Assembly (NCBI GenBank): GCA_003243965.1 | Contig: QHBO01000017.1 | Coordinates: forward strand, 1 to 64,000 | DNA: 64,000 nucleotides | Origin: Chloroflexota bacterium | GTDB taxonomy: Bacteria > Chloroflexota > Limnocylindria > QHBO01 | Reading direction: 5' to 3' | Shown: piece by piece, positions 1-64,000 of the stretch | Position numbering within the stretch: position 1 is the first letter of the stretch | Layout: every line of letters starts with the position of its first letter | The notes under the pieces: model-generated | The model's input: only the letters and a program-made list of their open reading frames with translations | Told to the model about the DNA's origin: nothing | Database searches by the model: none | Made by a program: the position numbers and the translations under genes

Positions 1-108
1 CCGGAGCCGAGCCACTCGCCGGAGCCCAGCGAGACACCGGAGCCGAGCCACTCGCCGGAGCCGACCGAAACGCCCGAGCCGAGCCATTCGCCGGAGTCGA
101 CCGAAGCG
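1..108 (+). repeat. three tandem 36-bp coding repeats
   Basis: Units at 1-36, 37-72 and 73-108 share the pattern PEPSHSPEP(S/T)ET with a few synonymous or conservative changes. They are in frame with the partial CDS, and the array may extend left of the window. Confidence 0.8.
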
Positions 109-264
109 CCGAAAGCCGCGCCGATGATCGCGCCACCCAGCGATGGGGAGAGCGTTGAGTCCGCAGAGCACGGCTCCGACGCCGAGAAGCGTGACGCTGC
201 CACGCGCTCGTCGGGCGAGCAGGGTGCGTCGGGCTCGACGGACGAGAGCAGTCGCGGCGACTGA
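1..264 (+). CDS. C-terminal tail of a Pro/Glu/Ser-rich protein (5' end outside window)
   Basis: Frame 1 is open from the first base to a TGA at 262-264 and needs no start inside the window. It encodes a low-complexity tail. The first 108 bases are three 36-bp units giving PEPSHSPEPSET-type repeats. A hydrophilic segment rich in Ser, Glu and Asp follows. Such tails usually act as extracellular or wall-spanning linkers, but the functional domain lies upstream and is not visible, so no function is assigned. A shorter ORF in another frame over the same bases is treated as a shadow because the repeat periodicity fits frame 1. Confidence 0.6.
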   Translation, partial: PEPSHSPEPSETPEPSHSPEPTETPEPSHSPESTEAPKAAPMIAPPSDGESVESAEHGSDAEKRDAATRSSGEQGASGSTDESSRGD

Positions 265-474
265 GGCCGAGACAACCACCGGACCCGGCGTTCAGCGCGC
301 CGGTTCCGGGGCACTCGGGGCCGCCGGGCTCCCGGTCGAATGCCGCTGATGTAGCCCCCGACTCATGGCGAGAGCGCCAGCCCCAGGCGGCGCGCGCCGA
401 GACTAGACACCGCGCTGCCCTGAGATCGTCTCCACCGAGCGACGCGGCGGGTCCACGATGCCGATACTGCGTGC

Positions 475-1554
475 ATGATCGAGGTGCTCTGCGGCCTGAT
501 CGGCGTCCTGGTGGTGGCAACGGTGCTGTGGGACGTGTTCGAGACCGTGGTGCTCCCTCGCCCATCCCCGACGCGCGTCCGTCCGGCGCGCAACCTGGTC
601 AGGCTGACCTGGCCGATCTGGCGTTCGCGTGCCCTGGGGCGGGACACGTCGCTCAAGCGGGAACGGGTGCTGGGCACCTACGCCCCGATCTTGGTGCTGA
701 TGCTGCTCGCGACTTGGATCACCCTGCTCGCGCTCGGATTCGGAGGCATCTTGTACGCGCTGCGCGCCGGGATTCGCCCCGTCCCTGATCTCGCGACGGC
801 GATCTATTTCGCGGGCGAGTCGGTGCTGACCCTGGGGTACGGCGATATCGTCGCCGTGGACTCAGCGGCGCGAGTCGCATCCCTCCTGGCGGCGGCACTC
901 GGCCTGGGCGTCCTTGCGCTGGGGATCACCTATCTCTTCTCACTCTACGACTCGTTCCAGAAGCGCGAGGTGCTGGTCGTGCGCCTGGAGGCTCGCGCCG
1001 GCGCGCCGCCCTCCGGAGTGGCGCTGCTCGAGACCTACGGATCGCCCGGTCGGCGGGACGCGCTCGGCGACTTCTTCCTCGCATGGGAGGCATGGGCCGC
1101 GGAGGTCCTCGACACGCACGTCGCCTACCCGATCCTGGCCTACTTTCGATCGAGCCATGACAACGTGTCGTGGGTGAGCTCGGTGGGCGCCGTGCTCGAC
1201 GCGAGCGCGCTGGTCCTGACCACGGTCAGCGACGGGCCGAGCGGGGAGGCGCAGATGGTTCAACGGCTCGGCCAGCACTTCGTGGAGGATCTCGCCAACT
1301 TCTTCGGGTGGCCAGCCGATCGGTCACCAGCGGTCGAGCGCCATGAGTTCGACGCCGCACGGCAGCGGCTGCTCGCGGCGGGCTACCGCTGCCGAGACGC
1401 CGACGAGGCGTGGTTGCAGTTCCAGACCCTGCGCTCGGCCTACGCGGCGCGCCTGAATGCCATGGCCAGCTTCTGGGTAACTCCGCCGGCGATGTGGATC
1501 GGGGACCGCTCGGCGCGGCACGCGGTCCCTGACCTCGGGCGCGCCCAGCGCTGA
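475..1554 (+). CDS. two-pore-segment potassium channel family protein
   Basis: The 359-residue protein has an N-terminal hydrophobic segment (residues 1-20), a membrane helix near 68-96, a pore loop with the selectivity filter TLGYGD (119-124) and a following helix (about 132-157). This is the Ion_trans_2 layout of K+ channels. The roughly 200-residue cytoplasmic C-terminus has no domain I recognise; it is mostly helical and could be regulatory. The start is the ATG directly before the first hydrophobic helix. It stands alone between unrelated genes. Ion selectivity is inferred from the GYG filter only. Confidence 0.8.
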   Translation: MIEVLCGLIGVLVVATVLWDVFETVVLPRPSPTRVRPARNLVRLTWPIWRSRALGRDTSLKRERVLGTYAPILVLMLLATWITLLALGFGGILYALRAGIRPVPDLATAIYFAGESVLTLGYGDIVAVDSAARVASLLAAALGLGVLALGITYLFSLYDSFQKREVLVVRLEARAGAPPSGVALLETYGSPGRRDALGDFFLAWEAWAAEVLDTHVAYPILAYFRSSHDNVSWVSSVGAVLDASALVLTTVSDGPSGEAQMVQRLGQHFVEDLANFFGWPADRSPAVERHEFDAARQRLLAAGYRCRDADEAWLQFQTLRSAYAARLNAMASFWVTPPAMWIGDRSARHAVPDLGRAQR

Positions 1555-1642
1555 GCCCAAGACCATGGCCCACTTGGCGGCCCCAATCCTGCACGGAGGC
1601 GTGGCGTGGGCTGTTTCCCCCGGATGAAGGAGGCGTTTCGAC

Positions 1643-1966
1643 ATGGCCGAGCGTGAGGACGGCGGCTTTCTCCAGCGAGTGAAGGATGCGCTCGGCATCG
1701 GGAAGCGTGAGGAGCAGGAGCCGAGCTCCACCACCGACAGCTCCGGCACACGAACCGATGACTACGTGGCCACCGGAGACTCCGGGACCGGCGTGGGCGG
1801 CACCGACTACGGTAGCGGCGCGATCGGCGCGGCAGGCGAGGGCGTGGCCCCCTCCGCCGTCGTGGACGACGCCGCTCACCATCTCCCCGATGAGCCGAAG
1901 ACCGCGCGCGAACATATCGGCGCCGACGCGGAGGAAGGCAGCCCCCCGAGGCCGGAGCTGGACTGA
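1643..1966 (+). CDS. small acidic hydrophilic protein
   Basis: This 107-residue protein has a strong ribosome binding site (AAGGAGG at 1627-1633). A short amphipathic N-terminus (GGFLQRVKDALGIG) is followed by a disordered Ser/Thr/Gly/Asp-rich body and an acidic C-terminus. No catalytic motif is visible. The composition resembles small stress or surface-associated proteins, but I do not recognise the family. Confidence 0.6.
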   Translation: MAEREDGGFLQRVKDALGIGKREEQEPSSTTDSSGTRTDDYVATGDSGTGVGGTDYGSGAIGAAGEGVAPSAVVDDAAHHLPDEPKTAREHIGADAEEGSPPRPELD

Positions 1967-1989
1967 AGGGCGCTGCCGGGCGCGGTTGC

Positions 1990-2475
1990 TCAGGCCCGGA
2001 AACCGATAGCGGCGAGCAGCAGCGCCAGTCCCCATACCAGGAGCGCAATCCCGGCGACGACGACTGCCAGGGCGCCCGCCACGAACAGCACGTGCTCGCG
2101 GGTCGGGGCATGGGGATCGGCGGCGTACGTTCGCAGCAGCCCAAGGTTCTTGGTGTTCGCCTTCCAGCCGAAGTCGAAGGCGTCGCCGAAGATCGGCACC
2201 GAGCCGATGACCAAGTCCAGCGCCACGTTCATCACCATCCGCGCCACGACGATCCGCGGCAGTTGACGCTGGCGCGCGCGCAGGATGACCAGCAACGAAA
2301 GCGCGGCACCGATCAGGTCGCCGAGTCCAGGGATCAGGCCGAGCAGACCGTCGAGACCAATGCGTCGGTCGGTGCCGGGCACCCGGATCGCATTGTCGAG
2401 GAGCCAAGCCAGGACCTCGACATCGGCAAAGTCGTCGTGCGCGCGCTTCGGCGGCAGCCTGGTGACGCGATCCAT
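1990..2475 (-). CDS. DUF4112 domain membrane protein
   Basis: The 161-residue protein shows the DUF4112 pattern: a D..IRVPGTDRRIGLDGLLGL-type segment, then LIPGLGDLI, RMVMNVALDLVIGSVPIFGD, and a DFGWKAN motif. Two or three hydrophobic helices lie in the middle and a final helix near the C-terminus. I chose the ATG at 2475 over the upstream GTG at 2496 because GGGGGAGG sits just before it. It is divergent from the DUF72 gene. DUF4112 has no established biochemical function. Confidence 0.8.
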   Translation of the reverse strand: MDRVTRLPPKRAHDDFADVEVLAWLLDNAIRVPGTDRRIGLDGLLGLIPGLGDLIGAALSLLVILRARQRQLPRIVVARMVMNVALDLVIGSVPIFGDAFDFGWKANTKNLGLLRTYAADPHAPTREHVLFVAGALAVVVAGIALLVWGLALLLAAIGFRA

Positions 2476-2530
2476 CCATCCTCCCCCGGCAAGCACCTGC
2501 GCGCACGCGACATGCGCTGAGCGCGCGGCC

Positions 2531-2536
2531 TAAACT
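2531..2536 (+). promoter_or_regulatory. -10 element of a leaderless transcript (TAAACT)
   Basis: TAAACT ends exactly 6 nt before the GTG start at 2543, which places the expected transcription start on the start codon. There is no Shine-Dalgarno sequence between them. Confidence 0.5.
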
Positions 2537-2542
2537 CGCCGC

Positions 2543-3574
2543 GTGCCCGAGAGCCTGCACGATCCCGGCCCGGAGGCCGCCGCGCAACGCGTGGCGGACA
2601 TCGCGGATGCGGCGGGCCAGCCGCTGCGCATCGAGGCAGCCGCGGTTCGGGTGGGGACGGCGTCCTGGACAGACCCGACGATGACCGCGCCCGGGGTGTT
2701 CTACCCGGCCGGGGCAACGAACGCGGAGGATCGGCTCCGCTACTACGCCTCGCGCTTCCCGCTTGTCGAGGTCGATGCCACGTATTACGCCCTCCCTTCC
2801 CGCCGGATGGGCGAAGCGTGGCTGGAACGGACGCCTCCCGATTTCACGTTCGACGTCAAAGCCCATGCGTTGATGACCGGGCAGCCATCGGAGACCAAGC
2901 GGTTGCCCAGGGAGCTGCGCGACGAGCTTCCGAGCGAGCTGGTCGACAAGCGACGGATCTACGGGAAGGATCTGCCGCCCCAGATCTACGACGCGGTCTG
3001 GGAATGGTTCCGCGACGCGCTCCTGCCGCTCCACTCCGCCGGGAAGCTGGGCGCGGTCCTGTTCCAATATCCGCGCTGGGTATTTCCCTCGAGCGAGGCC
3101 AGGGATGCGATCCGCGAGGCGCGCGAGCGGATTGGAACCGACATCCCGATGGCGGTCGAGTTTCGGAACGCCAGCTGGCTCAACGAGCGCAATGCCGAAC
3201 GTACCCTGCGCTTCCTGGAGTCGCACCAGATTCCCTTTGTGATGGTCGACGCACCGCAGGGAATGAAGTCGTCACTCCCGCCGACGGTGGCGGTCACCTC
3301 GCCGCAGCTGGCCGTGGTGCGGTTCCACGGGCGACGCACCGAGACGTGGGAGGCCAAGGGGATCGCGGTCGTCGAGCGCTTCCGGTATCTCTACTCTCGC
3401 GACGAGCTCGGCGAGTGGGTCCCCCGGATTCGCGAGGCCGCCACGCGGGCTGCGGACGTGCACGTGCTGCTGAACAACTGCTACGCGAATTACGGGACCA
3501 CGAACGCACGCGAGATCGCCGCGATGCTGGAAGCCACCGGCGGGCCCCGACTCGCGCCCGACGAATCTGAATGA
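2543..3574 (+). CDS. DUF72 domain-containing protein
   Basis: This 343-residue protein belongs to the DUF72 (YecE-like) TIM-barrel family. Diagnostic parts are the N-terminal VGTASWTDP, the EVDATYYALP segment, FDVKAHALMTG, an AVEFRNASWL motif and the terminal NNCYANYGTTNA. The last one is a degenerate form of the usual FNNCxxxyA(v/p)xNA end motif. Length is somewhat above the common 240-300 because of an N-terminal extension of about 30 residues. The GTG start is supported by a leaderless -10 element. The biochemical role of DUF72 is not established. Confidence 0.85.
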   Translation: MPESLHDPGPEAAAQRVADIADAAGQPLRIEAAAVRVGTASWTDPTMTAPGVFYPAGATNAEDRLRYYASRFPLVEVDATYYALPSRRMGEAWLERTPPDFTFDVKAHALMTGQPSETKRLPRELRDELPSELVDKRRIYGKDLPPQIYDAVWEWFRDALLPLHSAGKLGAVLFQYPRWVFPSSEARDAIREARERIGTDIPMAVEFRNASWLNERNAERTLRFLESHQIPFVMVDAPQGMKSSLPPTVAVTSPQLAVVRFHGRRTETWEAKGIAVVERFRYLYSRDELGEWVPRIREAATRAADVHVLLNNCYANYGTTNAREIAAMLEATGGPRLAPDESE

Positions 3575-3602
3575 AAGGGCCGACCAGGCACGCTTCCACG
3601 CC

Positions 3603-3639
3603 GAGGAAAAACGGCGCGCGTCGATGCTCGACGCGCGCT
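3603..3639 (-). terminator. intrinsic terminator of the phosphatase/DUF3090 operon
   Basis: A perfect 11-bp stem (3614-3624 with 3628-3638, loop TGC) is followed on the minus strand by CCGTTTTTCC (3612-3603). It sits 21 bp after the phosphatase stop codon, between convergent genes, and could also stop transcripts from the DUF72 side. Confidence 0.75.
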
Positions 3640-3659
3640 GGGACGTTCCGCTCGCGGAG

Positions 3660-4172
3660 CTACCGCTCCCTGGCCGCTGAGGCTGCGGCGCGCACGTGCA
3701 GGCGATGGATGGCGTAGTCGTCCAGGAAGGCACGCTGGGCCGCCGTCTCGACGGCCTCGGGGTGGCGCGCCCGGCGCACCGCCGCCACCGCCCCATCGGC
3801 GGACAGGCCCGCAGCGATCAGGGCTCCGGCGCACACCGTGCCGGTCCGTCCGACGCCGCCCATGCAGGCGACCGCCACGTCACCGGTTGATCGCCCCTGT
3901 CGGATCAGCTCGACGATCTCGTCCATCTCCTCCACGCTCCGCGGCGGAGCGCCGTCGGGCATCGGTCGGCGGACCACCTCCAGACCGAGCGCATCCGCCG
4001 TGCGCACGGTGGCAGGGTCGCCCCACCGCGCCAGCTCCGCGTCCTCGACCAGCAGGACCAGGCGGTGCACGCCTTCGCCGATCAGCGATGCCAGGTCGGC
4101 CCGCAGATCGCGGCGGTAGACGAGCCCCGGGTACCTCACCGATGGGCCGTGCTTTCCGGGCAGGAACGTCAT
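3660..4172 (-). CDS. dual-specificity/tyrosine protein phosphatase (CDKN3-like)
   Basis: A CX5R phosphatase signature, CMGGVGRTG, lies at residues 103-111 (nucleophile C103, R109), with a likely general acid D73 in the RPMPDGAPP segment. The sequence resembles the CDKN3-type dual-specificity family, which removes phosphate from Ser/Thr/Tyr residues. The ATG at 4172 is the only canonical start in frame. However, the frame stays open up to a stop at 4281-4283 and encodes a homologous-looking N-terminus (LRIDWLPTDDLGEPPSGRLG) before it, so the real protein may begin upstream at a non-canonical codon. It lies downstream of the DUF3090 gene in the same operon. Confidence 0.75.
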   Translation of the reverse strand: MTFLPGKHGPSVRYPGLVYRRDLRADLASLIGEGVHRLVLLVEDAELARWGDPATVRTADALGLEVVRRPMPDGAPPRSVEEMDEIVELIRQGRSTGDVAVACMGGVGRTGTVCAGALIAAGLSADGAVAAVRRARHPEAVETAAQRAFLDDYAIHRLHVRAAASAARER

Positions 4173-4263
4173 GCCCAGCCGGCCGGATGGCGGCTCGCCG
4201 AGATCGTCAGTCGGCAGCCAGTCGATGCGCAGGGTTGGATCGAGCCGCTCGTCCCCCTGCGGC

Positions 4264-4824
4264 TCAGTTGAGATGGCCGTTCATCCGGCTGCAGAAGTGG
4301 CCCTGCGGCTCGAGCGGCTGGCCGCAGAAGGGGCACGCGGGGCGCCCCGAGGCGATGAGCGTACTGGCGCCATGGATGAACGCGCGCGCCCGTTCCGGAG
4401 CGACTCGCACACGCACGAGGTCCGGCCCGTCTTCGGCGTCGTCACCGACGACGGCGTACTCACCGTCGTCGCTCAGTGGCTGCGCCTCGACCATGATCCG
4501 GGCGCTCTCGGGCTCCCACGCAACCGCCATCGGCCCGACCCGGAAGAGCTCGACCAGCGGCTCCTCCAGCGGCTCCTCCAGCGGCTCCTCATCGGTCGAA
4601 ACCGCGGTGGCAACCGACGGCTCGCCGCCGCCGACCCTCTCCAGCATCTCGGCGAGACGCTCGGCAAGTGCGGCCACCTGGACCTTCTCGAGGCTGACGC
4701 TCACCAGCGCACCGCCCTTACGGGCCTGCAGGTAGAAGGTTCGCTGACCCGGATCCCCGACTGCGCCGGCAAGGAAGCGGTCAGGGTCATCGAAGACGAA
4801 GAGGCGGCGCGTCATCCGGTCCAT
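4264..4824 (-). CDS. DUF3090 family protein
   Basis: The 186-residue protein matches DUF3090 closely: N-terminal RRLFVFDDPDRFLAGAVG and RTFYLQAR, central ARIMVEAQ, and a C-terminal zinc-ribbon-like CPFCGQPLEPQGHFCSR segment with three cysteines and one histidine. A threefold EEPL repeat (12-bp tandem DNA repeat near 4562-4595) extends the acidic linker. In actinobacteria DUF3090 genes usually neighbour a phosphatase-type gene, and the downstream phosphatase here fits that habit. Function is unknown. Confidence 0.8.
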   Translation of the reverse strand: MDRMTRRLFVFDDPDRFLAGAVGDPGQRTFYLQARKGGALVSVSLEKVQVAALAERLAEMLERVGGGEPSVATAVSTDEEPLEEPLEEPLVELFRVGPMAVAWEPESARIMVEAQPLSDDGEYAVVGDDAEDGPDLVRVRVAPERARAFIHGASTLIASGRPACPFCGQPLEPQGHFCSRMNGHLN

Positions 4825-4944
4825 GCTAACGGACGCACAGAGGGACCGGAGATGTGCCCATTCTCCGATCCCTCGTCCCCCGCAATGCTCCGACGAGCCG
4901 TGCCCGTGCCAAGCGTCGGTGCATCACCGTAGCGCTGCCCGAGC

Positions 4945-4977
4945 GGCGCTGTCAACTCTCAGTTGACCGAAAGCGCC
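4945..4977 (-). terminator. long hairpin at the 3' end of the XRE-TPR gene
   Basis: Inverted repeat GTCAACT-CTC-AGTTGAC (4951-4967) is extended by GGCGCT/AGCGCC (4945-4950 and 4972-4977) across a 4-nt bulge. It overlaps the stop codon of the minus-strand regulator. There is no clear T-run, so it could be a terminator or an operator. Confidence 0.45.
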
Positions 4978-6257
4978 TCGCTGGTGAGCTCGTAGGCCCC
5001 ACGATGATCACCCGCCGCCGCGCGAAGATCGGCCCATTCGCGCAAGACCTCGCGGATCCGAGCCGGAGACGCTCCATCTCGGGCCAGGGCCGCCGCCTGG
5101 GCATACCGCTCCTCCGCCTCAGGTGCCGAGCCGGCCTGGCGCACCGCGCGGGCATCGGTCAGGGTCGCGGCAAGCTCGGCGAGCCGGTTACCGGTTGCGT
5201 GCGCCAACTGGGCAGAGCGACCCGCGAGTTCACGGGCCTCGTCACGCTTCCCCCCGGCGAGCGCGACGCGAGCCTCCGTCTCGAGGACTGCGGAAAGAAA
5301 TCGATCATCGGCCATCTGGACCGCCTGGCGGTGGGCGTCTGCCACCAGCTCGGCGGCCCTGGCGAGGTTGCCCGAGGCGAGGTACGCGAGCGCAAGGTCA
5401 TTCTCGATGGAGGCCACCTCGGCCACCGCTCCAGCGGCCCGATACAGTGACAGGGCCTGCAGTCCGGTACGAATCGCCGCCTCGACGTCGCCCGTCTCGC
5501 GATAGCTGATGGCGAGACCGAACAGGAACGTGGCACGCGCCCGGGCATCGAGCTGATCGGCATATCCCCGGGCCGCCTCGAGATAGCCCAGCGACCGCGC
5601 ATGCTCGCCCACCCGGGACTCGATCGCCGACAGCGCCATCAGCAATCGCATCTCGAAGTCAGGCTCGACCCGCAAGCCGCCGCGGACCCGCTCCAGCAGC
5701 GCTGCGATCACGTTCCTGGCCTCCACCTCGTTGTCGGAGAGGTACAGGCCGTAGCCGAACCAGTAGCGGGCGAGGGCTGCGTCCGGTTCCCGATGCATCG
5801 CCTCGAACAGGCGCGCGGCCTCGGCGGCAGGTCCCACCGCGTCGCGCCCGCGATCCAATCGACAGTAGCCTTCCGCGAGGCCGCGGAGCGCCTCCGCGCG
5901 GGCCTGATCGTCGAGTGGCTGCTCCAGCAGCGTCGTGTAGCCGTCGATCGCGGCTTCCCAGTCCCCGGACGCGAGCCGCATGTCGACCTCGAGGCGACCC
6001 CACACCGGGTTCTGCTCTCCCAGGAAGTGGCTCGCCGGCAGGCCGAGCCGCTCCGCAAGGAAGTTGAGCGCGACCATCGACGGCCGCGCGATGCCGGTCT
6101 CCAGGGCGCTGATGTAGGCCTTTGTGTAGCGGGTGGCGGCCAGCTGCTGCTGTGTCAGTCCGGCGCGCTGCCGCGCCTCACGGATGCGCAACCCGATGCG
6201 TCGCGCGAGTTCGGCGTCCTGCTCCGTGGCGCGCGCGACTGTCCGTGTGCGTGGCAT
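4959..6257 (-). CDS. XRE-family HTH regulator with TPR repeats (RRNPP-like architecture)
   Basis: This 432-residue protein has an N-terminal XRE helix-turn-helix (about residues 17-72: IREARQRAGLTQQQLA, YISALETGIARPS). About 340 residues of helical repeats with TPR character follow (for example LAISYRETGDVEAAIRTGLQ). The layout is that of RRNPP peptide-sensing regulators and of other TPR regulators. The ATG at 6257 was chosen over a longer frame because a TAAACT -10 element lies 7 nt upstream. It is divergent from a 39-residue secreted peptide, which may be its ligand or target. DNA binding is inferred from the HTH. Confidence 0.75.
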   Translation of the reverse strand: MPRTRTVARATEQDAELARRIGLRIREARQRAGLTQQQLAATRYTKAYISALETGIARPSMVALNFLAERLGLPASHFLGEQNPVWGRLEVDMRLASGDWEAAIDGYTTLLEQPLDDQARAEALRGLAEGYCRLDRGRDAVGPAAEAARLFEAMHREPDAALARYWFGYGLYLSDNEVEARNVIAALLERVRGGLRVEPDFEMRLLMALSAIESRVGEHARSLGYLEAARGYADQLDARARATFLFGLAISYRETGDVEAAIRTGLQALSLYRAAGAVAEVASIENDLALAYLASGNLARAAELVADAHRQAVQMADDRFLSAVLETEARVALAGGKRDEARELAGRSAQLAHATGNRLAELAATLTDARAVRQAGSAPEAEERYAQAAALARDGASPARIREVLREWADLRAAAGDHRGAYELTSEALSVN

Positions 6258-6264
6258 CGCGGGC

Positions 6265-6270
6265 AGTTTA
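6265..6270 (-). promoter_or_regulatory. -10 element (TAAACT) for the XRE-TPR gene
   Basis: TAAACT on the minus strand lies 7 nt before the ATG at 6257 with no ribosome binding site, a leaderless configuration. Confidence 0.45.
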
Positions 6271-6391
6271 CACGCCGTGGCAAGCCCCAGTTGACGCGTT
6301 GTGCACGAACCAAGGTACCTGAGACCCCCGGCGAATCCAGTACCCACGGGTCATTGGCCGATGGGCCTTCCGCCCCGATCGTAGGCCGCGG

Positions 6392-6413
6392 TCCTCGGCC
6401 GAGCGGCCGAGGA
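6392..6413. promoter_or_regulatory. 9-bp inverted repeat upstream of the secreted-peptide gene
   Basis: TCCTCGGCC and GGCCGAGGA are separated by GAGC. The repeat sits in the 174-bp divergent region, directly before the ribosome binding site of the peptide gene. It is a candidate operator for the neighbouring regulator or a 5' leader hairpin. Confidence 0.45.
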
Positions 6414-6431
6414 GCTAGAAGGGAGAACCTC

Positions 6432-6551
6432 ATGAGCCTCACGCGCATCGCACGCGCCCTGGTGCTCGCCGGGTCGCTCGCCACGCTCGCGGCACTCAGC
6501 CTTGCTTCGGCGGTCCTCGGCGTCACGAACGGTAACGGCTGGCCCCACTAG
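6432..6551 (+). CDS. 39-residue secreted peptide, possible signalling peptide
   Basis: A short ORF with a good ribosome binding site (AAGGGAG, 6 nt spacing) encodes a basic start (MSLTRIAR), a hydrophobic helix (ALVLAGSLATLAALSLASA) and a short polar end VLGVTNGNGWPH. This is a signal peptide with only about 9-12 residues left after export. It is followed by its own hairpin terminator and stands opposite an XRE-TPR regulator. The size and layout resemble RRNPP pheromone precursors. That role is inference; it could also be a secreted or membrane micropeptide. Confidence 0.65.
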   Translation: MSLTRIARALVLAGSLATLAALSLASAVLGVTNGNGWPH

Positions 6552-6576
6552 GCCCGCGCCACTTCGCAAAGGATGG

Positions 6577-6604
6577 AACCGGGGCGGCCCAGCTGCCCCG
6601 GTTT
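6577..6604 (+). terminator. hairpin terminator after the secreted peptide
   Basis: AACCGGGGC and GCCCCGGTT form a 9-bp stem with a 9-nt loop, followed by a weak T-rich stretch. It lies 25 bp after the peptide stop codon. Confidence 0.6.
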
Positions 6605-6618
6605 CGCTTGTCCGCGAC

Positions 6619-7209
6619 CTATTTTTTCGAAGCCTGGAAGTAGGGGTTGGTCCCCGCCGCGTGATCGGTGGTATCGACCACGCCGGTGATCTCCGGCACC
6701 TCCCGGCGGATGGCGACCTCGATCCCCTCGCGCAGCGTGACATCGACCTGGGCACATCCCTGGCAGCCCCCACCCATCTCGATGTACGCGGTCCCGTCTC
6801 GGACCTCCAGCAGGGTCACGAATCCGCGATGAGCGCGGATTCCGGGGTTGACCTGGCGATCGATGACATCCTGCACCGCCGTCGCCACCGGGTCGCGCCA
6901 GCCTTCGTTCGGGTTGTCGATGCCGAGCCCGCCACCGGCGCCTGATCGGTCGAGCACGACCGCGGCCCCGTCGAGGTGCTGGGCGCTCTCGACGTCGACG
7001 GCGATCGTCAGGCCACCGAGCGCCAGCACGAGATCTGCCGACGTCGCCGCCGACGGATCCTCGAGCGCGATCTGATAGTCGAAGCGCGCTCCGCGTCGTC
7101 CGGCGACGCGGAGCCGCAGAACGGCGTTCGGGAAGCTGTTCGCCTGGCGAACGGCGTCGATGCGGTCGCGAGCCTCAGGGGAGACCGTGATGAACGGGAC
7201 GTGGGCCAT
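6619..7209 (-). CDS. NfuA-like Fe-S cluster carrier (NifU C-terminal domain)
   Basis: The 196-residue protein has a degenerate A-type (HesB/IscA-like) N-terminal domain without its cysteines (about 1-100). The NifU C-terminal domain follows (about 110-190) with the cluster-binding GGGCQGCAQVDVTL segment (C149, C152). This is the NfuA architecture, which carries a 4Fe-4S cluster to target enzymes. Its start codon has TAGGCT exactly 6 nt upstream, so it is probably transcribed from its own leaderless promoter despite following ligD by only 59 bp. Confidence 0.85.
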   Translation of the reverse strand: MAHVPFITVSPEARDRIDAVRQANSFPNAVLRLRVAGRRGARFDYQIALEDPSAATSADLVLALGGLTIAVDVESAQHLDGAAVVLDRSGAGGGLGIDNPNEGWRDPVATAVQDVIDRQVNPGIRAHRGFVTLLEVRDGTAYIEMGGGCQGCAQVDVTLREGIEVAIRREVPEITGVVDTTDHAAGTNPYFQASKK

Positions 7210-7215
7210 CGGCTC

Positions 7216-7221
7216 AGCCTA
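7216..7221 (-). promoter_or_regulatory. -10 element (TAGGCT) of the NfuA-like gene
   Basis: TAGGCT on the minus strand is 6 nt before the ATG at 7209, with no Shine-Dalgarno sequence. Confidence 0.45.
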
Positions 7222-7268
7222 CTCCGGGTGGGCGCCACTGGCCGATTCAGCGGCCGACCCGGCAAGCG

Positions 7269-9950
7269 TCAGAGCGGCGGCAGCTCCTGGCGCAGGCTGA
7301 GCGCCTCGGCAAACAGGTCGCCCACCTCGGCCAGACGTGCGCCGGCGCTGGCGATGTTCCATCTGTTCGGTCGCAGCAGCGGATCCTCCAGCTCCTCCCA
7401 GCGGATCGGCATCGAGACCGGTGCCCCGGGCGCCGGTCGAACGACGTACGGGCCGACGAGCGTCTTGTTGACCGCGTTCTGCGTGTAATCGAGTCTTGCC
7501 CTGCCGCCGCGTCCCTGCTTGGACCATTCCCAGCTGACGAGGTCGGGGGCGGAGGCACCGACCGCGCGCGAGATGCGCTCCACCCAATCGCGCGTCTGCG
7601 CGAAGGTGTAGATCGGCTCGATCGGTATCCAGACCTGGATGCCGCGTTGCCCGGTGGTCTTGGGCAGGCCGCGCACGCCGAGGTGAGCCAAGGCGGTCCG
7701 ATACAGGCGCGCCAGCAGCAGGACGTCCTCCCAGCTGGAGCGCTGCCCCGGGTCGATGTCGATCAGCGCATAGGTCGGGCGATCCGGCGCCTCGGTTCGC
7801 GACGTCCACGGGTGAATCTCGATCGCGGCCTCTTGGGCAAGCCACGCGAGGGTCGCCGCGCTGTCAACGACCACATAGTCTTTCGTCCCCTCGTGGCCGG
7901 TGTACGTCCAGCGTCCGATCCATGGCGGCGCGTGGCCCGGGACATCCTTCTGCCAGAAGCCGTGGCCGACTCCGATGCCGTCCGGATAGCGATGCAGGTT
8001 GACCGCCCGCCCCGCCAGGTGACCGAGGAGCACCGGAGCCATCGAGACGTAATACCCGATCAGGTGTCGCTTGGTGACCGGCGGCTGGCCCGCCTCGGCG
8101 TCGGGCGGAAAGAGCACCTTGTCCAGGTTCGTCAGCCTGACCTGGTGGCCGCCGACCGTCCAGACGCCCTCGGCGGGCAGTTCGGCGAGGGCCTTGAGCT
8201 CGACCGCGGTGGTGGCATCGGGCGGTGGTGCGACACTCCGCCGACCGACGACGCGGGATTCTGCTCGCCGCCCCGCGCGTGCCGTTTCCCGCTCGGCGGT
8301 TGCGGTCGCGCGCGCGGTCGGCACGGCCAGCTCGCGGTGGACCGTCGCAGGGTCGCGGTCAAGCTCGAGTCCCTTGAAGGCGGCCTGGCGCAGGAGGCCG
8401 TCGCTGGTCCATTCCGCGAACTCGGCGCGAATCACGACGCGGGGCTCAACCCATAGCGCCTCTCGCAGCCGGGGAGCGGGGTCGAGCGGAGACGTATCGC
8501 GTCGGATCGTGGCGAACGTGTCGAGCAGACGCCGGCGCATGCGGGCGTCGATCCCGCTCCCCACCTGGCCAGCGTGCCGCAGCCGGCCGCCGTGCTGGAC
8601 GGCCACGATCAGCGAGCCGAGGTCCTTGTGGCTGCCCCGCCCCGGCAGCCAACCGGCGACGACCAGCTCCTGCTCACGCCGCAGCTTCAATTTGAGCCAT
8701 TGCCTGGACCGCCGGCCCGGCTCGTAGCGGCTCGATCGATGCTTGGCGACCACGCCCTCGAGGCCCCGCTGCCGTGCTGCATCGAGGAATGCGAGCCCGT
8801 CTCCGACCACATGCGACGCGTAGCGCACCATCGGATGGTCGCGGATCACGCTCTGCAGCAGGCGCTTGCGGTGCTCAAGCGGCACGCTGAGGAGGGAGCG
8901 ACCGTCGAGGTACAGAAGGTCGAACACCTCGTACACCAGGGGAATGGCCTGCACCTCGTCCGGCGACAGCTGCGTTCCGCGTGGTGCGTGCTTGTCGGCG
9001 AGCCCGAGGCCGCGGATTCCGGTCCGCTCCTGGAGCAGGGAGAAGTGCGGGTTGCCGTCGCGGTCCAGGGCGACGACCTCTCCATCGACCACGGCGTCGC
9101 GGCCGGCCAGCCAGCTCGCCTTCCCCGCCAGGTCCGGGAAGTACAGCGCGGCGTCGTTGTGGTTGCGCGTCCACAGCCGCGCCACCCCGTCATGGACGAC
9201 GGCTTCGACTCGATAGCCGTCCCACTTGACCTCGAACAGCCAGTCGTCGTCGCTGAAGGCGTCGGTCGTGAGGGTCGCCTTCATCGGCGGGATGAAATCC
9301 GCCAGCGGTCCCTCGACCGCCTCCGACAGGTCGATCTCGGCGGACTCGAGCCGCGTCCCGCCGCGCTGGATGGCGGGCGCGCCACGCGCCACCTCGTCGT
9401 TGGTGCGGCCGGTCTTCACGCTGGCCGGGTGATCCTCCGCGTCCCAACCGGGAACGGCGAACTCGTCGCGCTTGTGAATCAGGAGCCACATGTCCTTGTC
9501 ATCGCCGGACCCGGGGCCGCGCGCCGAGGTGCGGACCAGCGTGAACCGGCCGCGCAGCTTCTCACCGCGCAGACGCAGCTTCAGCTCGCCTGCGCGCACC
9601 GCGCGGCCAGGGTCATCGGTCTCCTCTGGCTCGAACATGCCCCAGTCCCAGACGATGACGTCGCCGGCCCCGTACTGCCCACGGGGGATGACGCCTTCAA
9701 AGTCGAAGTACTCGACCGGATGGTCCTCGACGTGAACCGCCATCCGTCGCTGGCCGGGGTCCAGGGTCGGGCCCTTGGGCACGGCCCAGCTCACCAACAC
9801 GCCGTCGATCTCGAGCCGCACGTCATAGTGGAGGCGCGTTGCGCGGTGGCGCTGAACGACGAACCGCCGCTCGCCAGTGGTCCGCTGCTCGCCCGCCGGC
9901 TCGGGCGTCGCGCCAAAGTCCCGCTTGCGTCGATAGCGCTCCAGCGACAT
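7269..9950 (-). CDS. ligD: DNA ligase D (PE-LIG-POL)
   Basis: The 893-residue multifunctional enzyme of bacterial non-homologous end joining has three domains. A 3'-phosphoesterase domain covers about 28-160 (RLHYDVRLE, H41 and D43). An ATP-dependent ligase domain covers about 220-540 (adenylated K242 in EVKWDGYR, DGEVVALD, EGVVAKH, WLKLK). A primase-like polymerase domain covers about 600-893 (TNLDKVLFP, metal-binding DIDPG at 731-735). The order matches Pseudomonas LigD rather than the mycobacterial POL-PE-LIG order. It starts 3 bp after the HAD gene, so the two are one operon. No Ku gene is visible in the window. Confidence 0.93.
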   Translation of the reverse strand: MSLERYRRKRDFGATPEPAGEQRTTGERRFVVQRHRATRLHYDVRLEIDGVLVSWAVPKGPTLDPGQRRMAVHVEDHPVEYFDFEGVIPRGQYGAGDVIVWDWGMFEPEETDDPGRAVRAGELKLRLRGEKLRGRFTLVRTSARGPGSGDDKDMWLLIHKRDEFAVPGWDAEDHPASVKTGRTNDEVARGAPAIQRGGTRLESAEIDLSEAVEGPLADFIPPMKATLTTDAFSDDDWLFEVKWDGYRVEAVVHDGVARLWTRNHNDAALYFPDLAGKASWLAGRDAVVDGEVVALDRDGNPHFSLLQERTGIRGLGLADKHAPRGTQLSPDEVQAIPLVYEVFDLLYLDGRSLLSVPLEHRKRLLQSVIRDHPMVRYASHVVGDGLAFLDAARQRGLEGVVAKHRSSRYEPGRRSRQWLKLKLRREQELVVAGWLPGRGSHKDLGSLIVAVQHGGRLRHAGQVGSGIDARMRRRLLDTFATIRRDTSPLDPAPRLREALWVEPRVVIRAEFAEWTSDGLLRQAAFKGLELDRDPATVHRELAVPTARATATAERETARAGRRAESRVVGRRSVAPPPDATTAVELKALAELPAEGVWTVGGHQVRLTNLDKVLFPPDAEAGQPPVTKRHLIGYYVSMAPVLLGHLAGRAVNLHRYPDGIGVGHGFWQKDVPGHAPPWIGRWTYTGHEGTKDYVVVDSAATLAWLAQEAAIEIHPWTSRTEAPDRPTYALIDIDPGQRSSWEDVLLLARLYRTALAHLGVRGLPKTTGQRGIQVWIPIEPIYTFAQTRDWVERISRAVGASAPDLVSWEWSKQGRGGRARLDYTQNAVNKTLVGPYVVRPAPGAPVSMPIRWEELEDPLLRPNRWNIASAGARLAEVGDLFAEALSLRQELPPL

Positions 9951-9953
9951 CGG

Positions 9954-10637
9954 TCAGACCGTGGCCGGCACCAGGTCACCCACCTCCGCCAGCGATCCGA
10001 CCACCAGGTCGGCTCCGGCCGCGGCCAGGGCTGCAACACCAGCCGCCCCGCTGGTGACACCGATCGCATACATCTTCGCCCGCTTCGCGGCCAGCATGTC
10101 CCACGTCGCGTCCCCGATGTACCAGCAGCCTGGCGCTCGGACGCCGAGCCGCTGTGCCGCCTCGAGCAACAGGTCCGGCTCTGGCTTGGCATGCGCGACG
10201 TGCGACCCGTCGACGATCACGGGCTCGCGGGACAGCGCGAGCGCCTTGACCGACCGGGCAACCTGGCCGCGCAGGCTCGAGGTGGCGATTGCCCACGGCA
10301 CCTGCCGCTGGTCCAGGACCTGGAGCAGCTCGCGCGCACCGGGCACCGGTCGTGGATCGGTGTTCAGGCCCGAGTACACCTCCCCGGAACGGCGGTCGAT
10401 CTCGGTGGCGCGCCGGTCGGAGAGCGGGCGGCCGGCCCGGCGCGCCACCTCGCGGGCCAGGTACTTCCCGTCCGAGCCGATGAGCGGCGCCACGTCCCCT
10501 CGCCCGGCGGGGATCTGCGCCTCTGCAAAGGTGATCAGCCAGGCGCGGATCCGCGTCTCGACGGTGGCGACCAGGGTCCCGTCCAGATCGAAGATCACCG
10601 CCTGGGGTCGAGGCAGCTCCGGGAACGGGTGGCTCAT
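9954..10637 (-). CDS. HAD-family hydrolase (phosphoglycolate phosphatase-like)
   Basis: The 227-residue HAD phosphatase has motif I FDLDGTLVAT, motif II near IATSSLRGQ, the lysine of motif III in HAKPEPDLL, and motif IV in YIGDATWDM. This is the beta-phosphoglucomutase/Gph subgroup. Substrate is not predictable from sequence. The ATG at 10637 was preferred because the domain begins right after it and TACCGT lies 6 nt upstream. It is the first gene of the operon with ligD, although no DNA-repair role is known for such phosphatases. Confidence 0.85.
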   Translation of the reverse strand: MSHPFPELPRPQAVIFDLDGTLVATVETRIRAWLITFAEAQIPAGRGDVAPLIGSDGKYLAREVARRAGRPLSDRRATEIDRRSGEVYSGLNTDPRPVPGARELLQVLDQRQVPWAIATSSLRGQVARSVKALALSREPVIVDGSHVAHAKPEPDLLLEAAQRLGVRAPGCWYIGDATWDMLAAKRAKMYAIGVTSGAAGVAALAAAGADLVVGSLAEVGDLVPATV

Positions 10638-10643
10638 CGGCAC

Positions 10644-10649
10644 ACGGTA
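10644..10649 (-). promoter_or_regulatory. -10 element (TACCGT) of the HAD-ligD operon
   Basis: TACCGT is 6 nt before the HAD start codon on the minus strand, a leaderless configuration in the 63-bp divergent region shared with ribokinase. Confidence 0.45.
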
Positions 10650-10700
10650 ATTGCAAGTTGCCTTCCCGGTGGATCCCCCGCGGCCGCATACTGGGCCGAC

Positions 10701-11588
10701 ATGGGGCACGTGGTCGTGGTCGGCTCCATCAACGTGGACATGGTGGTCGCCGTGCCACGCCTGCCGGTGCCCGGCGAGACCATCCTGGGCGGCACCTTCA
10801 GCCAGCATTTCGGCGGCAAGGGCGCGAACCAGGCGGTCGCGGCGGCGCGGATCGGCGCTCGCGTTTCGATGATCGGCACGGTTGGCGACGACGAGCTGGG
10901 CGAGCGCGCGCTCGAGGCGCTGGAACGGGAGCTGGTGAATATCGACCGCGTCAGGCGGGTCCCCGGCCCGACCGGGGTGGCGCTGGTGGTGGTCGGCCCT
11001 CGCGGTGAGAACCAGATCGCCGTTGCCCCGGGCGCCAACGCGGCGCTCACCGAGGAGGAGGCCGAGTCAGTCACCGGGGCCGATGTGGTGATCAGCAACT
11101 TCGAGGTTCCGGTCCGGGTCGCAGTGGCGGCCATCCGCGGAGCGCGCCTGGCGGGGGCGGAGGGCATCCTCGATCCGGCTCCGGCCCACGCGCTGCCGGC
11201 TGCCCTCCTCGAGTTGGGGCCGATCCTCACGCCCAATGAGCACGAGCTGGTGGTGGCGATCGGCAACGATGACCCGACCGAAGCCCTCGCCGAGCTCGCA
11301 GACCGCAGCGCTGGACCGGTGATCGTGACCCAGGGGCCGGCGGGGGCGCTGCTCGCGCGCGGCTCCGATCGCCAGCACTTTCCGGGCTACCCCGCCCGGG
11401 GGGTGATCGACACGACCGGTGCCGGCGACACCTTCGTCGGCGTGCTCGCCGCTCGGCTTGCGGAGAAACGGCCCTTGTCCGATGCAATCCAGGCCGCGAA
11501 CGCTGCCGCGGCGCTCTGCGTCTCGCAGCCAGGTGCGCGAGGCGGAATGCCGACGCGGGCGGAGCTCGACGCGTTCATCGGCCGCTGA
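10701..11588 (+). CDS. rbsK: ribokinase (PfkB family)
   Basis: The 295-residue PfkB-family sugar kinase has the N-terminal GSINVDMV substrate motif, the GGKGANQAVAAARIG signature 1, and signature 2 DTTGAGDTFVG with the catalytic Asp. This fits ribokinase, which converts ribose to ribose-5-phosphate. A related sugar or nucleoside kinase cannot be excluded. No ribose transporter is adjacent. The ATG at 10701 matches the family N-terminus; a much longer upstream frame antisense to ligD is not coding. Confidence 0.85.
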   Translation: MGHVVVVGSINVDMVVAVPRLPVPGETILGGTFSQHFGGKGANQAVAAARIGARVSMIGTVGDDELGERALEALERELVNIDRVRRVPGPTGVALVVVGPRGENQIAVAPGANAALTEEEAESVTGADVVISNFEVPVRVAVAAIRGARLAGAEGILDPAPAHALPAALLELGPILTPNEHELVVAIGNDDPTEALAELADRSAGPVIVTQGPAGALLARGSDRQHFPGYPARGVIDTTGAGDTFVGVLAARLAEKRPLSDAIQAANAAAALCVSQPGARGGMPTRAELDAFIGR

Positions 11589-11601
11589 GAAGGCCCGCCG
11601 G

Positions 11602-12054
11602 CTAACCCGGTCCGTGATGCTCCCGCCGATGAAGCCGCGCGATCAGGGCGTTCATGAGCGGGATCGCCATCTCGGGATGCTCCTTGAGGAGGGCGGTGAA
11701 CTCCCAGGCCACGAAGAGGACGCAGTCCGTGTCGTCGACGGCGGTCACCGTCGCGCTCCGCGGGTGCTCCTCGATCAGTGCGAGCTCGCCGAAGAAGTCC
11801 CCGGCCGCCAGCTCACCCACCGGGCCTCCTGTGGCATCGGCACGCTCGACCTTCACCCGGCCCCTGACGACGATGTACAGCGCCGACGCAGGTGACCCCT
11901 CGCGAATGATCACCTCGCCACTCGCGTAGGAGCGTTGCTTGCCCTGCTCCGCGAGGCGTTTCAGCGTCCGCCGGTCCAGGCTGGACAGCAACGGGACGGA
12001 TGCGAGGGTCTGCTCGAGCTGCACGGGGCGATCCTCAGGCGGAAGTCTGCGCAT
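11602..12054 (-). CDS. cyclic nucleotide-binding domain protein without HTH
   Basis: This protein of about 150 residues contains one cNMP-binding/Crp-like beta-roll: GEVIIREGSPASALYIVVRG, then the GDFFGELALIEEHPRSATV phosphate-binding cassette. No DNA-binding domain follows, since it ends about 25 residues after the roll, so it is not a complete Crp/Fnr activator. The ATG at 12054 begins just before the domain. An upstream ATG at 12186 would add 44 residues without recognisable content. It is convergent with ribokinase. Confidence 0.75.
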   Translation of the reverse strand: MRRLPPEDRPVQLEQTLASVPLLSSLDRRTLKRLAEQGKQRSYASGEVIIREGSPASALYIVVRGRVKVERADATGGPVGELAAGDFFGELALIEEHPRSATVTAVDDTDCVLFVAWEFTALLKEHPEMAIPLMNALIARLHRREHHGPG

Positions 12055-12188
12055 CGTAGCGCCAGAGCGCGTCGGCGGGAAGGGCTCGTCCGGTGTCGCC
12101 CGGCAACGGATCGTCGCCTCGCCGCCTTCCCAAGCGGCATGGTACCGACGTACTGTCTGGGTACTAATCCGCGACACAGGTCTCATTG

Positions 12189-12416
12189 GTGCGACATCTG
12201 CGACTCCACTGCCCCGCCTTCAGCGTCGACGTTCGCCTGCGCAGGCTCAATCGTCGCTGGCTGGCGTCGGCCGATACGCCCGACGGTCCGACTCTTGGCT
12301 GGGGGATGACCGCGTTCGAGGCGCTCTGGATGGCTTTGGCCCCGTTCGAGGATTCGGTCGACGAGCTGCTGGCCACCGTCCCTGAGGAGCTCGGCCCCGG
12401 CGACTATCTCCGCTAG
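12189..12416 (+). CDS. small conserved-looking hypothetical protein
   Basis: A 75-residue ORF starts at GTG 12189 (a TTG immediately precedes it). The Arg-rich N-terminus (SVDVRLRRLNRRWLASAD) is followed by an amphipathic helix and an acidic end (DSVDELLATVPEELG). No motif is recognised. It lies tail-to-tail with the GH3 gene, which is 22 bp away. Codon use and GC pattern look coding, but support is modest. Confidence 0.5.
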   Translation: MRHLRLHCPAFSVDVRLRRLNRRWLASADTPDGPTLGWGMTAFEALWMALAPFEDSVDELLATVPEELGPGDYLR

Positions 12417-12438
12417 CACCGACAGGTGACCAGGTGGC

Positions 12439-13686
12439 TCATGCGCGGGCCGCGTTGAATCGGTCCAGCCGGGTCACGCTGTCTGCGATGCGCGCCGGGC
12501 CGATTCGCCCGCTCCGCACGAACCCCTCGATCAGGTCGATCGTACGCAGCACGATGCCCTCCTCGTAGAGCTGCTGGTTGGCGATGGTCAGCAGATCGAT
12601 GCCGGCCTCGATCGCCAGTGCCACCGCTTCCGCGTATCCGTACTGCGCCCGGATGGCGCCCATCTGCAGGTCGTCGCTGATGACGACTCCGTCCCAGCCG
12701 AGCTGGCTCCGCAGGATCCCGGTCACGATCGGTCGCGAAAGGGTGGCCGGATGCCGGGGGTCGAGGGTGGCATTGAACACGTGCGCGGTCAGGACGGCAT
12801 CGGTCAGTTGGTCGGCGATCAGGCGCCGGAACGGCTCGAGCTCGATCGGCTTCCACACGGTCGTCACGTCGACCACCCCCAGGTGGGTGTCGCCGGCGGC
12901 GCTGCCATGCCCGGGAAAGTGCTTGACGGCGGTCCGGATCCCGACATCCCGATGTCCGGCGATGAACGCCTCGGCCTGTGCCACCACCAACCGAGGATCG
13001 GCGCCGAAGCTGCGGTCAAGGGCGCCGATGATCGGGTTCGACGGGTTGAGGTTGAGGTCCGCCACCGGCGCGAGGTTGAGACCGATCCCGACCTGACCCA
13101 AGGTCGTCGCCACCTGGCGGGCGTAGCGCCGCGTGAACGCCGGATCGTTGCGCGCGCCGAGCGCCGCGGCCGACAGCGTGGGTGGGAATCCGTGGCGCGG
13201 ATCGAGGCGCGCCACCCGGTCGCCCTCCTCGTCGACTGCAACGATCAGCGGTCGGCCGGCCGCCGCGTTCCGCAGTGCGGCGACCAGGTCGCTGACCTGC
13301 CTGGGCGAGACGATGTTGCGCAGCGGCGAACCGGTGGGCGTGTCGAAGTCGAACAGCACCACGCCGCCGAGTTCCCGGTCGCGGATGTCGGCCAGCGTGG
13401 CGGCTGCCTCCGCCGGCGTGGTGCCGCGGAAGCCGACGAGCAGCATGCGACCGATCTGCTGCCGCAGCGTCAGCCCGGCAGCCGCCGAAGGCGACGCCGA
13501 GGCGCTGGGACCGGGAGTCAGGCTGATCGGGCCACCCGACGGCGGCGGCAGCGCGGAGCCGGACGCGATCTGCGAGGTAGAAGCCCGTCCCAGGCCGCAG
13601 GCCGCCAGCGCGGCGGCAACGGCACCCCACCCGGCGACCTCCAGAAAGCGTCTACGGGTCAGCCGCAGGTCGTCCCGGGTCATCAT
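12439..13686 (-). CDS. nagZ: glycoside hydrolase family 3, beta-N-acetylhexosaminidase-like, exported lipoprotein
   Basis: The 415-residue GH3 enzyme has the NagZ-type motif KHFPGHG (255-261) and a nucleophile-containing VISDDLQM segment (probable D338), plus the domain start LRQQIGRMLLVGFRG. The N-terminus has twin arginines (RRRFLEVAG) and a lipobox LAAC (C30). A Ser/Pro-rich linker follows, so it is likely Tat-exported and lipid-anchored. NagZ enzymes release N-acetylglucosamine from peptidoglycan fragments. A TATGCT box lies 5 nt before the start. The gene symbol follows family resemblance only. Confidence 0.85.
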   Translation of the reverse strand: MMTRDDLRLTRRRFLEVAGWGAVAAALAACGLGRASTSQIASGSALPPPSGGPISLTPGPSASASPSAAAGLTLRQQIGRMLLVGFRGTTPAEAAATLADIRDRELGGVVLFDFDTPTGSPLRNIVSPRQVSDLVAALRNAAAGRPLIVAVDEEGDRVARLDPRHGFPPTLSAAALGARNDPAFTRRYARQVATTLGQVGIGLNLAPVADLNLNPSNPIIGALDRSFGADPRLVVAQAEAFIAGHRDVGIRTAVKHFPGHGSAAGDTHLGVVDVTTVWKPIELEPFRRLIADQLTDAVLTAHVFNATLDPRHPATLSRPIVTGILRSQLGWDGVVISDDLQMGAIRAQYGYAEAVALAIEAGIDLLTIANQQLYEEGIVLRTIDLIEGFVRSGRIGPARIADSVTRLDRFNAARA

Positions 13687-13815
13687 CGGCGAGCATACGC
13701 CCGCGGCAAGAGCAGGTTGAGGATCACGACGGCCGTCCAGCGGATGCAGAATCGAAACTGACCGCGGCTCCGGTCGCTGGTCGGGACGCCGCGTCCAGCA
13801 TGACGGAGGAGCACC

Positions 13816-14907
13816 ATGACGATCGAGATACCCACGACCGCGGAGACGGAGAAGACACCCGACGCCCTCGTTGCTCGCATTTCCGAGGCGAGCCTCGGCA
13901 TGTACGACGTCATGAGCGTGTATGTGGGCGATCAGCTCGGGTTGTACCGGTCGCTGCGCGACGGCGGACCAGCGACCGCCCCTAAGCTCGCGTCGCGCGC
14001 CGGCATCGACACGCGGTACGCGCGGGAGTGGCTCGAGCAGCAGGCGGCGACCGGCTTCCTTGAAGTCGACGACATTGCGGCTGGCGCGGATCAGCGCCGC
14101 TACTCACTCCCAGAGAGCTACGTCGAACCGCTGCTCAATCTCGACAGCCCCTACTCGATCGCCCCGCTTGCCAGATCCCTGGTCGCGTGCGGCAAGGTCA
14201 TCCCGCAGCTGATGGAGGCATACCGTACGGGCGGCGGTGTCGACTGGTCCGCGTACGGCCCGGACATGATCGAGGCCCAGGGCGACTTCAACCGCCCCTG
14301 GCTCCTCAACTCCTTCGGGTCGCGGATCCTGCCCGCGATTCCGGAGGTCGACGAGCGGCTGGCCGCCGACCCAGGTGCCCGCGTCGCCGACCTCGCATGC
14401 GGCGTCGGCTGGGCGGCGATCGCGATCCCAAGCGCCTACCCGAAGGTCACGGTCGACGGCTTCGACCTGGACGAGTCCTCGATCGAGCTCGCGCGAGAGA
14501 ATGCGCGCCAGCGCGGCGTGAGCGACCGGGTGACATTCGAGCGGAGAGACGCGGCCGATCCATCGGCGGCGGCCCAGTACGACCTGGCGGTGATCATTGA
14601 GGCCATCCACGACATGTCGCGACCGATCGAGGTCCTGTCTGCGGTGCGGCGCATGCTGCGGCCCGGCGGCGTCGCGCTGATCGCAGACGAGAAAACCGGG
14701 GACGCCTTCACCGCGCCGGCCGAAGAGCTCGAGCGGATGTACTACGGCTTCAGCATGTTTGCCTGTCTGCCGGCCGCGATGACCGAACGGCCGACGGTGG
14801 CGACGGGGACCGTTATCTCCCTTGATAATCCCGGGCAACAGGCGGTAGGCTCGGTGTTCGGGAGCGAGCGGAATAGCGCACCCATTCGCGGCGAGGCGAG
14901 ATTGTGA
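13816..14907 (+). CDS. class I SAM-dependent methyltransferase with N-terminal winged helix
   Basis: The 363-residue protein has an N-terminal winged-helix-like domain (about 15-110; GLYRSLRDGGPATAPKLA, YAREWLEQQAATG). A Rossmann methyltransferase domain follows, with SAM loop VADLACGVGWAA, an acidic DLDESS and a motif IV region YDLAVIIEAIHD. This resembles Rv2258c-type transcriptional-regulator/methyltransferase proteins. Substrate is unknown. GGAGGA lies 6 nt before the ATG. Its stop overlaps the next start (GTGA), so the small membrane gene downstream is translationally coupled. Confidence 0.85.
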   Translation: MTIEIPTTAETEKTPDALVARISEASLGMYDVMSVYVGDQLGLYRSLRDGGPATAPKLASRAGIDTRYAREWLEQQAATGFLEVDDIAAGADQRRYSLPESYVEPLLNLDSPYSIAPLARSLVACGKVIPQLMEAYRTGGGVDWSAYGPDMIEAQGDFNRPWLLNSFGSRILPAIPEVDERLAADPGARVADLACGVGWAAIAIPSAYPKVTVDGFDLDESSIELARENARQRGVSDRVTFERRDAADPSAAAQYDLAVIIEAIHDMSRPIEVLSAVRRMLRPGGVALIADEKTGDAFTAPAEELERMYYGFSMFACLPAAMTERPTVATGTVISLDNPGQQAVGSVFGSERNSAPIRGEARL

Positions 14908-15254
14908 CTCGGCTAGAAACGTGGTTAGGTTTCGCCCTCATCGGGTTTGTGGTCGGCGCCATCAGCTTGGCCTTCGGCACCTTGGGCTGGCCCATGGCAG
15001 CGGGCGTGGTGGCCGTCGCCGCTCTAAGCCGCGTCCGCATGCCGGCGCTCGCTGGAACGTTGGTCGGGCTTGCAGGAGGCATGGCCGTTTCGGCTTGGCT
15101 GGGGTCGGTATGTCCCGCAGGTGCCGTATGCAGACCTGAGGTCCCAACTGCCTACATCAACGGATTCATCGTGACCGCCGCTTGTTTGGGCGCGGTGGGG
15201 TCGTTCATAGCTGCCCGTCCGCCCCGCGGAAAGGGCGGGACGATCCGCGGCTAA
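14904..15254 (+). CDS. small integral membrane protein
   Basis: The 116-residue protein starts at a GTG overlapping the methyltransferase stop by 4 nt. It has four hydrophobic segments (about 8-28, 31-48, 50-70, 85-103) and a cysteine pair in a short loop (VCPAGAVC). No family is recognised. Coupling to the methyltransferase suggests co-expression; function is unknown. Confidence 0.6.
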   Translation: MTRLETWLGFALIGFVVGAISLAFGTLGWPMAAGVVAVAALSRVRMPALAGTLVGLAGGMAVSAWLGSVCPAGAVCRPEVPTAYINGFIVTAACLGAVGSFIAARPPRGKGGTIRG

Positions 15255-15275
15255 AGGGGCAGCGCGGTACGAGAC

Positions 15276-15608
15276 ATGAGGAGGATTGGCGTGTTAAAGC
15301 TTCGCGCGGCCATCCTCACGACTACGTTGGCACTAGTCATCCCCACGATGGTCGCTAGCGCTGCGGGGACGCTTGTTGGACGAACCGACAACCCACCCCC
15401 GCTCATCCATTCCCGGACATACACGGTACAGGGGACCCAGCTCGCCGGCGTCTGCACGTTTCCCCAAGCTCCCCTTGCAGTCCCAGACGGGGCTGCAGCG
15501 ATAGAGCGTCGCCAACCTGCCGTGGACGATGGAAATTGCCTGGCGGTCTTCGAGGAGGGGGTACCTACGGCCGTGCCGCCGGCAATACTCCCGGCTCGGT
15601 CGAAATGA
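15276..15608 (+). CDS. small secreted protein
   Basis: The 110-residue ORF has a signal peptide (LRAAILTTTLALVIPTMVASAAG) and a mature part with two cysteines (GVCTFP, DGNCLAVFEE). No family is recognised. Its stop overlaps the start of the next gene (ATGA at 15605-15608), indicating coupled translation. Confidence 0.55.
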   Translation: MRRIGVLKLRAAILTTTLALVIPTMVASAAGTLVGRTDNPPPLIHSRTYTVQGTQLAGVCTFPQAPLAVPDGAAAIERRQPAVDDGNCLAVFEEGVPTAVPPAILPARSK

Positions 15609-16051
15609 GCGCGTTGTCGTCTATGCCCAAGGGCAACGACGGTGGGAAGGTGCACCCTTGGCACCTTCCCACCGTCGCTTCGGCTGTTGCGCTGGTAGCC
15701 GGCCTCTGGGGGTCATGGGAATCATTGATCGGCCGGTCATACGACGCAGTTATTGTGTCCGCGGGATCAGATCGGGCCTCAGCCAGTGGCGACTACCATT
15801 CCTTAAACGAGCCTGGCATGTCGGGCCTGACGGTCGTATTGATCGTGTTTGTACTATCGGGTCTCGTCCTCGCAGTGGTAGGAGCAGTACTCGAGCAGCG
15901 CAGAGTCCGAATCGGGCCTTGGCTGGTGCTCGCCGGCGCTCTTCCTGCCGTGGCAGTGGCTCGGATGAGCTTCACCCTGGCGGCATTCGGGTGGGCCGGC
16001 ATGATCGCAGTTCTCGCCGCGGCGATGGCGTTCGCTCGATACCGGGCGTGA
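15605..16051 (+). CDS. small membrane protein
   Basis: The 148-residue protein begins at the ATG overlapping the previous stop. Four predicted membrane helices are visible (about 25-45, 75-97, 104-120, 123-142). No family is recognised. A perfect 17-bp inverted repeat lies inside codons 11-25. It is the last gene before the chromosomal end of the island array. Confidence 0.6.
   Translation: MSALSSMPKGNDGGKVHPWHLPTVASAVALVAGLWGSWESLIGRSYDAVIVSAGSDRASASGDYHSLNEPGMSGLTVVLIVFVLSGLVLAVVGAVLEQRRVRIGPWLVLAGALPAVAVARMSFTLAAFGWAGMIAVLAAAMAFARYRA
15637..15677. repeat. perfect 17-bp inverted repeat with 7-nt loop
   Basis: 15637-15653 is the exact reverse complement of 15661-15677, with loop ACCCTTG. 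The stem lies shortly after the start of the small membrane protein gene and is not followed by a T-run. It may be a transcriptional pause, attenuator or protein-binding site. Confidence 0.8.
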
Positions 16052-16298
16052 CAGCGGATGAAACCCGAATAGCCACCGCCACCGAAGAGGACAATCTCGG
16101 GGCTGCGGAGGGTAGCTGAGTGCTCTGGATCGGAAGTTCGAGCACGTACTTGCCGAACTGATGCCGCAGCTCGGAGCAGTGACGAGCGTTCCAGGCGGGC
16201 CAGCGACCGCGACGAGATCGGCGCGAAAGGCGACGCGCGCGGCCGGTTCCCTGGTTGGCCGCCGGCCGGTCATTGGGCGACGGCACCGAATCGGTGGA
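16052..16298. other. non-coding stretch at the chromosomal island boundary
   Basis: No supported gene, hairpin or repeat is visible. It separates the backbone membrane-protein gene from the oldest tRNA-Val 3'-half copy and lacks the 45-bp flank that accompanies the other three copies. Confidence 0.5.
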
Positions 16299-16365
16299 TG
16301 GTGGGCGACACTGGACTCGAACCAGTGACCTCTTGCATGTCAAGCGTTTCGGGCTGAGCGCTGTG
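16299..16365 (-). repeat. attachment-site copy: tRNA-Val 3' half plus arm (outermost)
   Basis: 16299-16345 repeats the tRNA-Val sequence from the anticodon stem to the encoded CCA. Seven nt further is the arm CTGAGCGCTGTG (16354-16365). It lacks the conserved 45-bp downstream flank of the other copies, so this is probably the original chromosomal 3' end of the tRNA gene, displaced by later insertions. Confidence 0.85.
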
Positions 16366-16464
16366 CACGAACGTAACAGGCGGCCAAGTCCCAGGACGTG
16401 GCGTAACACGGCGTCATCGTCACGTCGGATCCGTCAGCTCACCATCAACAGTGGGTGGGCCACC

Positions 16465-16913
16465 TTATCGCTCGTCGGCCAGCGAACGGGACCGGAAGGC
16501 GCTGACCTCGTCCAGCGCGGCGCAGATGCGGCTGACCTCGCTCTTGCTGATGCCGGCGATGCCGAGCGTCCCGACCAAGTCCCCCACCCGTCGGGTGCTG
16601 ACCCCGAGCACATAGGCCCCCTCGACCACCGCCAGCAGCGCGCGCTCGGCCCGTCGCCGCGGCTCGGGCAGGCTCGGAAAGTAACTGCATGTCGCGCACG
16701 GGCGGGATCGACGGCGCCAGCGTCCCGACACGGGTGTCCCAGCGTCGGGTCGCGATAGCCGTTGCGGTGGATCAGGCGTCGCTCGGGATTCCGTTCACCC
16801 TTGGGCAGGCCGGCGAGATCGCTGACCTCGGCCTCCATCACCGCCTGCGCCAGCACCCGGACTCCTTCACACAGGAAATCAGCGTCACCATCGGCGATCG
16901 CTGCTGACTCCAC
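16465..16913 (-). pseudogene. IS256-family transposase remnant
   Basis: Pieces of the N-terminal part of an IS256/mutator transposase appear in different frames. One is DADFLCEGVRVLAQAVMEAE with RRLIHRNGYRD. Another is YFPSLPEPRRRAERALLAVV with ISKSEVSRICAALDE. At least two frameshifts separate them, and the catalytic C-terminal half is missing, so it is inactive. Confidence 0.8.
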
Positions 16914-17096
16914 GAAACTCAGGGCACCTCAGAGTCTCCACCGAAATCAGTGCGGTTCACGGCGAGAGGGCTCGACCCGCCAGCACCGACCTTAGCGTCC
17001 GTTCAACACGGCTCCGTTGCGCACTCGTCGGCGCCAATCGCTGGCTCACCCACACAGGGTGAAGCCCGCTGTGACCGCGGGAGCCGGGATGTCGCG

Positions 17097-17624
17097 TCAG
17101 ACTCGATGGAGCTGCCGGCCGGATGAGACTCGGCTGTTTGACTGCCTTGGTCCATTCCGATCGCGAACCACTGAGAGCGACAGCCAAGTCGCATCTGGCA
17201 CGGACCTAACCGTGAGCCCGTCCAAGGTACCGCTCGACTCAACCGCAGCCCAGGATTGCAGGAGAGCATCGATGCCGGTCCCAGGCGGGATTATCGGCGT
17301 CGCGTGCATTAGCTTCAAGAACACCCTGCGGGCGAGGGGCCACCTGGTGTCCGCGGGAACCTGCACAAGCAGATCAACCATGCCCTCGTCGCTCGCCTCA
17401 ACGAGGGCCTGCACCCGGACATCGTCTATCACTCCCCGGCAGGACCACTGCGGGAGGTTGTCCGGCGCGCCTTTACCGAGTGCGGCGCAGTGGACGCGCA
17501 GCGCATCCCAACCCTGCGAGATCGCGGAAACCACTGCTGGTTCGGCCGCCCCTCGCGGTGAACAGCCCGCAAGAAGTGCCGTCGCCACACCAATGCTCGC
17601 CAGCCACCGAGCACGCGGGACCAT
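17097..17624 (-). CDS. putative lipoprotein
   Basis: This protein of about 175 residues has a signal peptide and lipobox (WLASIGVATALLAGC). The mature domain is unrecognised, with two cysteines and a DALRVHCAALG segment. It is the third gene of a minus-strand run with the secreted protein and amidase genes, 60 bp downstream of its neighbour. Start chosen at ATG 17624, directly before the signal peptide. Confidence 0.6.
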   Translation of the reverse strand: MVPRARWLASIGVATALLAGCSPRGAAEPAVVSAISQGWDALRVHCAALGKGAPDNLPQWSCRGVIDDVRVQALVEASDEGMVDLLVQVPADTRWPLARRVFLKLMHATPIIPPGTGIDALLQSWAAVESSGTLDGLTVRSVPDATWLSLSVVRDRNGPRQSNSRVSSGRQLHRV

Positions 17625-17684
17625 CACGATGACCGCGACGAACTGAGACCTTCGCGACCTGTCGCCTCCACGCTCAGTCTCCAA

Positions 17685-18236
17685 CTACGGCTCTGAGCCT
17701 GGCGCAAAGACGAAGGACTCCTGCGTTATGCGCCAGCCTTCTGGCAGGCGGGTCAGTTCAAACGTGAACTCCACGATGTTCGCCGGACGGGACCGCACGA
17801 CCTTGCGTTCTACCACTTGGCCGACGTCAGACCATGTCGTCGCCGTGACCGTCAGCCTCGCGATCGACCCGCTGATCCCAATCTTGCTGAAGGTCAATTT
17901 CGAAACGCCTCCTCCGAAGAATCGAAGTGCTCCGCCCGCCTGCGCTCTCAAGGAGGCATCCAACTGGTCGCTCCGCTGGGTCAGTAGCTCGCCGCTGTAG
18001 ACGCTCCTCAGACGGCCGTTCGCCTTCGTCAGGGCCTCCGGAAGCGCTTGCGGCGAGATGGCTCCATCCGAGGTAGCGCCGAACCCCTGCATCAGGTCCA
18101 TCCGGCTGCGAATGACTGCCTCGATCGCGCGCTGATCGCCAGCTGCCGCTGCGCTAGACGGCACCCAAATACCTGCTATGACGAGACCAATCAAGATGCC
18201 CGCGATACCAAGTCGCCTCCGAGTCCGGTGCGTCAT
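17685..18236 (-). CDS. secreted protein, possible amidase partner
   Basis: The 183-residue protein has a signal peptide (RRLGIAGILIGLVIAGIWV) and a mature domain ending in VEFTFELTRLPEGWRITQE, a cystatin/NTF2-like beta-rich pattern. In some actinobacterial proteins a similar region precedes an Amidase_6 domain on one chain; here the amidase is a separate gene 17 bp upstream. That fission reading is inference. Start chosen at ATG 18236, before the signal peptide. Confidence 0.6.
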   Translation of the reverse strand: MTHRTRRRLGIAGILIGLVIAGIWVPSSAAAAGDQRAIEAVIRSRMDLMQGFGATSDGAISPQALPEALTKANGRLRSVYSGELLTQRSDQLDASLRAQAGGALRFFGGGVSKLTFSKIGISGSIARLTVTATTWSDVGQVVERKVVRSRPANIVEFTFELTRLPEGWRITQESFVFAPGSEP

Positions 18237-18253
18237 CGACGTCTCCGCTTGCA

Positions 18254-18931
18254 TCAGTTGCCTGAGTAGATCCCGACCTTGTAGATCGTGGTCGTTCGCC
18301 ACTGACTGTTGTAGGGTCGCAGCGACCAGAACGCGTGGTAGCGGTTGTTTGTGTGCGCGTCCACCAAGTCGCCGTACCAGCCTTTGTCAGGGTCTGTGCC
18401 GTGTGCGACTTGGATGGCGACGTGATCCTGCGTTCCGTTGCTGTCCCAGTCATAGAAGACCAGGTCGCCTGGTATCAGCCCATCGTTGATATTCGCAGCG
18501 TCGCCGCTATCCGTCCCCGCGAGGAATCCTCCGGGGTAATGCCAGATCTCAAACCAGTACAGATCGTTCGCGACGGACCAAGAGTGCGTGTAGCGGTAGA
18601 AGTGATAGTAGCTGTTGTAGAACACGTACCAGTTGTGATCGTCCGTTGTGCTCCCAGTCGGATAGCCCACTTCTGCATACCCACCGCCCGATTGTAGCGA
18701 GTACGACACGAAGTTGGCGCAATCGTTGCCGCTGCCTGTGAAGCACAGGCGTCCGGTGCACCAATTCGAGCTGAGCACCCACCGGTCAGCGAACGAGGCT
18801 GCACTCACTGGGTTGTATGCGAATGCGCCTGATGCGAAGACGAAGGTCAGGGAGGTGAACAACACCACGCTGACGACGCCCCGGGTCCACCAGCGATAGC
18901 GCTGGACGGCATCGAGCACCAGATCCTTCAC
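18254..18931 (-). CDS. secreted amidase-domain (Amidase_6-like) protein
   Basis: The 225-residue protein has an N-terminal signal/anchor (about 17-38). A papain/NlpC-like Amidase_6 domain follows, with a catalytic-cysteine region GSGNDCANFVSYSLQSGGG, then IPGDLVFYDWDSNGTQDHVAIQ with the likely catalytic His, and a DAHTNNRYH motif. Members are thought to act on cell-wall peptides. It is the first gene of a three-gene operon of exported proteins. GTG start with GGAGG 9 nt upstream. Confidence 0.75.
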   Translation of the reverse strand: MKDLVLDAVQRYRWWTRGVVSVVLFTSLTFVFASGAFAYNPVSAASFADRWVLSSNWCTGRLCFTGSGNDCANFVSYSLQSGGGYAEVGYPTGSTTDDHNWYVFYNSYYHFYRYTHSWSVANDLYWFEIWHYPGGFLAGTDSGDAANINDGLIPGDLVFYDWDSNGTQDHVAIQVAHGTDPDKGWYGDLVDAHTNNRYHAFWSLRPYNSQWRTTTIYKVGIYSGN

Positions 18932-19079
18932 TAGCCCGAACCTCCGCGAGATTCACCCTGACGGCAGTCGCCTCCCGCCGAGTGTGAAGATGTGTCGCCC
19001 GGGCTGGCATCCACCAAGTCTGATGATTCTTCAGCACAGACCTGATGATTCTGAGAGACCCGTGCGGCAGAATCTACCC

Positions 19080-22055
19080 ATGGCACGGCGCGTATCCAGC
19101 CCAGCCCTGGTTGGTCGTAAGAAGGAACTCGAGACACTCGGGACCGCGCTTCGCGGCGCCACCGCGAGCGAAGCCTGTGCGGTCCTCATCACCGGGGAAG
19201 CGGGAATCGGCAAGACTCGGCTGCTCGCGGAGTTCCAGCGCGCGTGTCAGCACGCCACGTTCGCGGTCGGTCACTGTTTGGAACTCGCACCTGGAGAACT
19301 CGCGTTCGCTCCGTGGCTTGAGGCGTTAGCCTCGCTGCCAATTCGCGGCCCGGATGAAACGCTGCCCGCAGACGTCGAGTTCGCCGAGCTGCTGGATTCG
19401 TCAACTACCGCACCTGGACGAGCGGGTCGCCGCCCTGAAACTTCCCGCGCACGCCTGTTCGTCGCCGCGAGACGGCTGCTCCGTGCCGCCGCCATCCAAG
19501 GACCACTGATCATTGCGCTCGAAGACCTCCAGTGGGCCAGCCGGTCGACCATCGAGCTTTTCGAATTCCTCGCGGCCGCTCTCCGCGACGAGCGTATCCT
19601 GCTCCTAGGGACCCTCCGTATTGAGCGTTGGCCGGTCGTTCCGCAGCGGGACGACGTTGAGTCTCTGCTGCGCGAGTTCGAGCATCTCCCCCGATGTGAG
19701 GTCGTGGCCTTGAGTCCCCTCACCGCCAGGGAGAGTCGCGAACTCGTCTCGGCCATCACAGGTGACGCACAGGATCCAGCGGTCATCGAGGGACTGGTCA
19801 ACCGGGGTCATGGCAATCCGCTCTTCATCGAGGAGTTCGCTGCCTTCGTGGCGGCCGGTGGGGAGGGTGTCCCGGAGTCGCTACGTTCTTCCCTCATGGC
19901 GCGCCTCAGAGAGCTGTCACCCGCCGGGCGCCTCGTCCTGGAACTCATGGCAGTGGCGGGCCGATCGGTGCCCTACCGACTGATTGAGTCAGCCAGCGGC
20001 GTCCGGGGGGATGAGCTCGTCGCGGCCGTACGCGACCTGACTTCCCACGCCTTTGTAAGCTCGGACGTAGGCGGTCGAGAGGAGATCGCCCTGCGCCACT
20101 CCCTCGTTGCTGAGACGATCCTGGAGGAGATGTTGCCGATTGAGCGTCGACAGCGGCACGGGCAGCTTGCTGACGCTCTGATAGAGACCGCGACAGGTCT
20201 CCCGACGCCATCGGCCTCTTCAGCGGAACTCGCCCATCACTTAGAAGCCGCCGGTCGATTCGAGGCGGCCCTGTCCGCAGCGATTGTTGCGGGTCGGGCG
20301 GCGTTTCGCACCACGGCACACGCGGAGGCAGACCGCCACTTCGCGGACGCTCTCCGCCTGCGCGAGGCCGTCAGCACCTCTCATTCGGAGGCCGCCGAGG
20401 ACCGCACTCCCCTGCTGATGGAGGCGGCGGAAGCAGCATTCGCGGCTGGAGAGGGCGAGCGAGCAGTGGCCTTGATCCACGCTGCCCTCGACGCCAGCGG
20501 GTCACCTGCCAATCGGCAGATGGAGGGGAGCCTGCGGCGCCGGCTCGGTACCTATCTGCTGTCTGTCCTGCGCGACGACGAGGCGGTCGCCGAATTGCGG
20601 CGGGCGTTAGACCTCATCCCCTCTGAGCCGAGGTCGTCAGAGCGCGCGCGGGCTCTCGGAACACTGGGTGCTGCCCTCATGCTGGGCGGGCGATATCGAG
20701 AGTCACAGCGGCTGTGTGAAGGGGCCTTGGAGGCCGCGCGGTCGGTCGGCGACACGTACCTGGCAGGGCAAGCCCTCAGTTTCCTTGGCGTGGACTTGGT
20801 GAACATCGGGGAGCTCGCCCGAGGCCTGGAGGTGCTCCGCGAGGCAGTGAAGGTCGCCAGGAAGGCGGCCCGAGCGGAGGGCGTCTTCGAAGCGATCATT
20901 AACCTGTCTGAAATGCTAAATCGGACCGATCTGCTGGCTGAGGCGGTCGCCGTCGCCTTGGCAGCCCTGCCGGAGGCGGATGAGGAAGGCCTCACCAGGA
21001 GGATCGGGACCGGTCTGCGCGCAACAGCTGCAGGGGTCCTCATAAGATCGGGGCGCTGGCAGGCGGCCGCCGCCCTTATCAACGAGGGCCTCGCGCTCAT
21101 GGCGACCGGCGAATGGTTGGCCGCTCTGTTGGCTAACCGTGCGAGACTCCACATCAATCATGGCCGGTTTGCAGAAGCCAGAGAAGACGTGGATCGCGCT
21201 ATCGGCGTGGCCCACAGTGAAAGGGTTGATCTATGGCCGGTCCTCGCCGCCGTGGCAGCCGAGCTGAATATCTGGTGCGGGGATCTCCCAGAAGCTCGGG
21301 ACATGGTGCAGCGGGGCCTCGCAGCCTTGACGGACACCGATGCCGATCAACTCCGGAGCCCGCTTCTCGCGGTAGCGGCTCGGATCGAAGCGGACGACGC
21401 TGAGCGCTGCCGGGCGCTGCGTCTGCGGACACCGGCATTGATGGCCGAAATGGCCGCAGAACACCTACGCCAAGCGGCGGGCAAGATCCTCACGAGTGCA
21501 TCGTTGCCGCAGGGCATCCGGGCGGAACTCGCCTGCTGCCGGGCCGAAGCCGCCCGCGCGCTGGGCAAGCCAGATCCGGACCCATGGCATGCCGCCGCCG
21601 GGCTGTGGGGTGCGGTCGGTCAACCATACAACCGAGCTTACGCGCAGTTCCGCGAAGGAGAGGCACTACTCGCTCTGGGAGGTAACCGATCGAGCGCACG
21701 TCAGACACTACGAGAGGCGCTGGGGACGGCCCGCGACCTCGGTGCGATCCCGCTCCAGCAACTTCTCCTTGACTTGGCCAGGCGGGCGCGCCTGGACCTA
21801 ACGCCTCCGCGGCGACCCGAGCCTGTCGCGATGGCTGCCGGCCTCAGCGGCCGGGAGACCGAGGTATTGCGCCTGATCGCGGATGGGCTTACCAACCGTG
21901 GAATCGCGGCTGCCCTCTTCATTTCGGAGGCGACGGTGGCGACGCACGTCTCACACATCCTGCGGAAGCTCGGTGTGGCGTCCCGACTGGAGGCCGGGCG
22001 CGCGGCTCGCCATCTCGTCATCGCAACGCCCGACACGCCCCTTGATCCAAGGTAG
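19080..22055 (+). CDS. LAL/MalT-type LuxR-family regulator with AAA ATPase domain
   Basis: This 991-residue regulator has an N-terminal ATPase domain with Walker A GEAGIGKTR (39-47) and Walker B LIIALEDLQWA. A long helical/TPR region follows. A C-terminal LuxR HTH covers about the last 75 residues (LSGRETEVLRLIADGLTNRGIA, SHILRKLGVASRLEA). Such proteins couple ligand and ATP binding to transcription activation. The ATG at 19080 fits the domain start. It is divergent from the secreted amidase operon (148 bp apart), a plausible but untested target. Confidence 0.88.
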   Translation: MARRVSSPALVGRKKELETLGTALRGATASEACAVLITGEAGIGKTRLLAEFQRACQHATFAVGHCLELAPGELAFAPWLEALASLPIRGPDETLPADVEFAELLDSSTTAPGRAGRRPETSRARLFVAARRLLRAAAIQGPLIIALEDLQWASRSTIELFEFLAAALRDERILLLGTLRIERWPVVPQRDDVESLLREFEHLPRCEVVALSPLTARESRELVSAITGDAQDPAVIEGLVNRGHGNPLFIEEFAAFVAAGGEGVPESLRSSLMARLRELSPAGRLVLELMAVAGRSVPYRLIESASGVRGDELVAAVRDLTSHAFVSSDVGGREEIALRHSLVAETILEEMLPIERRQRHGQLADALIETATGLPTPSASSAELAHHLEAAGRFEAALSAAIVAGRAAFRTTAHAEADRHFADALRLREAVSTSHSEAAEDRTPLLMEAAEAAFAAGEGERAVALIHAALDASGSPANRQMEGSLRRRLGTYLLSVLRDDEAVAELRRALDLIPSEPRSSERARALGTLGAALMLGGRYRESQRLCEGALEAARSVGDTYLAGQALSFLGVDLVNIGELARGLEVLREAVKVARKAARAEGVFEAIINLSEMLNRTDLLAEAVAVALAALPEADEEGLTRRIGTGLRATAAGVLIRSGRWQAAAALINEGLALMATGEWLAALLANRARLHINHGRFAEAREDVDRAIGVAHSERVDLWPVLAAVAAELNIWCGDLPEARDMVQRGLAALTDTDADQLRSPLLAVAARIEADDAERCRALRLRTPALMAEMAAEHLRQAAGKILTSASLPQGIRAELACCRAEAARALGKPDPDPWHAAAGLWGAVGQPYNRAYAQFREGEALLALGGNRSSARQTLREALGTARDLGAIPLQQLLLDLARRARLDLTPPRRPEPVAMAAGLSGRETEVLRLIADGLTNRGIAAALFISEATVATHVSHILRKLGVASRLEAGRAARHLVIATPDTPLDPR

Positions 22056-22267
22056 CCCAGTCGAGTCCTTCCGTTCTCACAGGCCTTCCTCACCGTGAGG
22101 CAAGTGAGGGCGGTTCGGGAGCGGCCGGTCAGTCCCCAGTAGGCCGTGGGGCGTTCGTACCGGTAGCTGGCCTGTCCCTCACCAGCGGCCGCCTTTGGGC
22201 AGCAGCCCAGGCCGCCACAGACGGACGCGTCCTCGACCTCGACAACATCCGCGCCGAAGAGCCTCGT

Positions 22268-22471
22268 GTGTTCGTGGACGGCTGCCTGGGCCGCTGCAAC
22301 ATCCACCTCGGCCGGGCGATGGTCCACCGACAGCCGGGCGGGGCGCTGCTGGAGGCTCTCGGAATCCGTGTCGGTACTGCGAAATCCCGATTGCACCGTT
22401 CACTGGAGGCCCTGCGTAAGGGTTTGATGCGCACGCCAGGCGGAGCCTCCGAGGAGGGATCGCTGCTGTGA
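22268..22471 (+). pseudogene. ECF sigma factor remnant (region 4 end only)
   Basis: The C-terminal 35 residues (ALGIRVGTAKSRLHRSLEALR) match the recognition helix of ECF sigma factors. Upstream the frame has no sigma region 2, so only the 3' end survives. Its stop overlaps the start of the next ORF by GTGA, as in intact sigma/anti-sigma pairs. Confidence 0.65.
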
Positions 22472-22800
22472 GGGGCCATGAAATCCAGTCGCGGCTCGCC
22501 CGCGAATTCAGGCGTCCCGGTCAGCGTCCTCCAGCCGAACTGCTCCCGGCCATCTTGGCGGCCACAGGACGCATCGAGCAGGAACGTCGCTGGACGACGT
22601 GGGTTAGCAACTATCGCCGTCGGGATTCCGCTGGCGGGAATCGGGGTCGCCGTTGCAGCGCTGATCTGGCTGCTAGCAAGCGGGTCCATCGCCCCCGGCA
22701 ACCAGTCCGAGGTCACGCAAACGCCGTTAGGCCACGTCGGCGTTCTTCTCCGGACTGGTTGGGGGCGCCGCGCAACCCGGCTTGCGGAGCCCGGAGGACG
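22468..22800 (+). pseudogene. anti-sigma-like membrane protein remnant
   Basis: A GTG at 22468 overlaps the sigma-remnant stop and opens a frame with PAELLPAILAATGRIEQERR. A +1 shift is then needed to continue into GLATIAVGIPLAGIGVAVA, a membrane helix. The frame break near 22590-22620 and the short tail indicate a decayed anti-sigma factor. Confidence 0.5.
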
Positions 22801-22820
22801 GCGACTCGAACCGGCCGGAT

Positions 22821-23252
22821 TCAGTACCGCGCGCAGAAGGCTGCCTCGAGAGCGGTAGGTCCTGAGACGCTAGCGACGATCGCCCAGCGCCAGCCGGCGA
22901 TGAGCGTCCCGCGCGACTCGTCGGCTGCCGAGGCGCCGTAGCGGCGCAGCATCGCCGGCGAGCGCCAACCGGTCAGGCGATTCAGGTCGCCCTCTCCCCC
23001 ACCGGCACTCATCCACTCGTAGGCGAACGTGTGCCGCAGCTGGTGGGGATGCAGGCCGGCGATGCCCGCCCGCGCGCCGCGTCGGTGCAGCATCTGCATG
23101 ACGCCGTCACCCGAGAGCGGGCCGCGGTAGCCGAGCCACAGCTCGGGGCGCGAGGCGTGCGGATGCGCGCGCCGCAGGCGCAAGTAGCGATCCAGCGCGC
23201 GGGCGGTGCGCTTGCCGTACGGGCAGGCGCGCTCACGGAGCGCTGTAGTCAA
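22821..23252 (-). pseudogene. tyrosine recombinase/integrase, N-terminally truncated
   Basis: The 143-residue fragment has the C-terminal catalytic half of a phage-type integrase: HPHQLRHTFA (H70, R73), GWRS with W96 in the His/Trp position, and the nucleophile in RRY (Y105). The core-binding domain and the first catalytic Arg are missing. It starts about 60 bp from the tRNA-Val att copy at 23310. It is therefore the likely relic of the enzyme that built the array. Confidence 0.75.
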
Positions 23253-23309
23253 CCGGCAGTAGGCATGGCGAAGCAGTTATACGGTCAGATTGAGCGTGGA
23301 GAGGGTGGT

Positions 23310-23376
23310 TAGTGGGCGACACTGGACTCGAACCAGTGACCTCTTGCATGTCAAGCATTTCCGCCGGAGCGCTGTG
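23310..23376 (-). repeat. attachment-site copy: tRNA-Val 3' half plus arm
   Basis: 23310-23357 repeats the tRNA-Val 3' half; the CCA end carries one change. The arm CGGAGCGCTGTG (one mismatch) is at 23365-23376. The 40-45 bp before 23310 repeat the sequence found downstream of the intact tRNA gene. Confidence 0.88.
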
Positions 23377-23644
23377 CTATGAGCGTGGTGGGCCGAGCGA
23401 AGAGGCCTCAGTCATGCGATGACGCACACCCGACATGCCATCGCCTCGAATATGATCGTTGCTGAGGTGCTGTCCCGCGCCCCGTGCAGGCCCACCTCAG
23501 GGCAACGTCTCCATATCGCCCGGCTAGCGGTTCGCCGACACGGTCCTGTCGGCGATGCGCTTCGGGTTCGGCAGTCAGCTCGCTCGAGCAGGCTTGCTGA
23601 GGAGGCGGCCATGCCCACGACCACCTGGTTGAGGCGGTGCGCGA

Positions 23645-25033
23645 TTGGTTCGGTCAGATGCCTTCGTCTTCTTCGGAGCCACCGGCGATCTGGCTTTCAA
23701 GCAGATCTTCCCGGCCCTGGCCGGGCTGATTCGCGACAGCGACTGGAGCGTTCCGATCATCGGAATCGCCCGCCACGGCGACTTGGCCGCCCTGCGCGAC
23801 CGCGCCGGCCAGAGCCTGGAGGCCCAGGGGATCGCGGAGCCGGCGGTGCTTCGGCGGCTGCAAGATCAGCTGCGCTTCATAAACGGCTCGGACGACGATC
23901 CAGACACGTTTCGTCGGCTGCGGGCCGAGCTGGGCACGGCCCAGTATCCGCTGCATTACCTGGCCATCCCGCCCGCGCTCTTCGGCGAGGTGGTAGGACG
24001 GCTCGGTGAATCGCACTGCGCCGACGGAGCGCGCGTCATCGTCGAGAAGCCGTTCGGGCGAAACCTGGCCGGCGCCCGCCGGCTGAATGCGACGCTTCAT
24101 ACGGTCTTCGCTGAGGACCAGATCTTTCGGATCGACCACTACCTGGGCAAGGAGCCGGTCCAGAACCTGCTCTACTTCCGCTTCGCCAACCGCTTCCTGG
24201 AGCCGATCTGGAATGCGAACCACGTCGCCTCGGTGCAGATCACCATGGCCGAGGCCTTCGACGTGGCCGACCGTGGCGCGTTCTATGACAGAGCGGGGGC
24301 GATCCGCGACGTGGTCCAGAACCACATCCTGCAGACGGTGAGCATCTTGGCCATGGAGCCGCCGTCGGGTCACCGCACGGAAGCCCTGCGGAACGAAAAG
24401 TTCAAGGTCCTCGACTCAATCCAGCCGCTGCGGGCTGAGGACGTGGTGCGCGGCCAATACCAGGGCTACCGGAGGGTAGCCGGAGTCGCCGATAACTCCA
24501 ACGTGGAGACCTACGCGGCGCTGCGTCTAAGCGTCGACACCTGGCGCTGGGGCGGCGTGCCCTTCTATATCCGGACCGGGAAGTGCTTGCCGGTGACTGC
24601 CACGGAGGTGCTCGTTGAGCTCAAGCGGCCGCCGGTCAACGTCTTCGCCGAAATGCAACCCGGGGACGCCAACTACCTCCGCTTCCGGCTGACCCCGGAC
24701 ATGTCGATTTCCATCGGCGCCAGGGCCAAGAAGCCCGGAGAGCGGCTGGTCGGTGAGGAAGTCGAGCTGTACGCGTCGCACGAGCGCGGCACCGAGCTGC
24801 CGCCATACCAGCGGCTCATCGGCGACGCGGCCCAAGGAGACCAGACCCTTTTCGCCCGCGAGGACACCGTGGAGGCGGCGTGGCGGGTGGTTGACCCCGT
24901 ACTTGATCTCCAGGATCGGCCGATGCCATACCGGCGCGGGACATGGGGGCCGAGGGCGACGGAGGCACTCATCCCGCCACCTGGGCGGTGGCACGCGCCG
25001 GTGCCCGCAGCGGACGCGCCGCCGCCGGCGTGA
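23645..25033 (+). CDS. zwf: glucose-6-phosphate 1-dehydrogenase
   Basis: The 462-residue G6PDH oxidises glucose-6-phosphate with NAD(P)+ in the oxidative pentose phosphate pathway. It has the dinucleotide motif GATGDLA (11-17), EKPFG (134-138), the substrate motif RIDHYLGKE (162-170), and a complete C-terminal domain (VPFYIRTGKCL). It lies on the cassette side of an att copy, alone, without gnd or pgl. The TTG start at 23645 is the first in frame and fits the family N-terminus. As cargo on an island it is unusual for a central metabolic gene. Confidence 0.92.
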   Translation: MVRSDAFVFFGATGDLAFKQIFPALAGLIRDSDWSVPIIGIARHGDLAALRDRAGQSLEAQGIAEPAVLRRLQDQLRFINGSDDDPDTFRRLRAELGTAQYPLHYLAIPPALFGEVVGRLGESHCADGARVIVEKPFGRNLAGARRLNATLHTVFAEDQIFRIDHYLGKEPVQNLLYFRFANRFLEPIWNANHVASVQITMAEAFDVADRGAFYDRAGAIRDVVQNHILQTVSILAMEPPSGHRTEALRNEKFKVLDSIQPLRAEDVVRGQYQGYRRVAGVADNSNVETYAALRLSVDTWRWGGVPFYIRTGKCLPVTATEVLVELKRPPVNVFAEMQPGDANYLRFRLTPDMSISIGARAKKPGERLVGEEVELYASHERGTELPPYQRLIGDAAQGDQTLFAREDTVEAAWRVVDPVLDLQDRPMPYRRGTWGPRATEALIPPPGRWHAPVPAADAPPPA

Positions 25034-25172
25034 ATCCCCGACCTCGATGGAGGGCACGATCCGGCCGATCCGAACGGCATCTTTCGGCCACAGGCCCTAA
25101 AGTTAAGGACAGCGAGATCCCCGAAGGGCGATCCAAGGGGGGCGCGGGGCGTGCTCTTGACGTCAAGCGGGT

Positions 25173-25655
25173 CTAGTCGCTCAGTTCAGCCAGGCGACGG
25201 AGGTCCCTCACGGCGTTCACTGACCCAGCACCGGCGACGCGCCCATTCCGAACGACGAAGGCGAAGGGGAAGCTGGTAACTCGGAAGGCGCTCTGCAGAG
25301 CGCGGACCTCAAGCGCGTCTCGGATCTGTGCGGAGACTGCTGTACCGGTTACCGGAGCTGTCCCGACAACGACGACCGGTATCGGGACAGGGTCTTCGGT
25401 TGACGCCAGCTCGCTAGCCAAGCGGGAACAGGGTTCACAGGACTCTGTAAGGAAGACTGGGACGAAGTCTGGGCCAAGTCTCACCTTCCCGAGCAAGGTA
25501 ACTGCGTTAGCCGGGACCGATCCCCCCACGAGCTCCTCTGGCCTCGCGGACAGCTCGCGCCCGGCACGGGCTCGATTGAGAAGAGAGAAGTATCCAACCG
25601 AAAGCGCGATGACAACGATCCAGAGGAGGAGGTTACTCGCGATCAGCAGTTCCAC
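25173..25655 (-). CDS. membrane-anchored thioredoxin-like protein (MauD-like)
   Basis: The 160-residue protein has an N-terminal membrane helix (4-24) and a thioredoxin-like fold with the redox motif CEPC (TESCEPCSRLASEL) facing the outside, plus the cis-Pro region VTSFPFAFVV. This is the layout of MauD-type thiol-disulfide oxidoreductases. It is the last gene of the minus-strand run after the MauE-Cys-rich fusion, so it probably handles the cysteines of that protein. Convergent with zwf. Confidence 0.75.
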   Translation of the reverse strand: MELLIASNLLLWIVVIALSVGYFSLLNRARAGRELSARPEELVGGSVPANAVTLLGKVRLGPDFVPVFLTESCEPCSRLASELASTEDPVPIPVVVVGTAPVTGTAVSAQIRDALEVRALQSAFRVTSFPFAFVVRNGRVAGAGSVNAVRDLRRLAELSD

Positions 25656-25664
25656 TGCCGCCGC

Positions 25665-26174
25665 TCACCCAAGACTCCTGGCAACCCGCATGAGCGCCGA
25701 GACGTCCAGCCCCTTTGCGTCCAGCCGATACAAGACGGTGCCTTCGGTCCACGCGACGCTGACGAGACTTGTGTCCCAAGAGGTCGCCTCGCTTCCCGGG
25801 TCGCCAATCGGCACACCCGTGCGCCACTGGGCAGGTTGACCATGAATGTCGACGACACCAGTCGACACACCGCCGTCGACGGGTGCTGACTGCTTGAATT
25901 CGAATTGGGACGGCTGCTGAATCGCGGTCTGCTCGACGGTAAAGTACGCGCCATTCGGGCCCGTGAAAGTGGCGATCAGAATCTGCCCTTTCTCCTCGTT
26001 CGCGAGACGCCAGGACTGCAGCGCCGACATCCAGTACCCGGAGGGCACCCAAGCGGGCTCACGCGGCGAGAATACGACTGCGGATCGCGCCTCCGTCCAG
26101 TGCGCATGACGCCGCTCTACCGCCTTCGGCGGGCGTTTCTCGGTGCCCTTGGGAGTTAGCGCGCGATCGGTCAT
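25665..26174 (-). CDS. DUF4367-like domain protein
   Basis: The 169-residue protein has a C-terminal half (WVPSGYWMSALQSWR, FTVEQTAI, AQWRTGVPIG) that resembles the extracytoplasmic domain of the anti-sigma-like protein at 28780-29523. It lacks a clear membrane helix with the chosen ATG at 26174; the longer frame upstream is antisense to the fusion gene. It sits between the MauE-Cys-rich gene (10 bp) and the thioredoxin gene (9 bp), so all three are one operon. Confidence 0.6.
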   Translation of the reverse strand: MTDRALTPKGTEKRPPKAVERRHAHWTEARSAVVFSPREPAWVPSGYWMSALQSWRLANEEKGQILIATFTGPNGAYFTVEQTAIQQPSQFEFKQSAPVDGGVSTGVVDIHGQPAQWRTGVPIGDPGSEATSWDTSLVSVAWTEGTVLYRLDAKGLDVSALMRVARSLG

Positions 26175-26184
26175 GATGCCTGGC

Positions 26185-27030
26185 CTAGCACGTTGCACAG
26201 CTCGAGAGATGCCCGGTGCCGCACCCGACGCAGTAGTCCGCGTAGCAGATGCCACAGCAGAAGATGTTGAAGTAGGCGCACTCCTGATAGCTGCCGTATG
26301 GACCGTAGCAGGTCCGGCACTTGAGGCGGTAGCAGCTGCTGCAGCTCGTGTTGTTAACGCAGCGACAGCATCCACAGATCTGCCAGACGCTTCTGCAAAC
26401 CCACGCACCGCACGTGTCGGCCAGCGCGGGTGTGATGCGCAGGAACGGAACCAGCAGTATCCCGAGGGCGAGTGTCCCAGCTTGTAGGAGGAACCCACGC
26501 CGTGATTCGAAGCTCGTCGTTTGACCGCGTGCGATCCGTGCGCTGGGCACGGTGATCAGGCCGAGGGCAATGCTGCCCGCCACTGCGGCGAGCAGAGCAG
26601 CCTCGACAACGAAGGTGGCGGGAACGCCCGCAACCGTCAGGTGGTGCGCCGCGATGAGGACCGTCAGCGCGGCGATCGGAGCCAAGTACACAAACCGGCG
26701 AGCAGCGCCCAGCCTGCGAAGCGGGTCGAATCCCCCGAGGCAGCCGCATGATTGCGAACCGCGCGCCATCGAGAGCACGTGGTACGCACCAGCTGCGGTG
26801 ACCCAGACGAACGCCGCGGCGATCCCCTCCGTTGGGGTCAGAAGCAAGCCGACGGCGACAACCAACTCGCTCAGGAGGGTGAGTGCAGCAGCGAAATATG
26901 CCCGCTGGACGCCAAGCCCGAGCGTCCGAGCATATTCAATGGCTAGCCCACGCGGTCGCAGCAACTTGAGTATGGCCGCCAGGACAAACAGCGCGGCCAA
27001 ACCAGCGCGAAGATCGAACCAGACGGACAC
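26185..27030 (-). CDS. MauE/DoxX-like membrane protein fused to an internal Tat signal and Cys-rich domain
   Basis: Residues 1-170 form a four-helix MauE-like domain with the conserved SCGCLGG motif. Then comes a twin-arginine signal-like stretch (SRRGFLLQAGTLALG, ending TPALA) and a C-terminal domain of about 76 residues with 18 cysteines (for example CGCCRC, CCGIC). In methylamine dehydrogenase clusters, MauE and MauD are needed to mature the separate, Tat-exported, disulfide-rich light chain. Here client and helper appear fused. The Cys-rich domain is not a recognisable MauA. GTG start with GGGGGAA upstream. Confidence 0.75.
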   Translation of the reverse strand: MSVWFDLRAGLAALFVLAAILKLLRPRGLAIEYARTLGLGVQRAYFAAALTLLSELVVAVGLLLTPTEGIAAAFVWVTAAGAYHVLSMARGSQSCGCLGGFDPLRRLGAARRFVYLAPIAALTVLIAAHHLTVAGVPATFVVEAALLAAVAGSIALGLITVPSARIARGQTTSFESRRGFLLQAGTLALGILLVPFLRITPALADTCGAWVCRSVWQICGCCRCVNNTSCSSCYRLKCRTCYGPYGSYQECAYFNIFCCGICYADYCVGCGTGHLSSCATC

Positions 27031-27054
27031 GCGTTCCCCCGCAGGCCTATCGCC

Positions 27055-28779
27055 GTGACGATAGGCCCGGCGGCCGATCGGGTCAATCCCCGAAGCGCCA
27101 TAAACGTCGTCCTGATCGCGCCCTCTCGCGCACTCGGCATCAGCGGGGTAAGCACCTATCTCACCGCGCTCGGATTGCGGCTCGCGGCGTGCGGCGACCG
27201 AGTCTCTCTAGTCGAGCTGCGACCGTCCGCGATCGGCGGATCGTCGTCCCAGTCGAGCAGAGGCTTCCGACGGTGCCAGGTTGGTTACAGCAGCCCAGCC
27301 GCCGCCGAAGGGCTGGTGGATTCGCTCGTCCGGGACGGCGACGACGTGGTGGTCCACAGTCATGCGGACGCGCTCCTGCCTTTCACCAGCTCGCTCGCAC
27401 GCCGATGGCACGCCGCGCTGCTGCACACCGTGCACTATCAGGAACCGAACACGGTCCAGTTGCTGAATGAGCACCAGCCGGCCGTGATCGCGGTGAGCGA
27501 GGCCATCGCGCGGGACCTGCGCGCTGCCGGGTATCAAGGTACGATCGATGTCCTCCACCATTTCGCTGAGGACCGCTGGCTCGGTAAACGCCACCTTAGC
27601 CGCGCGGCGGCCTCGCTTCGCCAGCACGCTGAAATCTCCCCGACTGCTCCGGTCCTCCTCTTCGCTGGGCGTGCCAACTCACCGGTGAAAGGGGCCGACC
27701 TACTTGTTCGCAGTATCCCTGAGGTTCAGGATCGAGTCCCCGACGTGATATTCGCGTTCGCGGGGCCCTATTGGCTGCCGCCGGACGTGCAGAGAATCGC
27801 CGACAGCCATGCAGCCGCCGTGCGCCTGCTCGGCTTCCTTTCGCCAGTAGCGCTGCACGCGGCGTATGCGACCGCCTCAGTGGTGGCGGTGCCGTCTCGC
27901 TACGAGCCGTTCGGTCTCGTGGCTCTCGAGGCTCAGGCAATGGGTACCCCCGTGGTCGCTTCCCGCGTGGGTGGACTGCCCGAGGTCGTTCACCCAAGCC
28001 TCGGCCGGCTGCTTCCGACCGACGCGTCGGGTAGCGTCGCGCCGCGAGTCCTGGCAGACGCTCTCGGCGAGATGCTCAAGCGGCTGCGCTCGAATCCCGC
28101 TGTTAGAGAAGACCTGGTGGCCTGGATTGCGGAGAACTTCAATCCTGCGGACCACATCGCGCGGCTTGGGGCGATCTATCGACGTGAGAACCTCCGGTCG
28201 CGCCAACATCGCCGTCACATTTGGGGCGCCCCAGGTCAATTGATAAGTATGAAGGTGAGCGAGGCGCGCGCCGCAACGTGGGCAGGTGAGCAGCCTCACC
28301 ATGAGCCAGTCGTGCGATTCGATGCCGATCAGGCGGCGGCATTAGCTCGTGAGCACGCGGCCGTCTTTGCGACCTCGAGTGCTCAGCGCGATGAGATTGC
28401 CAGCGAAGCGGCCAGTCGGGCGTGGGCCGGTCGGGAGCGATTCCGCGGTGTCCACGGCAGCCTCGAATCGTGGATGTTCGGGATCGTGCGCAACGTCGCC
28501 CGCGAGATGAAGCGTCGAGAGGGCCGCGAGCAGCGCCTGTGGTCGAGCCTGTGGGGAGCGGCGAGGTTGCGAACTGAGGAGATGGAAGCCCGCGTGGTGC
28601 AGATCGAGGACGTGCGCGGCGTTTTCGCTCGCCTGCCCGCCCGAGAGCAGACGGTCCTCTACCTGCGGTACTGGAAAGACCTCTCGTACGACGAGATCAG
28701 CCGCCGGACAGGCATCCGAGCCGCCACCTGTCGACAGCTCGCACGGCGGGGCCTCATCAGGCTGGGGAGGTATCTGTAG
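27055..28779 (+). CDS. glycosyltransferase family 4 fused in frame to an ECF-type sigma-70 factor
   Basis: Residues 1-380 are a GT4 glycosyltransferase (N-terminal ISGVSTYLTALG, donor motif EPFGLVALEAQAMGTPVVA at 284-302). Residues about 399-574 are an ECF sigma factor (region 2-like SLESWMFGIVRNVAREMKRR; region 4 LPAREQTVLYLRYWKDLSYD). No stop separates them, but an in-frame ATG at 28249 (residue 399) could start the sigma factor alone. It is divergent from the MauE-Cys-rich gene by 24 bp and followed at 0 bp by an anti-sigma-like gene. Confidence 0.75.
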   Translation: MTIGPAADRVNPRSAINVVLIAPSRALGISGVSTYLTALGLRLAACGDRVSLVELRPSAIGGSSSQSSRGFRRCQVGYSSPAAAEGLVDSLVRDGDDVVVHSHADALLPFTSSLARRWHAALLHTVHYQEPNTVQLLNEHQPAVIAVSEAIARDLRAAGYQGTIDVLHHFAEDRWLGKRHLSRAAASLRQHAEISPTAPVLLFAGRANSPVKGADLLVRSIPEVQDRVPDVIFAFAGPYWLPPDVQRIADSHAAAVRLLGFLSPVALHAAYATASVVAVPSRYEPFGLVALEAQAMGTPVVASRVGGLPEVVHPSLGRLLPTDASGSVAPRVLADALGEMLKRLRSNPAVREDLVAWIAENFNPADHIARLGAIYRRENLRSRQHRRHIWGAPGQLISMKVSEARAATWAGEQPHHEPVVRFDADQAAALAREHAAVFATSSAQRDEIASEAASRAWAGRERFRGVHGSLESWMFGIVRNVAREMKRREGREQRLWSSLWGAARLRTEEMEARVVQIEDVRGVFARLPAREQTVLYLRYWKDLSYDEISRRTGIRAATCRQLARRGLIRLGRYL

Positions 28780-29523
28780 ATGAGCAATCAAGACTATCGG
28801 CGAGGGCGCAGTGCCATCGGCGCCCTGGCTGGGCGCCGCCGAATGACGTTGAATCGACGGCGTCGGTCTGGCTTCCAACTCCTCGCGGTCGCTGGCGCCG
28901 CAATCGCCACCGTGGCCATCATCGCGATCATCGCCGTGGGTTGGCTCTACGGGCCGGCGGGCGGCACGTCCATGCCCGCCGCCAACGCGGTCAGGCAGCC
29001 GCTGCCGGCCGCCGTGGCGGGCAGTAGCCAGGAGCGCCAGATCATCCCGGCGATCGAGACCCGCTACCGCGATTGGCAGGCCGCCCAGGCGGACGTGGGC
29101 TTCCCCATTCAGCAGCCGTCCGTGCTCCCGGCCGGTTACCACCTGTCAGCGCTCCAGGGATTCGCCATCAGCGCCGGCCAACCCCCTGTCGATGTGATCG
29201 CCACCTACGATGGTCCTGGCGGCGCGACGCTCGTCTTCGACCAGGCGCCGATCACCCGACCGGACCTCTTCGACTTCGAGAAGTCCATCCGCTCCCCACC
29301 GGCTGACATCGCCCGCGGGCGGCTGACGGTCAACGGGGCGCCGGCGTACTGGATGCACGGCGTTTCGACCTGGACCGACAGCGGCGAGCCGCTGGGCTGG
29401 CGATCCGACCTGCTCGTCCTCAGCTGGCTAGCGGATGGGGCCCCATACCGTTCCGAGATGCGCTTTGACGCGAGCGACCTATCGCTGGAGCAACTGACGA
29501 GCATCGCCGGATCCGTGCGATAG
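28780..29523 (+). CDS. anti-sigma-like single-pass membrane protein with DUF4367-like domain
   Basis: This 247-residue protein has a basic cytoplasmic N-terminus, one membrane helix (about 32-58) and an extracytoplasmic domain (QQPSVLPAGYHLSALQGFA, ATLVFDQAPIT) of the DUF4367/anti-sigma-sensor type. It begins immediately after the sigma-fusion stop codon (TAG-ATG), the usual sigma/anti-sigma coupling. A classic zinc anti-sigma motif is absent. The same domain occurs in the protein at 25665-26174. Confidence 0.65.
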   Translation: MSNQDYRRGRSAIGALAGRRRMTLNRRRRSGFQLLAVAGAAIATVAIIAIIAVGWLYGPAGGTSMPAANAVRQPLPAAVAGSSQERQIIPAIETRYRDWQAAQADVGFPIQQPSVLPAGYHLSALQGFAISAGQPPVDVIATYDGPGGATLVFDQAPITRPDLFDFEKSIRSPPADIARGRLTVNGAPAYWMHGVSTWTDSGEPLGWRSDLLVLSWLADGAPYRSEMRFDASDLSLEQLTSIAGSVR

Positions 29524-29565
29524 CCGCCACGGCTCCCCGGAGCGCTGCAGTCAATCGACCGGCTG

Positions 29566-29601
29566 GCAGTCTCTAGCAGTTATGCAGTCTCTAGCAGTCA
29601 T
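29566..29601 (+). repeat. 18-bp tandem duplication at the end of cassette E3
   Basis: Two copies of GCAGTCTCTAGCAGTYAT lie side by side (29566-29583 and 29584-29601) just before the conserved flank of the att copy. Confidence 0.85.
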
Positions 29602-29630
29602 AGGGTCAGATTGAGCGTGGAGAGGGTGGT

Positions 29631-29697
29631 TGGTGGGCGACACTGGACTCGAACCAGTGACCTCTTGCATGTCAAGCATTTCCGCCTGAGCGCTGTG
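29631..29697 (-). repeat. attachment-site copy: tRNA-Val 3' half plus arm
   Basis: 29631-29678 is identical to the tRNA-Val 3' half including CCA. The arm CTGAGCGCTGTG is at 29686-29697. The conserved flank (about 29602-29630) also occurs at 23280, 38530 and 51380. Confidence 0.9.
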
Positions 29698-29699
29698 CT

Positions 29700-30520
29700 A
29701 TGAGCGTGGTGGGCCGAGCGATAGCACCTCAGTTATGCGGTCACGGTTTCCGCAGGCCGGCGCCTTCGAACCGCTCGCCCGAGAGCCAGGGTTGTTATGG
29801 CGTCCCCGGCAGGTGCCGGGGACGTGCTGGCAAACATTCCGATCGTCGGCCGAGACCGGCTGGATTTGGAACCTCGGTCGGCGTGACCAGCGGCAGGTCG
29901 GGACTTTGAGGTCGGAGCTTCAAGAGGGCTCGAGACGACCTTCATGTCACACCGTGACCCGAGATCACTGTGCCGATGGGCAACCCCGCCGTCAAGGCCG
30001 GACTACAAGAAATTGGAAGTGTCTTGGGCGGGAGGAGTCGAGCCTACGATGTCCTGATCCAGCGTCAGGCGCCTTATCGCTTGGCCACTCCCCACTGTCC
30101 GAGCACGACAATCGCCGTGTGCGTGCCGCGATTCTAGCGAGTCAGGTTACCCGTCACAAATGTGGTCAGGTGACCATTGGCTGGGTCACCTGACTCGTTC
30201 GACTCCGAGCGCCCTGAGGGATTGTGTACGTTTCGCGGCCCCAGCTAGCGGGTGAGCGATCTCATTACCAGCACGGCCTCAGCGAGGAGGTGCGCGAACC
30301 TGGTCTGACCGACGGCGTGCTGACCCCGCAGGTAGCCGGCGGGTCGGCGCTGTTCAGCTGGGAGGGCGAGTCCGTCAGTGAAGGTCTTGCGGAACTGCCG
30401 CATCGCGTGTTCTCCGCCATGAGCTAGCGCGTTCCTGACAATTCTTACCCTCTCGAATGGCTGTGCTTGTGAGTCCGTGAGCGATGCGAATGGCTCGCCA
30501 CTCGCGAAGAACGCTTCCGC
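29700..30520. other. stretch without a supported gene
   Basis: Only short, compositionally poor ORFs are present. The one structured element is the 11-bp inverted repeat at 30165-30194. Confidence 0.5.
30165..30194. repeat. 11-bp perfect inverted repeat
   Basis: GTCAGGTGACC (30165-30175) and GGTCACCTGAC (30184-30194) are separated by 8 nt. No T-run follows, so an operator-type site is as likely as a terminator. Confidence 0.7.
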
Positions 30521-30779
30521 CCGGTCCCTCGTCAGTCGGTACGGCAGCCAGTCGACGTAGCGCCTTGCTAGCGGGGATCGCTTTCAGCATGATCGTGGAG
30601 ACCACCAGCTTGCGATATCGGTGTTGCTCGGGTTCACGTACAAGATCGCAGACATTGACGACCTGATCCTGAATAGCGCCGGTGTAGTTGTCGGATACGC
30701 TGGCTTTCTGCTCCTCCGAACTGCGTTCGACGAGGACCTCACGACCGAGGGAGCGATCGACACCACCGCTCCAAGCTGA
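30520..30779 (+). pseudogene. VanZ-family remnant
   Basis: One frame gives LLAGIAFSMIVETTSL; a shifted frame gives LLGFTYKIADIDDLILNSAG and VVVGYAGFLLLR. Together they resemble the last two-thirds of a VanZ-like membrane protein, including the D..DL.LN motif. The frameshift and missing N-terminus mark it as broken. Confidence 0.6.
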
Positions 30780-31212
30780 GGAGCGGTCGTCGTCCTACCG
30801 ATCGCGTCCTGCTGGCGGGAGAAACTTGACACTGGCGCAAGCGACCCTGGTCGACTGAGGTCGCGGACCGAAGGTGGTTAGTCAGAGGCCGGCCCTCGTT
30901 CGATGACCGTGCGGACGGGCATGGCTCAGTATGGCATCGGACAATGTCTCCTCGGGCGGACGGCGGGGTGGCGACAGCGGCTGGACGACGGAAACTCGAC
31001 GTGGAGCGGCAGCAGGGCATCGCTGTGAAGAGACTCGCGGGTGGATCGATGCGCACGATGTGCTGCGCGATTGGTGTACGGCTCCGTGATCGGCATCGCG
31101 GACTAAGGTGGCTCCCGGGTCCGGGCTCACTCTGTCTGACTTCGTAGCCCGTGCGGCTGACATGGTCGAACCGGCTCGCTCCCGCCGACCCCGCCTGCTG
31201 ATGGCTCTAGCT

Positions 31213-31281
31213 GTCCTTGTTCTCGGCCCAGCCGATCCTGAAGGCCTACGCCCGCAAGCACCGGACCGCGCCGCTCAAGTA
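31213..31281 (+). pseudogene. C-terminal tail of a lost gene
   Basis: A short frame ending SAQPILKAYARKHRTAPLK and a TAG at 31279-31281 is followed at once by a good terminator. This looks like the 3' end of a gene whose body is gone; the family is not recognisable. Confidence 0.35.
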
Positions 31282-31297
31282 GGGCGCGACCGCTGGA

Positions 31298-31336
31298 GGC
31301 CCGGGACGCGAATGGAGTCGCGCTTCCGGGCCTTTT
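31298..31336 (+). terminator. intrinsic terminator
   Basis: An imperfect GC-rich stem (GGCCCGG...CCGGGCC with inner CGCGA/TCGCG pairing) is followed by TTTTCC. It lies 17 bp after the lost-gene tail. Confidence 0.65.
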
Positions 31337-31419
31337 CCATACCGGTCGATAAGTGGCCGGTAAGTGGTGGTCGGCACAAGATGTTGTGGGCCAGGGCTGC
31401 GCGAACCACCACGGCTGGT

Positions 31420-31425
31420 TATCAT
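31420..31425 (+). promoter_or_regulatory. -10 element (TATCAT) of the MT-A70 gene
   Basis: TATCAT ends 7 nt before the ATG at 31433, with no ribosome binding site. Confidence 0.45.
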
Positions 31426-31432
31426 CTCGGCC

Positions 31433-31840
31433 ATGGCGATGCAGGTCCCGCTGCCGCTCTCAGACGAGGACGGCCCCCGCGCCCGGCTGATCGTGCCGGA
31501 GGCCGTTCAGGCCCCCGAGTCGCCCGCGGCTGAATTGGACCCCGCTTCCGACCTGACCGCCAGCCTCGCCGACCAGACGTTCGGGACCATTCTCGCCGAC
31601 CCGCCCTGGCGATTCGTGAACCGGACGGGCAAGGTCGCTCCCGAGCACAAGCGCCTGTCGCGCTACGAGACAATGACGCCCGGTGAGATCAAGGCGCTGC
31701 CGGTGGCCGACTTCGCGGCCGACAAGTCGCACCTCTACCTCTGGACGCCGAACGCGCTCGTGGCCGACGGGATTCCATTCACCGACGGTGAGTTAGCGTT
31801 TGTGGCCGCTTCTCTATTCCTGCCTAGCTTTGCCCCATGA
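31433..31840 (+). CDS. MT-A70-family adenine methyltransferase, C-terminally truncated
   Basis: A 135-residue ORF. After a variable N-terminus comes TFGTILADPPWRF with the DPPW catalytic motif, YETMTPGEIKALPV, and LYLWTPNALVADG, all typical of MT-A70 N6-adenine methyltransferases. Homology stops there; the last 20 residues are unrelated, so the family's C-terminal strands and helices are missing and activity is doubtful. It overlaps the PCD start by 4 nt, but PCD has its own -10 box. Confidence 0.75.
   Translation: MAMQVPLPLSDEDGPRARLIVPEAVQAPESPAAELDPASDLTASLADQTFGTILADPPWRFVNRTGKVAPEHKRLSRYETMTPGEIKALPVADFAADKSHLYLWTPNALVADGIPFTDGELAFVAASLFLPSFAP
31825..31830 (+). promoter_or_regulatory. 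-10 element (TAGCTT) of the PCD gene
   Basis: TAGCTT ends exactly 6 nt before the ATG at 31837, leaderless. Confidence 0.45.
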
Positions 31841-32157
31841 GCGAGAAGCGAACGACTGCTCGGGCATTCCACGACGCCGTCGGAGTCGAGGACTGGCGGG
31901 TCCTTTTCTCTGGCGCCCACGCCTACTTCCACGTCGGATCGTTCGCGGAAGCAGCAAGGTTTGTGGCCGCGATCGCCGAAGTTGCGGAGGTTGTGGGCCA
32001 CTTCCCCGACGTGGACGTGCGACCCGAGGGAGTCACAGTCCGGACTGCCTCCGGGGAGTACGGAGCTCTGAGCCATCGTGATGTCGAGCTGGCACGCCAG
32101 ATTTCGGCAGAAGCTCGGAAGTTGGGGAATCCGCCAGGTATCCGCCACCGGCGATAA
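31837..32157 (+). CDS. pterin-4a-carbinolamine dehydratase-like protein
   Basis: The 106-residue PCD/DCoH-fold protein has GSFAEAARFVAAIAEVAE, then VGHFPDVDVRPEGVTVRT with the conserved His-Phe-Pro-Asp core, and LSHRDVELARQIS. PCD normally has HHPD or HPD with a second catalytic His; here the first His is Gly, so dehydratase activity is uncertain. The last about 10 residues diverge where a degraded DUF4386 gene on the other strand begins. Confidence 0.75.
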   Translation: MSEKRTTARAFHDAVGVEDWRVLFSGAHAYFHVGSFAEAARFVAAIAEVAEVVGHFPDVDVRPEGVTVRTASGEYGALSHRDVELARQISAEARKLGNPPGIRHRR

Positions 32158-32385
32158 CCCCCAGAACACCGAGGAACCTGGGAAAATCTGCCGACCGGAA
32201 GACCAGCGCGCCGAGGCCGAACAGATGGAGGCCGAAGATCGCCAGGGCGATGCCGGTCCAGCCATTGTCGAATGAAGCATGTTCTGGACTGTGGCAGCCG
32301 CGTCTCCTGGGACGGCTAGGGTCTGGATGACGCCGAAGAGTGCGAATGGCGCTATGACCTGGAGGCGGTCGTCGCCATGTGACAC
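32155..32385 (-). pseudogene. DUF4386-family membrane protein remnant
   Basis: On the minus strand one frame gives APFALFGVIQTLAVPGDAAA and a shifted frame gives GLHLFGLGALVFRSADFPRF and LGVIAGGGYLADS, the end of DUF4386 proteins. A frameshift near 32270-32285 and the missing N-terminus show it is broken. Confidence 0.6.
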
Positions 32386-32492
32386 AGCGGGCGGCGGGGC
32401 TCATCCCCCGGTCCCATCGCCCGCCCATGCATCGGCGCAAAGTGGGTCGACCCGACACTAGCGCCCCCCCGCCGCGCAGCGGGAAGCTGGAG

Positions 32493-32498
32493 TAGGAT
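32493..32498 (+). promoter_or_regulatory. -10 element (TAGGAT) of the methyltransferase gene
   Basis: TAGGAT ends exactly 6 nt before the ATG at 32505, leaderless. Confidence 0.5.
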
Positions 32499-32504
32499 CC
32501 CGCG

Positions 32505-33293
32505 ATGCGGATCGACGATCCACTTCCGGACCACGTCGCGCGCAACCGTGCCTACTGGGACGGCATGGCGGACAGCTGGGTCGCGCCCGCGGAGCGGCAC
32601 TGGGTCCAGCCGGAACCGACCTGGGGCATTTGGGGTATCCCGGAGTCGGAGGTCGGCCTGCTGCCGACGCAGCTGGAGGGCCGCGACACGATCGAGATGG
32701 GCTGCGGTACCGCCTACGTCAGCTCGTGGCTGGCCAGGCGCGGCGCTAGGCCGGTGGGCATCGATAACTCGGCACGACAGCTGGAGACAGCGCGGCGACT
32801 CCAGCGGCAGCACGGTCTGGACTTCCCACTGCATCTGGGCAACGCGGAGGCCACGCCGTTCTCGGACGCCAGCTTCGACTTTGCCATCAGCGAGCACGGC
32901 GCCAGCGTCTGGTGCGACCCCTATCGATGGATCCCCGAGGCGGCACGGCTGCTGCGCCCAGGCGGCCGGCTCTCCTTCCTGATGGGCAGCCCCATCCACA
33001 TGCTCTTCGCGCCGGACGAGGACGACGTGCCGGCCGGGAAGACGCTGCTTCGACCGTACTTCGGGATGCACCGCTTCGAGTGGCCGGACGATCCGAGCGT
33101 CGAGTTCCACCTCCCCCACGGCGAGATGCTCCGGGTGCTGCGCCGCAGCGGGTTCGAGGTGCTGGACCTGATAGAGCTCCAGGCGCCTCCGGACGCCACC
33201 ACCGGCTTCGCATACGTGACGCCGGAGTGGGCACAAAGGTGGCCGTCGGAGGAAGTCTGGATCGCGCGCAAAGGTCCATCCGGCGATCGCTAG
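32505..33293 (+). CDS. class I SAM-dependent methyltransferase (Methyltransf_11)
   Basis: This 262-residue protein starts with NRAYWDGMADSWV, has the SAM loop IEMGCGTAYVSSWLARRG and the acidic GIDNS after strand 2, a motif at FDFAISEHGA, and LLRPGGRLSFL. It is a complete small-molecule-type methyltransferase; the substrate is unknown. Own leaderless promoter; no operon partner, since the next gene is a broken transporter chimera. Confidence 0.88.
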   Translation: MRIDDPLPDHVARNRAYWDGMADSWVAPAERHWVQPEPTWGIWGIPESEVGLLPTQLEGRDTIEMGCGTAYVSSWLARRGARPVGIDNSARQLETARRLQRQHGLDFPLHLGNAEATPFSDASFDFAISEHGASVWCDPYRWIPEAARLLRPGGRLSFLMGSPIHMLFAPDEDDVPAGKTLLRPYFGMHRFEWPDDPSVEFHLPHGEMLRVLRRSGFEVLDLIELQAPPDATTGFAYVTPEWAQRWPSEEVWIARKGPSGDR

Positions 33294-33348
33294 CAACCCC
33301 GCCGGGGACGTTTCGACAATAGCGTTTGTCACAGCGACAATATCGTGC

Positions 33349-34257
33349 TTGATGCCGGGAGTGAGCAAGGCGAATGCAGGGAAGGATCTGGAGGTCATCG
33401 TCTATCCCGAGGACGAGTATCAAACGAAGATCAGCACGGCGCTCGTGGCGGGCAGCCCACCGGACCTGGCCATGATCGAGAACCGCAACTGGATGAAGGT
33501 CGGCTACGTCGTCGACCTGAGCGACAAGCTCGACGAGTGGGGCGTTGGCCTCGACGACTACAGCCCGGGCGGTCTCGCGCCCGGGGCCCCGGAGAGTGAC
33601 CCGGCGGATGGGCTGTACGGCATCGGCACCTTTTTGGGCGGGTTTCCCATCGTTTACAACAAGGCCATGTTCGATGCGGCAGGCCTGGACTACCCGTCTG
33701 TCGACGATTCGATGACCTTCGCCGAATACGCCGACCTGTGCCGACAGCTCGCCCAGCCGAACCAAGACCCCACGCAGACGGTGTACGGTTGCACGATGAC
33801 GCCCGACCCGTACAACTACTACCCGATCTACGGGCCGGACGGCCACCTGCCGTTGACCGTGCCGGCCTTCACTGGCAATCCCTTCTTCATCTTCCTGCTG
33901 CGGCAGTACATGCGGACCATCCCCAAGGAGCTCGACGAGGCGGCGCGGATCGACGGAGCCGGCTTCTGGACCATCTGGCGAATCGTCCTTCCGCTCTCGG
34001 TTCCGGCGCTGGTCGTCATCGGCGTCTTCACCTTCCTCGGCGTCTGGAACGACTTCTTCGGGCCGCTGCTCTACCTCGACGACCAGAATTGGTTCACTGT
34101 CCCGCTCGCCCTTGCCCGCGAGGTGACCCGCGTCGGCACGGAGTGGAACATCGTCATGGCCGCAACCCTGGTGGCCATGCTGCCACCGCTCATCGTCTAC
34201 GCCTTCAGCCAGAACAAGCTCATGGGCGGAATCGCATCGGTCGGCATCCGTGGATGA
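33349..34257 (+). pseudogene. in-frame chimera: sugar-binding protein N-part fused to ABC permease C-part
   Basis: Residues 1-about 165 match the middle of an extracellular solute-binding protein (ALVAGSPPDLAMIENRNWM, GIGTFLGGFPIVYNKAMFDA). From about 170 the sequence is the C-terminal half of a CUT1 MalG-type permease, with the EAA loop ELDEAARIDGAGFWTIWRIV and LGVWNDFFGPLLYL. The signal peptide, the rest of both proteins and the other permease are missing. This is a deletion fusion of a former sugar ABC operon, almost certainly nonfunctional. Confidence 0.8.
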
Positions 34258-35593
34258 ACGGGAGGCGCGCTCGAGCGACGAGGCGCCGCCCCGCATCCTT
34301 CGGGGTTCGGGCCCGGACCGGTTCGTGTGGGCCACGGGGCTCGAGGACACGTTCATCCCGCAGGCTCGACCGGGCCAGCGGCCGATCGACGAGTACGAGC
34401 TGATCGGCCACTACGATGCGTGGCGCGAGGACATCGACCTGGCCGCCACGATCGGCTTCGACGCGATCCGCTACGGCCTTCCGTGGTACCGGCTCCAGCC
34501 GGAGGGAGGCCGCTTCGACTGGGAGTGGGCCGATCGCGTGATCGACCACCTCGCGCGGCGCGGCCTCGAGCCGATCCTCGACCTGGTCCACTACGGCACC
34601 CCGCTCTGGCTCGCCAGGGGCTTCCTCGATCCGGACTACCCGGCGATGGTTGCCGAGTATGCGGGTGCGGTGGCTCGCCGCTACGCGGGCAGCGTGCGCT
34701 GCTACACGCCCGTCAACGAGCCGCACGTCACCGCCCTGATCTGCGGCCGGGCGGGCCAGTGGCCGCCGTACGGGCGCGACGATGCGGGATACGTAGCGGT
34801 CGCCCGCGCCGTGTGCCGGGGCGTGATCGAGACGGCGAGGGCAGTTCGAAGCGAGGTGCCGGAAGCCGTCATCGTGCACGTTGAGGGAACGGGCTACTGG
34901 ATCGACGACCGAGTCCCGGATTCCGCGGTGAGCGACGACGAGCGTTGCCTCGCCACGCTCGAGCTGCTCACCGGCCGCTTGACCGATGACCATCCGCTGC
35001 GCCCCGAGCTGTCGGCCGCCGGGCTAACCGATGCCGACCTCGACTGGTTCGCCAGCCATCGGCTCGAGATGGACGTCCTCGGCCTCAACTACTACCCCGA
35101 TGGCAGTGTCCACCGGCGCATCGCCGGGGCCGACGTGCTGGTCCCGCACTGGGGCGGCACCGAGTACCTGGGCCGCGCGGTGCGTGAGCTGCACGAACGC
35201 TATCGGATCCCGATCTTCATCAGCGAGAGCGGCTGCAACGAGCTCTCATCGGGGCGTTTCGACGGGCCGTGGCGGCGCGCGAACGAGGTAAACGACGCCG
35301 ATGCCGCCGCGCCGGCCGACCCGTCCGCCTTCCGGCGCTGGTGGCTTGAACAGCTGGTGACCGAGATCGCGGCCATTCGTTCCGAGGGGGTTCCGCTGGT
35401 CGGCTGCACCTGGTGGCCGCTGATCGATGCGGCCAGCTGGGCGTACTTCGGCGGCGAGGGGCCGGTCGATGGCTACATCGAGCCGGGCGGGCTGCACGCC
35501 CTGCGGCGCGGCTCCGACGGCAGGCTGGCGCGCGAGGCACTGCCCATCGCGCACCGGCTGCGAGAGGTCATAGCCGAGGAGCGGGTGGCGTGA
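34250..35593 (+). CDS. glycoside hydrolase family 1 protein
   Basis: The 447-residue GH1 (beta-glucosidase/galactosidase-like) enzyme has acid/base Glu157 in TPVNEP, nucleophile Glu326 in IFISESG, the early WATGLEDTF and GHYDAWREDIDL segments, and LDLVHYGTPLW. The GTG at 34250 overlaps the permease remnant by 8 nt. Substrate is likely a beta-glycoside taken up by the former ABC system. A close paralogue, broken, lies at 37161. Confidence 0.85.
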   Translation: MDEREARSSDEAPPRILRGSGPDRFVWATGLEDTFIPQARPGQRPIDEYELIGHYDAWREDIDLAATIGFDAIRYGLPWYRLQPEGGRFDWEWADRVIDHLARRGLEPILDLVHYGTPLWLARGFLDPDYPAMVAEYAGAVARRYAGSVRCYTPVNEPHVTALICGRAGQWPPYGRDDAGYVAVARAVCRGVIETARAVRSEVPEAVIVHVEGTGYWIDDRVPDSAVSDDERCLATLELLTGRLTDDHPLRPELSAAGLTDADLDWFASHRLEMDVLGLNYYPDGSVHRRIAGADVLVPHWGGTEYLGRAVRELHERYRIPIFISESGCNELSSGRFDGPWRRANEVNDADAAAPADPSAFRRWWLEQLVTEIAAIRSEGVPLVGCTWWPLIDAASWAYFGGEGPVDGYIEPGGLHALRRGSDGRLAREALPIAHRLREVIAEERVA

Positions 35594-36091
35594 CGGCGGG
35601 CCGCCTTTCGGCCGCGGCGCTGGTGCTGCTGCTGGGAGCGGCAGCCGGAGCGCTCGCAGCGGCAGTCCTGCTGCCGCGAGCGGACCTCGGTGCCGCGGTG
35701 GCGGCCACGCCGGGCGAGGAGCCGGTCTCGAGCTGGGTGGAGGCTGCCGGGCCGGCCGGGATCCAGCTCTACGTGCCGAGAACCGCTGGAGAGCCCGACC
35801 GACTCACCGTGCACGGGCGATCGGACCCGCCCGGTCGAGGCTCGTTACCCGTCCGGGCTGATCGTGCTCCAGGCCCATCGCGACGTGCTGCCGGAGGAGA
35901 ACACCGGCGAGCTGGTGACGGTGTCAGGCGCCGACAACGCGTGGTGGCAGACCGCAGACGACGGTCGACGGCTCGCCGTTCGATTCGAAGACAGCCTGGT
36001 GCTCCTCTCGGGCCTCGATGACGAGGAGCTGGCCTCGCTGGCGGATGCCCTCGAGCAAGCGCCGACGCTCGACGGGGGAGGCGAGGAGTGA
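35590..36091 (+). pseudogene. secreted protein gene with a frameshift
   Basis: A GTG overlapping the GH1 stop opens a frame with a signal peptide (ALVLLLGAAAGALAAAVLL) up to RLTVHGRSDPP. The continuation lies in the next frame (EARYPSGLIVLQAHRDV, ADNAWWQTADDGRRLAVRF) and ends at 36091, overlapping the GH43 start. The shift is near 35820-35840. About 166 residues if repaired. No family recognised; sequencing error cannot be excluded. Confidence 0.6.
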
Positions 36092-37164
36092 CGCGGCTCG
36101 CGATCCTCAGCCTCGCCGCGCTTCGCGCGAGCGCCGGGTTCGTGGCGCTCGTGGCGGTCCCGGACTGGCGGGCAGGCCTCCCCGCGGCCGGTCCCCTGCC
36201 ACCGAGCTACGCGAACCCGGTCATCGGCACCGATTTCGCCGATCCGAGCGTCCTGCGCGCCGCCGACGGCTGGTATTACGCCTACTCAACCGAGCAGCTG
36301 ACGGTGGAGCGCATGGCGAACATCCAGGTCGCCCGCTCGCGCGACCTCGTCGAGTGGCAGCTCCTCGCCGATGCCCTGCCCACCAAGCCGGCGTGGGCGG
36401 CCACGACCCGCGACTTCTGGGCCCCTGGTGCGATCGAGGCCGACGGCCGGACTTACCTGTACTTCGGCGCGCTCCACGACACGCGCGCCGGCATGTGCCT
36501 CGGCGTCGCCGTGGCCGCCAGTCCCGCCGGACCCTTCGAGCCCCAGGCCGATCCGTTGCGCTGCGAGGGCGGTGGCTTCATCAACATCGACCCGATGCCA
36601 TTCGACGACCCCAAAACCGGAACCCCGTACCTGTACTGGGGCTCGGCCGGCTCGCCGATCTACGTCCAGGAGCTCGCCGGGGACCGGACCTCGTTCGCAG
36701 ACGGCAGCGAGGCCCGCGGCGTTCTCGACCCCGACCCCGAGGCTCCGTACGAGGACCTGGTCGAGGCTCCGTGGGTCGTCGAGCGCGAAGGTGCCTACTA
36801 TCTGTTCTACTCCGGCGACTTGTGCTGCGATCCGGTCGACCCCGAGTACGCGGTCATGGTGGCGCGCTCCGACGCGCCGACCGGCCCGTTCGAGAGGCGC
36901 CCGAGCGGCCGCGTCCTGCTCGAGTCCAGCGACCGCTGGCTCGGTCCGGGCCACAACGCGGTCGTCACCGACGCCGCCGGGGACGATTGGATCGTCTACC
37001 ACGCCATCGATCCGGCGCGCCCCCTCCAACCCGCCATCTATGCGGTACGCCGGCCGATGCTGATCGATCGCCTCGCCTGGCGCGACGGCTGGCCGTTCCT
37101 CCCATCCGGCGGACCGACCATCGAGCCGCAGTCGCCGCCGGCCGTGGAAACCACCGAACGATGA
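36088..37164 (+). CDS. glycoside hydrolase family 43 protein
   Basis: This 358-residue protein has an N-terminal signal anchor and a five-bladed propeller of GH43 type: DFADPSVLRAADGWYYAYST (general base Asp), NIDPMPFDDP (pKa-modulating Asp) and LVEAPWVVEREGAYYLFYSG (acid Glu). GH43 enzymes cleave arabinan or xylan side chains. GTG start overlapping the upstream stop; its own stop overlaps the next ATG, so the locus was one tight operon. Confidence 0.85.
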   Translation: MTRLAILSLAALRASAGFVALVAVPDWRAGLPAAGPLPPSYANPVIGTDFADPSVLRAADGWYYAYSTEQLTVERMANIQVARSRDLVEWQLLADALPTKPAWAATTRDFWAPGAIEADGRTYLYFGALHDTRAGMCLGVAVAASPAGPFEPQADPLRCEGGGFINIDPMPFDDPKTGTPYLYWGSAGSPIYVQELAGDRTSFADGSEARGVLDPDPEAPYEDLVEAPWVVEREGAYYLFYSGDLCCDPVDPEYAVMVARSDAPTGPFERRPSGRVLLESSDRWLGPGHNAVVTDAAGDDWIVYHAIDPARPLQPAIYAVRRPMLIDRLAWRDGWPFLPSGGPTIEPQSPPAVETTER

Positions 37165-38390
37165 TCGAGGCGCCGGCATTCGGTTGGGCCGTGGGCATCG
37201 AGGACACCTTCATCGGGCAACCGTCCGGTCGCCGCAGACGGGTCCTCGATGAGTACGAGCTGATCGGCCACTACCGCCGCTGGCGATCCGACCTCGACCT
37301 GATCGCCTCGCTCGGAGTTCGGAGCATTCGCTATGGGGTGCCGTGGTATCGGGTCAACCCCGATCCCGGCCGCTTCGACTGATCATGGAGCGATCGCGTC
37401 TTCGCGCACCTGGCGAAGCTCGGGATCCGGCCCATCGTCGACCTGGTGCACTACGGAACGCCGCTGTGGCTGCGCGGCTCCTTCCTCGATCCGGACTATC
37501 CCGCCCGGGTGGCTGAGTACGCGGTCGCCATGGTCGAGCGCTACGGCGGCATCGCCGGCGGCTGGACGCCGCTGAACGAGCCGGTCGTCAGCGCGGATTT
37601 CTCCGGGCGGCGCGGTGTGTGGCCGCCGCACCTTCGCGGGCAGAGCGGCCACGACCTCGTCCTCATCACGCTCGCGGAGGGCATCGCGCGCACGATTGCC
37701 GCCATCCGCTCGGTACGGGCCGATGTGACCATCGTGGCCGCAGAGCCGTGCGACGTCGCCATCACCGACGAGCCATCCCTCGAGATGCTGGTCGCCGAGA
37801 CCTGGCAACACCACTTCCTGCCGCTGGGCCTCGTGCGTGGACGCGTGGACGGGGCGCATCCGCTCTACGGGCGTCTGGTCGGATCGGGCGTGTCGGCGGA
37901 GCGCCTCGAACGGCTGCGCACCGATCCGCAAACGGTCGACGTGGTCGGCGTCAACTTCTACCCGAGCATGTCGTGCCGGCGGCTCGTGACCATTGGTCGG
38001 CGCCTCGTACGACAGAATCGGCGCGGTGGGGCGAAAGACCTGGCTGACGCGCTGGTGCGCTTCCACCGCCACACGGGCCTCCCGATCATGGTGACCGAGA
38101 CAAGCGACGTCGGACGCGTCGAGGACCGCGCGCGCTGGATGGACGCATCGGTGATGGCGGTTGCGCGGCTCCGCTCCGCGGGCGTACCGGTGATCGGCTA
38201 CACCTGGTTCCCGGTCTTCAGTCACGGCGACTGGCGCTGGCGCCGCGGCCCCCATTCACGCGACGCGTACTGGTGCCATATGGGCCTGTGGGATATCGAT
38301 GAGCGTCTGCGGCGGGTTCGCACGCCGCTGGCCGACCGCTTTGCCACGCTGGCCGCGGGCGGGCCGCCGCGATGGGAGGCGGCGGCATGA
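37161..38390 (+). pseudogene. second GH1 gene interrupted by TGA
   Basis: From ATG 37161 the protein parallels the GH1 gene at 34250 (GWAVGIEDTFIGQPSGRRRR, GHYRRWRSDLDL). At GRFD-stop-SWSDR (TGA 37380-37382) the paralogue has a Trp. The frame continues in register to 38390 with intact LNEP and VTETS. Length would be 409 residues. A single nonsense change explains it; reinitiation at the ATG of 37446 would remove the first barrel strands. Confidence 0.8.
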
Positions 38391-38545
38391 CGTCCATCGT
38401 TCGGCGTGCGGGCGGAGGTCGGAGGATCGGGCTCATCGCGCTCGCCGTACTGATTCTCGTGGCTGGCGCGGCGTACCTAGTCCTCGTCGGGAGCGTGCCG
38501 GCCTACCGGAATAGGTGCCGCGATACAGTTATGCGGTCAGATTGA
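38387..38545 (+). CDS. truncated membrane protein at the cassette boundary
   Basis: An ATG overlapping the GH1 stop opens 52 codons: a basic start, one membrane helix (GLIALAVLILVAGAAYLVLV) and then about 10 residues that run into the conserved flank of the tRNA-Val att copy, where it stops. The real gene's 3' part was removed or left behind at the junction. Confidence 0.55.
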   Translation: MTSIVRRAGGGRRIGLIALAVLILVAGAAYLVLVGSVPAYRNRCRDTVMRSD

Positions 38546-38561
38546 GCGTGAAAGTGGTGGT

Positions 38562-38628
38562 TGGTGGGCGACACTGGACTCGAACCAGTGACCTCTTGCA
38601 TGTCAAGCATTTCCGCCTGAGCGCTGTG
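38562..38628 (-). repeat. attachment-site copy: tRNA-Val 3' half plus arm
   Basis: 38562-38609 is identical to the 3' half of tRNA-Val including CCA. The arm CTGAGCGCTGTG is at 38617-38628, 7 nt from the core. The flank at about 38525-38561 matches the one downstream of the intact tRNA. Confidence 0.9.
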
Positions 38629-38933
38629 ATGCGGGCGTGGGAGGCCGAGCAGAATGGCCTCAGTTATACGATGACGCCCACCAGACGTGCCCCAGCGCCT
38701 GTGACGTGTTCACCGACGCCGGCGAACGTCATTTCCGCACATCTCGGTCGCTGGGTCTCAGAGGGCCACCTCGATTGGCTACGAGAACGTGCTAGGCCGC
38801 AGTGGGCTTAGAACCCGATCCATCATTCCAATCGCTAGGACCTTGACCTTGCGGGCCTCGCGGCGTGCAGCCGCGAACTCGGACTCGAGCCTCATGGGCT
38901 GCCTGTCCATTTGAGCGGTCTGGAGCGAGCCGA

Positions 38934-39449
38934 TCAGCAGTCGAAGACCCACCAGCACAGGTCGTTCCGCAGCCGCTGATCGTCGAGGACGAGTTCGCGG
39001 ATCTCCGAGGGCAGTCGATCGCGTTGCCACGAGCACTCGTGGCGTCCTGCCTCTGCGCGGTCACCCTCGGCAGCTGACGCGCGCACGGCTCGGATCGCAT
39101 ACGCCGCCGCACCGAGCTCGTGGGCGGCGACGTGTGCGACGGCCGCGGCCTGCCCGGCAGCGTACGCGGCATGCCGTGCTGCCCCACTCAGGTCTCTGGC
39201 CGCGGCGTTGGCATGGCCGGCCGCCGTGCGCGCCTGGGTCATCGCGACCTCGCCACGCGTCCAGGCGCGCCCCAGCTCGATCGCCCGCCGCGGTCGGCCG
39301 TCGTCGGGCCGCTCCTGCTCGAAGAGGTGAAGGACGTGCTCGGCACAATCGGCGGCCCAGACGGCGAGGAAATGATGGTCGGCGTGCGAGAGCGTCCCGC
39401 CACGACGCACCGTGATGAACCGAGGGTCTCGGACCTTGGGCAGGATCAT
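38934..39449 (-). CDS. Imm5-like putative immunity protein
   Basis: The 171-residue helical, Ala/His-rich protein has the pattern HHFLAVWAADCAEHVLHLFE, RPRRAIELGRAWTRGEVAM and AHVAAHELGAAAYAIRAVR, which I recognise as the Imm-5 family of polymorphic-toxin immunity proteins. GGAGGTGGG precedes the ATG. No toxin gene is next to it, so it would be an orphan immunity gene. Immunity function is family-level inference. Confidence 0.7.
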   Translation of the reverse strand: MILPKVRDPRFITVRRGGTLSHADHHFLAVWAADCAEHVLHLFEQERPDDGRPRRAIELGRAWTRGEVAMTQARTAAGHANAAARDLSGAARHAAYAAGQAAAVAHVAAHELGAAAYAIRAVRASAAEGDRAEAGRHECSWQRDRLPSEIRELVLDDQRLRNDLCWWVFDC

Positions 39450-40020
39450 CGACCCACCTCCACGTTGCGCTCAGTTCGCTGCATGTCGACTCGTTTGGCG
39501 ATCCCAATCGTCGCCTGACGGCCCTCGCCCTGCAAGCGACGACAGGCCGACCACGGCCGTCTCGACCCCGGCCATCCGCTGGCCGACCGCGAGGCCACCA
39601 TCGAAGTGCGCCGGCAGCGAGCCGATCGGCTCATCGCCGGCCATGGCATCCATGAGCGGCCGGGCCGGGTTGACGGCGCGGACGTACCCGGTGGGGGGAG
39701 CCGGGAGTCGGTGTGGATCAGACCAGCGCGCCGTCATGCCCGTGGCGTCGGGCCGCGGCGGGCCGATGACTACTTGGCCGTTTGGGCCATACGGGCGGTG
39801 GTGGAGGCCGTCCGGAACGCACGCCTTCGGTGCAGAACAACCTGATGGCGGATGGCGGGGCGCGACCCTGGCCTAACGCATCTGCCTAGCCGACGCGCGA
39901 GCGGCCGGGCCCCTTCTCTCACCTACAGGATACCGCGCACCGGGGGGCTTGCGGCAAGACCCGGGGCGTGCGGTAGAGTCCCGGCCTTGCACAAGATTCC
40001 ACAGACTGGGAGGCAACGGC
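39450..40020. other. stretch without a supported gene
   Basis: Only competing short ORFs occur. The minus-strand frame 39471-39737 (MDAMAGDEPIGSLPAHF) could be a gene fragment but I cannot name it. A TAGAGT -10-like box lies near 39974, ahead of the glycosyltransferase. Confidence 0.4.
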
Positions 40021-41229
40021 ATGCGCGTCTTGCTATCCACTTGGGGCTCGCGAGGGGACGTCGAACCACTCGCCGCACTCGCCCTGCGGCTGCGTGAACT
40101 CGGTGCCGAGGTGCGGGTATGTGCGCCGCCGGATGAGGAGTTCACGGCCCTCTTCGCGCGGGTAGGCGTAACGCTGATCCCGCTCGGCCCCTCGACCCGG
40201 TCGATCGCGGCCAGCCTGAAAGCGCCGTCGCCGGACGCAGCGTTCCGCCTCGCGGCCGAGCTCGTCGCCGCGCGGTTCGGGACACTCCCCGCGGCGGCCG
40301 AGGGCTGTGATGCGCTGGTCGCGACCGGCCTGATGCCGGCCGGAGCACGGTCGGTCGCCGAGTCGCTCGACATCCGCTACGTGCTCGCCTGCTTCCACAT
40401 CTTCGGCCTGCCGTCGCGGCACTTCCCACCGGCCGCGCGACCGGGCAAGCAGTCGCCACACGATGAGACCGACAATCGGGTGCTGTGGCGGCAGGACGGG
40501 GAGCGCGTGAACGCGTTATACGCGGAGCCGCTCAATCGTGGCCGCGCCGCGATCGGCCTGCCGCCGGTCGACAACGTCCGCGACCACGTCATCACCGAGC
40601 AGCCCTGGCTGGCGGCGGACCCAGTCCTCGCCCCGTGGCAGGACCTCACCGATCTCGACCTCGTCCAGACGGGGGCCTGGATCCTGCCCGACGAGCGTCC
40701 GCTGTCGAATGAGGTGGACGCGTTCCTCGACGCGGGCGAGCCGCCTGTCTACGTGGGCTTCGGCAGCATCGCCATGCACACCTCGGAGGACATCGGCAGA
40801 GTGGCGATCGAGGCGACCCGCGCACATGGCCGCCGCCTCATTCTTGGCCAAGGCTGGGCCGACCTCGTGCTGGCCGACGATCGGGACGACTGGCTGATCG
40901 TCGGCGAGGTCAACCAGCAGGCACTGTTCCGGCGCGTGGCCGCCGTCGTGCACCACGGCGGAGCAGGCACGACGACGACCGCCGCCCTGGCCGGCGCCCC
41001 GCAGGTGGTGGTGCCCGAGATCGTCGACCAGCCGCACTGGGCTCGGCGGGTGGCCGAACTCGGCATCGGGGCGGCACACGACGGTGCCGTGCCGACCTGG
41101 GAATCCCTCGCGAGTGCGCTCGGGACGGCACTCTCCCCCGAGACCCGCGCACGCGCGACCGCGGTGGCCGCCCGGGTCCGCACCGACGGAGCCGCGGTGG
41201 CCGCGAGGCGCCTGCTAGAGTCGCGATGA
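40021..41229 (+). CDS. UGT/GtfB-type glycosyltransferase (GT1)
   Basis: This 402-residue glycosyltransferase has an N-terminal STWGSRGDVEPLAALALRL motif of antibiotic/sterol glycosyltransferases and a C-terminal donor site VHHGGAGTTTTAALAGAPQV with PEIVDQPHWARRVAELG. It transfers an NDP-sugar to a hydrophobic acceptor. Homologues glycosylate or inactivate macrolides and glycopeptides, so resistance or natural-product modification are both possible. GGGAGG lies 7 nt before the ATG. Confidence 0.88.
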   Translation: MRVLLSTWGSRGDVEPLAALALRLRELGAEVRVCAPPDEEFTALFARVGVTLIPLGPSTRSIAASLKAPSPDAAFRLAAELVAARFGTLPAAAEGCDALVATGLMPAGARSVAESLDIRYVLACFHIFGLPSRHFPPAARPGKQSPHDETDNRVLWRQDGERVNALYAEPLNRGRAAIGLPPVDNVRDHVITEQPWLAADPVLAPWQDLTDLDLVQTGAWILPDERPLSNEVDAFLDAGEPPVYVGFGSIAMHTSEDIGRVAIEATRAHGRRLILGQGWADLVLADDRDDWLIVGEVNQQALFRRVAAVVHHGGAGTTTTAALAGAPQVVVPEIVDQPHWARRVAELGIGAAHDGAVPTWESLASALGTALSPETRARATAVAARVRTDGAAVAARRLLESR

Positions 41230-41318
41230 GGCTGCCATGAACTCGCTCCGAACGCCGACTTCCTAGATGATGTGGCAAGGCGGGCCACGTCGTACGGTTG
41301 AGGCAACGAGGACAATCC

Positions 41319-41918
41319 ATGGGCAAGATCACCGCGTCGATTAGCACGTCGGTCGACGGATTCATCGCCGGTCCGAACGATGGCCCCGGACGCGGGCTCG
41401 GCGAGGGTGGCACGGCCCTCCATTCCTGGGTGTTCGGCGGGCCGTGGGATTACGATGAGGGGCCTAAGGGCGAGGCGACCGGCGAGGATAAGGCCTTCCT
41501 CGATGCGGCGATGGCTGACCTCGGCGCGGTCGTCGCGGGCCGCTGGACCTATGAGGCAGCCGAACACTGGGGCGGCACGAACCCGTGGGGGCTTCCGGTC
41601 TTCATCGTCACCCACCGGCCCGAAGAGCAGCCGCCCGGCGACGACTTCCGGTTCGTCGGGTCGCTCGCCGAGGCCGTCGATCTGGCGCGCAACGCTGCCG
41701 GCGACAAGGTCGTGAACATCATGGGCGGGGCCGATGTCATCCGTCAGGCGCTTGCCTCGGGCGTCGTCGAGGAGCTGACGATCATCGTCGCCCCGATCGT
41801 CCTCGGCCGCGGGAAGCGCCTGTTTGACGGCTTCGAGAACCGGGTCGAGCTCGAGCACCTCGGCGTCCGCCAGTCCCCGTTCGCGACGTTCATCGACTAC
41901 CGGGTGAAGCGCGCGTGA
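41319..41918 (+). CDS. dihydrofolate reductase/RibD C-terminal family reductase
   Basis: The 199-residue protein with DHFR-like fold has an N-terminal ITASISTSVDGFIAGPND, VVAGRWTYEAAEHWGG, and C-terminal VNIMGGADVIRQAL with APIVLGRGKRLFDG. This family includes YwjB/YyaP-type reductases of unknown substrate. The ATG at 41319 matches the family start; an upstream in-frame start at 41298 lacks support. Confidence 0.85.
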   Translation: MGKITASISTSVDGFIAGPNDGPGRGLGEGGTALHSWVFGGPWDYDEGPKGEATGEDKAFLDAAMADLGAVVAGRWTYEAAEHWGGTNPWGLPVFIVTHRPEEQPPGDDFRFVGSLAEAVDLARNAAGDKVVNIMGGADVIRQALASGVVEELTIIVAPIVLGRGKRLFDGFENRVELEHLGVRQSPFATFIDYRVKRA

Positions 41919-42111
41919 CCTCCAGGTTGGCTTCAGGGGGCATGGCGCTCGATCGCGGACGTGACCAGCTCACCATTGGGTCGGTTGGCGCCTGCTTAGA
42001 TCCAAGGTGGCTGCACGTCCACAGTGCTGCCAGAACCCACTTCACCGGTTCACCGTACATATCCCCGACATGGACAAGCGTTCGGGAATGTCCCCGAGCG
42101 CGTTTCGGGCG

Positions 42112-42549
42112 TCAGACGATTTGCTCGGCCAGCCCGATGAGAATGCCCTCGGGGCCTCGGACGTAGCAGACCCGATACATGTCTTCGTACTGGACTACTT
42201 CGTCGACGAGCTGAGCGCCGTGCTTCCGGAGCCGCGCGAGCGTGTCGTCGAGATCGTCCACAGCGAACATGACACGCAGATAGCCCAGCGCGTTCACCGG
42301 CGCGTTTCGGTGATCGGCAACCACGGGCGGCGTGAGAAAGCGCGAGAGTTCGATCGCGCCGTGGCCGTCCGGCATACGCATCATGGCGACCTCGACGCGC
42401 TGGTCGCGCAGTCCAGTGACGCGCCCTGACCAGTCTCCTTCGATCATCGCGCGACCTTTGAGTTCGAGGCCCAGCTCGGCAAAAAAGGAGATCGCGGTAT
42501 CGAGGGATTCAACCACGATCCCGACGTTGTCCATGCGTTGAAGCGTCAC
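42112..42549 (-). CDS. VOC-family (glyoxalase-like) protein
   Basis: The 145-residue vicinal-oxygen-chelate protein has two beta-alpha-beta-beta-beta modules: MDNVGIVVESLDTAISFFAE with IELSRFLTP, then YLRVMFAVDDLDDTLARLRK with YVRGPEGILIGLAE. Metal ligands are plausible (E in IELS and E in GPEG). The GTG at 42549, with GAGGGG upstream, gives the usual TLQRMDN start. Substrate unknown. Confidence 0.82.
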   Translation of the reverse strand: MTLQRMDNVGIVVESLDTAISFFAELGLELKGRAMIEGDWSGRVTGLRDQRVEVAMMRMPDGHGAIELSRFLTPPVVADHRNAPVNALGYLRVMFAVDDLDDTLARLRKHGAQLVDEVVQYEDMYRVCYVRGPEGILIGLAEQIV

Positions 42550-42649
42550 GCGGTCCCCTCTAGAGGTGACGTCCCAGACCTGCTGGAAAAGTTGAAGACG
42601 GCGTAGTCTCCGAAGCGGTGGTGTTGGAACCGCAACGAGGAGGTACGCC

Positions 42650-42820
42650 GTGAACCACAGAGTAGCCGTCAGCGAGCGCCTGGTCGAGCAGATCGACGCC
42701 ATCCTGCTCGACGGAGTGACCGACCCCGATCGTCTGGCCAAGCTCGGCCGTCTCGGCGCACAGCTCATCATCCAGCGCGCGGTCGAGGACGAGGTGGCCG
42801 CCTTTCTGGGCCGCCATTCG
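42650..42820 (+). pseudogene. 5' fragment of an IS256-family transposase
   Basis: A GTG with a strong GAGGAGG opens about 56 codons typical of the IS256 N-terminus (RLAKLGRLGAQLIIQRAVED, EVAAFLGRH). The homology then stops and unrelated residues follow. The rest of the element is gone. Confidence 0.7.
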
Positions 42821-42821
42821 G

Positions 42822-43114
42822 TTACGGGACTCTTACGCGCACCGCAATTAGGAGCAAGCCCAGGGCAGAAACTCCCAGAACTGCGTCCAGCGCGTACGCG
42901 ACAGCGGGCAAGGACCGCTCTCGCGTAAGCAGGAGGAGCGATAGAGAAATCGCTCCAGCCATCACGGCCGACCCAAACGCAATGAGCTTGACGCCGATAA
43001 CGGATGGACGTCCCATTTGCAGCGCGCGGGCAACGGCGAGAGCCCGAGGCCGATAACGAAGAGAGCTCCGCCTAGAGCAGTACCGGTGCCTAGAACGAGC
43101 CAGCTCATCGGCAT
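42822..43114 (-). pseudogene. small membrane protein, apparently frameshifted
   Basis: From ATG 43114 or 43108 one frame gives SWLVLGTGTALGGALFVIGL. A second frame takes over near 43020 and gives GVKLIAFGSAVMAGAISLSL plus a last helix ending at 42822. Together they would be a roughly 95-residue three-helix protein. Read alone, the second part would start at ATG 43016 (64 residues). Confidence 0.45.
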
Positions 43115-43157
43115 CCGAAGTAAGGCAAGGCAACCGTTGTTATGTACCCGGCCATGC

Positions 43158-43346
43158 TCACTTCCTGGTGGAGAGGAGCACCGATGTATAGATAACGCTC
43201 GCGAGCACGCTCGCGGTGGGCGGCAACCAGATCAACTGCATCACCAGCGATCGCCCGCCACGAAGGTACAGGGCCGCAACGAAGCTGACGCCCGGCAGAA
43301 CGAAACAGGCGACGAGACCGGCCAGCTCCAGCGGACCTATGAGAAT
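43158..43346 (-). CDS. small membrane ORF without canonical start
   Basis: Directly after the TAG of the upstream gene, in the same frame, lie 62 codons with two clear membrane helices (ELAGLVACFVLPGVSFVAAL, MQLIWLPPTASVLASVIYTS). The first codon after the stop is ATT; CTG codons follow at the sixth and eighth positions. It may be reached by a rare start codon or by stop readthrough, or it may be the remnant of a longer protein. Confidence 0.4.
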   Translation of the reverse strand: MLIGPLELAGLVACFVLPGVSFVAALYLRGGRSLVMQLIWLPPTASVLASVIYTSVLLSTRK

Positions 43347-43595
43347 CTAGTGCCGCCCCTCTTTGCGTGCCATGTTGCCATCGGCCCACGCCGATCCCCA
43401 GCCGAAAATAGCACCGATGACCCCCAGGATCCATACGGAAGATGGCGCATAGGTGAGCGCCATGGCGACCGCGACTGCTATCCCTTCCAGCGTCCATGCC
43501 ACTGAGATTGCGGTCGTACCGCGCCGCTTCGCGACAAAGTACAGCCACGCCAGCACGCCGACTGCCAGTCCGGCGACAATCCAGGCAATTATCAT
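43347..43595 (-). CDS. small membrane protein
   Basis: The 82-residue ORF has two or three membrane helices (MIIAWIVAGLAVGVLAWLYF, VAWTLEGIAVAVAMALTYA, WILGVIGAIFGWG). No family recognised. It belongs to a short run of minus-strand membrane ORFs. Confidence 0.5.
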   Translation of the reverse strand: MIIAWIVAGLAVGVLAWLYFVAKRRGTTAISVAWTLEGIAVAVAMALTYAPSSVWILGVIGAIFGWGSAWADGNMARKEGRH

Positions 43596-43721
43596 GGCTG
43601 GCGCTCGGCAACGGGCGTTGCTCCAAGCCTCGCAGCCGACTCGCACGGGGTCGAACTGTCGGTCCTCAGGACGTGGCGCATTGGATCACGCCGTAGGCGA
43701 CGCCTGCGGCGGCCAAGACAT

Positions 43722-44450
43722 TCAGAAACCCGAAAACGACTCTGCGGCGGCAGACGGACCCGTGCGTGCTCCAATGAGCCCAACGGTGGACCAGGCGTTG
43801 ATCCGGCTGCCGCTGGAGCGCGGGTGACCGGTAGAAACAGCCGCGCGGACCACTATCCAGCACGTGCGTGCTACCACGGCTTCAGGCGCGGACCAGCCAC
43901 CATCGCGCGCGACGATCAGGCAGATGCGATCTCGAACGGGAGAGCACCGCGCTGGGAACGCCTCAAGCAGTTGTTCGGGGATCGGGATCGACGACCAGGA
44001 TTCCAAAGGCTCTGCTCCGGCGGGCCACGACAGCACGGCTCTCGTGGAACTCGCGAGCGGCCGGGCGAATGTTACATACCTATGCCGGTTACGCTCGGTC
44101 GCCCCACGCTCCGTAGCACAGCGCTCGACCGGCCTGCGTGTCAACCATCTACCCTTTTCCGCGCCTAGACACCAGGGCCAATCACGCTGCGGCCTCGTCG
44201 GCGGGACCGGCGTTCCCGACGGTCGCCGGTGGGGCGGGCGACGATTCCGGCCGATCGCCGTTCGGGGCGACGACCAGTGCGCGTCGTCGTCCTCTTGCAG
44301 GCCGCGCGGCCACCCGTCATCCCGGAAGCCGACGAAGCTATCGGCGAACGAGCCGCGGACCGTAGCGCTCAGGCGGGTCACGAACGCGATCGCTGCGAGC
44401 GCGCCGCCGACGGCGACGACGGCCGCGGGAGCGAGCGTCGAGGCGTCCAC
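43722..44450 (-). CDS. membrane-anchored ORF at the end of the Cys-rich operon, downstream part doubtful
   Basis: The GTG at 44450 follows the putative peptide ORF by 1 nt. The first 40 residues look coding: a membrane helix (AAVVAVGGALAAIAFVTRL) and SFADSFVGFRDDGWPRG. After about residue 105 the composition is poor, suggesting a frameshift or read into non-coding sequence. No family recognised. Confidence 0.4.
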   Translation of the reverse strand: MDASTLAPAAVVAVGGALAAIAFVTRLSATVRGSFADSFVGFRDDGWPRGLQEDDDAHWSSPRTAIGRNRRPPHRRPSGTPVPPTRPQRDWPWCLGAEKGRWLTRRPVERCATERGATERNRHRYVTFARPLASSTRAVLSWPAGAEPLESWSSIPIPEQLLEAFPARCSPVRDRICLIVARDGGWSAPEAVVARTCWIVVRAAVSTGHPRSSGSRINAWSTVGLIGARTGPSAAAESFSGF

Positions 44451-44451
44451 C

Positions 44452-44574
44452 TCACCAGCATCCGCCCGAACTCAACGCGGGCGTCTCCGTCATGTCGTCG
44501 TTCCGTGAATCCGTCAGCCCGAGATGCTCAGTGAACTCGTCAGTCTCCCCAGATTGGCCGTTCGGTGCCAGCAC
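44452..44574 (-). CDS. 40-residue peptide ending GGCW in the Cys-rich operon
   Basis: In the 170 bp after the thioredoxin stop codon a GTG at 44574 opens VLAPNGQSGETDEFTEHLGL and ends MTETPALSSGGCW; an internal ATG would give only the last 13 residues. It lies between two operon genes with tight spacing. A small acidic leader with a C-terminal Gly-Gly-Cys-Trp core would fit a modified-peptide precursor, but there is no homology support. Confidence 0.3.
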   Translation of the reverse strand: MLAPNGQSGETDEFTEHLGLTDSRNDDMTETPALSSGGCW

Positions 44575-44620
44575 GCGGCGGCCGAACTTGGACAGTTCGG
44601 AGCCACTGAGGGTCGCGGAG

Positions 44621-45169
44621 TCACAACGCTGACTGCTCCTCGACCACAGCGACGATCTCCTCTCGTCTCGGTGAGCCGTGTGTCCGAATGCGGCCGCGGC
44701 GATCAATCAACACAGCCGTGGGGAACTTGGAAATCGAATAGAGACCGCCAATTGAACCGTCGACATCGGCGATGACGGGCCCGGGCAGAGAGTAGGTCGA
44801 GGCCACCTCGGCGCACGACGAGGTAGTGCCTCGGCACACGACGACGACCGCCCCACGAGCCTTGATGCCCAAGGCCTGCGTCTCTTCCAGGGTGGTCGCA
44901 CAGGAATCACAGCCTGCCGAGATGAAGAGGAGTGCGGTAGGACGGCCGACCAGCTCCGAACTGCTGAACGATGCGCCGTGAATGTCAGCGCCGCTGAAGG
45001 CGGGAGCCTCACTCCCGGGAGCGAAAGCGGTCTCAACGCCCGACACACCTAGCTCGAGGCGCAATTCGTGCACGGCCCGAGTGAGAGCGAGTAGCAGAAA
45101 GCTGTGTAAGACCACGAATGTCGCGGTGATTCCGAGCACGAGATACAGCCCGAGTTCGGTGCCCATCAC
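44621..45169 (-). CDS. membrane-anchored thioredoxin-like protein (MauD-like)
   Basis: This 182-residue protein has an N-terminal membrane helix (LYLVLGITATFVVLHSFLLL) and a thioredoxin/TlpA fold with redox motif CDSC (LLFISAGCDSCATTLEE) and the cis-Pro segment SKFPTAVLIDRRG. It overlaps the MauE-like gene by 4 nt. Same role as proposed for the CEPC protein at 25173: oxidation or isomerisation of disulfides in the exported Cys-rich partner. Confidence 0.8.
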   Translation of the reverse strand: MMGTELGLYLVLGITATFVVLHSFLLLALTRAVHELRLELGVSGVETAFAPGSEAPAFSGADIHGASFSSSELVGRPTALLFISAGCDSCATTLEETQALGIKARGAVVVVCRGTTSSCAEVASTYSLPGPVIADVDGSIGGLYSISKFPTAVLIDRRGRIRTHGSPRREEIVAVVEEQSAL

Positions 45170-45834
45170 GGCCTCTCGTCAGGCGCTGCCACGTCACCCG
45201 TCACACTGGACGTCGATAGCAAGATCTTGCTCCACGGGATCCGTTCGCCGAGGTAGATGAGCCAAGAGCCGCCCGCGAACAAGTAGGCCGCCAGCAGGAG
45301 CGCGCTTATGAGGCGAGTCACGCCGTGGTCTGACGTCGCGAGTTCCAGAGTCGTTGGAACGTCAACGACGGCCTGAAGCAAGAGGCAGGATGCCGCGGCA
45401 AGGCTCAACACCACAAGGCGGATGACGGTGCGGATCGAGATCAACTCGCGTTCATCACCAAAGCAGCCGCAGGGTATCGCACGCCCTCGGTGCAAGTTGA
45501 GTGAGGTAGCGCCGAGAAATACGGCAAGCAGCGCCAATGACAGCAACAGGCTGGCGGTCAGATTGACGGCGGCCAGGGAGATGAAGCCGAGGCATGCCTC
45601 GGTCGGGATAAGCAGGTAGCCGAGGAGCCTTGCCATGCGGTCAGGAAGCAGGCCGTAGCTTGCCACATTGTCTGCGAATGCCGCCGGCGCACGGATTTTG
45701 GAAGCAGACGACACGAGGAACACAGCGCCAAGAACCCAGCTGGTCGCCACGGCCACGTACGTCAGCGCGCTTATCAGATCTTTACCCGACGTTTCACCGG
45801 TCCACACACATCTTTCTCGCCTCCGTTGAGGCAC
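45166..45834 (-). CDS. MauE/DoxX-like membrane protein
   Basis: The 222-residue protein has a four-helix MauE-type core (TYVAVATSWVLGAVFLVSSA, with SKIRAP) and the characteristic IPCGCFG motif, plus a fifth hydrophobic segment near the C-terminus. In mau clusters MauE works with MauD in maturation of a disulfide-rich exported subunit; here it sits between MauD-like and Cys-rich genes in a tightly packed operon. Confidence 0.8.
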   Translation of the reverse strand: MPQRRRERCVWTGETSGKDLISALTYVAVATSWVLGAVFLVSSASKIRAPAAFADNVASYGLLPDRMARLLGYLLIPTEACLGFISLAAVNLTASLLLSLALLAVFLGATSLNLHRGRAIPCGCFGDERELISIRTVIRLVVLSLAAASCLLLQAVVDVPTTLELATSDHGVTRLISALLLAAYLFAGGSWLIYLGERIPWSKILLSTSSVTGDVAAPDERP

Positions 45835-45839
45835 GATCC

Positions 45840-46352
45840 CTAATGCGTGGGTGAGGCGCTCGCGGCCGGTCTCGGACCACTTACCACGCGCGCCACGAAC
45901 GATAGCTCAGCAGCTCCCACATGAGCTGTAACCTGCCAGCAGCCTTCTGTTGGAAAAATGAGGTCGCTAGCGTTAAAGCCAGCATCGCCATACCCGGATG
46001 TATCCGCCCGCATTGGAGAAGACGTTCCATCGAGCCGATGGCCCTCCAGGACGAGCGGGCCGACGACTCCGTCCGCTCGCCACCACGGAAACTTCATATG
46101 AATGGTCCCGTCGGGATCCACCTGATCTTGGTCCGCCGAGACAATTCCATTTGGCCAGAGAACCGTACCTATGTGGCCATTTCCGTAATGATCGAGCCCC
46201 GGCCGGTCACCGGGAGGTCCCAAGCCGTTCGGTATCGTAACCGGGCAATCGCTCATCGGGCGGCTGGCGGTTGACGGTGCGCTCGGGGTTGGAGTTGCAC
46301 ACCCGATTGCGAGCCCCACCACCAACATCGCAATAGCCCGGGTTGCCGACAT
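45840..46352 (-). CDS. putative lipoprotein in the Cys-rich operon
   Basis: A 170-residue protein with lipobox VVGLAIGC. The mature domain is beta-rich (IGTVLWPNGIVSADQDQ, MKFPWWRADGVVGPLVL) and ends FPTEGCWQVTAHVGAAELSF, a pattern I have seen in small actinobacterial lipoproteins of unknown role. It starts directly after the Cys-rich gene's stop (0 bp). Confidence 0.65.
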   Translation of the reverse strand: MSATRAIAMLVVGLAIGCATPTPSAPSTASRPMSDCPVTIPNGLGPPGDRPGLDHYGNGHIGTVLWPNGIVSADQDQVDPDGTIHMKFPWWRADGVVGPLVLEGHRLDGTSSPMRADTSGYGDAGFNASDLIFPTEGCWQVTAHVGAAELSFVARVVSGPRPAASASPTH

Positions 46353-46718
46353 CTAGTTGCCTGCCATCGGCGCAGGCGGAAGCGCCTGGCTGTCGAGACC
46401 GCAGCAAGGCTGATACTCGACCCAAGAACAATAGTTGCTTGTGCAGCCCCCTGTGCAACCCGACCAAGTAGCGTAGCACTCACAGCACTGGTAGTAACCC
46501 CTCCCCCACGGACAGGTCCAGCACCAACTGCAGGTACAGCCAGAGCAGGATGGCGAGGGAGCGCGGCACAGATGGCAGCACGCGTAGTTGTAGGCCTGCG
46601 CCTGCTGCGGAACCCCAATGAGGGCAAGCGATAGCCCGAAGACAAAGCCAGTGGCTCTACGGAGGAAAGTGCGGCGCGCAACCTGCTCCGACAGCCTGCC
46701 GATCATGTCATCAGCCAT
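46353..46718 (-). CDS. Tat-exported cysteine-rich small protein
   Basis: This 121-residue protein has a twin-arginine signal (ARRTFLRRATGFVFGLSLAL, cleavage after AQA). The mature region is about 75 residues with 16 cysteines, often paired (ACCHLC, CTCSWCWTC, CCEC), and several Trp. Tat export, high cysteine content and adjacent MauE/MauD-like genes parallel methylamine dehydrogenase light chain, but the cysteine spacing is different and no heavy-chain gene is present. ATG at 46718 overlaps the preceding gene by 8 nt; upstream ATG 46736 is possible. Confidence 0.7.
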   Translation of the reverse strand: MADDMIGRLSEQVARRTFLRRATGFVFGLSLALIGVPQQAQAYNYACCHLCRAPSPSCSGCTCSWCWTCPWGRGYYQCCECYATWSGCTGGCTSNYCSWVEYQPCCGLDSQALPPAPMAGN

Positions 46719-47163
46719 CTGCAGCCACCGCCTCATCGGACCCAGATCGTGCTACATCTACGGTCTCGCCCAGATCGAACCCTTCCCAATTTAGATTGTT
46801 GCCCAGCGACCCGACCTGCAGCTTCGCGGACCAGATCTCTGGGCCGTTGGAGTTGAAACGAACGCGACTGAAGACGCGGCGCGCGGCATCAACGTGCTCA
46901 ACGACGCCGCCGCCAAATACTGCAATCGCACGAGGACCAGTCCAGAACGACAGGCTGTAGCAAGTCGTAAAGTTCTCTATCACGAACGTTGCTTTGAGCA
47001 ACCCGGGTGTATGGAGCCCTTTCATGAGCACACGCCGGTAGTCCATGTAGACAAGCGGCAGCAACCAGGGATGCTTCAGCCTAAAACGCGTGATAACGCA
47101 GACAATGGGCTCTTGCCCCGAGGCGTAACTCAGCCGGTCGCTTGACGGCACCAAGTGGAGCAC
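46711..47163 (-). CDS. unrecognised protein, possible dimeric alpha-beta barrel fold
   Basis: The 150-residue ORF has a regular alternation (PIVCVITRFRLKHPWLLPLV, then ATFVIENFTTCYSLSFWTGP and VEHVDAARRVFSRVR) reminiscent of ABM-type barrels. No catalytic motif is certain. It lies 9 bp after the membrane-protein gene and overlaps the Cys-rich gene, so it belongs to the same operon. Confidence 0.5.
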   Translation of the reverse strand: MLHLVPSSDRLSYASGQEPIVCVITRFRLKHPWLLPLVYMDYRRVLMKGLHTPGLLKATFVIENFTTCYSLSFWTGPRAIAVFGGGVVEHVDAARRVFSRVRFNSNGPEIWSAKLQVGSLGNNLNWEGFDLGETVDVARSGSDEAVAADG

Positions 47164-47172
47164 CTTGGCCGA

Positions 47173-47874
47173 TTAATAGCGCGAGGTGGCCACGAGCACT
47201 GCGCCGCACACTGCAAGCGCAATGCCGTCGAGTCTCGCTATCCCTGCGGTCGCGGAGAGCGACCTGAAGGCAACACGGCGAAAGACCAGACGGCTGTCGG
47301 CAGGACTAACCACCGCCAACACCGCATAGACACCGGACCAGAAGGCCAGCGCGCTCGCGAGGGTAACGGAAATCAAGGGCACCGGAATAGCGTCGTGCAG
47401 GAGGAACACGATCGCCAACCACGCGTGCATGGAGGCAAACGGTGAGTGGTTGAAGACAGCCACGCCCCGAATCAAGCCGAACAAGAGAAGAAAGGGCGTC
47501 GGCTTGATTCGCATAGCCCATGTGCTCGGCACGGCCCACTGGACATGCGGAAGCCACGATCGGCCGACAATGGACTCCACTCCTCCAACACCGGCCATTA
47601 ATGAAGCGGCGATCAGTATCCGCGATTGGGGATCGACCGCTACCTGGCTAAAGAACTGGGCTCCTAGAAAGGCGACTAGGGCGGTGAGCGCGAAAGCCCC
47701 GGCGAACAGCCCGACAAAGTACGCGCCAATGCCGAATCCCCTACCGTTTGCCGTAGGCGTCGCGACCGCCGCCGCGTTGACGCCGCAGACAGACACACAC
47801 TTGGTCGCCCCGGTCAGTAGTGTCAGAAATGCAACTGCGGCAGCCACGCAACCATCACCGGAACCTCGTCCCAC
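47173..47874 (-). CDS. polytopic membrane protein, first gene of the Cys-rich operon
   Basis: This 233-residue protein has about six membrane helices and an N-terminal motif GATKCVSVCGVN with two cysteines facing the first helix. That could suggest a CcdA/DsbD-like electron carrier, but conserved prolines of that family are not evident. It leads a minus-strand run of at least six tightly spaced or overlapping genes down to the MauD-like gene. Confidence 0.55.
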   Translation of the reverse strand: MGRGSGDGCVAAAVAFLTLLTGATKCVSVCGVNAAAVATPTANGRGFGIGAYFVGLFAGAFALTALVAFLGAQFFSQVAVDPQSRILIAASLMAGVGGVESIVGRSWLPHVQWAVPSTWAMRIKPTPFLLLFGLIRGVAVFNHSPFASMHAWLAIVFLLHDAIPVPLISVTLASALAFWSGVYAVLAVVSPADSRLVFRRVAFRSLSATAGIARLDGIALAVCGAVLVATSRY

Positions 47875-48013
47875 CCGCCGGACGCAATTCTACTGCTGTA
47901 GTCAAGCACTCCGGTAGCGAGCTGTCGTTGCGGTAGTGCATCAGTTTGAGCGGGCACCGGCTTGACCCAGCGCCGTGAGCCGGCGCATGCTTGAGCGGTG
48001 AAGAAAGCAGAAG

Positions 48014-48235
48014 ATGCCCCGCGACGTGAATCAGCGGGCGAAGGCGACCCTGGACCTGTTCACCGGAGAAGCCGAGCTGATCCCTGAACGGGTGAAGGAC
48101 CCTGCGGCCGTCGAGCTGGGGCGTCGCGGCGGACTGAAAGGCGGCAACGCGCGGGCGGCCAAGCTCACCCAGGAGCAGCGGAGCGAGATCGCCCGGAAGG
48201 CTGCTGCGGCGCGGTGGAGTTCGCAGCCGACCTGA
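48014..48235 (+). CDS. small conserved basic protein
   Basis: The 73-residue protein has NQRAKATLDLFTGEAEL at the start and the repeatedly seen ending AVELGRRGGLKGGNARAAKL plus RSEIARKAAAARW. It resembles widespread short DNA-binding-like proteins of unknown role. It lies 3 bp from the end of the toxin gene, tail to tail. Confidence 0.7.
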   Translation: MPRDVNQRAKATLDLFTGEAELIPERVKDPAAVELGRRGGLKGGNARAAKLTQEQRSEIARKAAAARWSSQPT

Positions 48236-48238
48236 AGG

Positions 48239-48508
48239 CTAGGCCAGCTCCACCCACTTGAGGTAGATGTACTGCGCGTCAAACGAGTAGTAGACGCGGA
48301 TGCGCGGCATCCCGGTTCTCGATGGCTCACAGATGACGACCCACAGGTTTTCGTCAACCTGATCGAAGGCGGTCGGATCGCGCGCAAGCCCCCACTCCGC
48401 AGCACGCCAGAACGCATCCCACCGCCTCGCATCGGGGATGATCGAGGCTCGTCCGGCTGCGAATCCTGGCTCTTCTCTGGTGGAGCGGACGGGCTTACAC
48501 CCAGCCAT
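48239..48508 (-). CDS. toxin of a Panacea-type toxin-antitoxin pair (RelE/ParE-like)
   Basis: This 89-residue protein ends WDAFWRAAEWGLARDPTAFD...RIRVYYSFDAQYIYLKWVEL, a short RelE/ParE-like pattern. Its ATG at 48508 overlaps the 3' end of the Panacea antitoxin gene by 14 nt, the normal order for panA-panT pairs. The toxin fold is inferred from length, context and C-terminal pattern. Confidence 0.65.
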   Translation of the reverse strand: MAGCKPVRSTREEPGFAAGRASIIPDARRWDAFWRAAEWGLARDPTAFDQVDENLWVVICEPSRTGMPRIRVYYSFDAQYIYLKWVELA

Positions 48509-49052
48509 TCGACCGGGCCAGTTCCCGGCCTCGCTCGATGTCCCCTTGGGATGCGCGCCCGAGGAACGCCGTCTCATAAGGAATGTTCTCCTCGGCGGAC
48601 GCGAGTTTCCAACCCATGTGCAAGTGAGTCTCCTCGCTCGCGGCGGTGCCAGAGGTGTTGCTCAACGCCTCCAACACTCCATCCACGAATCCTAGTTGCT
48701 CACCTGAGAAGAGCGACGTATCGGCAGACCGTAGCGGCACATATCGATCCATTGGCGTCTCGGCGCCGACATCCTCCTTATCAATACGCAGGATGCCGTC
48801 ACGGATCATCCCGTTCCTCACATCGACTAAGTGGCGCGGCGCTGGACCGAGGGGCAGCTTGAAGTAGGGGTGCCCCGTTATCGGTGCGCCCAGGTGCAGA
48901 TAGGCTCCGAAGTCCGACTTGAACAGAAGCTTGTTCAGCTTGAGAGAGCCCATGTGCGGGTCATCAAGCGATCGCTCGGCGATGTAGAGGATCAGTTCTC
49001 GGAGCTTCCGGTCATCTGCGGCGATGGTCGGTCGAGAGAACGTATGTTCCAT
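48495..49052 (-). CDS. Panacea (DUF4065/SocA-like) domain antitoxin
   Basis: The 185-residue protein has the Panacea signature: LKLNKLLFKSDFGAYLHLGA, then PITGHPYFKLPLGPAPRHLV. Panacea domains act as chaperone-like antitoxins that neutralise diverse toxins encoded next to them. TTAGGAGGA precedes the ATG at 49052, and a TAGAGT -10-like box lies further upstream. First gene of the two-gene operon. Confidence 0.8.
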   Translation of the reverse strand: MEHTFSRPTIAADDRKLRELILYIAERSLDDPHMGSLKLNKLLFKSDFGAYLHLGAPITGHPYFKLPLGPAPRHLVDVRNGMIRDGILRIDKEDVGAETPMDRYVPLRSADTSLFSGEQLGFVDGVLEALSNTSGTAASEETHLHMGWKLASAEENIPYETAFLGRASQGDIERGRELARSNGWV

Positions 49053-49252
49053 ATCAGTCCTCCTAACACGGACTCTAGCACCTTGTCAATAGCCGGACAC
49101 CCATCTCGCAGGCCGATGGATAACCGGGGTCAGTTGAGACCAACTTGCAGAACGGGGGACTCCTCAAGCATCGCGACAGACTGCTGTCACGAGCCTCAAG
49201 CATCATCGCATTATGAACCGACTGAGATCGCGGCGCTGCTCGACTAGGCTGC

Positions 49253-49258
49253 TACTCT
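49253..49258 (+). promoter_or_regulatory. -10 element (TACTCT) of the restriction-modification gene
   Basis: TACTCT ends 7 nt before the GTG at 49266; no ribosome binding site. Confidence 0.45.
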
Positions 49259-49265
49259 CCCCGAC

Positions 49266-50598
49266 GTGGCACCCATCGGCTACCTCGAAACCGGTGTCAT
49301 CTACTGCGACGACAACCTGCACCGCCTGGCGCAGTTCCCGGCTGACTCAGTGGACCTGATCTACTTGGACCCGCCGTTCTTCTCCAACCGTCACTACGAA
49401 GTGATCTGGGGCGACGAGGCCGAGGTCCGGTCATTCGAGGACCGTTTCCAGGGCGGCATCCACGTCTACGTCGAGTGGATGCGGGACCGGCTGATCGAAC
49501 TGCACCGCATCCTCAAGCCGACCGGCTCGATCTATCTCCATTGCGACTGGCACGCAGGCCACTATCTCAAGATCGCGATGGATGACATCTTCGGAAATCG
49601 CCAGTTCCAGAATGAGTTCGTTTGGTACTACAGCGGGGGGGGCTTCGAAGAAGCGATGGGCGCGCAAGCACGACACCATCCTGTACTACACCAAGGGTAA
49701 GAACTGGACATTCAACGTGGATGCCGTCCGAACAGAGCACAAGTGGACGAAAGGCCAGCCGCGAGCTGACGGATCGGAGCGGAGCGTCGAGATCGGCAAG
49801 CTCCCCGATGACGTATGGGAGCACCACGCCGTCATGCCCTGGTCGAAGGAGCGGGCGGGTTACCCGACACAGAAACCCGAGGAGCTGTTGCGGCGGATCA
49901 TCGCCGCCAGCTCGAACCCCGGCGACATTGTGCTTGACCCCTTCGCGGGTTGTGGAACCGCGCTGGTCGCCGCGCATCAGCTCGGCCGTCAGTGGATCGG
50001 CATAGACATTAGCCCGACCGGCGTGAACCTCATGAAGCGCCAGATCCAGCGTCGGGCGGGAGCCGAGAACATCAAGCTCGTCGGGATGCCAGTCACCGAA
50101 GCGCAACTCCGCGAGCTGAAGCCGTTCGAGTTCCAGAACTGGGTCATCGACCGGATGAATGGCTCTGGCTCGCCCCGCAAGTCGGGCGACATGGGCATCG
50201 ACGGCCTGAGCTTCCTGCTCCACGAGCCGATCCAGGTGAAGCAGTCGAGCGGCATCGGGCGCAACGTGGTGGACAACTTCGAGACCGCCGTCAAGCGTAG
50301 CGGACATACGAAGGGCTACATCGTCGCCTTCAGCTTTGGCAAGGGGGCCTATGAGGAAGCGGCTCGGGTGAAGGGTGCAGAGGGAATGGTCATTGAGCTG
50401 TTGACGGTGGCGGACCTGCTCGAAGGCAAGGCCGATCTGGTGACGCCAGAGACCGGGCTGTTCAGTGTGGACCTGCCGATGCCGGAACCCAGAGCGCCCG
50501 AATCGCTCCCCTCTGTCGAGGAGCTGATCGCCAGCGAAACGGGGCAGGAGCTGGGCAGGGTCGCAGAAGCTGAGGAACTCTACGATCCGTCAAACTGA
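49266..50598 (+). CDS. DNA methyltransferase-restriction endonuclease fusion, frameshifted at a poly-G tract
   Basis: The N-terminal frame (49266-49700) holds motif IV YLDPPFF and ends NEFVWYYSGGG. The continuation is in another frame: ASKKRWARKHDTILYYTKGK, SAM motif I DPFAGCGTALVAAHQLGRQW, then a C-terminal Mrr/PD-(D/E)XK-like nuclease (MGIDG, PIQVKQS, DNFETAVKR). The break is at a run of eight G (49635-49642); seven or ten would restore a single protein of about 443 residues. Either phase variation by slippage or a recent inactivating indel. Likely an N6-adenine or N4-cytosine type enzyme. Confidence 0.8.
49635..49642 (+). repeat. poly-G tract (G8) inside the methyltransferase gene
   Basis: Eight consecutive G immediately after AGC codon sequence, exactly where the reading frame breaks. 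Homopolymers of this kind are typical slippage sites. Confidence 0.85.
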
Positions 50599-50761
50599 TG
50601 CACTACCGTCGTTGCTCCGTGAATCTTTCAGGTGACGGTAGGGTCGAGAGCTGGCGCGGTGGCGCTGTGCAGCGGTAGGCCCGGCGCAATCCTCGTGGGT
50701 TTCCCCACGAGTGCCCAGTTCCGGTAGCCATGGCCACGCGCCGGTTTCCAGCTCCCGCCCG

Positions 50762-50796
50762 TCGAACCGTGCATGCGGTTCTCCCGCACACGGCTC
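50762..50796 (-). ncRNA. group II intron domain V
   Basis: On the minus strand the sequence begins GAGCCGTGTGCGG, has a GAGA (GNRA) loop and closes with ACCGCATGCACGGTTC. This is the conserved domain V hairpin that carries the catalytic core of group II introns. It overlaps the maturase stop codon. Confidence 0.75.
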
Positions 50797-51360
50797 ACCG
50801 ACGTCCTTCACCGCCGGCATTCGGCTTGGCCCGCCAGCCCCAGTTGGGGCGGGGTGCGACGACGTATCCGTTGAGGTTGATCAGACCCAGGCGATCCGGC
50901 GAGCCGTGGACCACCGCCCACCAGCCATAGCGGGCCGACCGCTTGTGGCGCTTCGCCACAAAGCCGGCCAGCCGCCGCGTCGCGTAGGTCATGATCTGGT
51001 CGAAGCGGCGGGCCGAGTTCCCGTAGCGGAAGTAGCCCGCCCAGCCGCGCAGGAAACGATTCACGTCTCCGCTGACGACCTCGACCGGCAGCAGCAGCCG
51101 CTCGCGTGCCGTGAGAGCACGGATACGATCGCGGGCGTGCTGCCTGGCCTGGCGCGAGGGCCAACGCGCGAGGAAGGCGATGTAGCGGCTCCCGAGACGA
51201 TGGACCCGCAGCCAGCGGTGCTCGAAGCCGAGGAAGTCGAATCCCTCGCCTCCTTCCCGCAGCCCGACGATCCGCGTCTTGGCCTCCTTCGGCGCCAGGC
51301 CGAGCTCGGCCAGCAAGCAACGGAGCGCAGTCAGGCTGCGCTCCGCCTCCGGCGCTGGGT
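50795..51360 (-). pseudogene. ltrA: group II intron reverse transcriptase/maturase, C-terminal part
   Basis: About 185 residues matching the end of LtrA-type proteins: GLAPKEAKTRIVGLREGGEG (thumb), FDFLGFEHRW, then the maturase domain VNRFLRGWAGYFRYGNSARR and LAGFVAKRHKR. The RT palm with its YADD box is absent. The open frame continues into the tRNA gene, which is an artefact. Confidence 0.8.
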
Positions 51361-51405
51361 AGCGCAAAGCAGTTATACGGTCAGAGTGAGCGTGAAATGG
51401 GTGGT

Positions 51406-51482
51406 TGGTGGGCGACACTGGACTCGAACCAGTGACCTCTTGCATGTCAAGCAAGTGCTCTAACCAGCTGAGCTAGCCGCCC
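51406..51482 (-). tRNA. tRNA-Val (anticodon GAC)
   Basis: A 77-nt gene with complete cloverleaf: acceptor GGGCGGC/GTCGCCC, D arm AGCTCAGCTGGTTAGAGC, anticodon stem CTTGC/GCAAG with loop TTGACAT (anticodon GAC), T arm with TTCGAGT, and an encoded CCA. It is the only intact copy in the window and the target of the island array on both sides. Confidence 0.95.
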
Positions 51483-51852
51483 ATCGATTCTGCCAATTTC
51501 GTGCTCAGACTGGCCACATGCCTATTCGACAACGTGTTCTGCTGAGCAGGTCATCGATCCTACCAGAAACCCACCGCTGAGCACGAATCCTGGGCCCACA
51601 GCGCTCAAGACGCATTCCAAGCCACATAACTGTACGAGTTTGCCGATCCCCCACGACGCGCAGCGCTCGCGACTCGGGCGGTCCGGTTGCAGAGTCACAC
51701 TTGTGCTCTCCCCGGTAAGCCACATGCCTGTTGGCAATGTGCTCATATGAGCAGACGGACGATCGCCGGGGGGCCAGGGTGGCGCCATGGGCGAGCGCCT
51801 CGCGGCTGGGCTGGGGGCGTATGCCCCCATTCCCTACCGGTAGCCGGGCGGG

Positions 51853-52263
51853 TCACGGAAGGAGACCCACCTGCTTGTACAGGCCGAACATGTCGACCAC
51901 GTTCCAGTGTTCGGACATCTTCCCGGCGACGACCCGGTACATGTCGATCCCTCGCATCGTGAACGCCCGACCCGTGGCCTGGAGGCCAAGGAACTCGCCG
52001 CGATGAAGGGCCGAATGGCTCCATCGAACCACGACCATGTCGCGCTCAGCGATCATGTCGTGCACCGTCCAGTGGGGATCGAACGCATCGAACAGGTATT
52101 CGACCCGCTGTTTGAGCCCGTTGCGTCCAGGTCCCTGCTCCGGAAAGGCGGCGTGGTCGAGGTAGTCCTCGGCTACGATCAGGTCCAGCGCCGCCACGTC
52201 CCGGCTGTTGAGGATGTCCTCCTTGTAGCGTCGGATAACGGCCCTATTGATTTCGATGCTCAT
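51853..52263 (-). CDS. SnoaL-like ester cyclase family protein
   Basis: The 136-residue NTF2/SnoaL-like protein has the start INRAVIRRYKEDILNSRDVA, the YLDHAAFPEQGPG segment, and an ending GKMSEHWNVVDMFGLYKQVG typical of the family, including the EHW signature. Family members are polyketide cyclases or unknown small-molecule enzymes. Same direction as its paralogue, 31 bp downstream of it. Confidence 0.82.
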   Translation of the reverse strand: MSIEINRAVIRRYKEDILNSRDVAALDLIVAEDYLDHAAFPEQGPGRNGLKQRVEYLFDAFDPHWTVHDMIAERDMVVVRWSHSALHRGEFLGLQATGRAFTMRGIDMYRVVAGKMSEHWNVVDMFGLYKQVGLLP

Positions 52264-52294
52264 GACGCCCTCCGCGGAACCGACGTGCTGCCGG

Positions 52295-52729
52295 CTAGGC
52301 GCCGGCGGTTTCAGGCTGCGGGATCAGACCGAGCTGCTGCATCTGCGCCAGCTGGTCGACCACGTGCCAGTGCTCGGCGAGCTTGCCGCCGCGCAGTCCA
52401 TGGATGTCGATGCCGGCGATGCCGAACTCCTTGCCCGTGGCTGGCATGCCCATGAAGCCACCGCTGTCGATGCCGGCGTTGGTCCAGCGGACCGCTACCT
52501 TGTCGCCCTCGGCGATGACGTCCTCGATGGTGAAGTGCAGCGGGTTGAAGGCGCCGCAAAGTCCGGCGACTCGGGCCTTCAGGTCGGCGAGCCCGTTGCC
52601 CTGGCCAGGAAACGGATCGTGCTCGACGTAGTCCTCGACCGCGAGCTCGTCGAGCAGGTCCATGTTGCGCTGGTTGAGAACCTCATCGTAGTAGCGGCGG
52701 ACGACCGCCTTGTTGTCCTGTTCCGACAT
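52295..52729 (-). CDS. SnoaL-like ester cyclase family protein (paralogue)
   Basis: The 144-residue protein is closely related to the downstream gene (NKAVVRRYYDEVLNQRNMDL, VEHDPFPGQGNG, KLAEHWHVVDQLAQMQQLGL). The pair probably arose by tandem duplication. It is divergent from the XRE/NB-ARC regulator (150 bp), which may control the pair. AGGAAG precedes the ATG. Confidence 0.82.
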   Translation of the reverse strand: MSEQDNKAVVRRYYDEVLNQRNMDLLDELAVEDYVEHDPFPGQGNGLADLKARVAGLCGAFNPLHFTIEDVIAEGDKVAVRWTNAGIDSGGFMGMPATGKEFGIAGIDIHGLRGGKLAEHWHVVDQLAQMQQLGLIPQPETAGA

Positions 52730-52879
52730 GACGCTTCCTCTTCCTTACTGTGTTCGTGATGTACCCACCTTCGGCGAGTTACCCGCGGATCGCCACCACG
52801 TCTACCCACCGTCCGTCCACCGACTTGCCGCACTGGTCGTGGTAGCGAAGCTACGACCACGCGCGATGGAAGCTCAAGC

Positions 52880-55216
52880 TTGAGCAGTTCGGCGACGGGG
52901 TTCGGAGCTCGGGTCCGGAAGTTGCGCGTTGCGGCAGGCTTGACCCAGGCCGAGCTGGCGGAGCAGGCGGGCATCAGCGAACGCACCGTCAGCGACCTGG
53001 AGCGCGGGCTGCGACGCACGGTCTACCCGGCTACCGCGCGCCAGCTGGCTGCCTCTCTGGGAGTGGGCAGCACCGACCTCCCGGCCTTTCTGTCTGAAGC
53101 TCGGAGCCGATCTGACGTCGCCGCAGACGCGCACGATGAGATTGTTGCGATTCCCGGCGCGTACAGAGCCCGCGTCCCGGCCCCTGTGACGGCGCTGCTT
53201 GGGCGTGAGTCGGAGCTCGCCGCCACATTGGCGATGGTCCGTGACCCCGATGTGCGACTGCTCACGCTGGTGGGCCCGGGCGGGATCGGCAAGACGCGCC
53301 TGGCCACGGAGGTCGCAAACCTGGTCCGGGATGACTTCGCGGGCGGCGTGCACTTCGTCGGTCTCTCCGCCATCGACGACCCGGACATCGTGCCCGCGAC
53401 GATCGCTGGTGCGGTCGGGCTGGCGGGCGTGGGTGCGAGCCTGTCAGAGGCTCTGGCGCAACGGCTGGGTCAGGCCGAGGCGTTGCTCGTGCTGGACACG
53501 TTCGAGCACCTCCTGCCGGCGGGTTCCGTGATCGGCGAATTGCTTGCGCTGTGCCCGGGCCTCACGGCGCTCGTCACCAGCCGCACGCCGCTCCACCTTC
53601 TCGGAGAGCGGCAGGTTCCCGTCCAGCCCTTGGCCGTCCGCACTGAGGCCGGCGAGTCCGTCTTGCCGCCAGCGGTGGCGCTCTTCCTCGAGCGCGCTGC
53701 GGCAGTAGACCCCGATTTCAAGCTCACGCACGATGCTCGCGAGGTCGTCACGTCCATCTGCTCGCGATTGGACGGCCTGCCGTTGGCGATCGAGCTGGCT
53801 GCAGCCAGGGTCAGGCACATGCCGCTCGCCACACTGCGCACCCAGCTTGACTATCGCCTCGAAGCCCTGGTCGGAGGTGCCCGTGACCTGCCCCCGCGAC
53901 AGCAGACGATGCGAGCCACGATGGACTGGAGCTACACGCTGCTTGGCGCGGCCGAAATGCGGCTGTTCCGCAGCCTGGCTGCCTTTCGGGGCGGTTTCGG
54001 GACCGATGCCGCCGCCGCCATGATCCAGACCGTCGAGCCCCCGGGCACACCCGATGTCATGCCGGCCCTGAGCGCGCTGGTCGACGCCAGCCTGGTGATG
54101 CTGGCTCCGGGTTCATCGGAGGAAGGGCGCTACCGGATGCTCGACGTGACCCGCGACTACGCCGTCGAGCGATCAGTCGCGGCACGCGAGTTCGAGGGCC
54201 TCCGGCGGCGCCACGCCGACTTCTTCCTCGTCCTCGCCGAACGGGCCGAGCCGGAGCTGCGTGGGGCCAAGCAACGAGATTGGTATACCCGCCTCTTCGC
54301 TGATGAGGGGAACTTTCGCGCGGCAATGACATGGGCCCTCGCGGCGGGCGAATTCGACCTCGGACTCCGGATGGCTGGAGCCCTCTGGATGTTCTGGCGT
54401 TGGGCCGGCCTGTTCGCAGAAGGTCGGGCATGGCTGGAAGCGGCCCTCGCCGTCAGTCCCGCCTCACCGCTCGAGGTCCGTTGCCAGGGCCTGTGGGGCG
54501 CTGGCTGGCTCGCTTACCACCAGGGCGACTACCGACGCACCGGCGAGGTGGGCGCACAGATGCTGAGCGAGCTCGGTGAAGGCGGCTACGACCTGCAACG
54601 CCGCAATGCGCACACCCTGGTCGGGAATGCAGCCCTCGGCGAGGGTCGTGATAAGGAAGCCATCGAAGCACTGTGCGAAGCCGTCGCTCTCACGCAGTCG
54701 CCGGAGGGCACATGGCACCAGGCGACGTCGTCGCTGAACCTGGGCACCGCGCAGATGCATGCTGGCCAGGTGGCCGCGGCGAGGGAACTCTTCGAGCGCG
54801 CGCTGACCATCTATCAGGAGCTCGGTGACCGCCACTTCCTCGCCCGCACGCTGATCCAGGTCGGCTACGCGGAGCTTCTGGCCTCAGGTCCCGTCAACGC
54901 GGCACCCGCGATCGCGCGCGCCATGGAGATCGTGGCCGAAATCGGTGATGGTTGGGGGATCGCCGAAGGCCTGGAGGCTGTCGCGACCCTGCGGTCTATC
55001 AGCCAGCCACGATCAACCGTACTATTGGCAGCCGCGGCTGCTCATCTGCGGGAGCGGATCTCCATGCGTCAGCACGCCGCCGATGCCGTCATCAACCGGA
55101 TGTACCTGGATCGGGCCCGGAAGAGCCTGACCGCCGAAGCCATTGCCGAGACCTGGCGGGAAGGGCACGCGATGACGCTAGCTGAGGCTCTCGCCGAGGC
55201 CCAGGCGATCGATTGA
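52880..55216 (+). CDS. XRE HTH regulator with NB-ARC-type ATPase and TPR domain
   Basis: This 778-residue protein has an N-terminal XRE HTH (about 8-62: LRVAAGLTQAELAEQAGISE), an AAA/NB-ARC module with Walker A GPGGIGKTR (132-140) and GLPLAIELAAARVR, then TPR repeats (ALCEAVALTQSPEGTWHQA). This is the AfsR/SARP-like or BTAD-less signalling ATPase layout. TTG start at 52880 directly before the HTH. Divergent from the SnoaL pair. Confidence 0.85.
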   Translation: MSSSATGFGARVRKLRVAAGLTQAELAEQAGISERTVSDLERGLRRTVYPATARQLAASLGVGSTDLPAFLSEARSRSDVAADAHDEIVAIPGAYRARVPAPVTALLGRESELAATLAMVRDPDVRLLTLVGPGGIGKTRLATEVANLVRDDFAGGVHFVGLSAIDDPDIVPATIAGAVGLAGVGASLSEALAQRLGQAEALLVLDTFEHLLPAGSVIGELLALCPGLTALVTSRTPLHLLGERQVPVQPLAVRTEAGESVLPPAVALFLERAAAVDPDFKLTHDAREVVTSICSRLDGLPLAIELAAARVRHMPLATLRTQLDYRLEALVGGARDLPPRQQTMRATMDWSYTLLGAAEMRLFRSLAAFRGGFGTDAAAAMIQTVEPPGTPDVMPALSALVDASLVMLAPGSSEEGRYRMLDVTRDYAVERSVAAREFEGLRRRHADFFLVLAERAEPELRGAKQRDWYTRLFADEGNFRAAMTWALAAGEFDLGLRMAGALWMFWRWAGLFAEGRAWLEAALAVSPASPLEVRCQGLWGAGWLAYHQGDYRRTGEVGAQMLSELGEGGYDLQRRNAHTLVGNAALGEGRDKEAIEALCEAVALTQSPEGTWHQATSSLNLGTAQMHAGQVAAARELFERALTIYQELGDRHFLARTLIQVGYAELLASGPVNAAPAIARAMEIVAEIGDGWGIAEGLEAVATLRSISQPRSTVLLAAAAAHLRERISMRQHAADAVINRMYLDRARKSLTAEAIAETWREGHAMTLAEALAEAQAID

Positions 55217-55400
55217 GCATGCTGCCGGCTGTCCCGGCGCCTCCTGTCGTGTCTGGCCTCTCGGCAGCCACATCGACAAGCCCCGGAATCCGGTGACGGG
55301 AGCCCGGCTCGTCGGCTGACCATGAGTGGCCACTGCCGCTGGCGGCGTGACATCACAATCGATCGGCGCCGGGTCGTTCGGGACGCCTCACCGATCGGAG

Positions 55401-55651
55401 CACAGCGCTCGCCCGACGCGAGCGTGATTGCTCTCTGACCACAGCGCTCTCAGTCCGCTTGCGTTTCAACCGCACCAGGGCACTATCTCGGCGAGCCATC
55501 GGTGCGAAATGGTCTCCGCGAAGGACGTCAGATGCTCCGAAAGGTCGAGATTAGCCTTCTCGGCCGTTACAGCGCTTCGACCCCATCGCGCCTAGGACAT
55601 ATAAACTATGTCGATTACGTTCGCTCCCCCACTCGGGGCGGCACAGCGCTC
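55401..55651 (+). repeat. repeated CACAGCGCTC arm-type motifs
   Basis: Exact 10-mers lie at 55401-55410, 55440-55449 and 55642-55651. Further copies are at 55812-55821, 51597-51606 and 44117-44126. The 55642 copy extends to the full 12-bp arm next to the tRNA 5' half. Candidate recombinase arm-binding sites. Confidence 0.55.
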
Positions 55652-55702
55652 AGCCTCGGATGCATGTCAAGCAAGTGCTCTAACCAGCTGAGCTAGCCGC
55701 CC
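55642..55702 (-). repeat. attachment-site copy: orphan tRNA-Val 5' half plus inverted arm
   Basis: 55661-55702 is the 5' half of tRNA-Val (acceptor strand through anticodon loop). On its left, 7 nt away, is CACAGCGCTCAG (55642-55653), the exact reverse complement of the arm beside the 3' halves. The half gene cannot fold as a tRNA. Confidence 0.88.
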
Positions 55703-56660
55703 GCCGAATCTGCTGGATTCGTGCTCGGTTTGGCTACATGAGTGTACGCCAGCGAGCCCGTCGAACCGGTCGCGATCGTATCAGAACTCATATCTGAGGG
55801 CGAATGCCGACCACAGCGCTCGAATGCCACATGATTGTAGGTTTCCATCGGCCGGAATACGGTTCGCGCTCCTCGCCTTCCCTCCCGGTCGCGCGCTCGC
55901 TTCGCTTTCGCCGTGGCGAGGCTGGACCAACCATCTTGCGGGATCCGCGGGAGTAGGGCGAGTGACCTCACGGAGAACCGCTAGGGGCCGCGCCGCGGCT
56001 TGTGATCACCCATGCTGAATCGCCGATGCAGAGGCCGGGTGGGTGTCTCGCGACTTGCAAACCCTCGGGCCCAAATGCGATTCGCTCGCCAGTCGTGCAG
56101 CGACCAGCAAGATCGCCATCGTCGGAATGGATAGCCAGCTCAGTCCGGTGCGGCAGTGCGGTTTTCAGGGAGGTCGATCCCGCCGCGGGCATCGGCCTCA
56201 CGGATCGTCAGCGCTAAGTTGGCATGCGACGAGTACCTCGCCCTGACGGCGTCAGCCGAGGCGCGGGTTCATGTGGCGCGCCGGGATGGATGCGCGAACG
56301 CGCGGTGCTCGCGCCAAGGTCTTCGGGGAAGCGCCGCCACCGGCCTGGCGGCAGCAATCCACGCCAGAACCTGCCCGGCCAGGCGCAGGCCGATCCCGCG
56401 GCGAAGCCCCGGCCGATTCGGTGAGCATGTCAGTCATGCCGTGTCCTCCAGGTGATCGCTTTACCGATTGCTATCGGCGCTTGACCGTACGTTGGATCTA
56501 GGCGTGGCGCATGGGCAGTGCTCCCCAAATTGCTAGGCGACCCTACCCATGTTGGTCCGCCCGACAACCTCGACAGGCGATGCGCTCGTGTATTGCGGGC
56601 CGCGGCACGATCTCGCCGAGGGCGGTCGGGCCAATCGCAATCGCCGTATGAGATAATCCC
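55703..56660. other. stretch without a supported gene
   Basis: The first 130 bp resemble the region upstream of the intact tRNA-Val in diverged form. Beyond that only short competing ORFs occur; the minus-strand frame 55968-56201 looks slightly coding but is unrecognised. Confidence 0.4.
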
Positions 56661-57143
56661 TTGTGGAGTGGGACTCCTCGAACGAGAACCGTTTTTCGCA
56701 GCGCTCACCGGGACGCGATCCCGCTGTACGGCAGTGGCGGGTTCTGCAGCTACGCTGACACTCGCCTCACGTCTCAGCACGGCTGGTGGGCGGCCCACGG
56801 CTTCGGGTTGGTCAAGATGAAGGTCGGCCGAGATCCGGCCATCGACGCGCATCGCGTCGATGTCGCGCGGGCTGCGATCGGCCCCGACGTCGAGCTGTTC
56901 GTCGACGCCAACGGGCATGTTGATCGCGGAACTGGCCTGGTGCTGCTCAGCTCGAAGTTGCGCTGCGAGCCCCGGGGCCCGTCCTCATCGAGGCCATCGG
57001 TTGATCCGGTCGAGGTGCCGCTGCCTGCGAAGATGACTCCGAACCAGGCGAGGAAGTTCGCCGAGCCGCTGCTGCGCGGCCAACCGGACTGGGTCGCCAT
57101 CGCCACGAACGCGATCGGCGGGAAGATCCGCGAGATGGTCTGA
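56661..57143 (+). pseudogene. chimeric remnant: enolase-superfamily piece joined to a TPP-enzyme C-terminus
   Basis: The first part (IPLYGSGGFCSYADTRL, VKMKVGRDPAIDAHRVDVA, VELFVDANGH) is the N-terminal/barrel region of a mandelate-racemase-like enzyme with its Lys and Asp motifs. After a scrambled stretch, VDPVEVPLPAKMTPNQARKF and LLRGQPDW match the end of pyruvate-oxidase-type TPP enzymes. Neither protein is complete. Confidence 0.65.
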
Positions 57144-57173
57144 CGACATGTCGCCCCGTTCGCTGGATGTCAC

Positions 57174-59486
57174 ATGACCACCGCACCCGGAACCCGCACG
57201 GATCAACCGACCGGGGATCGGCCGCCCCTGAACGGATCGAGCTCGAACGGTCGGGATGATCGAAAGCAGCAGGTGCTGACGAAGACGCAGTCGTCGTTCG
57301 TTCGAAGCATCAGCGACGCCGTCGTCATCAAGGACGGTGAGCCGTTCTTCCTGTGTCCGCCCAATGGCCAGATCCCGACCGACGGCAAGCACGGGTACGG
57401 TCTGTATCTGCACGACACAAGATTCGTGTCGGGGTACGAAGTGCGGATCCTCGGGATTGCGCCGGATTCCCTGGCGGCCACGGCGGCCGCCGGAACGACG
57501 GCGATTCTCGAGCTGACAAACCCCGAGATTCGGCTCGAGAATGGCCGAATGATCGGCAAGGACCGGCTCGCCATTCGATGGACCCGCGCTCTCGACGGAA
57601 GCACGGCCGAGCTTCACGACACACTCGCCGTGCACAACTACGACACGGACGACGTCACCCTGTGCGTCCGTCTCGAGTTCGCGGCGGGGTTCCGCGACAT
57701 CTTCGAGATCCGGGGGCTGCTGAAATCACCGCCAGGCGTGGAGGAGAAGCCCGCTTGGGATGGCGACGAGCTCGCGTTCCGGTACCGCGGAACCGACAAG
57801 GTTCACCGCTCGCTGATCGCGTCGTTCGAGCCCGCTCCTGCGGCCCAGGACGGCGCCGCGGCCGAGATCGTGCTGGCCGTCCCGGGTCGCGGATCAGCGA
57901 GCCTCGAGGTCCGGCTGCGAATCGGCGAGGAGGTCGAGCCGGGGGGCTCGCCGATCGAGCGAGGTTCGCCACCGTCAGCGCAACCGCGGCGGGCGACTCG
58001 TGCGGCGGCGAGAACCGACACGGCGCTTCCGGCCGCCGGGGGCGACCTGCGGAGGACGTCGGTCCATACGAATGCTCTCGTGTTCGACGCCGCGATCGGC
58101 CGCTCGCTCGATGATCTCGATCTGCTGCGGGCCGAGCTCGGCGGACGACAGTATTTCAGCGCGGGCATCCCGTGGTTCGCCACCCTCTTCGGTCGGGACT
58201 CGTTGATCGCTGCCTACCAGATGCTGGCATTCGATCCGACCGTGGCCGCTGACACGTTGCGGTCGCTGGCCAGTCGGCAGGGCTCGAAGGTTGACGATTG
58301 GCGGGATGAGGAGCCCGGCAAGATCCTGCACGAGCTGCGGGTCGGCGAGTTGGCTCGGCTCGACGAGATCCCGCAGACCCCGTACTTCGGGACGGTCGAT
58401 GCGACCCCTCTGTTCCTGATCCTCCTCGGCGAGCACGCGGCCTGGACCGGTTCTCTGGAGCTGTTCCACGAGCTCCGGGACAACGTGGACCGGGCGCTCA
58501 CCTGGATCGACGGTGCCGCGATTTCCAGCGGTCATGGGTACGTCGAGTACGCCAGCGCCTCCGGAAAGGGCCTCGCCAATCAGGGTTGGAAGGACTCGGG
58601 CGACGCGATCATCGACGCCGACGGCCGAATCGCCGAGCCGCCGATCGCGCTGGCCGAGGTCCAGGGCTACGTTTTCGCGGCGAAGCTCGGAATGGCCGAG
58701 CTATTCGAGCGCGACGGTGACATCCAGCGCGCAGCGCGCCTCCGTCTGGACGCAGCCGAGCTCCAGGATCGCTTCGAGCGCGATTTCTGGTCTGATCGGC
58801 TGGGTTGCTATGTCCTGGCCCTCCAGAAGAACGGCAAGCCCTGTGCCGTCGTGGCGTCCAATGCCGGACAGGTCCTCTTTTCTGGGATCGCGTCGGCGGC
58901 TCATGCGCAGGTCGTTGAACAGCGCTTGATGGCCGACGACATGTTCAGCGGCTGGGGCATCCGGACCCTGTCGCGCGAATCGGTTGGTTATAACCCGATC
59001 GGCTACCACCTCGGCACCGTGTGGCCGCACGACAACAGCCTGATCGCGGCCGGCTTCCGGCGGTACGGGTTCGACGATGCAGCCGAGCGGCTGCTCGAAG
59101 CGCTCGTCGAGACGGCCGCGGACTTCGAGCACCAGCGTCTGCCGGAGTGCTTCGCCGGCCTAGGGAGGAGCGTCTTCGGGATTCCCGTTCGCTATCCCGT
59201 GGCCTGCCATCCGCAGGCCTGGGCGGCCGGCAGTATTCCCTACCTGTTGACGGTGACCCTCGGGCTCGAGCCCCGGGCTTTCGAGCGGCGACTCCGGATC
59301 CGCAGGCCGCAGCTCCCGTCGTTCGTCGATCGGCTCGAGCTTCGCGGCCTCCGGGTCGGCGACGCTCGGGTTGACCTCGTTTTCCAGCGAACCGATGGTA
59401 GCACTGCTGTCTCGGTCGCGAGCATCGAAGGCAAGCTCGACGTTGAGCTCGATCGCGAGGACTCGAATATCCGAGGGAAGGGCTGA
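57174..59486 (+). CDS. amylo-alpha-1,6-glucosidase/glycogen debranching-type enzyme
   Basis: The 770-residue protein has an N-terminal GDE_N-like beta domain (FLCPPNGQIPTDGKHGYGLY, LHDTRFVSGYE). A C-terminal (alpha/alpha)6 glycosidase domain follows, with PWFATLFGRDSLIAAYQML, GLANQGWKDSGDAI (catalytic Asp region) and YHLGTVWPHDNSLIA. Such enzymes hydrolyse alpha-1,6 branches of glycogen or act on trehalose/sucrose-like glucosides in stress metabolism. First gene of a three-gene plus-strand operon (4 bp to the next). Confidence 0.88.
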   Translation: MTTAPGTRTDQPTGDRPPLNGSSSNGRDDRKQQVLTKTQSSFVRSISDAVVIKDGEPFFLCPPNGQIPTDGKHGYGLYLHDTRFVSGYEVRILGIAPDSLAATAAAGTTAILELTNPEIRLENGRMIGKDRLAIRWTRALDGSTAELHDTLAVHNYDTDDVTLCVRLEFAAGFRDIFEIRGLLKSPPGVEEKPAWDGDELAFRYRGTDKVHRSLIASFEPAPAAQDGAAAEIVLAVPGRGSASLEVRLRIGEEVEPGGSPIERGSPPSAQPRRATRAAARTDTALPAAGGDLRRTSVHTNALVFDAAIGRSLDDLDLLRAELGGRQYFSAGIPWFATLFGRDSLIAAYQMLAFDPTVAADTLRSLASRQGSKVDDWRDEEPGKILHELRVGELARLDEIPQTPYFGTVDATPLFLILLGEHAAWTGSLELFHELRDNVDRALTWIDGAAISSGHGYVEYASASGKGLANQGWKDSGDAIIDADGRIAEPPIALAEVQGYVFAAKLGMAELFERDGDIQRAARLRLDAAELQDRFERDFWSDRLGCYVLALQKNGKPCAVVASNAGQVLFSGIASAAHAQVVEQRLMADDMFSGWGIRTLSRESVGYNPIGYHLGTVWPHDNSLIAAGFRRYGFDDAAERLLEALVETAADFEHQRLPECFAGLGRSVFGIPVRYPVACHPQAWAAGSIPYLLTVTLGLEPRAFERRLRIRRPQLPSFVDRLELRGLRVGDARVDLVFQRTDGSTAVSVASIEGKLDVELDREDSNIRGKG

Positions 59487-59490
59487 TCAG

Positions 59491-59964
59491 GTGGCCCTTA
59501 GATCGATCGCACTGGTCGCCCTGGCGGTCGTTGGCTTCGCGATCTCGGCGTACCTCGCTGCGTTCGAGCTCGGTATCGTGGCCCACGTGTGGGACCCGCT
59601 ATTCGGCGACGGCAGCCGGCGGGTCCTGACCTCTGCGATCGCGAGAGTGTTGCCCGTACCGGACGCCGCCCTCGGAGGGGCCGCCTACCTCGTCGATGGC
59701 TTGCTGGCTGCCGTGCTTATGGTTCGGCCGCGTGGGCGGCTCGTCGTCGCGTCTGCGCTGGCCGTGATCGCGTCTGCCGGGGCGGTCGTCGCGTTCGCCC
59801 TCGTGGTCGTCCAGGCAGCGTTCGTCGGCGCCTTCTGCGCGCTATGTCTGGCGTCGGCCGCGGTGTCGGCGGCCCTCGCGTTCGGCGCCCTCGTTGAATG
59901 GCGGGCCCGACAGCGCGATCACCAATTCCACGACGACCAATCCGGGGAGGTCGTGTCTTCGTGA
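59491..59964 (+). CDS. VKOR-like membrane protein
   Basis: This 157-residue protein has four membrane helices, the VKOR-type WDPLFGDG and VPDAALGGAAYLVD segments, and the active CXXC as CALC (C116, C119). The second, shuttling cysteine pair of VKOR is absent (GSRRVL where a Cys is often found), so it may be a variant or need a partner thioredoxin. GTG start 4 bp after the debranching gene; GTGA overlap with the SDR. Confidence 0.75.
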   Translation: MALRSIALVALAVVGFAISAYLAAFELGIVAHVWDPLFGDGSRRVLTSAIARVLPVPDAALGGAAYLVDGLLAAVLMVRPRGRLVVASALAVIASAGAVVAFALVVVQAAFVGAFCALCLASAAVSAALAFGALVEWRARQRDHQFHDDQSGEVVSS

Positions 59965-60959
59965 TCGTTGTTGTCACTGGAGCATCGGCAGGGGTCGGCC
60001 GGGCGACAGTGCGGGCATTCGCGGGCGCTGGTTGGGATGTTGGGTTGATCGCCCGCGGGGCGGCTGGCCTCGAGGCGGCGGCCGGCGAGGTCAGGGCAGT
60101 CGGTCGACGCGCGCTCGTCCTGCCGCTCGACCTCGCGGACGCGGACGCGGTCGAGGCCGCCGCAGAACGCGTCGAACAGGAGCTTGGACCGATCGACGTC
60201 TGGATCAATGACGCGATGGAGTCGGTCTTCGCACCCGTCAGCGAGACGAAGCCCGATGAGTATCGGCGGGTGACCGAGGTCAACTACCTCGGCTACGTCC
60301 ACGGGACCCTAGCGGCCTTACGGCGAATGACTCCACGAGACTCGGGGGTTATCGTCCAGATCGGGTCGGCCCTCGCCTACCGTTCGATCCCGCTCCAGTC
60401 GGCGTACTGCGCCACCAAACACGCGATCGTCGGCTTCACGGACTCCTTGCGCTGCGAACTCATCCACGATCGCAGCCACGTGCGCGTCACGGTCGTTCAT
60501 ATGCCGGCGCTCAACACGCCACAGTTCGGGTGGGTCCGGAGCCGACTACCCAATCGTGCACAACCGGTCCCTCCGATCTTCCAGCCCGAGGTCGCGGCGC
60601 GGGCGATCCTCTTTGCGGCCACGCATCCGCGCCGGGAACTGTTCGTCGGCGGGCCGACCCTGCTCGCGGTCTGGGGTCAGAAGTTCGTGCCCGGCCGCCT
60701 CGACTGGTATCTCGGGCGAACCGGGTACGACGCGCAGCAGACCGGTGATCGACAGCACGATCGCGCCGACAACCTCGATCGTCCGCTGGACCAGCTGGAG
60801 GATCACGGGGCCCACGGGCACTTCGATCAGCGATCCCATCCATGGTCGCCGATGCTCGAGCTATCGATCCATCGCCGTCTCGTGGCAGTCGTGGCCGCGG
60901 CGGGTCTGACGGTGCTCGTCGCGATGCGCTTGGCCGCGGGCCAGCGCGATGGCCGGTGA
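59961..60959 (+). CDS. short-chain dehydrogenase/reductase
   Basis: The 332-residue classical SDR has nucleotide motif TGASAGVG (6-13), catalytic Ser136, Tyr149 and Lys153 (YCATK), and NDAM replacing the usual NNAG. After the Rossmann domain it has a C-terminal extension ending in a membrane helix (LVAVVAAAGLTVLVAMRLAA), as in some SDRs annotated near stress operons. GTG start overlapping the VKOR-like stop. Confidence 0.85.
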   Translation: MIVVVTGASAGVGRATVRAFAGAGWDVGLIARGAAGLEAAAGEVRAVGRRALVLPLDLADADAVEAAAERVEQELGPIDVWINDAMESVFAPVSETKPDEYRRVTEVNYLGYVHGTLAALRRMTPRDSGVIVQIGSALAYRSIPLQSAYCATKHAIVGFTDSLRCELIHDRSHVRVTVVHMPALNTPQFGWVRSRLPNRAQPVPPIFQPEVAARAILFAATHPRRELFVGGPTLLAVWGQKFVPGRLDWYLGRTGYDAQQTGDRQHDRADNLDRPLDQLEDHGAHGHFDQRSHPWSPMLELSIHRRLVAVVAAAGLTVLVAMRLAAGQRDGR

Positions 60960-61049
60960 GGCGCCCGACCCCGGTCACGTCTTGTCTGGCGGAGCGAGTA
61001 ACGTCTGCACTGCGCAGGCCCGGTCCAGCGTGCATCGGAGAGGCGTGGC

Positions 61050-62885
61050 ATGACAACCGTTAGTGATTTCGTGATCCAGCGAGTCAGGCAATGGGGCGTG
61101 ACCCGCATATTTGGTTTTCCCGGCGACGGTATAGGCGCCTTTGATGGAGCACTCGGCAAGGCCGAACGCGAGGGCAGCGGGCTGTCCTATGTTCGTCCGA
61201 CGCATGAGGAGATCTGCGCCCTGATGGCCACGGCACACGCCAAGTTCACCGGCGAGGTCGGCGTGTGCATCGCGACGTCGAGCCCCGGCGCGTTCCACAT
61301 GATCAATGGCCTGTACGACGCCATGATGGATAACCAACCCGTCGTGGCCATCGTCGGCCAACAGGGGTTGAACGCGCTGGGGACGTTCACTCAGCAGGAA
61401 AGCCATCTCGAGCGCACCTTCGCCGATGTCGCCGTGTACGTGCAGACGATCGTGTCGCCCCAGCAAGCACAGGCAGTGGTCGACACCGCCTTCCGAACCG
61501 CGCGGGTTCGGCTTCAACCTGCCGTGATCGTCATCCCCCACGATGTGCAGGCGATGGAGATGGTGGAGCCCAAGGTCGCCACCTGGGTTTCACGTTCGAG
61601 CGCCGTCGCGCCCTCGACTTCGATCGTTCCGCCGGAAAGCGAAATCGTCAAGGCTGCCAGCATCATCAACGCTGGCACGAAGGTCACCTTCATCGTCGGC
61701 CACGGCGCCAACGGTGCCACAGATGAAGTCCTCGAAGCCGCACGCCTAGTCGGAGCTGGCCTCATCACAGCGCTTCGCGGAAAGCAGGTCGTGCCGTCGG
61801 ACGTTCCCTACCACTCACAGCAGCTGGGACTGCTCGGATCGCTGCCGAGCCTTCACCAGATGAGCGACTGTGACACCCTCGTCATGCTCGGCACCAATTA
61901 CCCGTACGGTCAATTCCTGCCCAAGAGCGGGCAGGCGCGGGCGATCCAAGTGGATCTCAAGCCCGAGCAGATGGGCCTGCGCTACCCGACCGAACTGAAC
62001 ATCTGGGGCGATGTGAGGGCGACGCTCGCCGCGCTCATCCCACATCTCGAAGCCAAGACCGACCTGTCTTGGCAAAACAAGGTTGTCGACGGGATGCGTG
62101 AGTGGGACGCGGAGATGGAAGCGCAAGCGATGCTGCGCTATCCGGATGGGGTGAACCCCCGGCGCGTCTACCACGAGCTGAACAAGCGTCTTCCCCCACA
62201 GGCCATCGTCACCGCCGACGCCGGGACGACGGCCGACTGGTACGGTCATCACATCCGCCTTCGACGCGGCATGATGGGCGATCTTTCGGGACGACTTGCC
62301 AGCATGCTCGCCGCGATGCCTTACGCGGTTGCGGCGAAATTCGCCTACTCGGATCGGTCGGTTATCTGCACGATCGGCGACGGCGCATTCCAGATGCTCG
62401 GGATGAACGAGCTCATCACGATCAGGAAATACCTGAAGGAATGGGTCGATCCGCAGTTCATTATCCTGGTGCTGCACAACAACGATCTCGCACAGGTGTC
62501 GTGGGAGATGCGCACCGAAGACGCCAACCCCGTGTGGAGCACCTCGCAGGATGTCCAGTCGGTCGACTATGCGGGATGGGCCGAATTGCTCGGATTCACC
62601 GGCATCAGGGTGAAGTCCGACGATGAGGTCGAAGCGGCGTGGGATGCTGCGTTCGCCAACCGGGGTGTCACCTTGATCGACGCATACACCAGCAAGAACG
62701 TCCCGCCGCTTCCGCCGCACATCACCCGCGAGTTCGCGCTGCACACCGCCGAGGCGCTGCTCAAAGGGGATCCCTCGGCTGCCGGCGTCATCCGCGATTC
62801 GGCAGAGGCGCTGCTGTCCGAGGGGATCGAACGGGTCAAAGGGGCACTTCACATCGGCGAGGATCGCGACAAGCCCAGCGATTAG
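61050..62885 (+). CDS. TPP-dependent enzyme, pyruvate oxidase/acetolactate synthase-like
   Basis: The 611-residue protein has three TPP-enzyme domains: N-terminal with catalytic Glu53 in THEEICALMATAHAKFTG, a central FAD/DHS-like domain, and a C-terminal domain with the GDG motif (TIGDGAFQML) and the distal NNDL. It lacks the features of a decarboxylating IPDC. It resembles thiamine pyrophosphate-requiring proteins annotated as pyruvate oxidase-like. GGAGAGG precedes the ATG. Exact reaction not predictable. Confidence 0.85.
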   Translation: MTTVSDFVIQRVRQWGVTRIFGFPGDGIGAFDGALGKAEREGSGLSYVRPTHEEICALMATAHAKFTGEVGVCIATSSPGAFHMINGLYDAMMDNQPVVAIVGQQGLNALGTFTQQESHLERTFADVAVYVQTIVSPQQAQAVVDTAFRTARVRLQPAVIVIPHDVQAMEMVEPKVATWVSRSSAVAPSTSIVPPESEIVKAASIINAGTKVTFIVGHGANGATDEVLEAARLVGAGLITALRGKQVVPSDVPYHSQQLGLLGSLPSLHQMSDCDTLVMLGTNYPYGQFLPKSGQARAIQVDLKPEQMGLRYPTELNIWGDVRATLAALIPHLEAKTDLSWQNKVVDGMREWDAEMEAQAMLRYPDGVNPRRVYHELNKRLPPQAIVTADAGTTADWYGHHIRLRRGMMGDLSGRLASMLAAMPYAVAAKFAYSDRSVICTIGDGAFQMLGMNELITIRKYLKEWVDPQFIILVLHNNDLAQVSWEMRTEDANPVWSTSQDVQSVDYAGWAELLGFTGIRVKSDDEVEAAWDAAFANRGVTLIDAYTSKNVPPLPPHITREFALHTAEALLKGDPSAAGVIRDSAEALLSEGIERVKGALHIGEDRDKPSD

Positions 62886-63004
62886 ACCCGACGACCGCGA
62901 TCGCACGCTGCTGCCAGGCAGCTTCGGAACTCGCCGGTCGGCGCCACGATCCGAGGATCCAGCGCAGCATCGCCAAGATCTCGGCGCGCCTGCCTTGCAC
63001 GCGT

Positions 63005-64000
63005 TCAGACCTCGACCGCGGCTGGACCTGCCGGCCGGTGGGCCAGGGCGCCCGCCGGTACCGCGCGGCGCAGCCAGTCAGCGGTCCGCGCGGCCAGCGC
63101 CGAGATCGTCAGGGCAGGGTTAGCCGAACCTTGGGTGGGCAAGACGCTGCCATCGCAGACCAACAGATTCGGCACGTCCCAGCTGCGGCACCAGCGATCG
63201 ACGACCGAGTCGTCGGGCGTGATGCCCATCCGGGCGGTCCCCACCAGGTGCGCGTAGCGGTCGACGGCATGGACCTCGGTCGCCCCGGCCGCCTGGAGGA
63301 CGGCCGTTGCCCGGTCGACTCCGGCGGCCATCATCCGGCGGTCGTTGTCCCCCAGACTGAACCGCGCATACGGGGCCGGCAGGCCGAAGCGGTCCTTCTC
63401 GGTCGGGTGGAGCGTGACCGTGTTGGTCTCTGCGGGCAGGATCTCGCCGAGGACGCCGATGGCGGCGTAATGGTTGTACTCCCTCATGGCGCGAACCAGG
63501 TCCTCCCCGAAACCGCCGTCCTCGCCGCTGATGAGGTGGGCCATGGCGATCGGCAGCGGGGACACCGTCTGGAGGGCGTAGCCCCGCACAAAGTCGTTCG
63601 CCGGATCTGTTTCATAGAACTCCTCGGTCGTGGCGCACGCGGGGGGCGCCTTGTACTGGCGAATGGGCCCCGGAAAGCGTCCCCACACGACCGGCCCGGC
63701 CTGGGCCATCAGGAAGCGGCCGACCGTCCCGCTCGAATTGGCCAGGCCATCTGGGAAACGCGCCGAGGCTGACTCGAGCAGGAGCCTGGGCGTCTCGACA
63801 GCATAGCCGGCCACGATCACGGCGCGGGCACGTTGGACCTCCTCGATACGGCGCCCGTCGGACCGGGTCCGGTAGTAGCGCACGCCGGTGACCCGCCCGG
63901 CGGCATCGACCGGTATCTCGTGCGCCAGCGCGCCGGTCCTGATCTCCGCGCCATCGGCGATTGCATCGGGGATGTGACTGACGAGGGTCGAACTCTTGGC
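63005..64000 (-). CDS. GMC oxidoreductase, C-terminal part (5' end outside window)
   Basis: The frame is open from the window edge to 63005 (332 codons). It has the GMC substrate-domain and C-terminal signature: VIVAGYAVETPRLLLES, the catalytic-His region YAHLVGTARMG and the flavin-contact end GSVLPTQGSANPALTISALA. It is of the gluconate/fructose-dehydrogenase-like or choline-dehydrogenase-like subgroup, FAD-dependent. The FAD-binding N-terminus lies right of the window. Convergent with the TPP enzyme. Confidence 0.85.
   Translation of the reverse strand, partial: AKSSTLVSHIPDAIADGAEIRTGALAHEIPVDAAGRVTGVRYYRTRSDGRRIEEVQRARAVIVAGYAVETPRLLLESASARFPDGLANSSGTVGRFLMAQAGPVVWGRFPGPIRQYKAPPACATTEEFYETDPANDFVRGYALQTVSPLPIAMAHLISGEDGGFGEDLVRAMREYNHYAAIGVLGEILPAETNTVTLHPTEKDRFGLPAPYARFSLGDNDRRMMAAGVDRATAVLQAAGATEVHAVDRYAHLVGTARMGITPDDSVVDRWCRSWDVPNLLVCDGSVLPTQGSANPALTISALAARTADWLRRAVPAGALAHRPAGPAAVEV

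Follow-up and report, generated by a model that had tools for sequence, protein, structure and literature searches.

Within the 64,000-nucleotide stretch of Chloroflexota DNA analyzed here (hereafter, the window), which lies on contig C17 of a 2.2-Mb source genome that is 93% complete, a gene for an XRE-type regulator stands divergent from the gene for a 39-residue peptide, with their start codons 174 nt apart (Table 1). An earlier note, made from the sequence, had read the peptide as a signal sequence with a short tail, and both its reading frame and its conservation in relatives bear this out: a basic start and a hydrophobic stretch are followed by small residues where cleavage is likely and then by VTNGNGWPH. 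The ribosome binding site attributed to the peptide gene was likewise found ahead of its ATG. No same-direction gene lies downstream, the next gene being convergent. The claim that the peptide gene has a terminator of its own stands in part: a 12-nt hairpin, 92% paired, lies 26 nt past the stop codon, but its T-run is short and the consensus scan made no terminator call. In the same way, the inverted repeat noted in front of the peptide gene is present with perfect 10-nt arms and a 2-nt spacer, but it is unconserved in 17 related intergenic regions and was rejected as an operator. Two further candidates were set aside, namely a 316-residue ORF (5601-6551) that contains the peptide and is taken as a chance frame extension, its first three quarters being antisense to the regulator, and the single, sub-threshold microRNA match of an Rfam scan of positions 4000-7500.

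Table 1. Genes and sequence elements at the regulator–peptide locus, in window coordinates
Feature	Position	Strand	Details
XRE-HTH/TPR regulator, putative peptide receptor	4959-6257	-	432 aa; ATG 6257, stop 4959
Propeptide gene	6432-6551	+	39 aa, MSLTRIARALVLAGSLATLAALSLASAVLGVTNGNGWPH; ATG 6432, stop 6549-6551; family profile E 2.4e-11
C-terminal tail VTNGNGWPH, putative mature signal	6522-6548	+	TNGNGWPH also in the second gene, own contig C7
Shine-Dalgarno site AGGGAG, peptide gene	6420-6425	+	From sequence
Palindromic element TGGCAAGCCCCAGTTGAC, putative operator overlapping the regulator promoter	6278-6295	.	Consensus CAAG-N5-CTTG
Conserved intergenic block GTACC-N4-GGGTCATTG	6340-6357	.	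Alignment of 18 intergenic loci; divergent promoter region
Inverted repeat, probably incidental	6392-6413	.	Arms 6392-6401/6404-6413; unconserved
Hairpin, possible weak terminator	6577-6603	.	In the gap separating the peptide and NifU-domain genes
NifU-domain gene	6619-7209	-	Converges on the peptide gene
DUF3090 gene	4264-4824	-	Beyond the regulator

The regulator had been described as one HTH followed by TPR repeats, and domain searches and structure prediction agree with that description. Pfam returned HTH_31 (4.6e-10) and HTH_3 (1.1e-8), both above cut-off, together with TPR_12 in two stretches (E 1.4e-6) at 28.8 bits, just below its cut-off of 30.1. The AlphaFold2 model (mean pLDDT 89, pTM 0.68) predicts an HTH and then TPR-like helix pairs through to the C-terminus, in a long stack that we take, by assumption from TPR folds, to be right-handed. 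Foldseek comparison of this model ranked the eukaryotic TPR proteins LGN/Pins first, with RRNPP members behind them (Rap of pLS20 with Phr, PlcR with PapR, RapI, RapF and Phi3T Rap), and because these eukaryotic proteins are the best structural matches, the predicted likeness to RRNPP receptors is generic. Sequence similarity to the RRNPPA transcription factors is confined to the HTH (PlcR, 9e-9; ComR, 8.6e-5), as were the matches of a defence-library search, and RopB was absent among the matches listed in the sequence and Foldseek comparisons. The TPR-regulator plan is also shared by the NsdA family and other XRE-TPR regulators without a known ligand; the NCBIfam NsdA-family match is weak (E 1.1e-4, 21.8 bits vs. 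a cut-off of 75), so that, judged by this score, the regulator is not a member of that family.

Alignment of 18 intergenic regions revealed the palindrome CAAG-N5-CTTG roughly 35 nt upstream of the start of the regulator gene, the window's own copy having one mismatch. Of the 16 named order loci with enough flanking sequence, 14 have the palindrome at -35/-36 relative to that start, compared with 6% of control stretches; it is rare at the regulator-proximal position in the outgroup family and is order-specific. The window's copy was the only mismatch-free site of an operator search in its own genome, and this search for a regulon gave no credible further site, the match counts being equal to those of a control pattern.

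Conservation of the regulator–peptide pair

The earlier note had proposed an RRNPP-like pair outside Firmicutes, and this proposal is supported by the conservation of the pair in Chloroflexota relatives. Regulator orthologues with 63-70% identity are present in 19 of the 22 searched genomes of the order (the source genome counted). A loss of the peptide ORF beside orthologous regulators was looked for, and in the order every orthologous regulator with sufficient flanking DNA was instead accompanied by a divergent mini-ORF encoding a peptide that terminates in [WF]P followed by 0-3 residues. A search for the exact tail NGNGWPH before a stop codon in 22 and in 177 relatives matched only the source genome, because tails vary between species.

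More widely, a scan of a public genome collection yielded 75 named loci in Chloroflexota metagenome-assembled genomes that encode a related regulator. Under fixed rules (30-62 residues, a basic start, a hydrophobic stretch and [FYWLIV]P close to the end), which were set after the first examples were known and applied identically to the controls, a divergent peptide ORF was detected in 49 of 70 testable regions, whereas the opposite strand gave 0 of 70 and dinucleotide shuffling 3 of 2100. When leaderless forms and matches to the family profile were included, a cognate mini-ORF was found nearby in 61 of the 75 loci, a count that is not independent since the profile was trained partly on the same peptides. 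The peptide gene lies downstream of the regulator rather than divergent from it at a few loci, and no peptide was recognized at seven loci with ample flanks. The pair is real and widespread, and its close family is mostly limited to the class: at 1e-25 it was found in 39 of 400 phylum genomes, 33 of them in the class. One locus, L053 (JAICUY010000038.1), is titled Steroidobacteraceae, a label that is probably wrong for this bin, since its regulator and peptide group within the Chloroflexota order.

A much larger conserved N-terminal function of the peptide had been named as a finding that would speak against the proposal, but conservation was found to be limited to the signal and the short tail. 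In the profile alignment, a basic start, a hydrophobic stretch and small residues (often A-x-A) precede a tail of about nine residues, commonly of the form [DG]GGxxx[FYWLI]P[HRK], and the tails end in [FWYLI]P-x0-3-stop. Substitutions within one genus numbered 291 at third codon positions vs. 123 and 92 at the others (92 at the second), and in another group 459 vs. 261 and 224; because the differences concentrate at third positions, the peptide gene appears to be under coding-level selection. The locus L099 (JACCQX010000100.1, - strand, 2630-2887) encodes a propeptide that repeats its tail, DLAGAPWPK...DLAGAPWPR, as a two-copy pheromone precursor would; Bacillota propeptides with tandem pheromone copies are known (PMC11343458).

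Co-variation of the tail with the regulator, which had been suggested as a check, was seen in two forms. In several genomes a paralogous regulator (45-48% identical) has its own mini-peptide, and the tails of these (NKPPPGWP, NGKGSWP, NSDKGSWP, GQPPIPR, GQPPFPR and TNPPNPWP) all differ from the primary tail, which fits separate channels. The other form is a second, unlinked peptide gene that repeats the genome's own tail.

A second peptide gene and the loss of the leader

In the source genome, a second mini-ORF on contig C7 ends in the identical TNGNGWPH, and profile and pattern searches identified such a second unlinked gene in 12 genomes of five genera, the source genome included. Several matches to a GGGWP-tail pattern were discounted as chance because they fell within long ORFs or lacked a start. 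Where the flanks were read, the neighbours of the second gene were a fused 2-oxoacid dehydrogenase E1 gene, an EamA transporter or a polyamine-type ABC transporter. Between second and primary peptides of the same genome, the eight-residue cores were identical at 92 of 96 residues against a permuted mean of 53.9, and none of 200,000 permutations reached 92 (p<5e-6, a value that overstates independence, as the genomes are related). The comparison within one genus is the fairer test, with 45 of 48 matching vs. 36.8 expected (exact p 0.0028); in four leaderless genomes, a set too small for the test, p was 0.08. Recent gene conversion does not account for the matching cores, as 41 of 86 same-residue codons differ synonymously between primary and second gene, a share near the 55% found between genomes. 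The signal sequences of the two genes differ too, and in the ten residues preceding the core the two agree at 2-4 positions only. Since the cores match across unlinked genes, a shared receptor is suggested, which would impose such agreement on both tails.

A search for an operator common to both peptide genes gave none, and the second gene is preceded instead by 11-bp direct repeats of its own. By strict match, GGTAAGC occurs three times at 11-bp intervals about 100 nt upstream of 11 of the 12 second peptide genes, and in the source genome a triple repeat GTAA-N7-GTAA-N7-GTAA (C7:10429-10454) precedes the gene. The 11-bp direct repeats would suit an OmpR-family regulator, and the triple repeat is possibly the box of an OmpR/GlnR-like one; nitrogen-responsive, GlnR-like control is our guess by likeness to GlnR boxes. 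As side observations, close matches to the repeat occur in the source genome at C22:14743, C16:106585, C9:9610 and C7:29745 (L197-L202), genes near such repeats encoding a class-III aminotransferase, an L-asparaginase II, an S41 peptidase and a 5'-3' exonuclease, and at C8:1300-1369 (L192-L196) the 11-bp unit GTAACCGCCAC forms a perfect tandem array ahead of a + strand ORF.

The window's own peptide has a leader, and leaderless forms were found in the sister genera g2, g3, g4, g6 and g9. The primary ORF there has exactly 12 codons in g2, g3, g4 and g9 (e.g. MRSAHTGGGWPS and MRRVTNGSGWPL) and 19 codons in g6, and each leaderless primary ORF has a Shine-Dalgarno-like site. Wherever both genes were found in these genera, both lack the leader: the second copies of g2 and g6 are leaderless as well, with 18-20 codons (e.g. 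MRTITRDCSGHTGGGWPA). Despite the absent signal sequence, the tail core is kept. In the regulator tree all members of the outgroup family are leadered, which places one or two losses of the leader inside the order, the best tree needing a minimum of two changes.

These leaderless forms bear on whether the peptide leaves the cell at all. It might instead be made and sensed in one cell as an intracellular co-regulator, its signal sequence merely setting level or place, and the five genera with a leaderless primary gene, two of them with a leaderless second copy too, speak for this, as does a profile search of the leaderless genomes that gave no other leadered copy except the peptides of paralogous regulators. 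With no visible export route, the leaderless peptide may act only inside the cell in the species that make it. We nevertheless consider a purely intracellular ligand unlikely overall, given that a signal sequence with a conserved pattern is present in all outgroup families and in most of the order, and that the leaderless communication peptides (LCPs) of Firmicutes, in the RopB clan, are secreted without a leader by an unknown route (PMC10518010), which makes a missing leader compatible with export.

Two readings that dispense with a peptide ligand were also weighed. Translation of the ORF could stall ribosomes at the aromatic–proline end by the stop codon and control a downstream gene in cis, as a leader or arrest peptide does; the conserved tail ending would agree with this, and some second copies do lie directly upstream of the E1 dehydrogenase gene and in line with it. 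The g2 second copy, however, is divergent from E1, the primary site has no same-direction gene downstream of it, an ORF of 12 codons would be short for a classic arrest peptide, and control in cis leaves the within-genome match of two unlinked tails unexplained, so we hold this reading to be very improbable. A toxin–antitoxin or bacteriocin–immunity pair, in which the XRE regulator restrains a small hydrophobic secreted toxin, is scarcely credible at this locus. Such pairs commonly join an XRE protein to a small hydrophobic peptide, and the HTH here weakly matches HipB-like antitoxins, but it is the polar tail that is conserved and not the hydrophobic stretch, which the leaderless forms do not have, and the regulator carries a long TPR domain. 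Moreover, the pair has been passed on vertically and keeps its genomic position, and searches for the peptide in plasmids and for the regulator in phages gave no match. Both readings are disfavoured because the tails match in trans and the primary site has no downstream gene.

Proposed signaling circuit and relation to known systems

We consider it probable that the regulator and the peptide form an RRNPP-like pair, in which the TPR regulator would bind the tail as its ligand and the palindrome would mediate autoregulation of the pair. The signal sequence would export the 39-residue propeptide, and cleavage near its end (...VLG|VTNGNGWPH) would free a nonamer with the core [ST][GN]G[GNA][DG][WF]P. 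The peptide may then re-enter the cell, Opp-type binding proteins being present (SBP_bac_5 proteins in 9 of 9 genomes), and dock in the TPR groove of the regulator, altering its hold on the palindrome, whereby peptide and receptor would both be autoregulated from the divergent promoter. The second propeptide gene, with its different promoter, would feed the same receptor, and in some sister genera, where the leader is gone, the nearly mature peptide would be translated directly. The ligand–receptor relation by itself is a little more probable than this full circuit, and communication between cells less so, because, given the leaderless forms, the role might be confined to the inside of the cell.

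This plan has close counterparts among the RRNPPA systems (PlcR-PapR, Rgg-SHP, ComR-ComS, Rap-Phr and AimR), in which an HTH and TPR receptor of 250-500 residues likewise stands beside a short propeptide with an N-terminal signal and a C-terminal signal peptide. The divergent layout is that of Rgg-SHP, and tandem pheromone copies such as those of L099 are also known there (PMC11343458). PlcR and Rgg are shorter than the Chloroflexota receptor, and the Chloroflexota system further differs in its glycine-rich tail ending in [FWYLI]P, in its second unlinked propeptide gene with an identical core and in a receptor whose sequence similarity lies in the HTH only. Because of this restricted match to PlcR and ComR, and because generic TPR proteins lead the Foldseek ranking, we liken the regulator to RRNPP receptors in working plan, by analogy, and leave shared ancestry with RRNPPA aside. 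The leaderless forms resemble the SIP/RopB system of the LCP class, in which an ultrasmall ORF for a nearly mature peptide is divergent from an HTH-TPR receptor (PMC10518010). In contrast to these, the Chloroflexota ORFs of 12-20 codons encode polar, glycine-rich peptides, the likeness to LCPs drawn here being one of layout, and orthologous loci in sister genera keep the leader, which allows its loss to be mapped onto a tree.

The published surveys of RRNPP-type systems consulted here cover only Bacillota (Firmicutes), their mobile elements and viruses (PMC10075063, PMC12700828, PMC9765709), and no such system in Chloroflexota or Actinobacteria was found in the literature searched, most subscription papers lying outside its scope. 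The present pair suggests that bacterial peptide signaling has a little-known branch outside Firmicutes and, if the proposal is true, would extend peptide quorum sensing to another phylum, Chloroflexota, known almost solely from metagenomes. The wider proposition, that Chloroflexota have a large peptide-receptor family of their own, in which two pheromone genes with distinct promoters serve each receptor and in some lineages both have shed the leader, seems to us evenly balanced. The evolutionary origin of LCPs has been stated to be unknown (PMC10518010), and here leadered and leaderless forms occur within one orthologous family, which makes the change datable and testable; if true, leader loss at both unlinked genes would show how LCPs may arise from ordinary propeptides. 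Through the tail match between the two genes, sets of cognate and non-cognate peptides are also already available for use in binding assays.

Apart from the close family, distant XRE-TPR regulators in other Chloroflexota families (L225, L227, L232 and L233) and in family f5 (L224 and L229) have tiny secreted-type peptides upstream on the same strand. At these few loci, which were picked by eye, the tails include GGSVPCC, DGHGGGCC, DSTGPHI, GSTGPGI and CDPHGSPGLC.

Follow-up and report, generated by a model that had tools for sequence, protein, structure and literature searches.

A single tRNA gene is called by ARAGORN in the window (the whole 64-kb stretch of DNA analysed), a tRNA-Val(GAC) on the minus strand at 51406–51482, and fragments of the same gene lie on both sides of it. 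Own-genome BLAST locates four orphan 3′ halves to its left, as the original prediction had claimed (starts including flank at 16289, 23284, 29605, and 38536; 93–96% identity over 57–74 bp), and an orphan 5′ half to its right (55661–55702; 100% identity). The E-values of the five halves range from 1.5e-15 to 8.6e-29, which makes chance an implausible explanation. In an exhaustive mismatch scan the 3′ halves at 16299, 23310, 29631, and 38562 have 0, 1, 0, and 0 mismatches over 42 nt and the 5′ half at 55661 has none over 36 nt; allowing as many as nine mismatches reveals no additional tRNA-Val half in the window. Four further own-genome matches at 79–84% are on contigs C15 (two), C45, and C31, the two on C15 being intact tRNA-Ile and tRNA-Ala genes. 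The array at the window tRNA-Val gene is thus confirmed as real. Its features are as follows, where R1 is an arm model built from 18 Val arms only, the three inner window arms among them.

16299–16379, minus strand: outermost orphan 3′ half (16299–16345) and degraded arm to ~16379 (scans, R1)
16346–23267, unstranded: unit E1, 6.9 kb; amidase-like protein, LuxR/MalT-type ATPase regulator, decayed integrase at the tRNA-side end
22824–23276, minus strand: Xer-like tyrosine integrase, C-terminal half, ending at the att site (Pfam PF00589, 3.4e-10; family HMM positions 187–296 of about 307)
23268–23424, minus strand: att repeat 2; outer flank with CAGTTATACGG, 3′ half 23310–23356, arm 23357–23424 (R1 66 bits)
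23357–29588, unstranded: unit E2, 6.2 kb; glucose-6-phosphate dehydrogenase, MauE-like protein, glycosyltransferase fused to a sigma-70-like part
29589–29745, minus strand: att repeat 3; 3′ half 29631–29677, arm 29678–29745 (R1 73.6 bits)
29678–38519, unstranded: unit E3, 8.8 kb; MT-A70 fragment, pterin dehydratase, methyltransferase, ABC transport parts, GH1-like and GH43 proteins
38520–38676, minus strand: att repeat 4; 3′ half 38562–38608, arm 38609–38676 (R1 61.9 bits)
38609–51363, unstranded: unit E4, 12.8 kb; Imm5-like protein, glycosyltransferase, RibD_C, glyoxalase, AhpC/TSA, MauE, SocA-like protein, DNA methylase-Mrr, group II intron remnant
44075–44132, minus strand: extra arm within E4 with a core-like TGCGTGTCAACC (R1 40.7 bits)
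51364–51482, minus strand: intact tRNA-Val(GAC) (51406–51482) with an element-type 3′ flank (CAGTTATACGG at 51370)
51483–55655, unstranded: unit E5, 4.2 kb, on the 5′ side of the tRNA; two SnoaL-like proteins, HTH-NTPase-TPR regulator
55597–55702, minus strand: mirror att site; arm 55597–55655 (minus strand) joined to the orphan tRNA-Val 5′ half 55661–55702

A conserved sequence of ~69 bp, here termed the arm, follows the core in all four 3′-half repeats as had been proposed, although the outermost copy is degraded and its R1 match is confined to 16347–16379 (14.7 bits). GAGCG and CAGTTATnCG repeats in the arm are candidate binding sites for the integrase. Among the repeats the ~45-bp outer flank also has the distribution first described, being common to those at 23310, 29631, and 38562 and absent at the outermost (16299), whose differing flank is probably the original host 3′ flank; the ~45-bp flank is found at the intact gene as well. 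The extra arm in E4 has no recognisable tRNA half beside its core-like sequence, and E4 is perhaps two units rather than one. At least four cassettes to the left of the gene had been predicted and four 3′ halves are there, but the 5′ half had been missed; because 5′ halves are displaced as well as 3′ halves, the array is two-sided and at least five units flank the one tRNA-Val.

The five window units are 4.2–12.8 kb in size and, in agreement with the original prediction, each has different cargo with no shared backbone: when the window is compared with itself (blastn, E≤1e-8, ≥100 bp), nothing appears beyond the att regions and one duplication within unit 3. Only E1 has an integrase fragment, and this C-terminal half is the single decayed integrase noted earlier. 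E2–E5 contain no integrase detectable with the family HMM, and the Pfam matches of their scanned ORFs include no transfer domain; flanked by att sites, without visible integration or transfer genes, and stacked at one site, they fit cis-mobilisable elements (CIME accretion) in layout. Because the E1 fragment breaks off at the att site, it could have belonged to an SSV-type split integrase with attP inside int, but no N-terminal half is seen at the other end of E1 in a six-frame translation inspected by eye, and deletion accounts more simply for the decay. A defence role for the cargo was also considered and rejected. Ten proteins compared with PADLOC give few matches (six give nothing): a DNA methylase (window E4), an L125 cyclase matching a Pycsar-cyclase model (2.4e-13), and weak matches of an E1 protein to a CARF-type model and of an E5 protein to an HTH/capH model.

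R1 matches (E≤0.01) occur in 55 of the 177 genomes of the class, corresponding to 28 of 46 genera, and in some genomes outside it; every genome compared is a draft assembly. Within the class, 83 of 137 listed matches were tested for a tRNA half, which was called present at an alignment score of at least 17 directly upstream of the arm, a cut chosen after the scores were seen. A half cut at the anticodon loop lies upstream of the arm in 75 of these, versus 35 of 3000 random positions (recounted at score 17, with true tRNAs among the controls), and eight of the 83 have none. The halves derive from tRNAs other than Val in 42 of the 75, namely Gly, Arg, Thr, His, Met, and probably Lys and Ala (these last two match weakly, with best alignments against Lys(TTT) or Met in one case and Ala(TGC) in the other, and Lys-CTT and Ala-GGC are assignments by eye), and the arm occurs on halves of at least eight isoacceptors. 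Four matches were inspected apart from the 83, with a half present at G011:C5:2852 and G011:C65:14160 and absent at G000:C12:29847 and G011:C31:11948. Repeats belonging to an unrelated genome-wide family had been named as an outcome that would argue against the array; the arm is indeed dispersed, yet its tested copies sit overwhelmingly on tRNA halves. Outside the class a half is present at 14 of 21 tested matches (26 listed). The strongest cross-family case, G102, could be binning contamination.

An empty tRNA-Val site, for which a search of relatives had been proposed, is present in G006, where the flanking genes are 3.5 kb apart, compared with about 59.6 kb in the window's own genome, and there is no orphan half at the locus. 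At tRNA-Arg of the congeners G008 and G011 the host flanks are 79–86% alike and the units have almost only att DNA in common; no cassette is common to these two arrays, the only pair given a full comparison. That elements integrated repeatedly at one tRNA attB, as first proposed, is therefore well supported by the conserved att sites, the empty syntenic locus, and the difference between congeners in the cassettes at one tRNA, although the system extends beyond one attB in that other tRNAs carry the arm too. The proposed order, with the newest element next to the tRNA, fits half divergence in G013 and at tRNA-Arg of G011, but divergence is mixed in G098, flat or nearly so in the window, at G008 tRNA-Arg, and in G049, and very slightly reversed in G063 (1, 1, and 0 mismatches from near to far).

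The 39 units measured have a median length of 3257 bp (~3.3 kb). Several outside the window are 1.4–1.9 kb long and one is 94 bp, versus the 2–200 kb of the Islander definition, and one of the 39 (G098 unit c) is really two units because it contains a further Thr 3′ half and a 5′ half is found 330 bp from the tRNA. Of the 39, one unit has an intact Xer-like tyrosine integrase, three have fragments, and 35 have no trace of one. Units with the order arm, cargo, integrase, tRNA half are located at tRNA-Val of G112, with an intact integrase and a divergent arm that R1 does not match, and at tRNA-Arg of G008, with a frameshifted integrase, a weak R1 arm (14.6 bits), and two adjoining integrase-less units. 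In G011 an intact integrase gene (328 aa) adjoins tRNA-His, and a His 5′ half with an R1 arm (20.4 bits) is on another contig. Genes of the family mostly adjoin tRNAs or tRNA halves in these genomes; one of six loci checked, G011:C39, has no tRNA within 14 kb. In four of ten genomes scanned (G063, G077, G006, and G017) there are only two PF00589 proteins each at E≤1e-5 that score like host XerC/XerD and presumably are these, such that the arrays there are without a visible intact element integrase.

The att sites suggest how such arrays could form. Each element's att site consists of half a tRNA, cut at the anticodon loop and joined to the ~69-bp arm, and an Xer-like tyrosine integrase would recombine the element core with the anticodon loop of a chromosomal tRNA. 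The element's half would restore the tRNA and the old half would be pushed to the element's far end, with 3′-half elements stacking downstream of the tRNA and 5′-half elements upstream; because every insertion would rebuild an intact tRNA, the site would stay open and elements could stack. Most units are small and without an integrase; probably, therefore, either the integrase of some related element mobilised them in trans or an integrase of their own has been lost. The acting enzyme is presumably of this family, circular intermediates are expected, and the process may continue today. The region very probably comprises five or more integrated elements in an array, mostly integrase-less, whose att sites are a tRNA half plus the shared arm and which depend on Xer-like integrases, and the system is best read as a new form of tRNA-targeted island accretion.

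How the integrase-less units arose is less certain. Plain accretion, in which each unit came with its own integrase and lost it, leaving stranded cis-mobilisable remnants and no trans-acting cassette system, has a little short of an even chance of being correct. Decayed integrases lie at the expected unit end in the window E1, G084, G017 unit e, G102, and at tRNA-Arg of G008, some array-bearing genomes have no intact element integrase, and the same account has been proposed, in the part of the source consulted, for 15 of 31 ssrA islands of Dehalococcoides (PMC3146451). It fits poorly with the lack of any trace in so many units and with the single-gene units of about 1.5–2.8 kb in G063 and G013 (crude gene caller), which leave little space for a lost integrase. 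The three inner window arms are also near consensus although their units have no intact integrase, these arms being part of the R1 alignment itself.

An active integron-like platform, with resident integrases moving cassettes that lack one between the arrays of a genome, is unlikely. It would agree with G019, a bin with a listed contamination of 6% in which halves of Val, Arg, Met, His, and probably Lys tRNAs all carry the arm, with the full-length integrases present in some array-bearing genomes, and with the match of a Val-built model to arms at non-Val tRNAs. Cassettes are not shared in the G008/G011 pair, however, and integron hallmarks are missing: of the integron models run (TIGR02249 and NF011946), TIGR02249 scores four full-length relatives at 29.5–68.5 bits versus a cut-off of 265, and none of six arms folded as DNA has attC-like folding (z from −1.26 to +1.35). 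The slow integron of the original prediction is thus apt as an analogy and does not extend to IntI, attC-like sites, or a resident integrase in most units.

The window by itself could also be read as one ~39-kb two-ended element (16.3–55.7 kb) whose symmetrical attP divided the host tRNA and which, in the manner of tRNA-dependent lysogeny, supplied a complete tRNA-Val, the inner repeats coming later. Exact inverted copies of CTGAGCGCTGTGC at the outermost 3′ half (16299) and the 5′ half (55661), with the intact tRNA between them, are consistent with this, but it is improbable in light of arrays elsewhere. Where both tRNA sides are in the assembly, those at tRNA-Val of G063 and G049 and at tRNA-Arg of G008 are one-sided with only 5′ halves, and their units carry half rather than whole tRNAs; the G013 array has only 3′ halves but is not counted because its contig stops 53 bp beyond the tRNA. 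An assembly artefact, or tandem duplication through homologous recombination, is scarcely credible: 150-bp repeats do break metagenome assemblies and several G019 contigs stop at or near an att site, but the arm recurs in separate assemblies from 28 genera, arrays lie inside long contigs (the window's own C17 of 192,758 bp and G008:C4 of 1,047,031 bp), and the cargo differs between window units.

Accretion of half-tRNA elements by way of a shared arm has partial counterparts in described systems. The ssrA islands belong to the same phylum and are tandem units with direct repeats of an RNA-gene end, about half of which (15 of 31) have no integration module; as portrayed in the consulted portion of PMC3146451, they use the serine recombinase DsiB at one target, the T-loop of the tmRNA gene, and repeat its 3′ end, in contrast to the tyrosine recombinases (PF00589) to which the integrases scanned here belong, and to the many tRNAs, anticodon loop, both halves, and shared 69-bp arm here. 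Islander islands, according to excerpts of PMC4383910, likewise have an intact tRNA plus a displaced fragment in the right order and an anticodon-centred crossover (2083 of 3919 islands), with an integrase required per island, four tandems of three or more, and 5′ fragments in 159 of 3919. The window has the Islander layout (intact tDNA with same-orientation fragments, 3′ downstream and 5′ upstream), whereas most units, both in it and among the 39, have no integrase, and arrays of 5′ halves recur. Additive flexible genomic islands also place variable cassettes at tRNAs, and in the sections seen of PMC4119200 and PMC10872708 the repeats given are 3′ tRNA ends and no arm common to different tRNAs is described. 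Tycheposons, known here by description only through part of PMC10872708, insert cargo at several tRNA genes with an XerD-like tyrosine recombinase, whereas the present units are small and mostly without a recombinase. Phages with tRNA-dependent lysogeny share a tyrosine integrase and an anticodon-region crossover but, from the part of PMC10865867 consulted, carry in an entire tRNA instead of restoring the host gene; units here end in a half that completes it, although the window alone could be read otherwise. Titles and abstract openings from a literature search describe no shared arm across tRNAs in Chloroflexota, which is weak evidence of absence.

Rows of small cassettes at tRNA genes of soil Chloroflexota suggest a widespread form of gene capture on tRNA genes that resembles integrons. 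Integrons stack small integrase-less cassettes at a fixed site, as do these arrays, but here the dock is a tRNA gene and the integrase is mostly away from the array. More tentatively, the system may be a phylum-wide tRNA-based integron analogue, in which an Xer-like family reads one ~69-bp arm, integrase-free cassettes of one to a few genes, with a half of one of at least eight tRNAs, dock at the corresponding anticodon loop on either side of the gene, and the tRNA set provides parallel capture sites. If arm-bearing cassettes do dock and stack at many tRNAs without their own integrase, tRNA genes would constitute a distributed gene-capture platform that helps to explain gain and loss of regulators, enzymes, and transporters in uncultured soil Chloroflexota. 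Most such units would escape methods, Islander among them, in which every island must have an integrase. The att site appears modular, with a constant arm and an interchangeable tRNA half, which makes a change of tRNA target by the integrase directly testable.

A phage origin was considered and rejected: IMG/VR contains no exact match to the arm pattern, and 20 IMG/VR loci with integrases 43–52% identical have no convincing arm (best E 0.011), with a tRNA directly beside the integrase in two of 12 scanned. The outer-flank motif TTGAGCGTGAA, with two mismatches allowed, is present at 20 of 73 sites versus 32 of 3000 controls, and is enriched, not universal.

The sole intact tRNA gene of the window, tRNA-Val(GAC), is flanked by displaced pieces of itself that delimit five cassette units, E1–E4 on its left and E5 on its right (5′) side. 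When the gene with its flank was searched by BLAST against the genome of origin (2.2 Mb, 48 contigs), four orphan 3′ halves were located to the left, all in the same orientation as originally predicted, together with a single 5′ half on the right; a complete mismatch scan confirmed this picture. The array described to the left of the gene is therefore real, but it has a second side.

51406–51482, minus strand: intact tRNA-Val(GAC)
55661–55702, right of the intact gene: orphan 5′ half of tRNA-Val
22824–23276, end of E1, immediately to the left of att repeat 2: C-terminal half of an integrase
44075–44132, minus strand: extra arm in E4 (40.7 bits with the arm model R1), with core-like TGCGTGTCAACC

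In the alignment, tRNA identity ends at a core around TGCATGTCAAGC, corresponding to the anticodon loop. Every 3′ half is followed on its right by an arm, a conserved sequence of ~69 bp, containing CTGAGCGCTGTGC or a form with one mismatch; left of the 5′ half the same motif lies on the opposite strand, as an exact 13-bp copy at 55641–55653. Occurrences of this 13-mer by itself are not unusual (10 matches at ≤2 mismatches versus 4.9 expected), and the argument therefore depends on the longer arm. As predicted, three orphans and the intact gene have the outer ~45-bp flank in common and the outermost orphan lacks it, which would be expected if the host flank were retained there. The extra arm within E4 has no tRNA half, and E4 may be two units or contain a decayed mirror site.

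Pfam scans of selected ORFs agree with the prediction that cargo differs in each unit, and reveal no relationship between the contents of E1–E5.

E1: LuxR/MalT-type ATPase and an amidase-like protein
E2: glucose-6-phosphate dehydrogenase and a glycosyltransferase
E3: sugar enzymes and transport parts
E4: a mixture, including a DNA methylase-Mrr protein and a SocA-like protein
E5: two SnoaL-like proteins and an HTH-NTPase-TPR regulator

The GH1-like region of E3 contains a duplicated 458-bp segment (34322–34771 and 37179–37631; 71% identical). The DNA methylase that carries an Mrr-like domain (49582–50598) is near the SocA/Panacea-like protein (48495–49052), and the pair is possibly defence or toxin-antitoxin cargo. 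Just left of the intact tRNA, the stretch 50718–51454 (minus strand) contains a group II intron RNA end (Rfam RF00029, 41.7 bits) and a maturase/reverse-transcriptase fragment.

An empty tRNA-Val site was found in a relative, G006, in which the neighbouring genes lie within 3.5 kb rather than ~59.6 kb and no orphan half is present at the locus. The right-hand neighbours resume only near position 71633 of the window's contig, so that ~16 kb beyond the 5′ half (55703–71633) is also extra relative to the syntenic G006 locus; the mismatch scan found no further Val half in the part within the window, and R1 no arm in the remainder (L108:1–7633).

The arm is not confined to tRNA-Val. R1 is a sequence-only model of 18 aligned Val arms out of 33, leaving out 12 divergent or odd arms and three near-duplicates. 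A tRNA half (score ≥17 over the 60 bases directly upstream, a threshold set after the scores were seen) adjoins 75 of the 83 tested R1 matches, namely those among 137 listed that fell within retrieved stretches, compared with 35 of 3000 random positions in retrieved loci. The E4 arm is one of the eight misses. Although R1 was built from Val arms only, 42 of the 75 halves derive from other tRNAs: Thr-CGT (12), Arg-TCG (10), Gly-TCC (9), Gly-CCC (3), His-GTG (2), Met-CAT (2), Arg-TCT (1) and three weaker matches (scores 21–22) interpreted as two Lys and one Ala; the other 33 are Val. Both 3′ and 5′ halves occur for Val, Gly-TCC and Thr. Of four further listed matches inspected separately from the test, two adjoin a half and two do not. 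Beyond the class, 26 matches were listed and 21 tested, of which 14 score ≥17 with 70 bases aligned to a tRNA panel taken from the class. On another contig of the window's own genome (C12), a tRNA-Arg 5′ half and its arm are both decayed (L165 3065–3150) and a further arm lacks a half (3848–3902); these lie ~15 kb away from a tRNA-Arg that adjoins an integrase.

With a 172-bp att query, matches were found in 102 of 121 genomes, many of them through the tRNA part only; the more informative 90-bp arm query matched 12 of the 177 class genomes. R1 (E≤0.01) matched 55 of the 177, including 18 of 53 good-quality genomes and 28 of 46 genera, and in a draw of 400 genomes from the phylum 24 were matched at E≤0.001, including 14 that do not belong to the class. 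The exact arm pattern was not found in viral contigs, and all 11 named stretches with it in genome_contigs are labelled as Chloroflexi bacterium MAGs. An arm in G102 (L056, L057), of another family, is 98% identical to the window arm over 90 bp, reflecting either recent transfer or MAG contamination.

Tandem sites are present at tRNA-Arg (G017, five; G019, three; G008, three orphans; G011, two), tRNA-Gly (G002, three; G077, three with a half), tRNA-Thr (G098, three by R1) and tRNA-Val (G013, four; G063, three 5′ halves; G049, two). Thirty-nine hand-picked units with both ends present have a median length of 3257 bp (range 94–12913). One of them, G098 unit c, encloses an additional half and is in fact two units; at eight loci run through a crude gene caller, most units have one to ~5 genes. 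In G098, R1 gave no match at this tRNA-Thr 3′ half (L129 12506; 4 mismatches) or at a 5′ half (14102) 330 bp from the intact tRNA-Thr. Two att sites in G013 (L039 2500–2750) are just 138 bp apart, apparently an empty cassette or deletion product. Adenylate-cyclase domains occur in six of 20 scanned cargo proteins, at different tRNAs (L115, L119, L125, L129, L039), two with NTPase and TPR parts; the remainder include a STAND regulator, sensor kinase, transporter, oxidoreductases and glycosyltransferases, and five of the 20 have no Pfam match.

A family HMM identified an intact integrase in one of the 39 units (G112), fragments in three (E1, G017, G084) and none in 35; the set omits a G008 tRNA-Arg unit with a frameshifted integrase because it is spread over two loci. 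The E1 fragment is the only integrase found in the window array, consistent with the single decayed copy predicted. Six loci with relatives of this fragment were examined for tRNAs. The window's own genome has relatives close to tRNA-Lys and tRNA-Arg, G011 has one close to tRNA-His and G008 one close to tRNA-Leu, and another in G008 is beside an orphan Arg half; one in G011 (C39) has no tRNA within 14 kb. A further integrase adjoins tRNA-Val in G112. Units of G008 and G112 run arm, cargo, integrase, tRNA half, and the N-terminus of the integrase faces the tRNA; the E1 remnant is at the same unit end. Three intact integrases contain PF00589 and SAM-like N-terminal domains and nothing more in Pfam. 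Four are nearest to XerC/XerD in NCBIfam, far under cut-offs (best 156 versus 335 bits), and score far below the integron integrase model. Among solved structures, the nearest relative named as a recombinase is XerD (1a0p); the label of the top structure match (9i5v_14) looks wrong for a recombinase. Two virus-classified IMG/VR contigs (L145, L164) encode integrase relatives (50–52% identity) directly beside tRNA-Met and tRNA-Arg.

The simplest account is that an element site (tRNA half, core and arm) would recombine site-specifically with the anticodon loop of an intact tRNA and would restore that tRNA at every event; either half would perhaps be usable because the anticodon stem-loop is an inverted repeat, alike from either side. 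The six arms folded as DNA are no better than shuffles, so that an attP acting as a duplex is more likely than an attC-like hairpin. Integrase-less units plausibly move in trans. Against resident integrases shuffling integrase-free cassettes among the arrays of one genome, four of ten genomes scanned (G063, G077, G006, G017) have no more than two PF00589 proteins apiece, and these resemble the host XerC/XerD.

Unit content turns over within a genus. The host flanks of tRNA-Arg(TCG) in the congeneric G008 and G011 are 79–86% identical over stretches of 1.2–4.9 kb, and the three units of G008 share almost nothing beyond att sites with the two units and 3′-side insertion of G011 (blastn, E≤1e-10, over 80 bp). 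The extra matches are 280 bp (69%) between the integrase genes and 268 bp (72%, opposite strand) between a G008 unit and the G011 3′-side insertion.

Stacked islands without integrases are described at Dehalococcoides ssrA (PMC3146451), additive islands as cassettes anchored at tRNAs (PMC4119200; PMC10872708), and tyrosine-integrase element arrays are mentioned in passing (PMC6563490); Islander lists four tandems of three or more, and 5′ fragments in 159 of 3919 islands (PMC4383910). The combination seen here, a single arm on many tRNAs and on both halves with mostly integrase-less units, was not found in the passages of these sources consulted.

From the mechanism, insertion would likely adjoin the tRNA, and the original prediction placed the newest element there. 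Orphan-half mismatches to the intact gene, read from near to far, show this order in two arrays (G013: 0, 5, 5, 6; G011 Arg: 0, 4) but not in the others (G098 Thr 3′ halves: 4, 0, 0, 2; G063: 1, 1, 0; G008 Arg: 0, 0, 0; G049: 0, 0; window 3′ halves: 0, 0, 1, 0).
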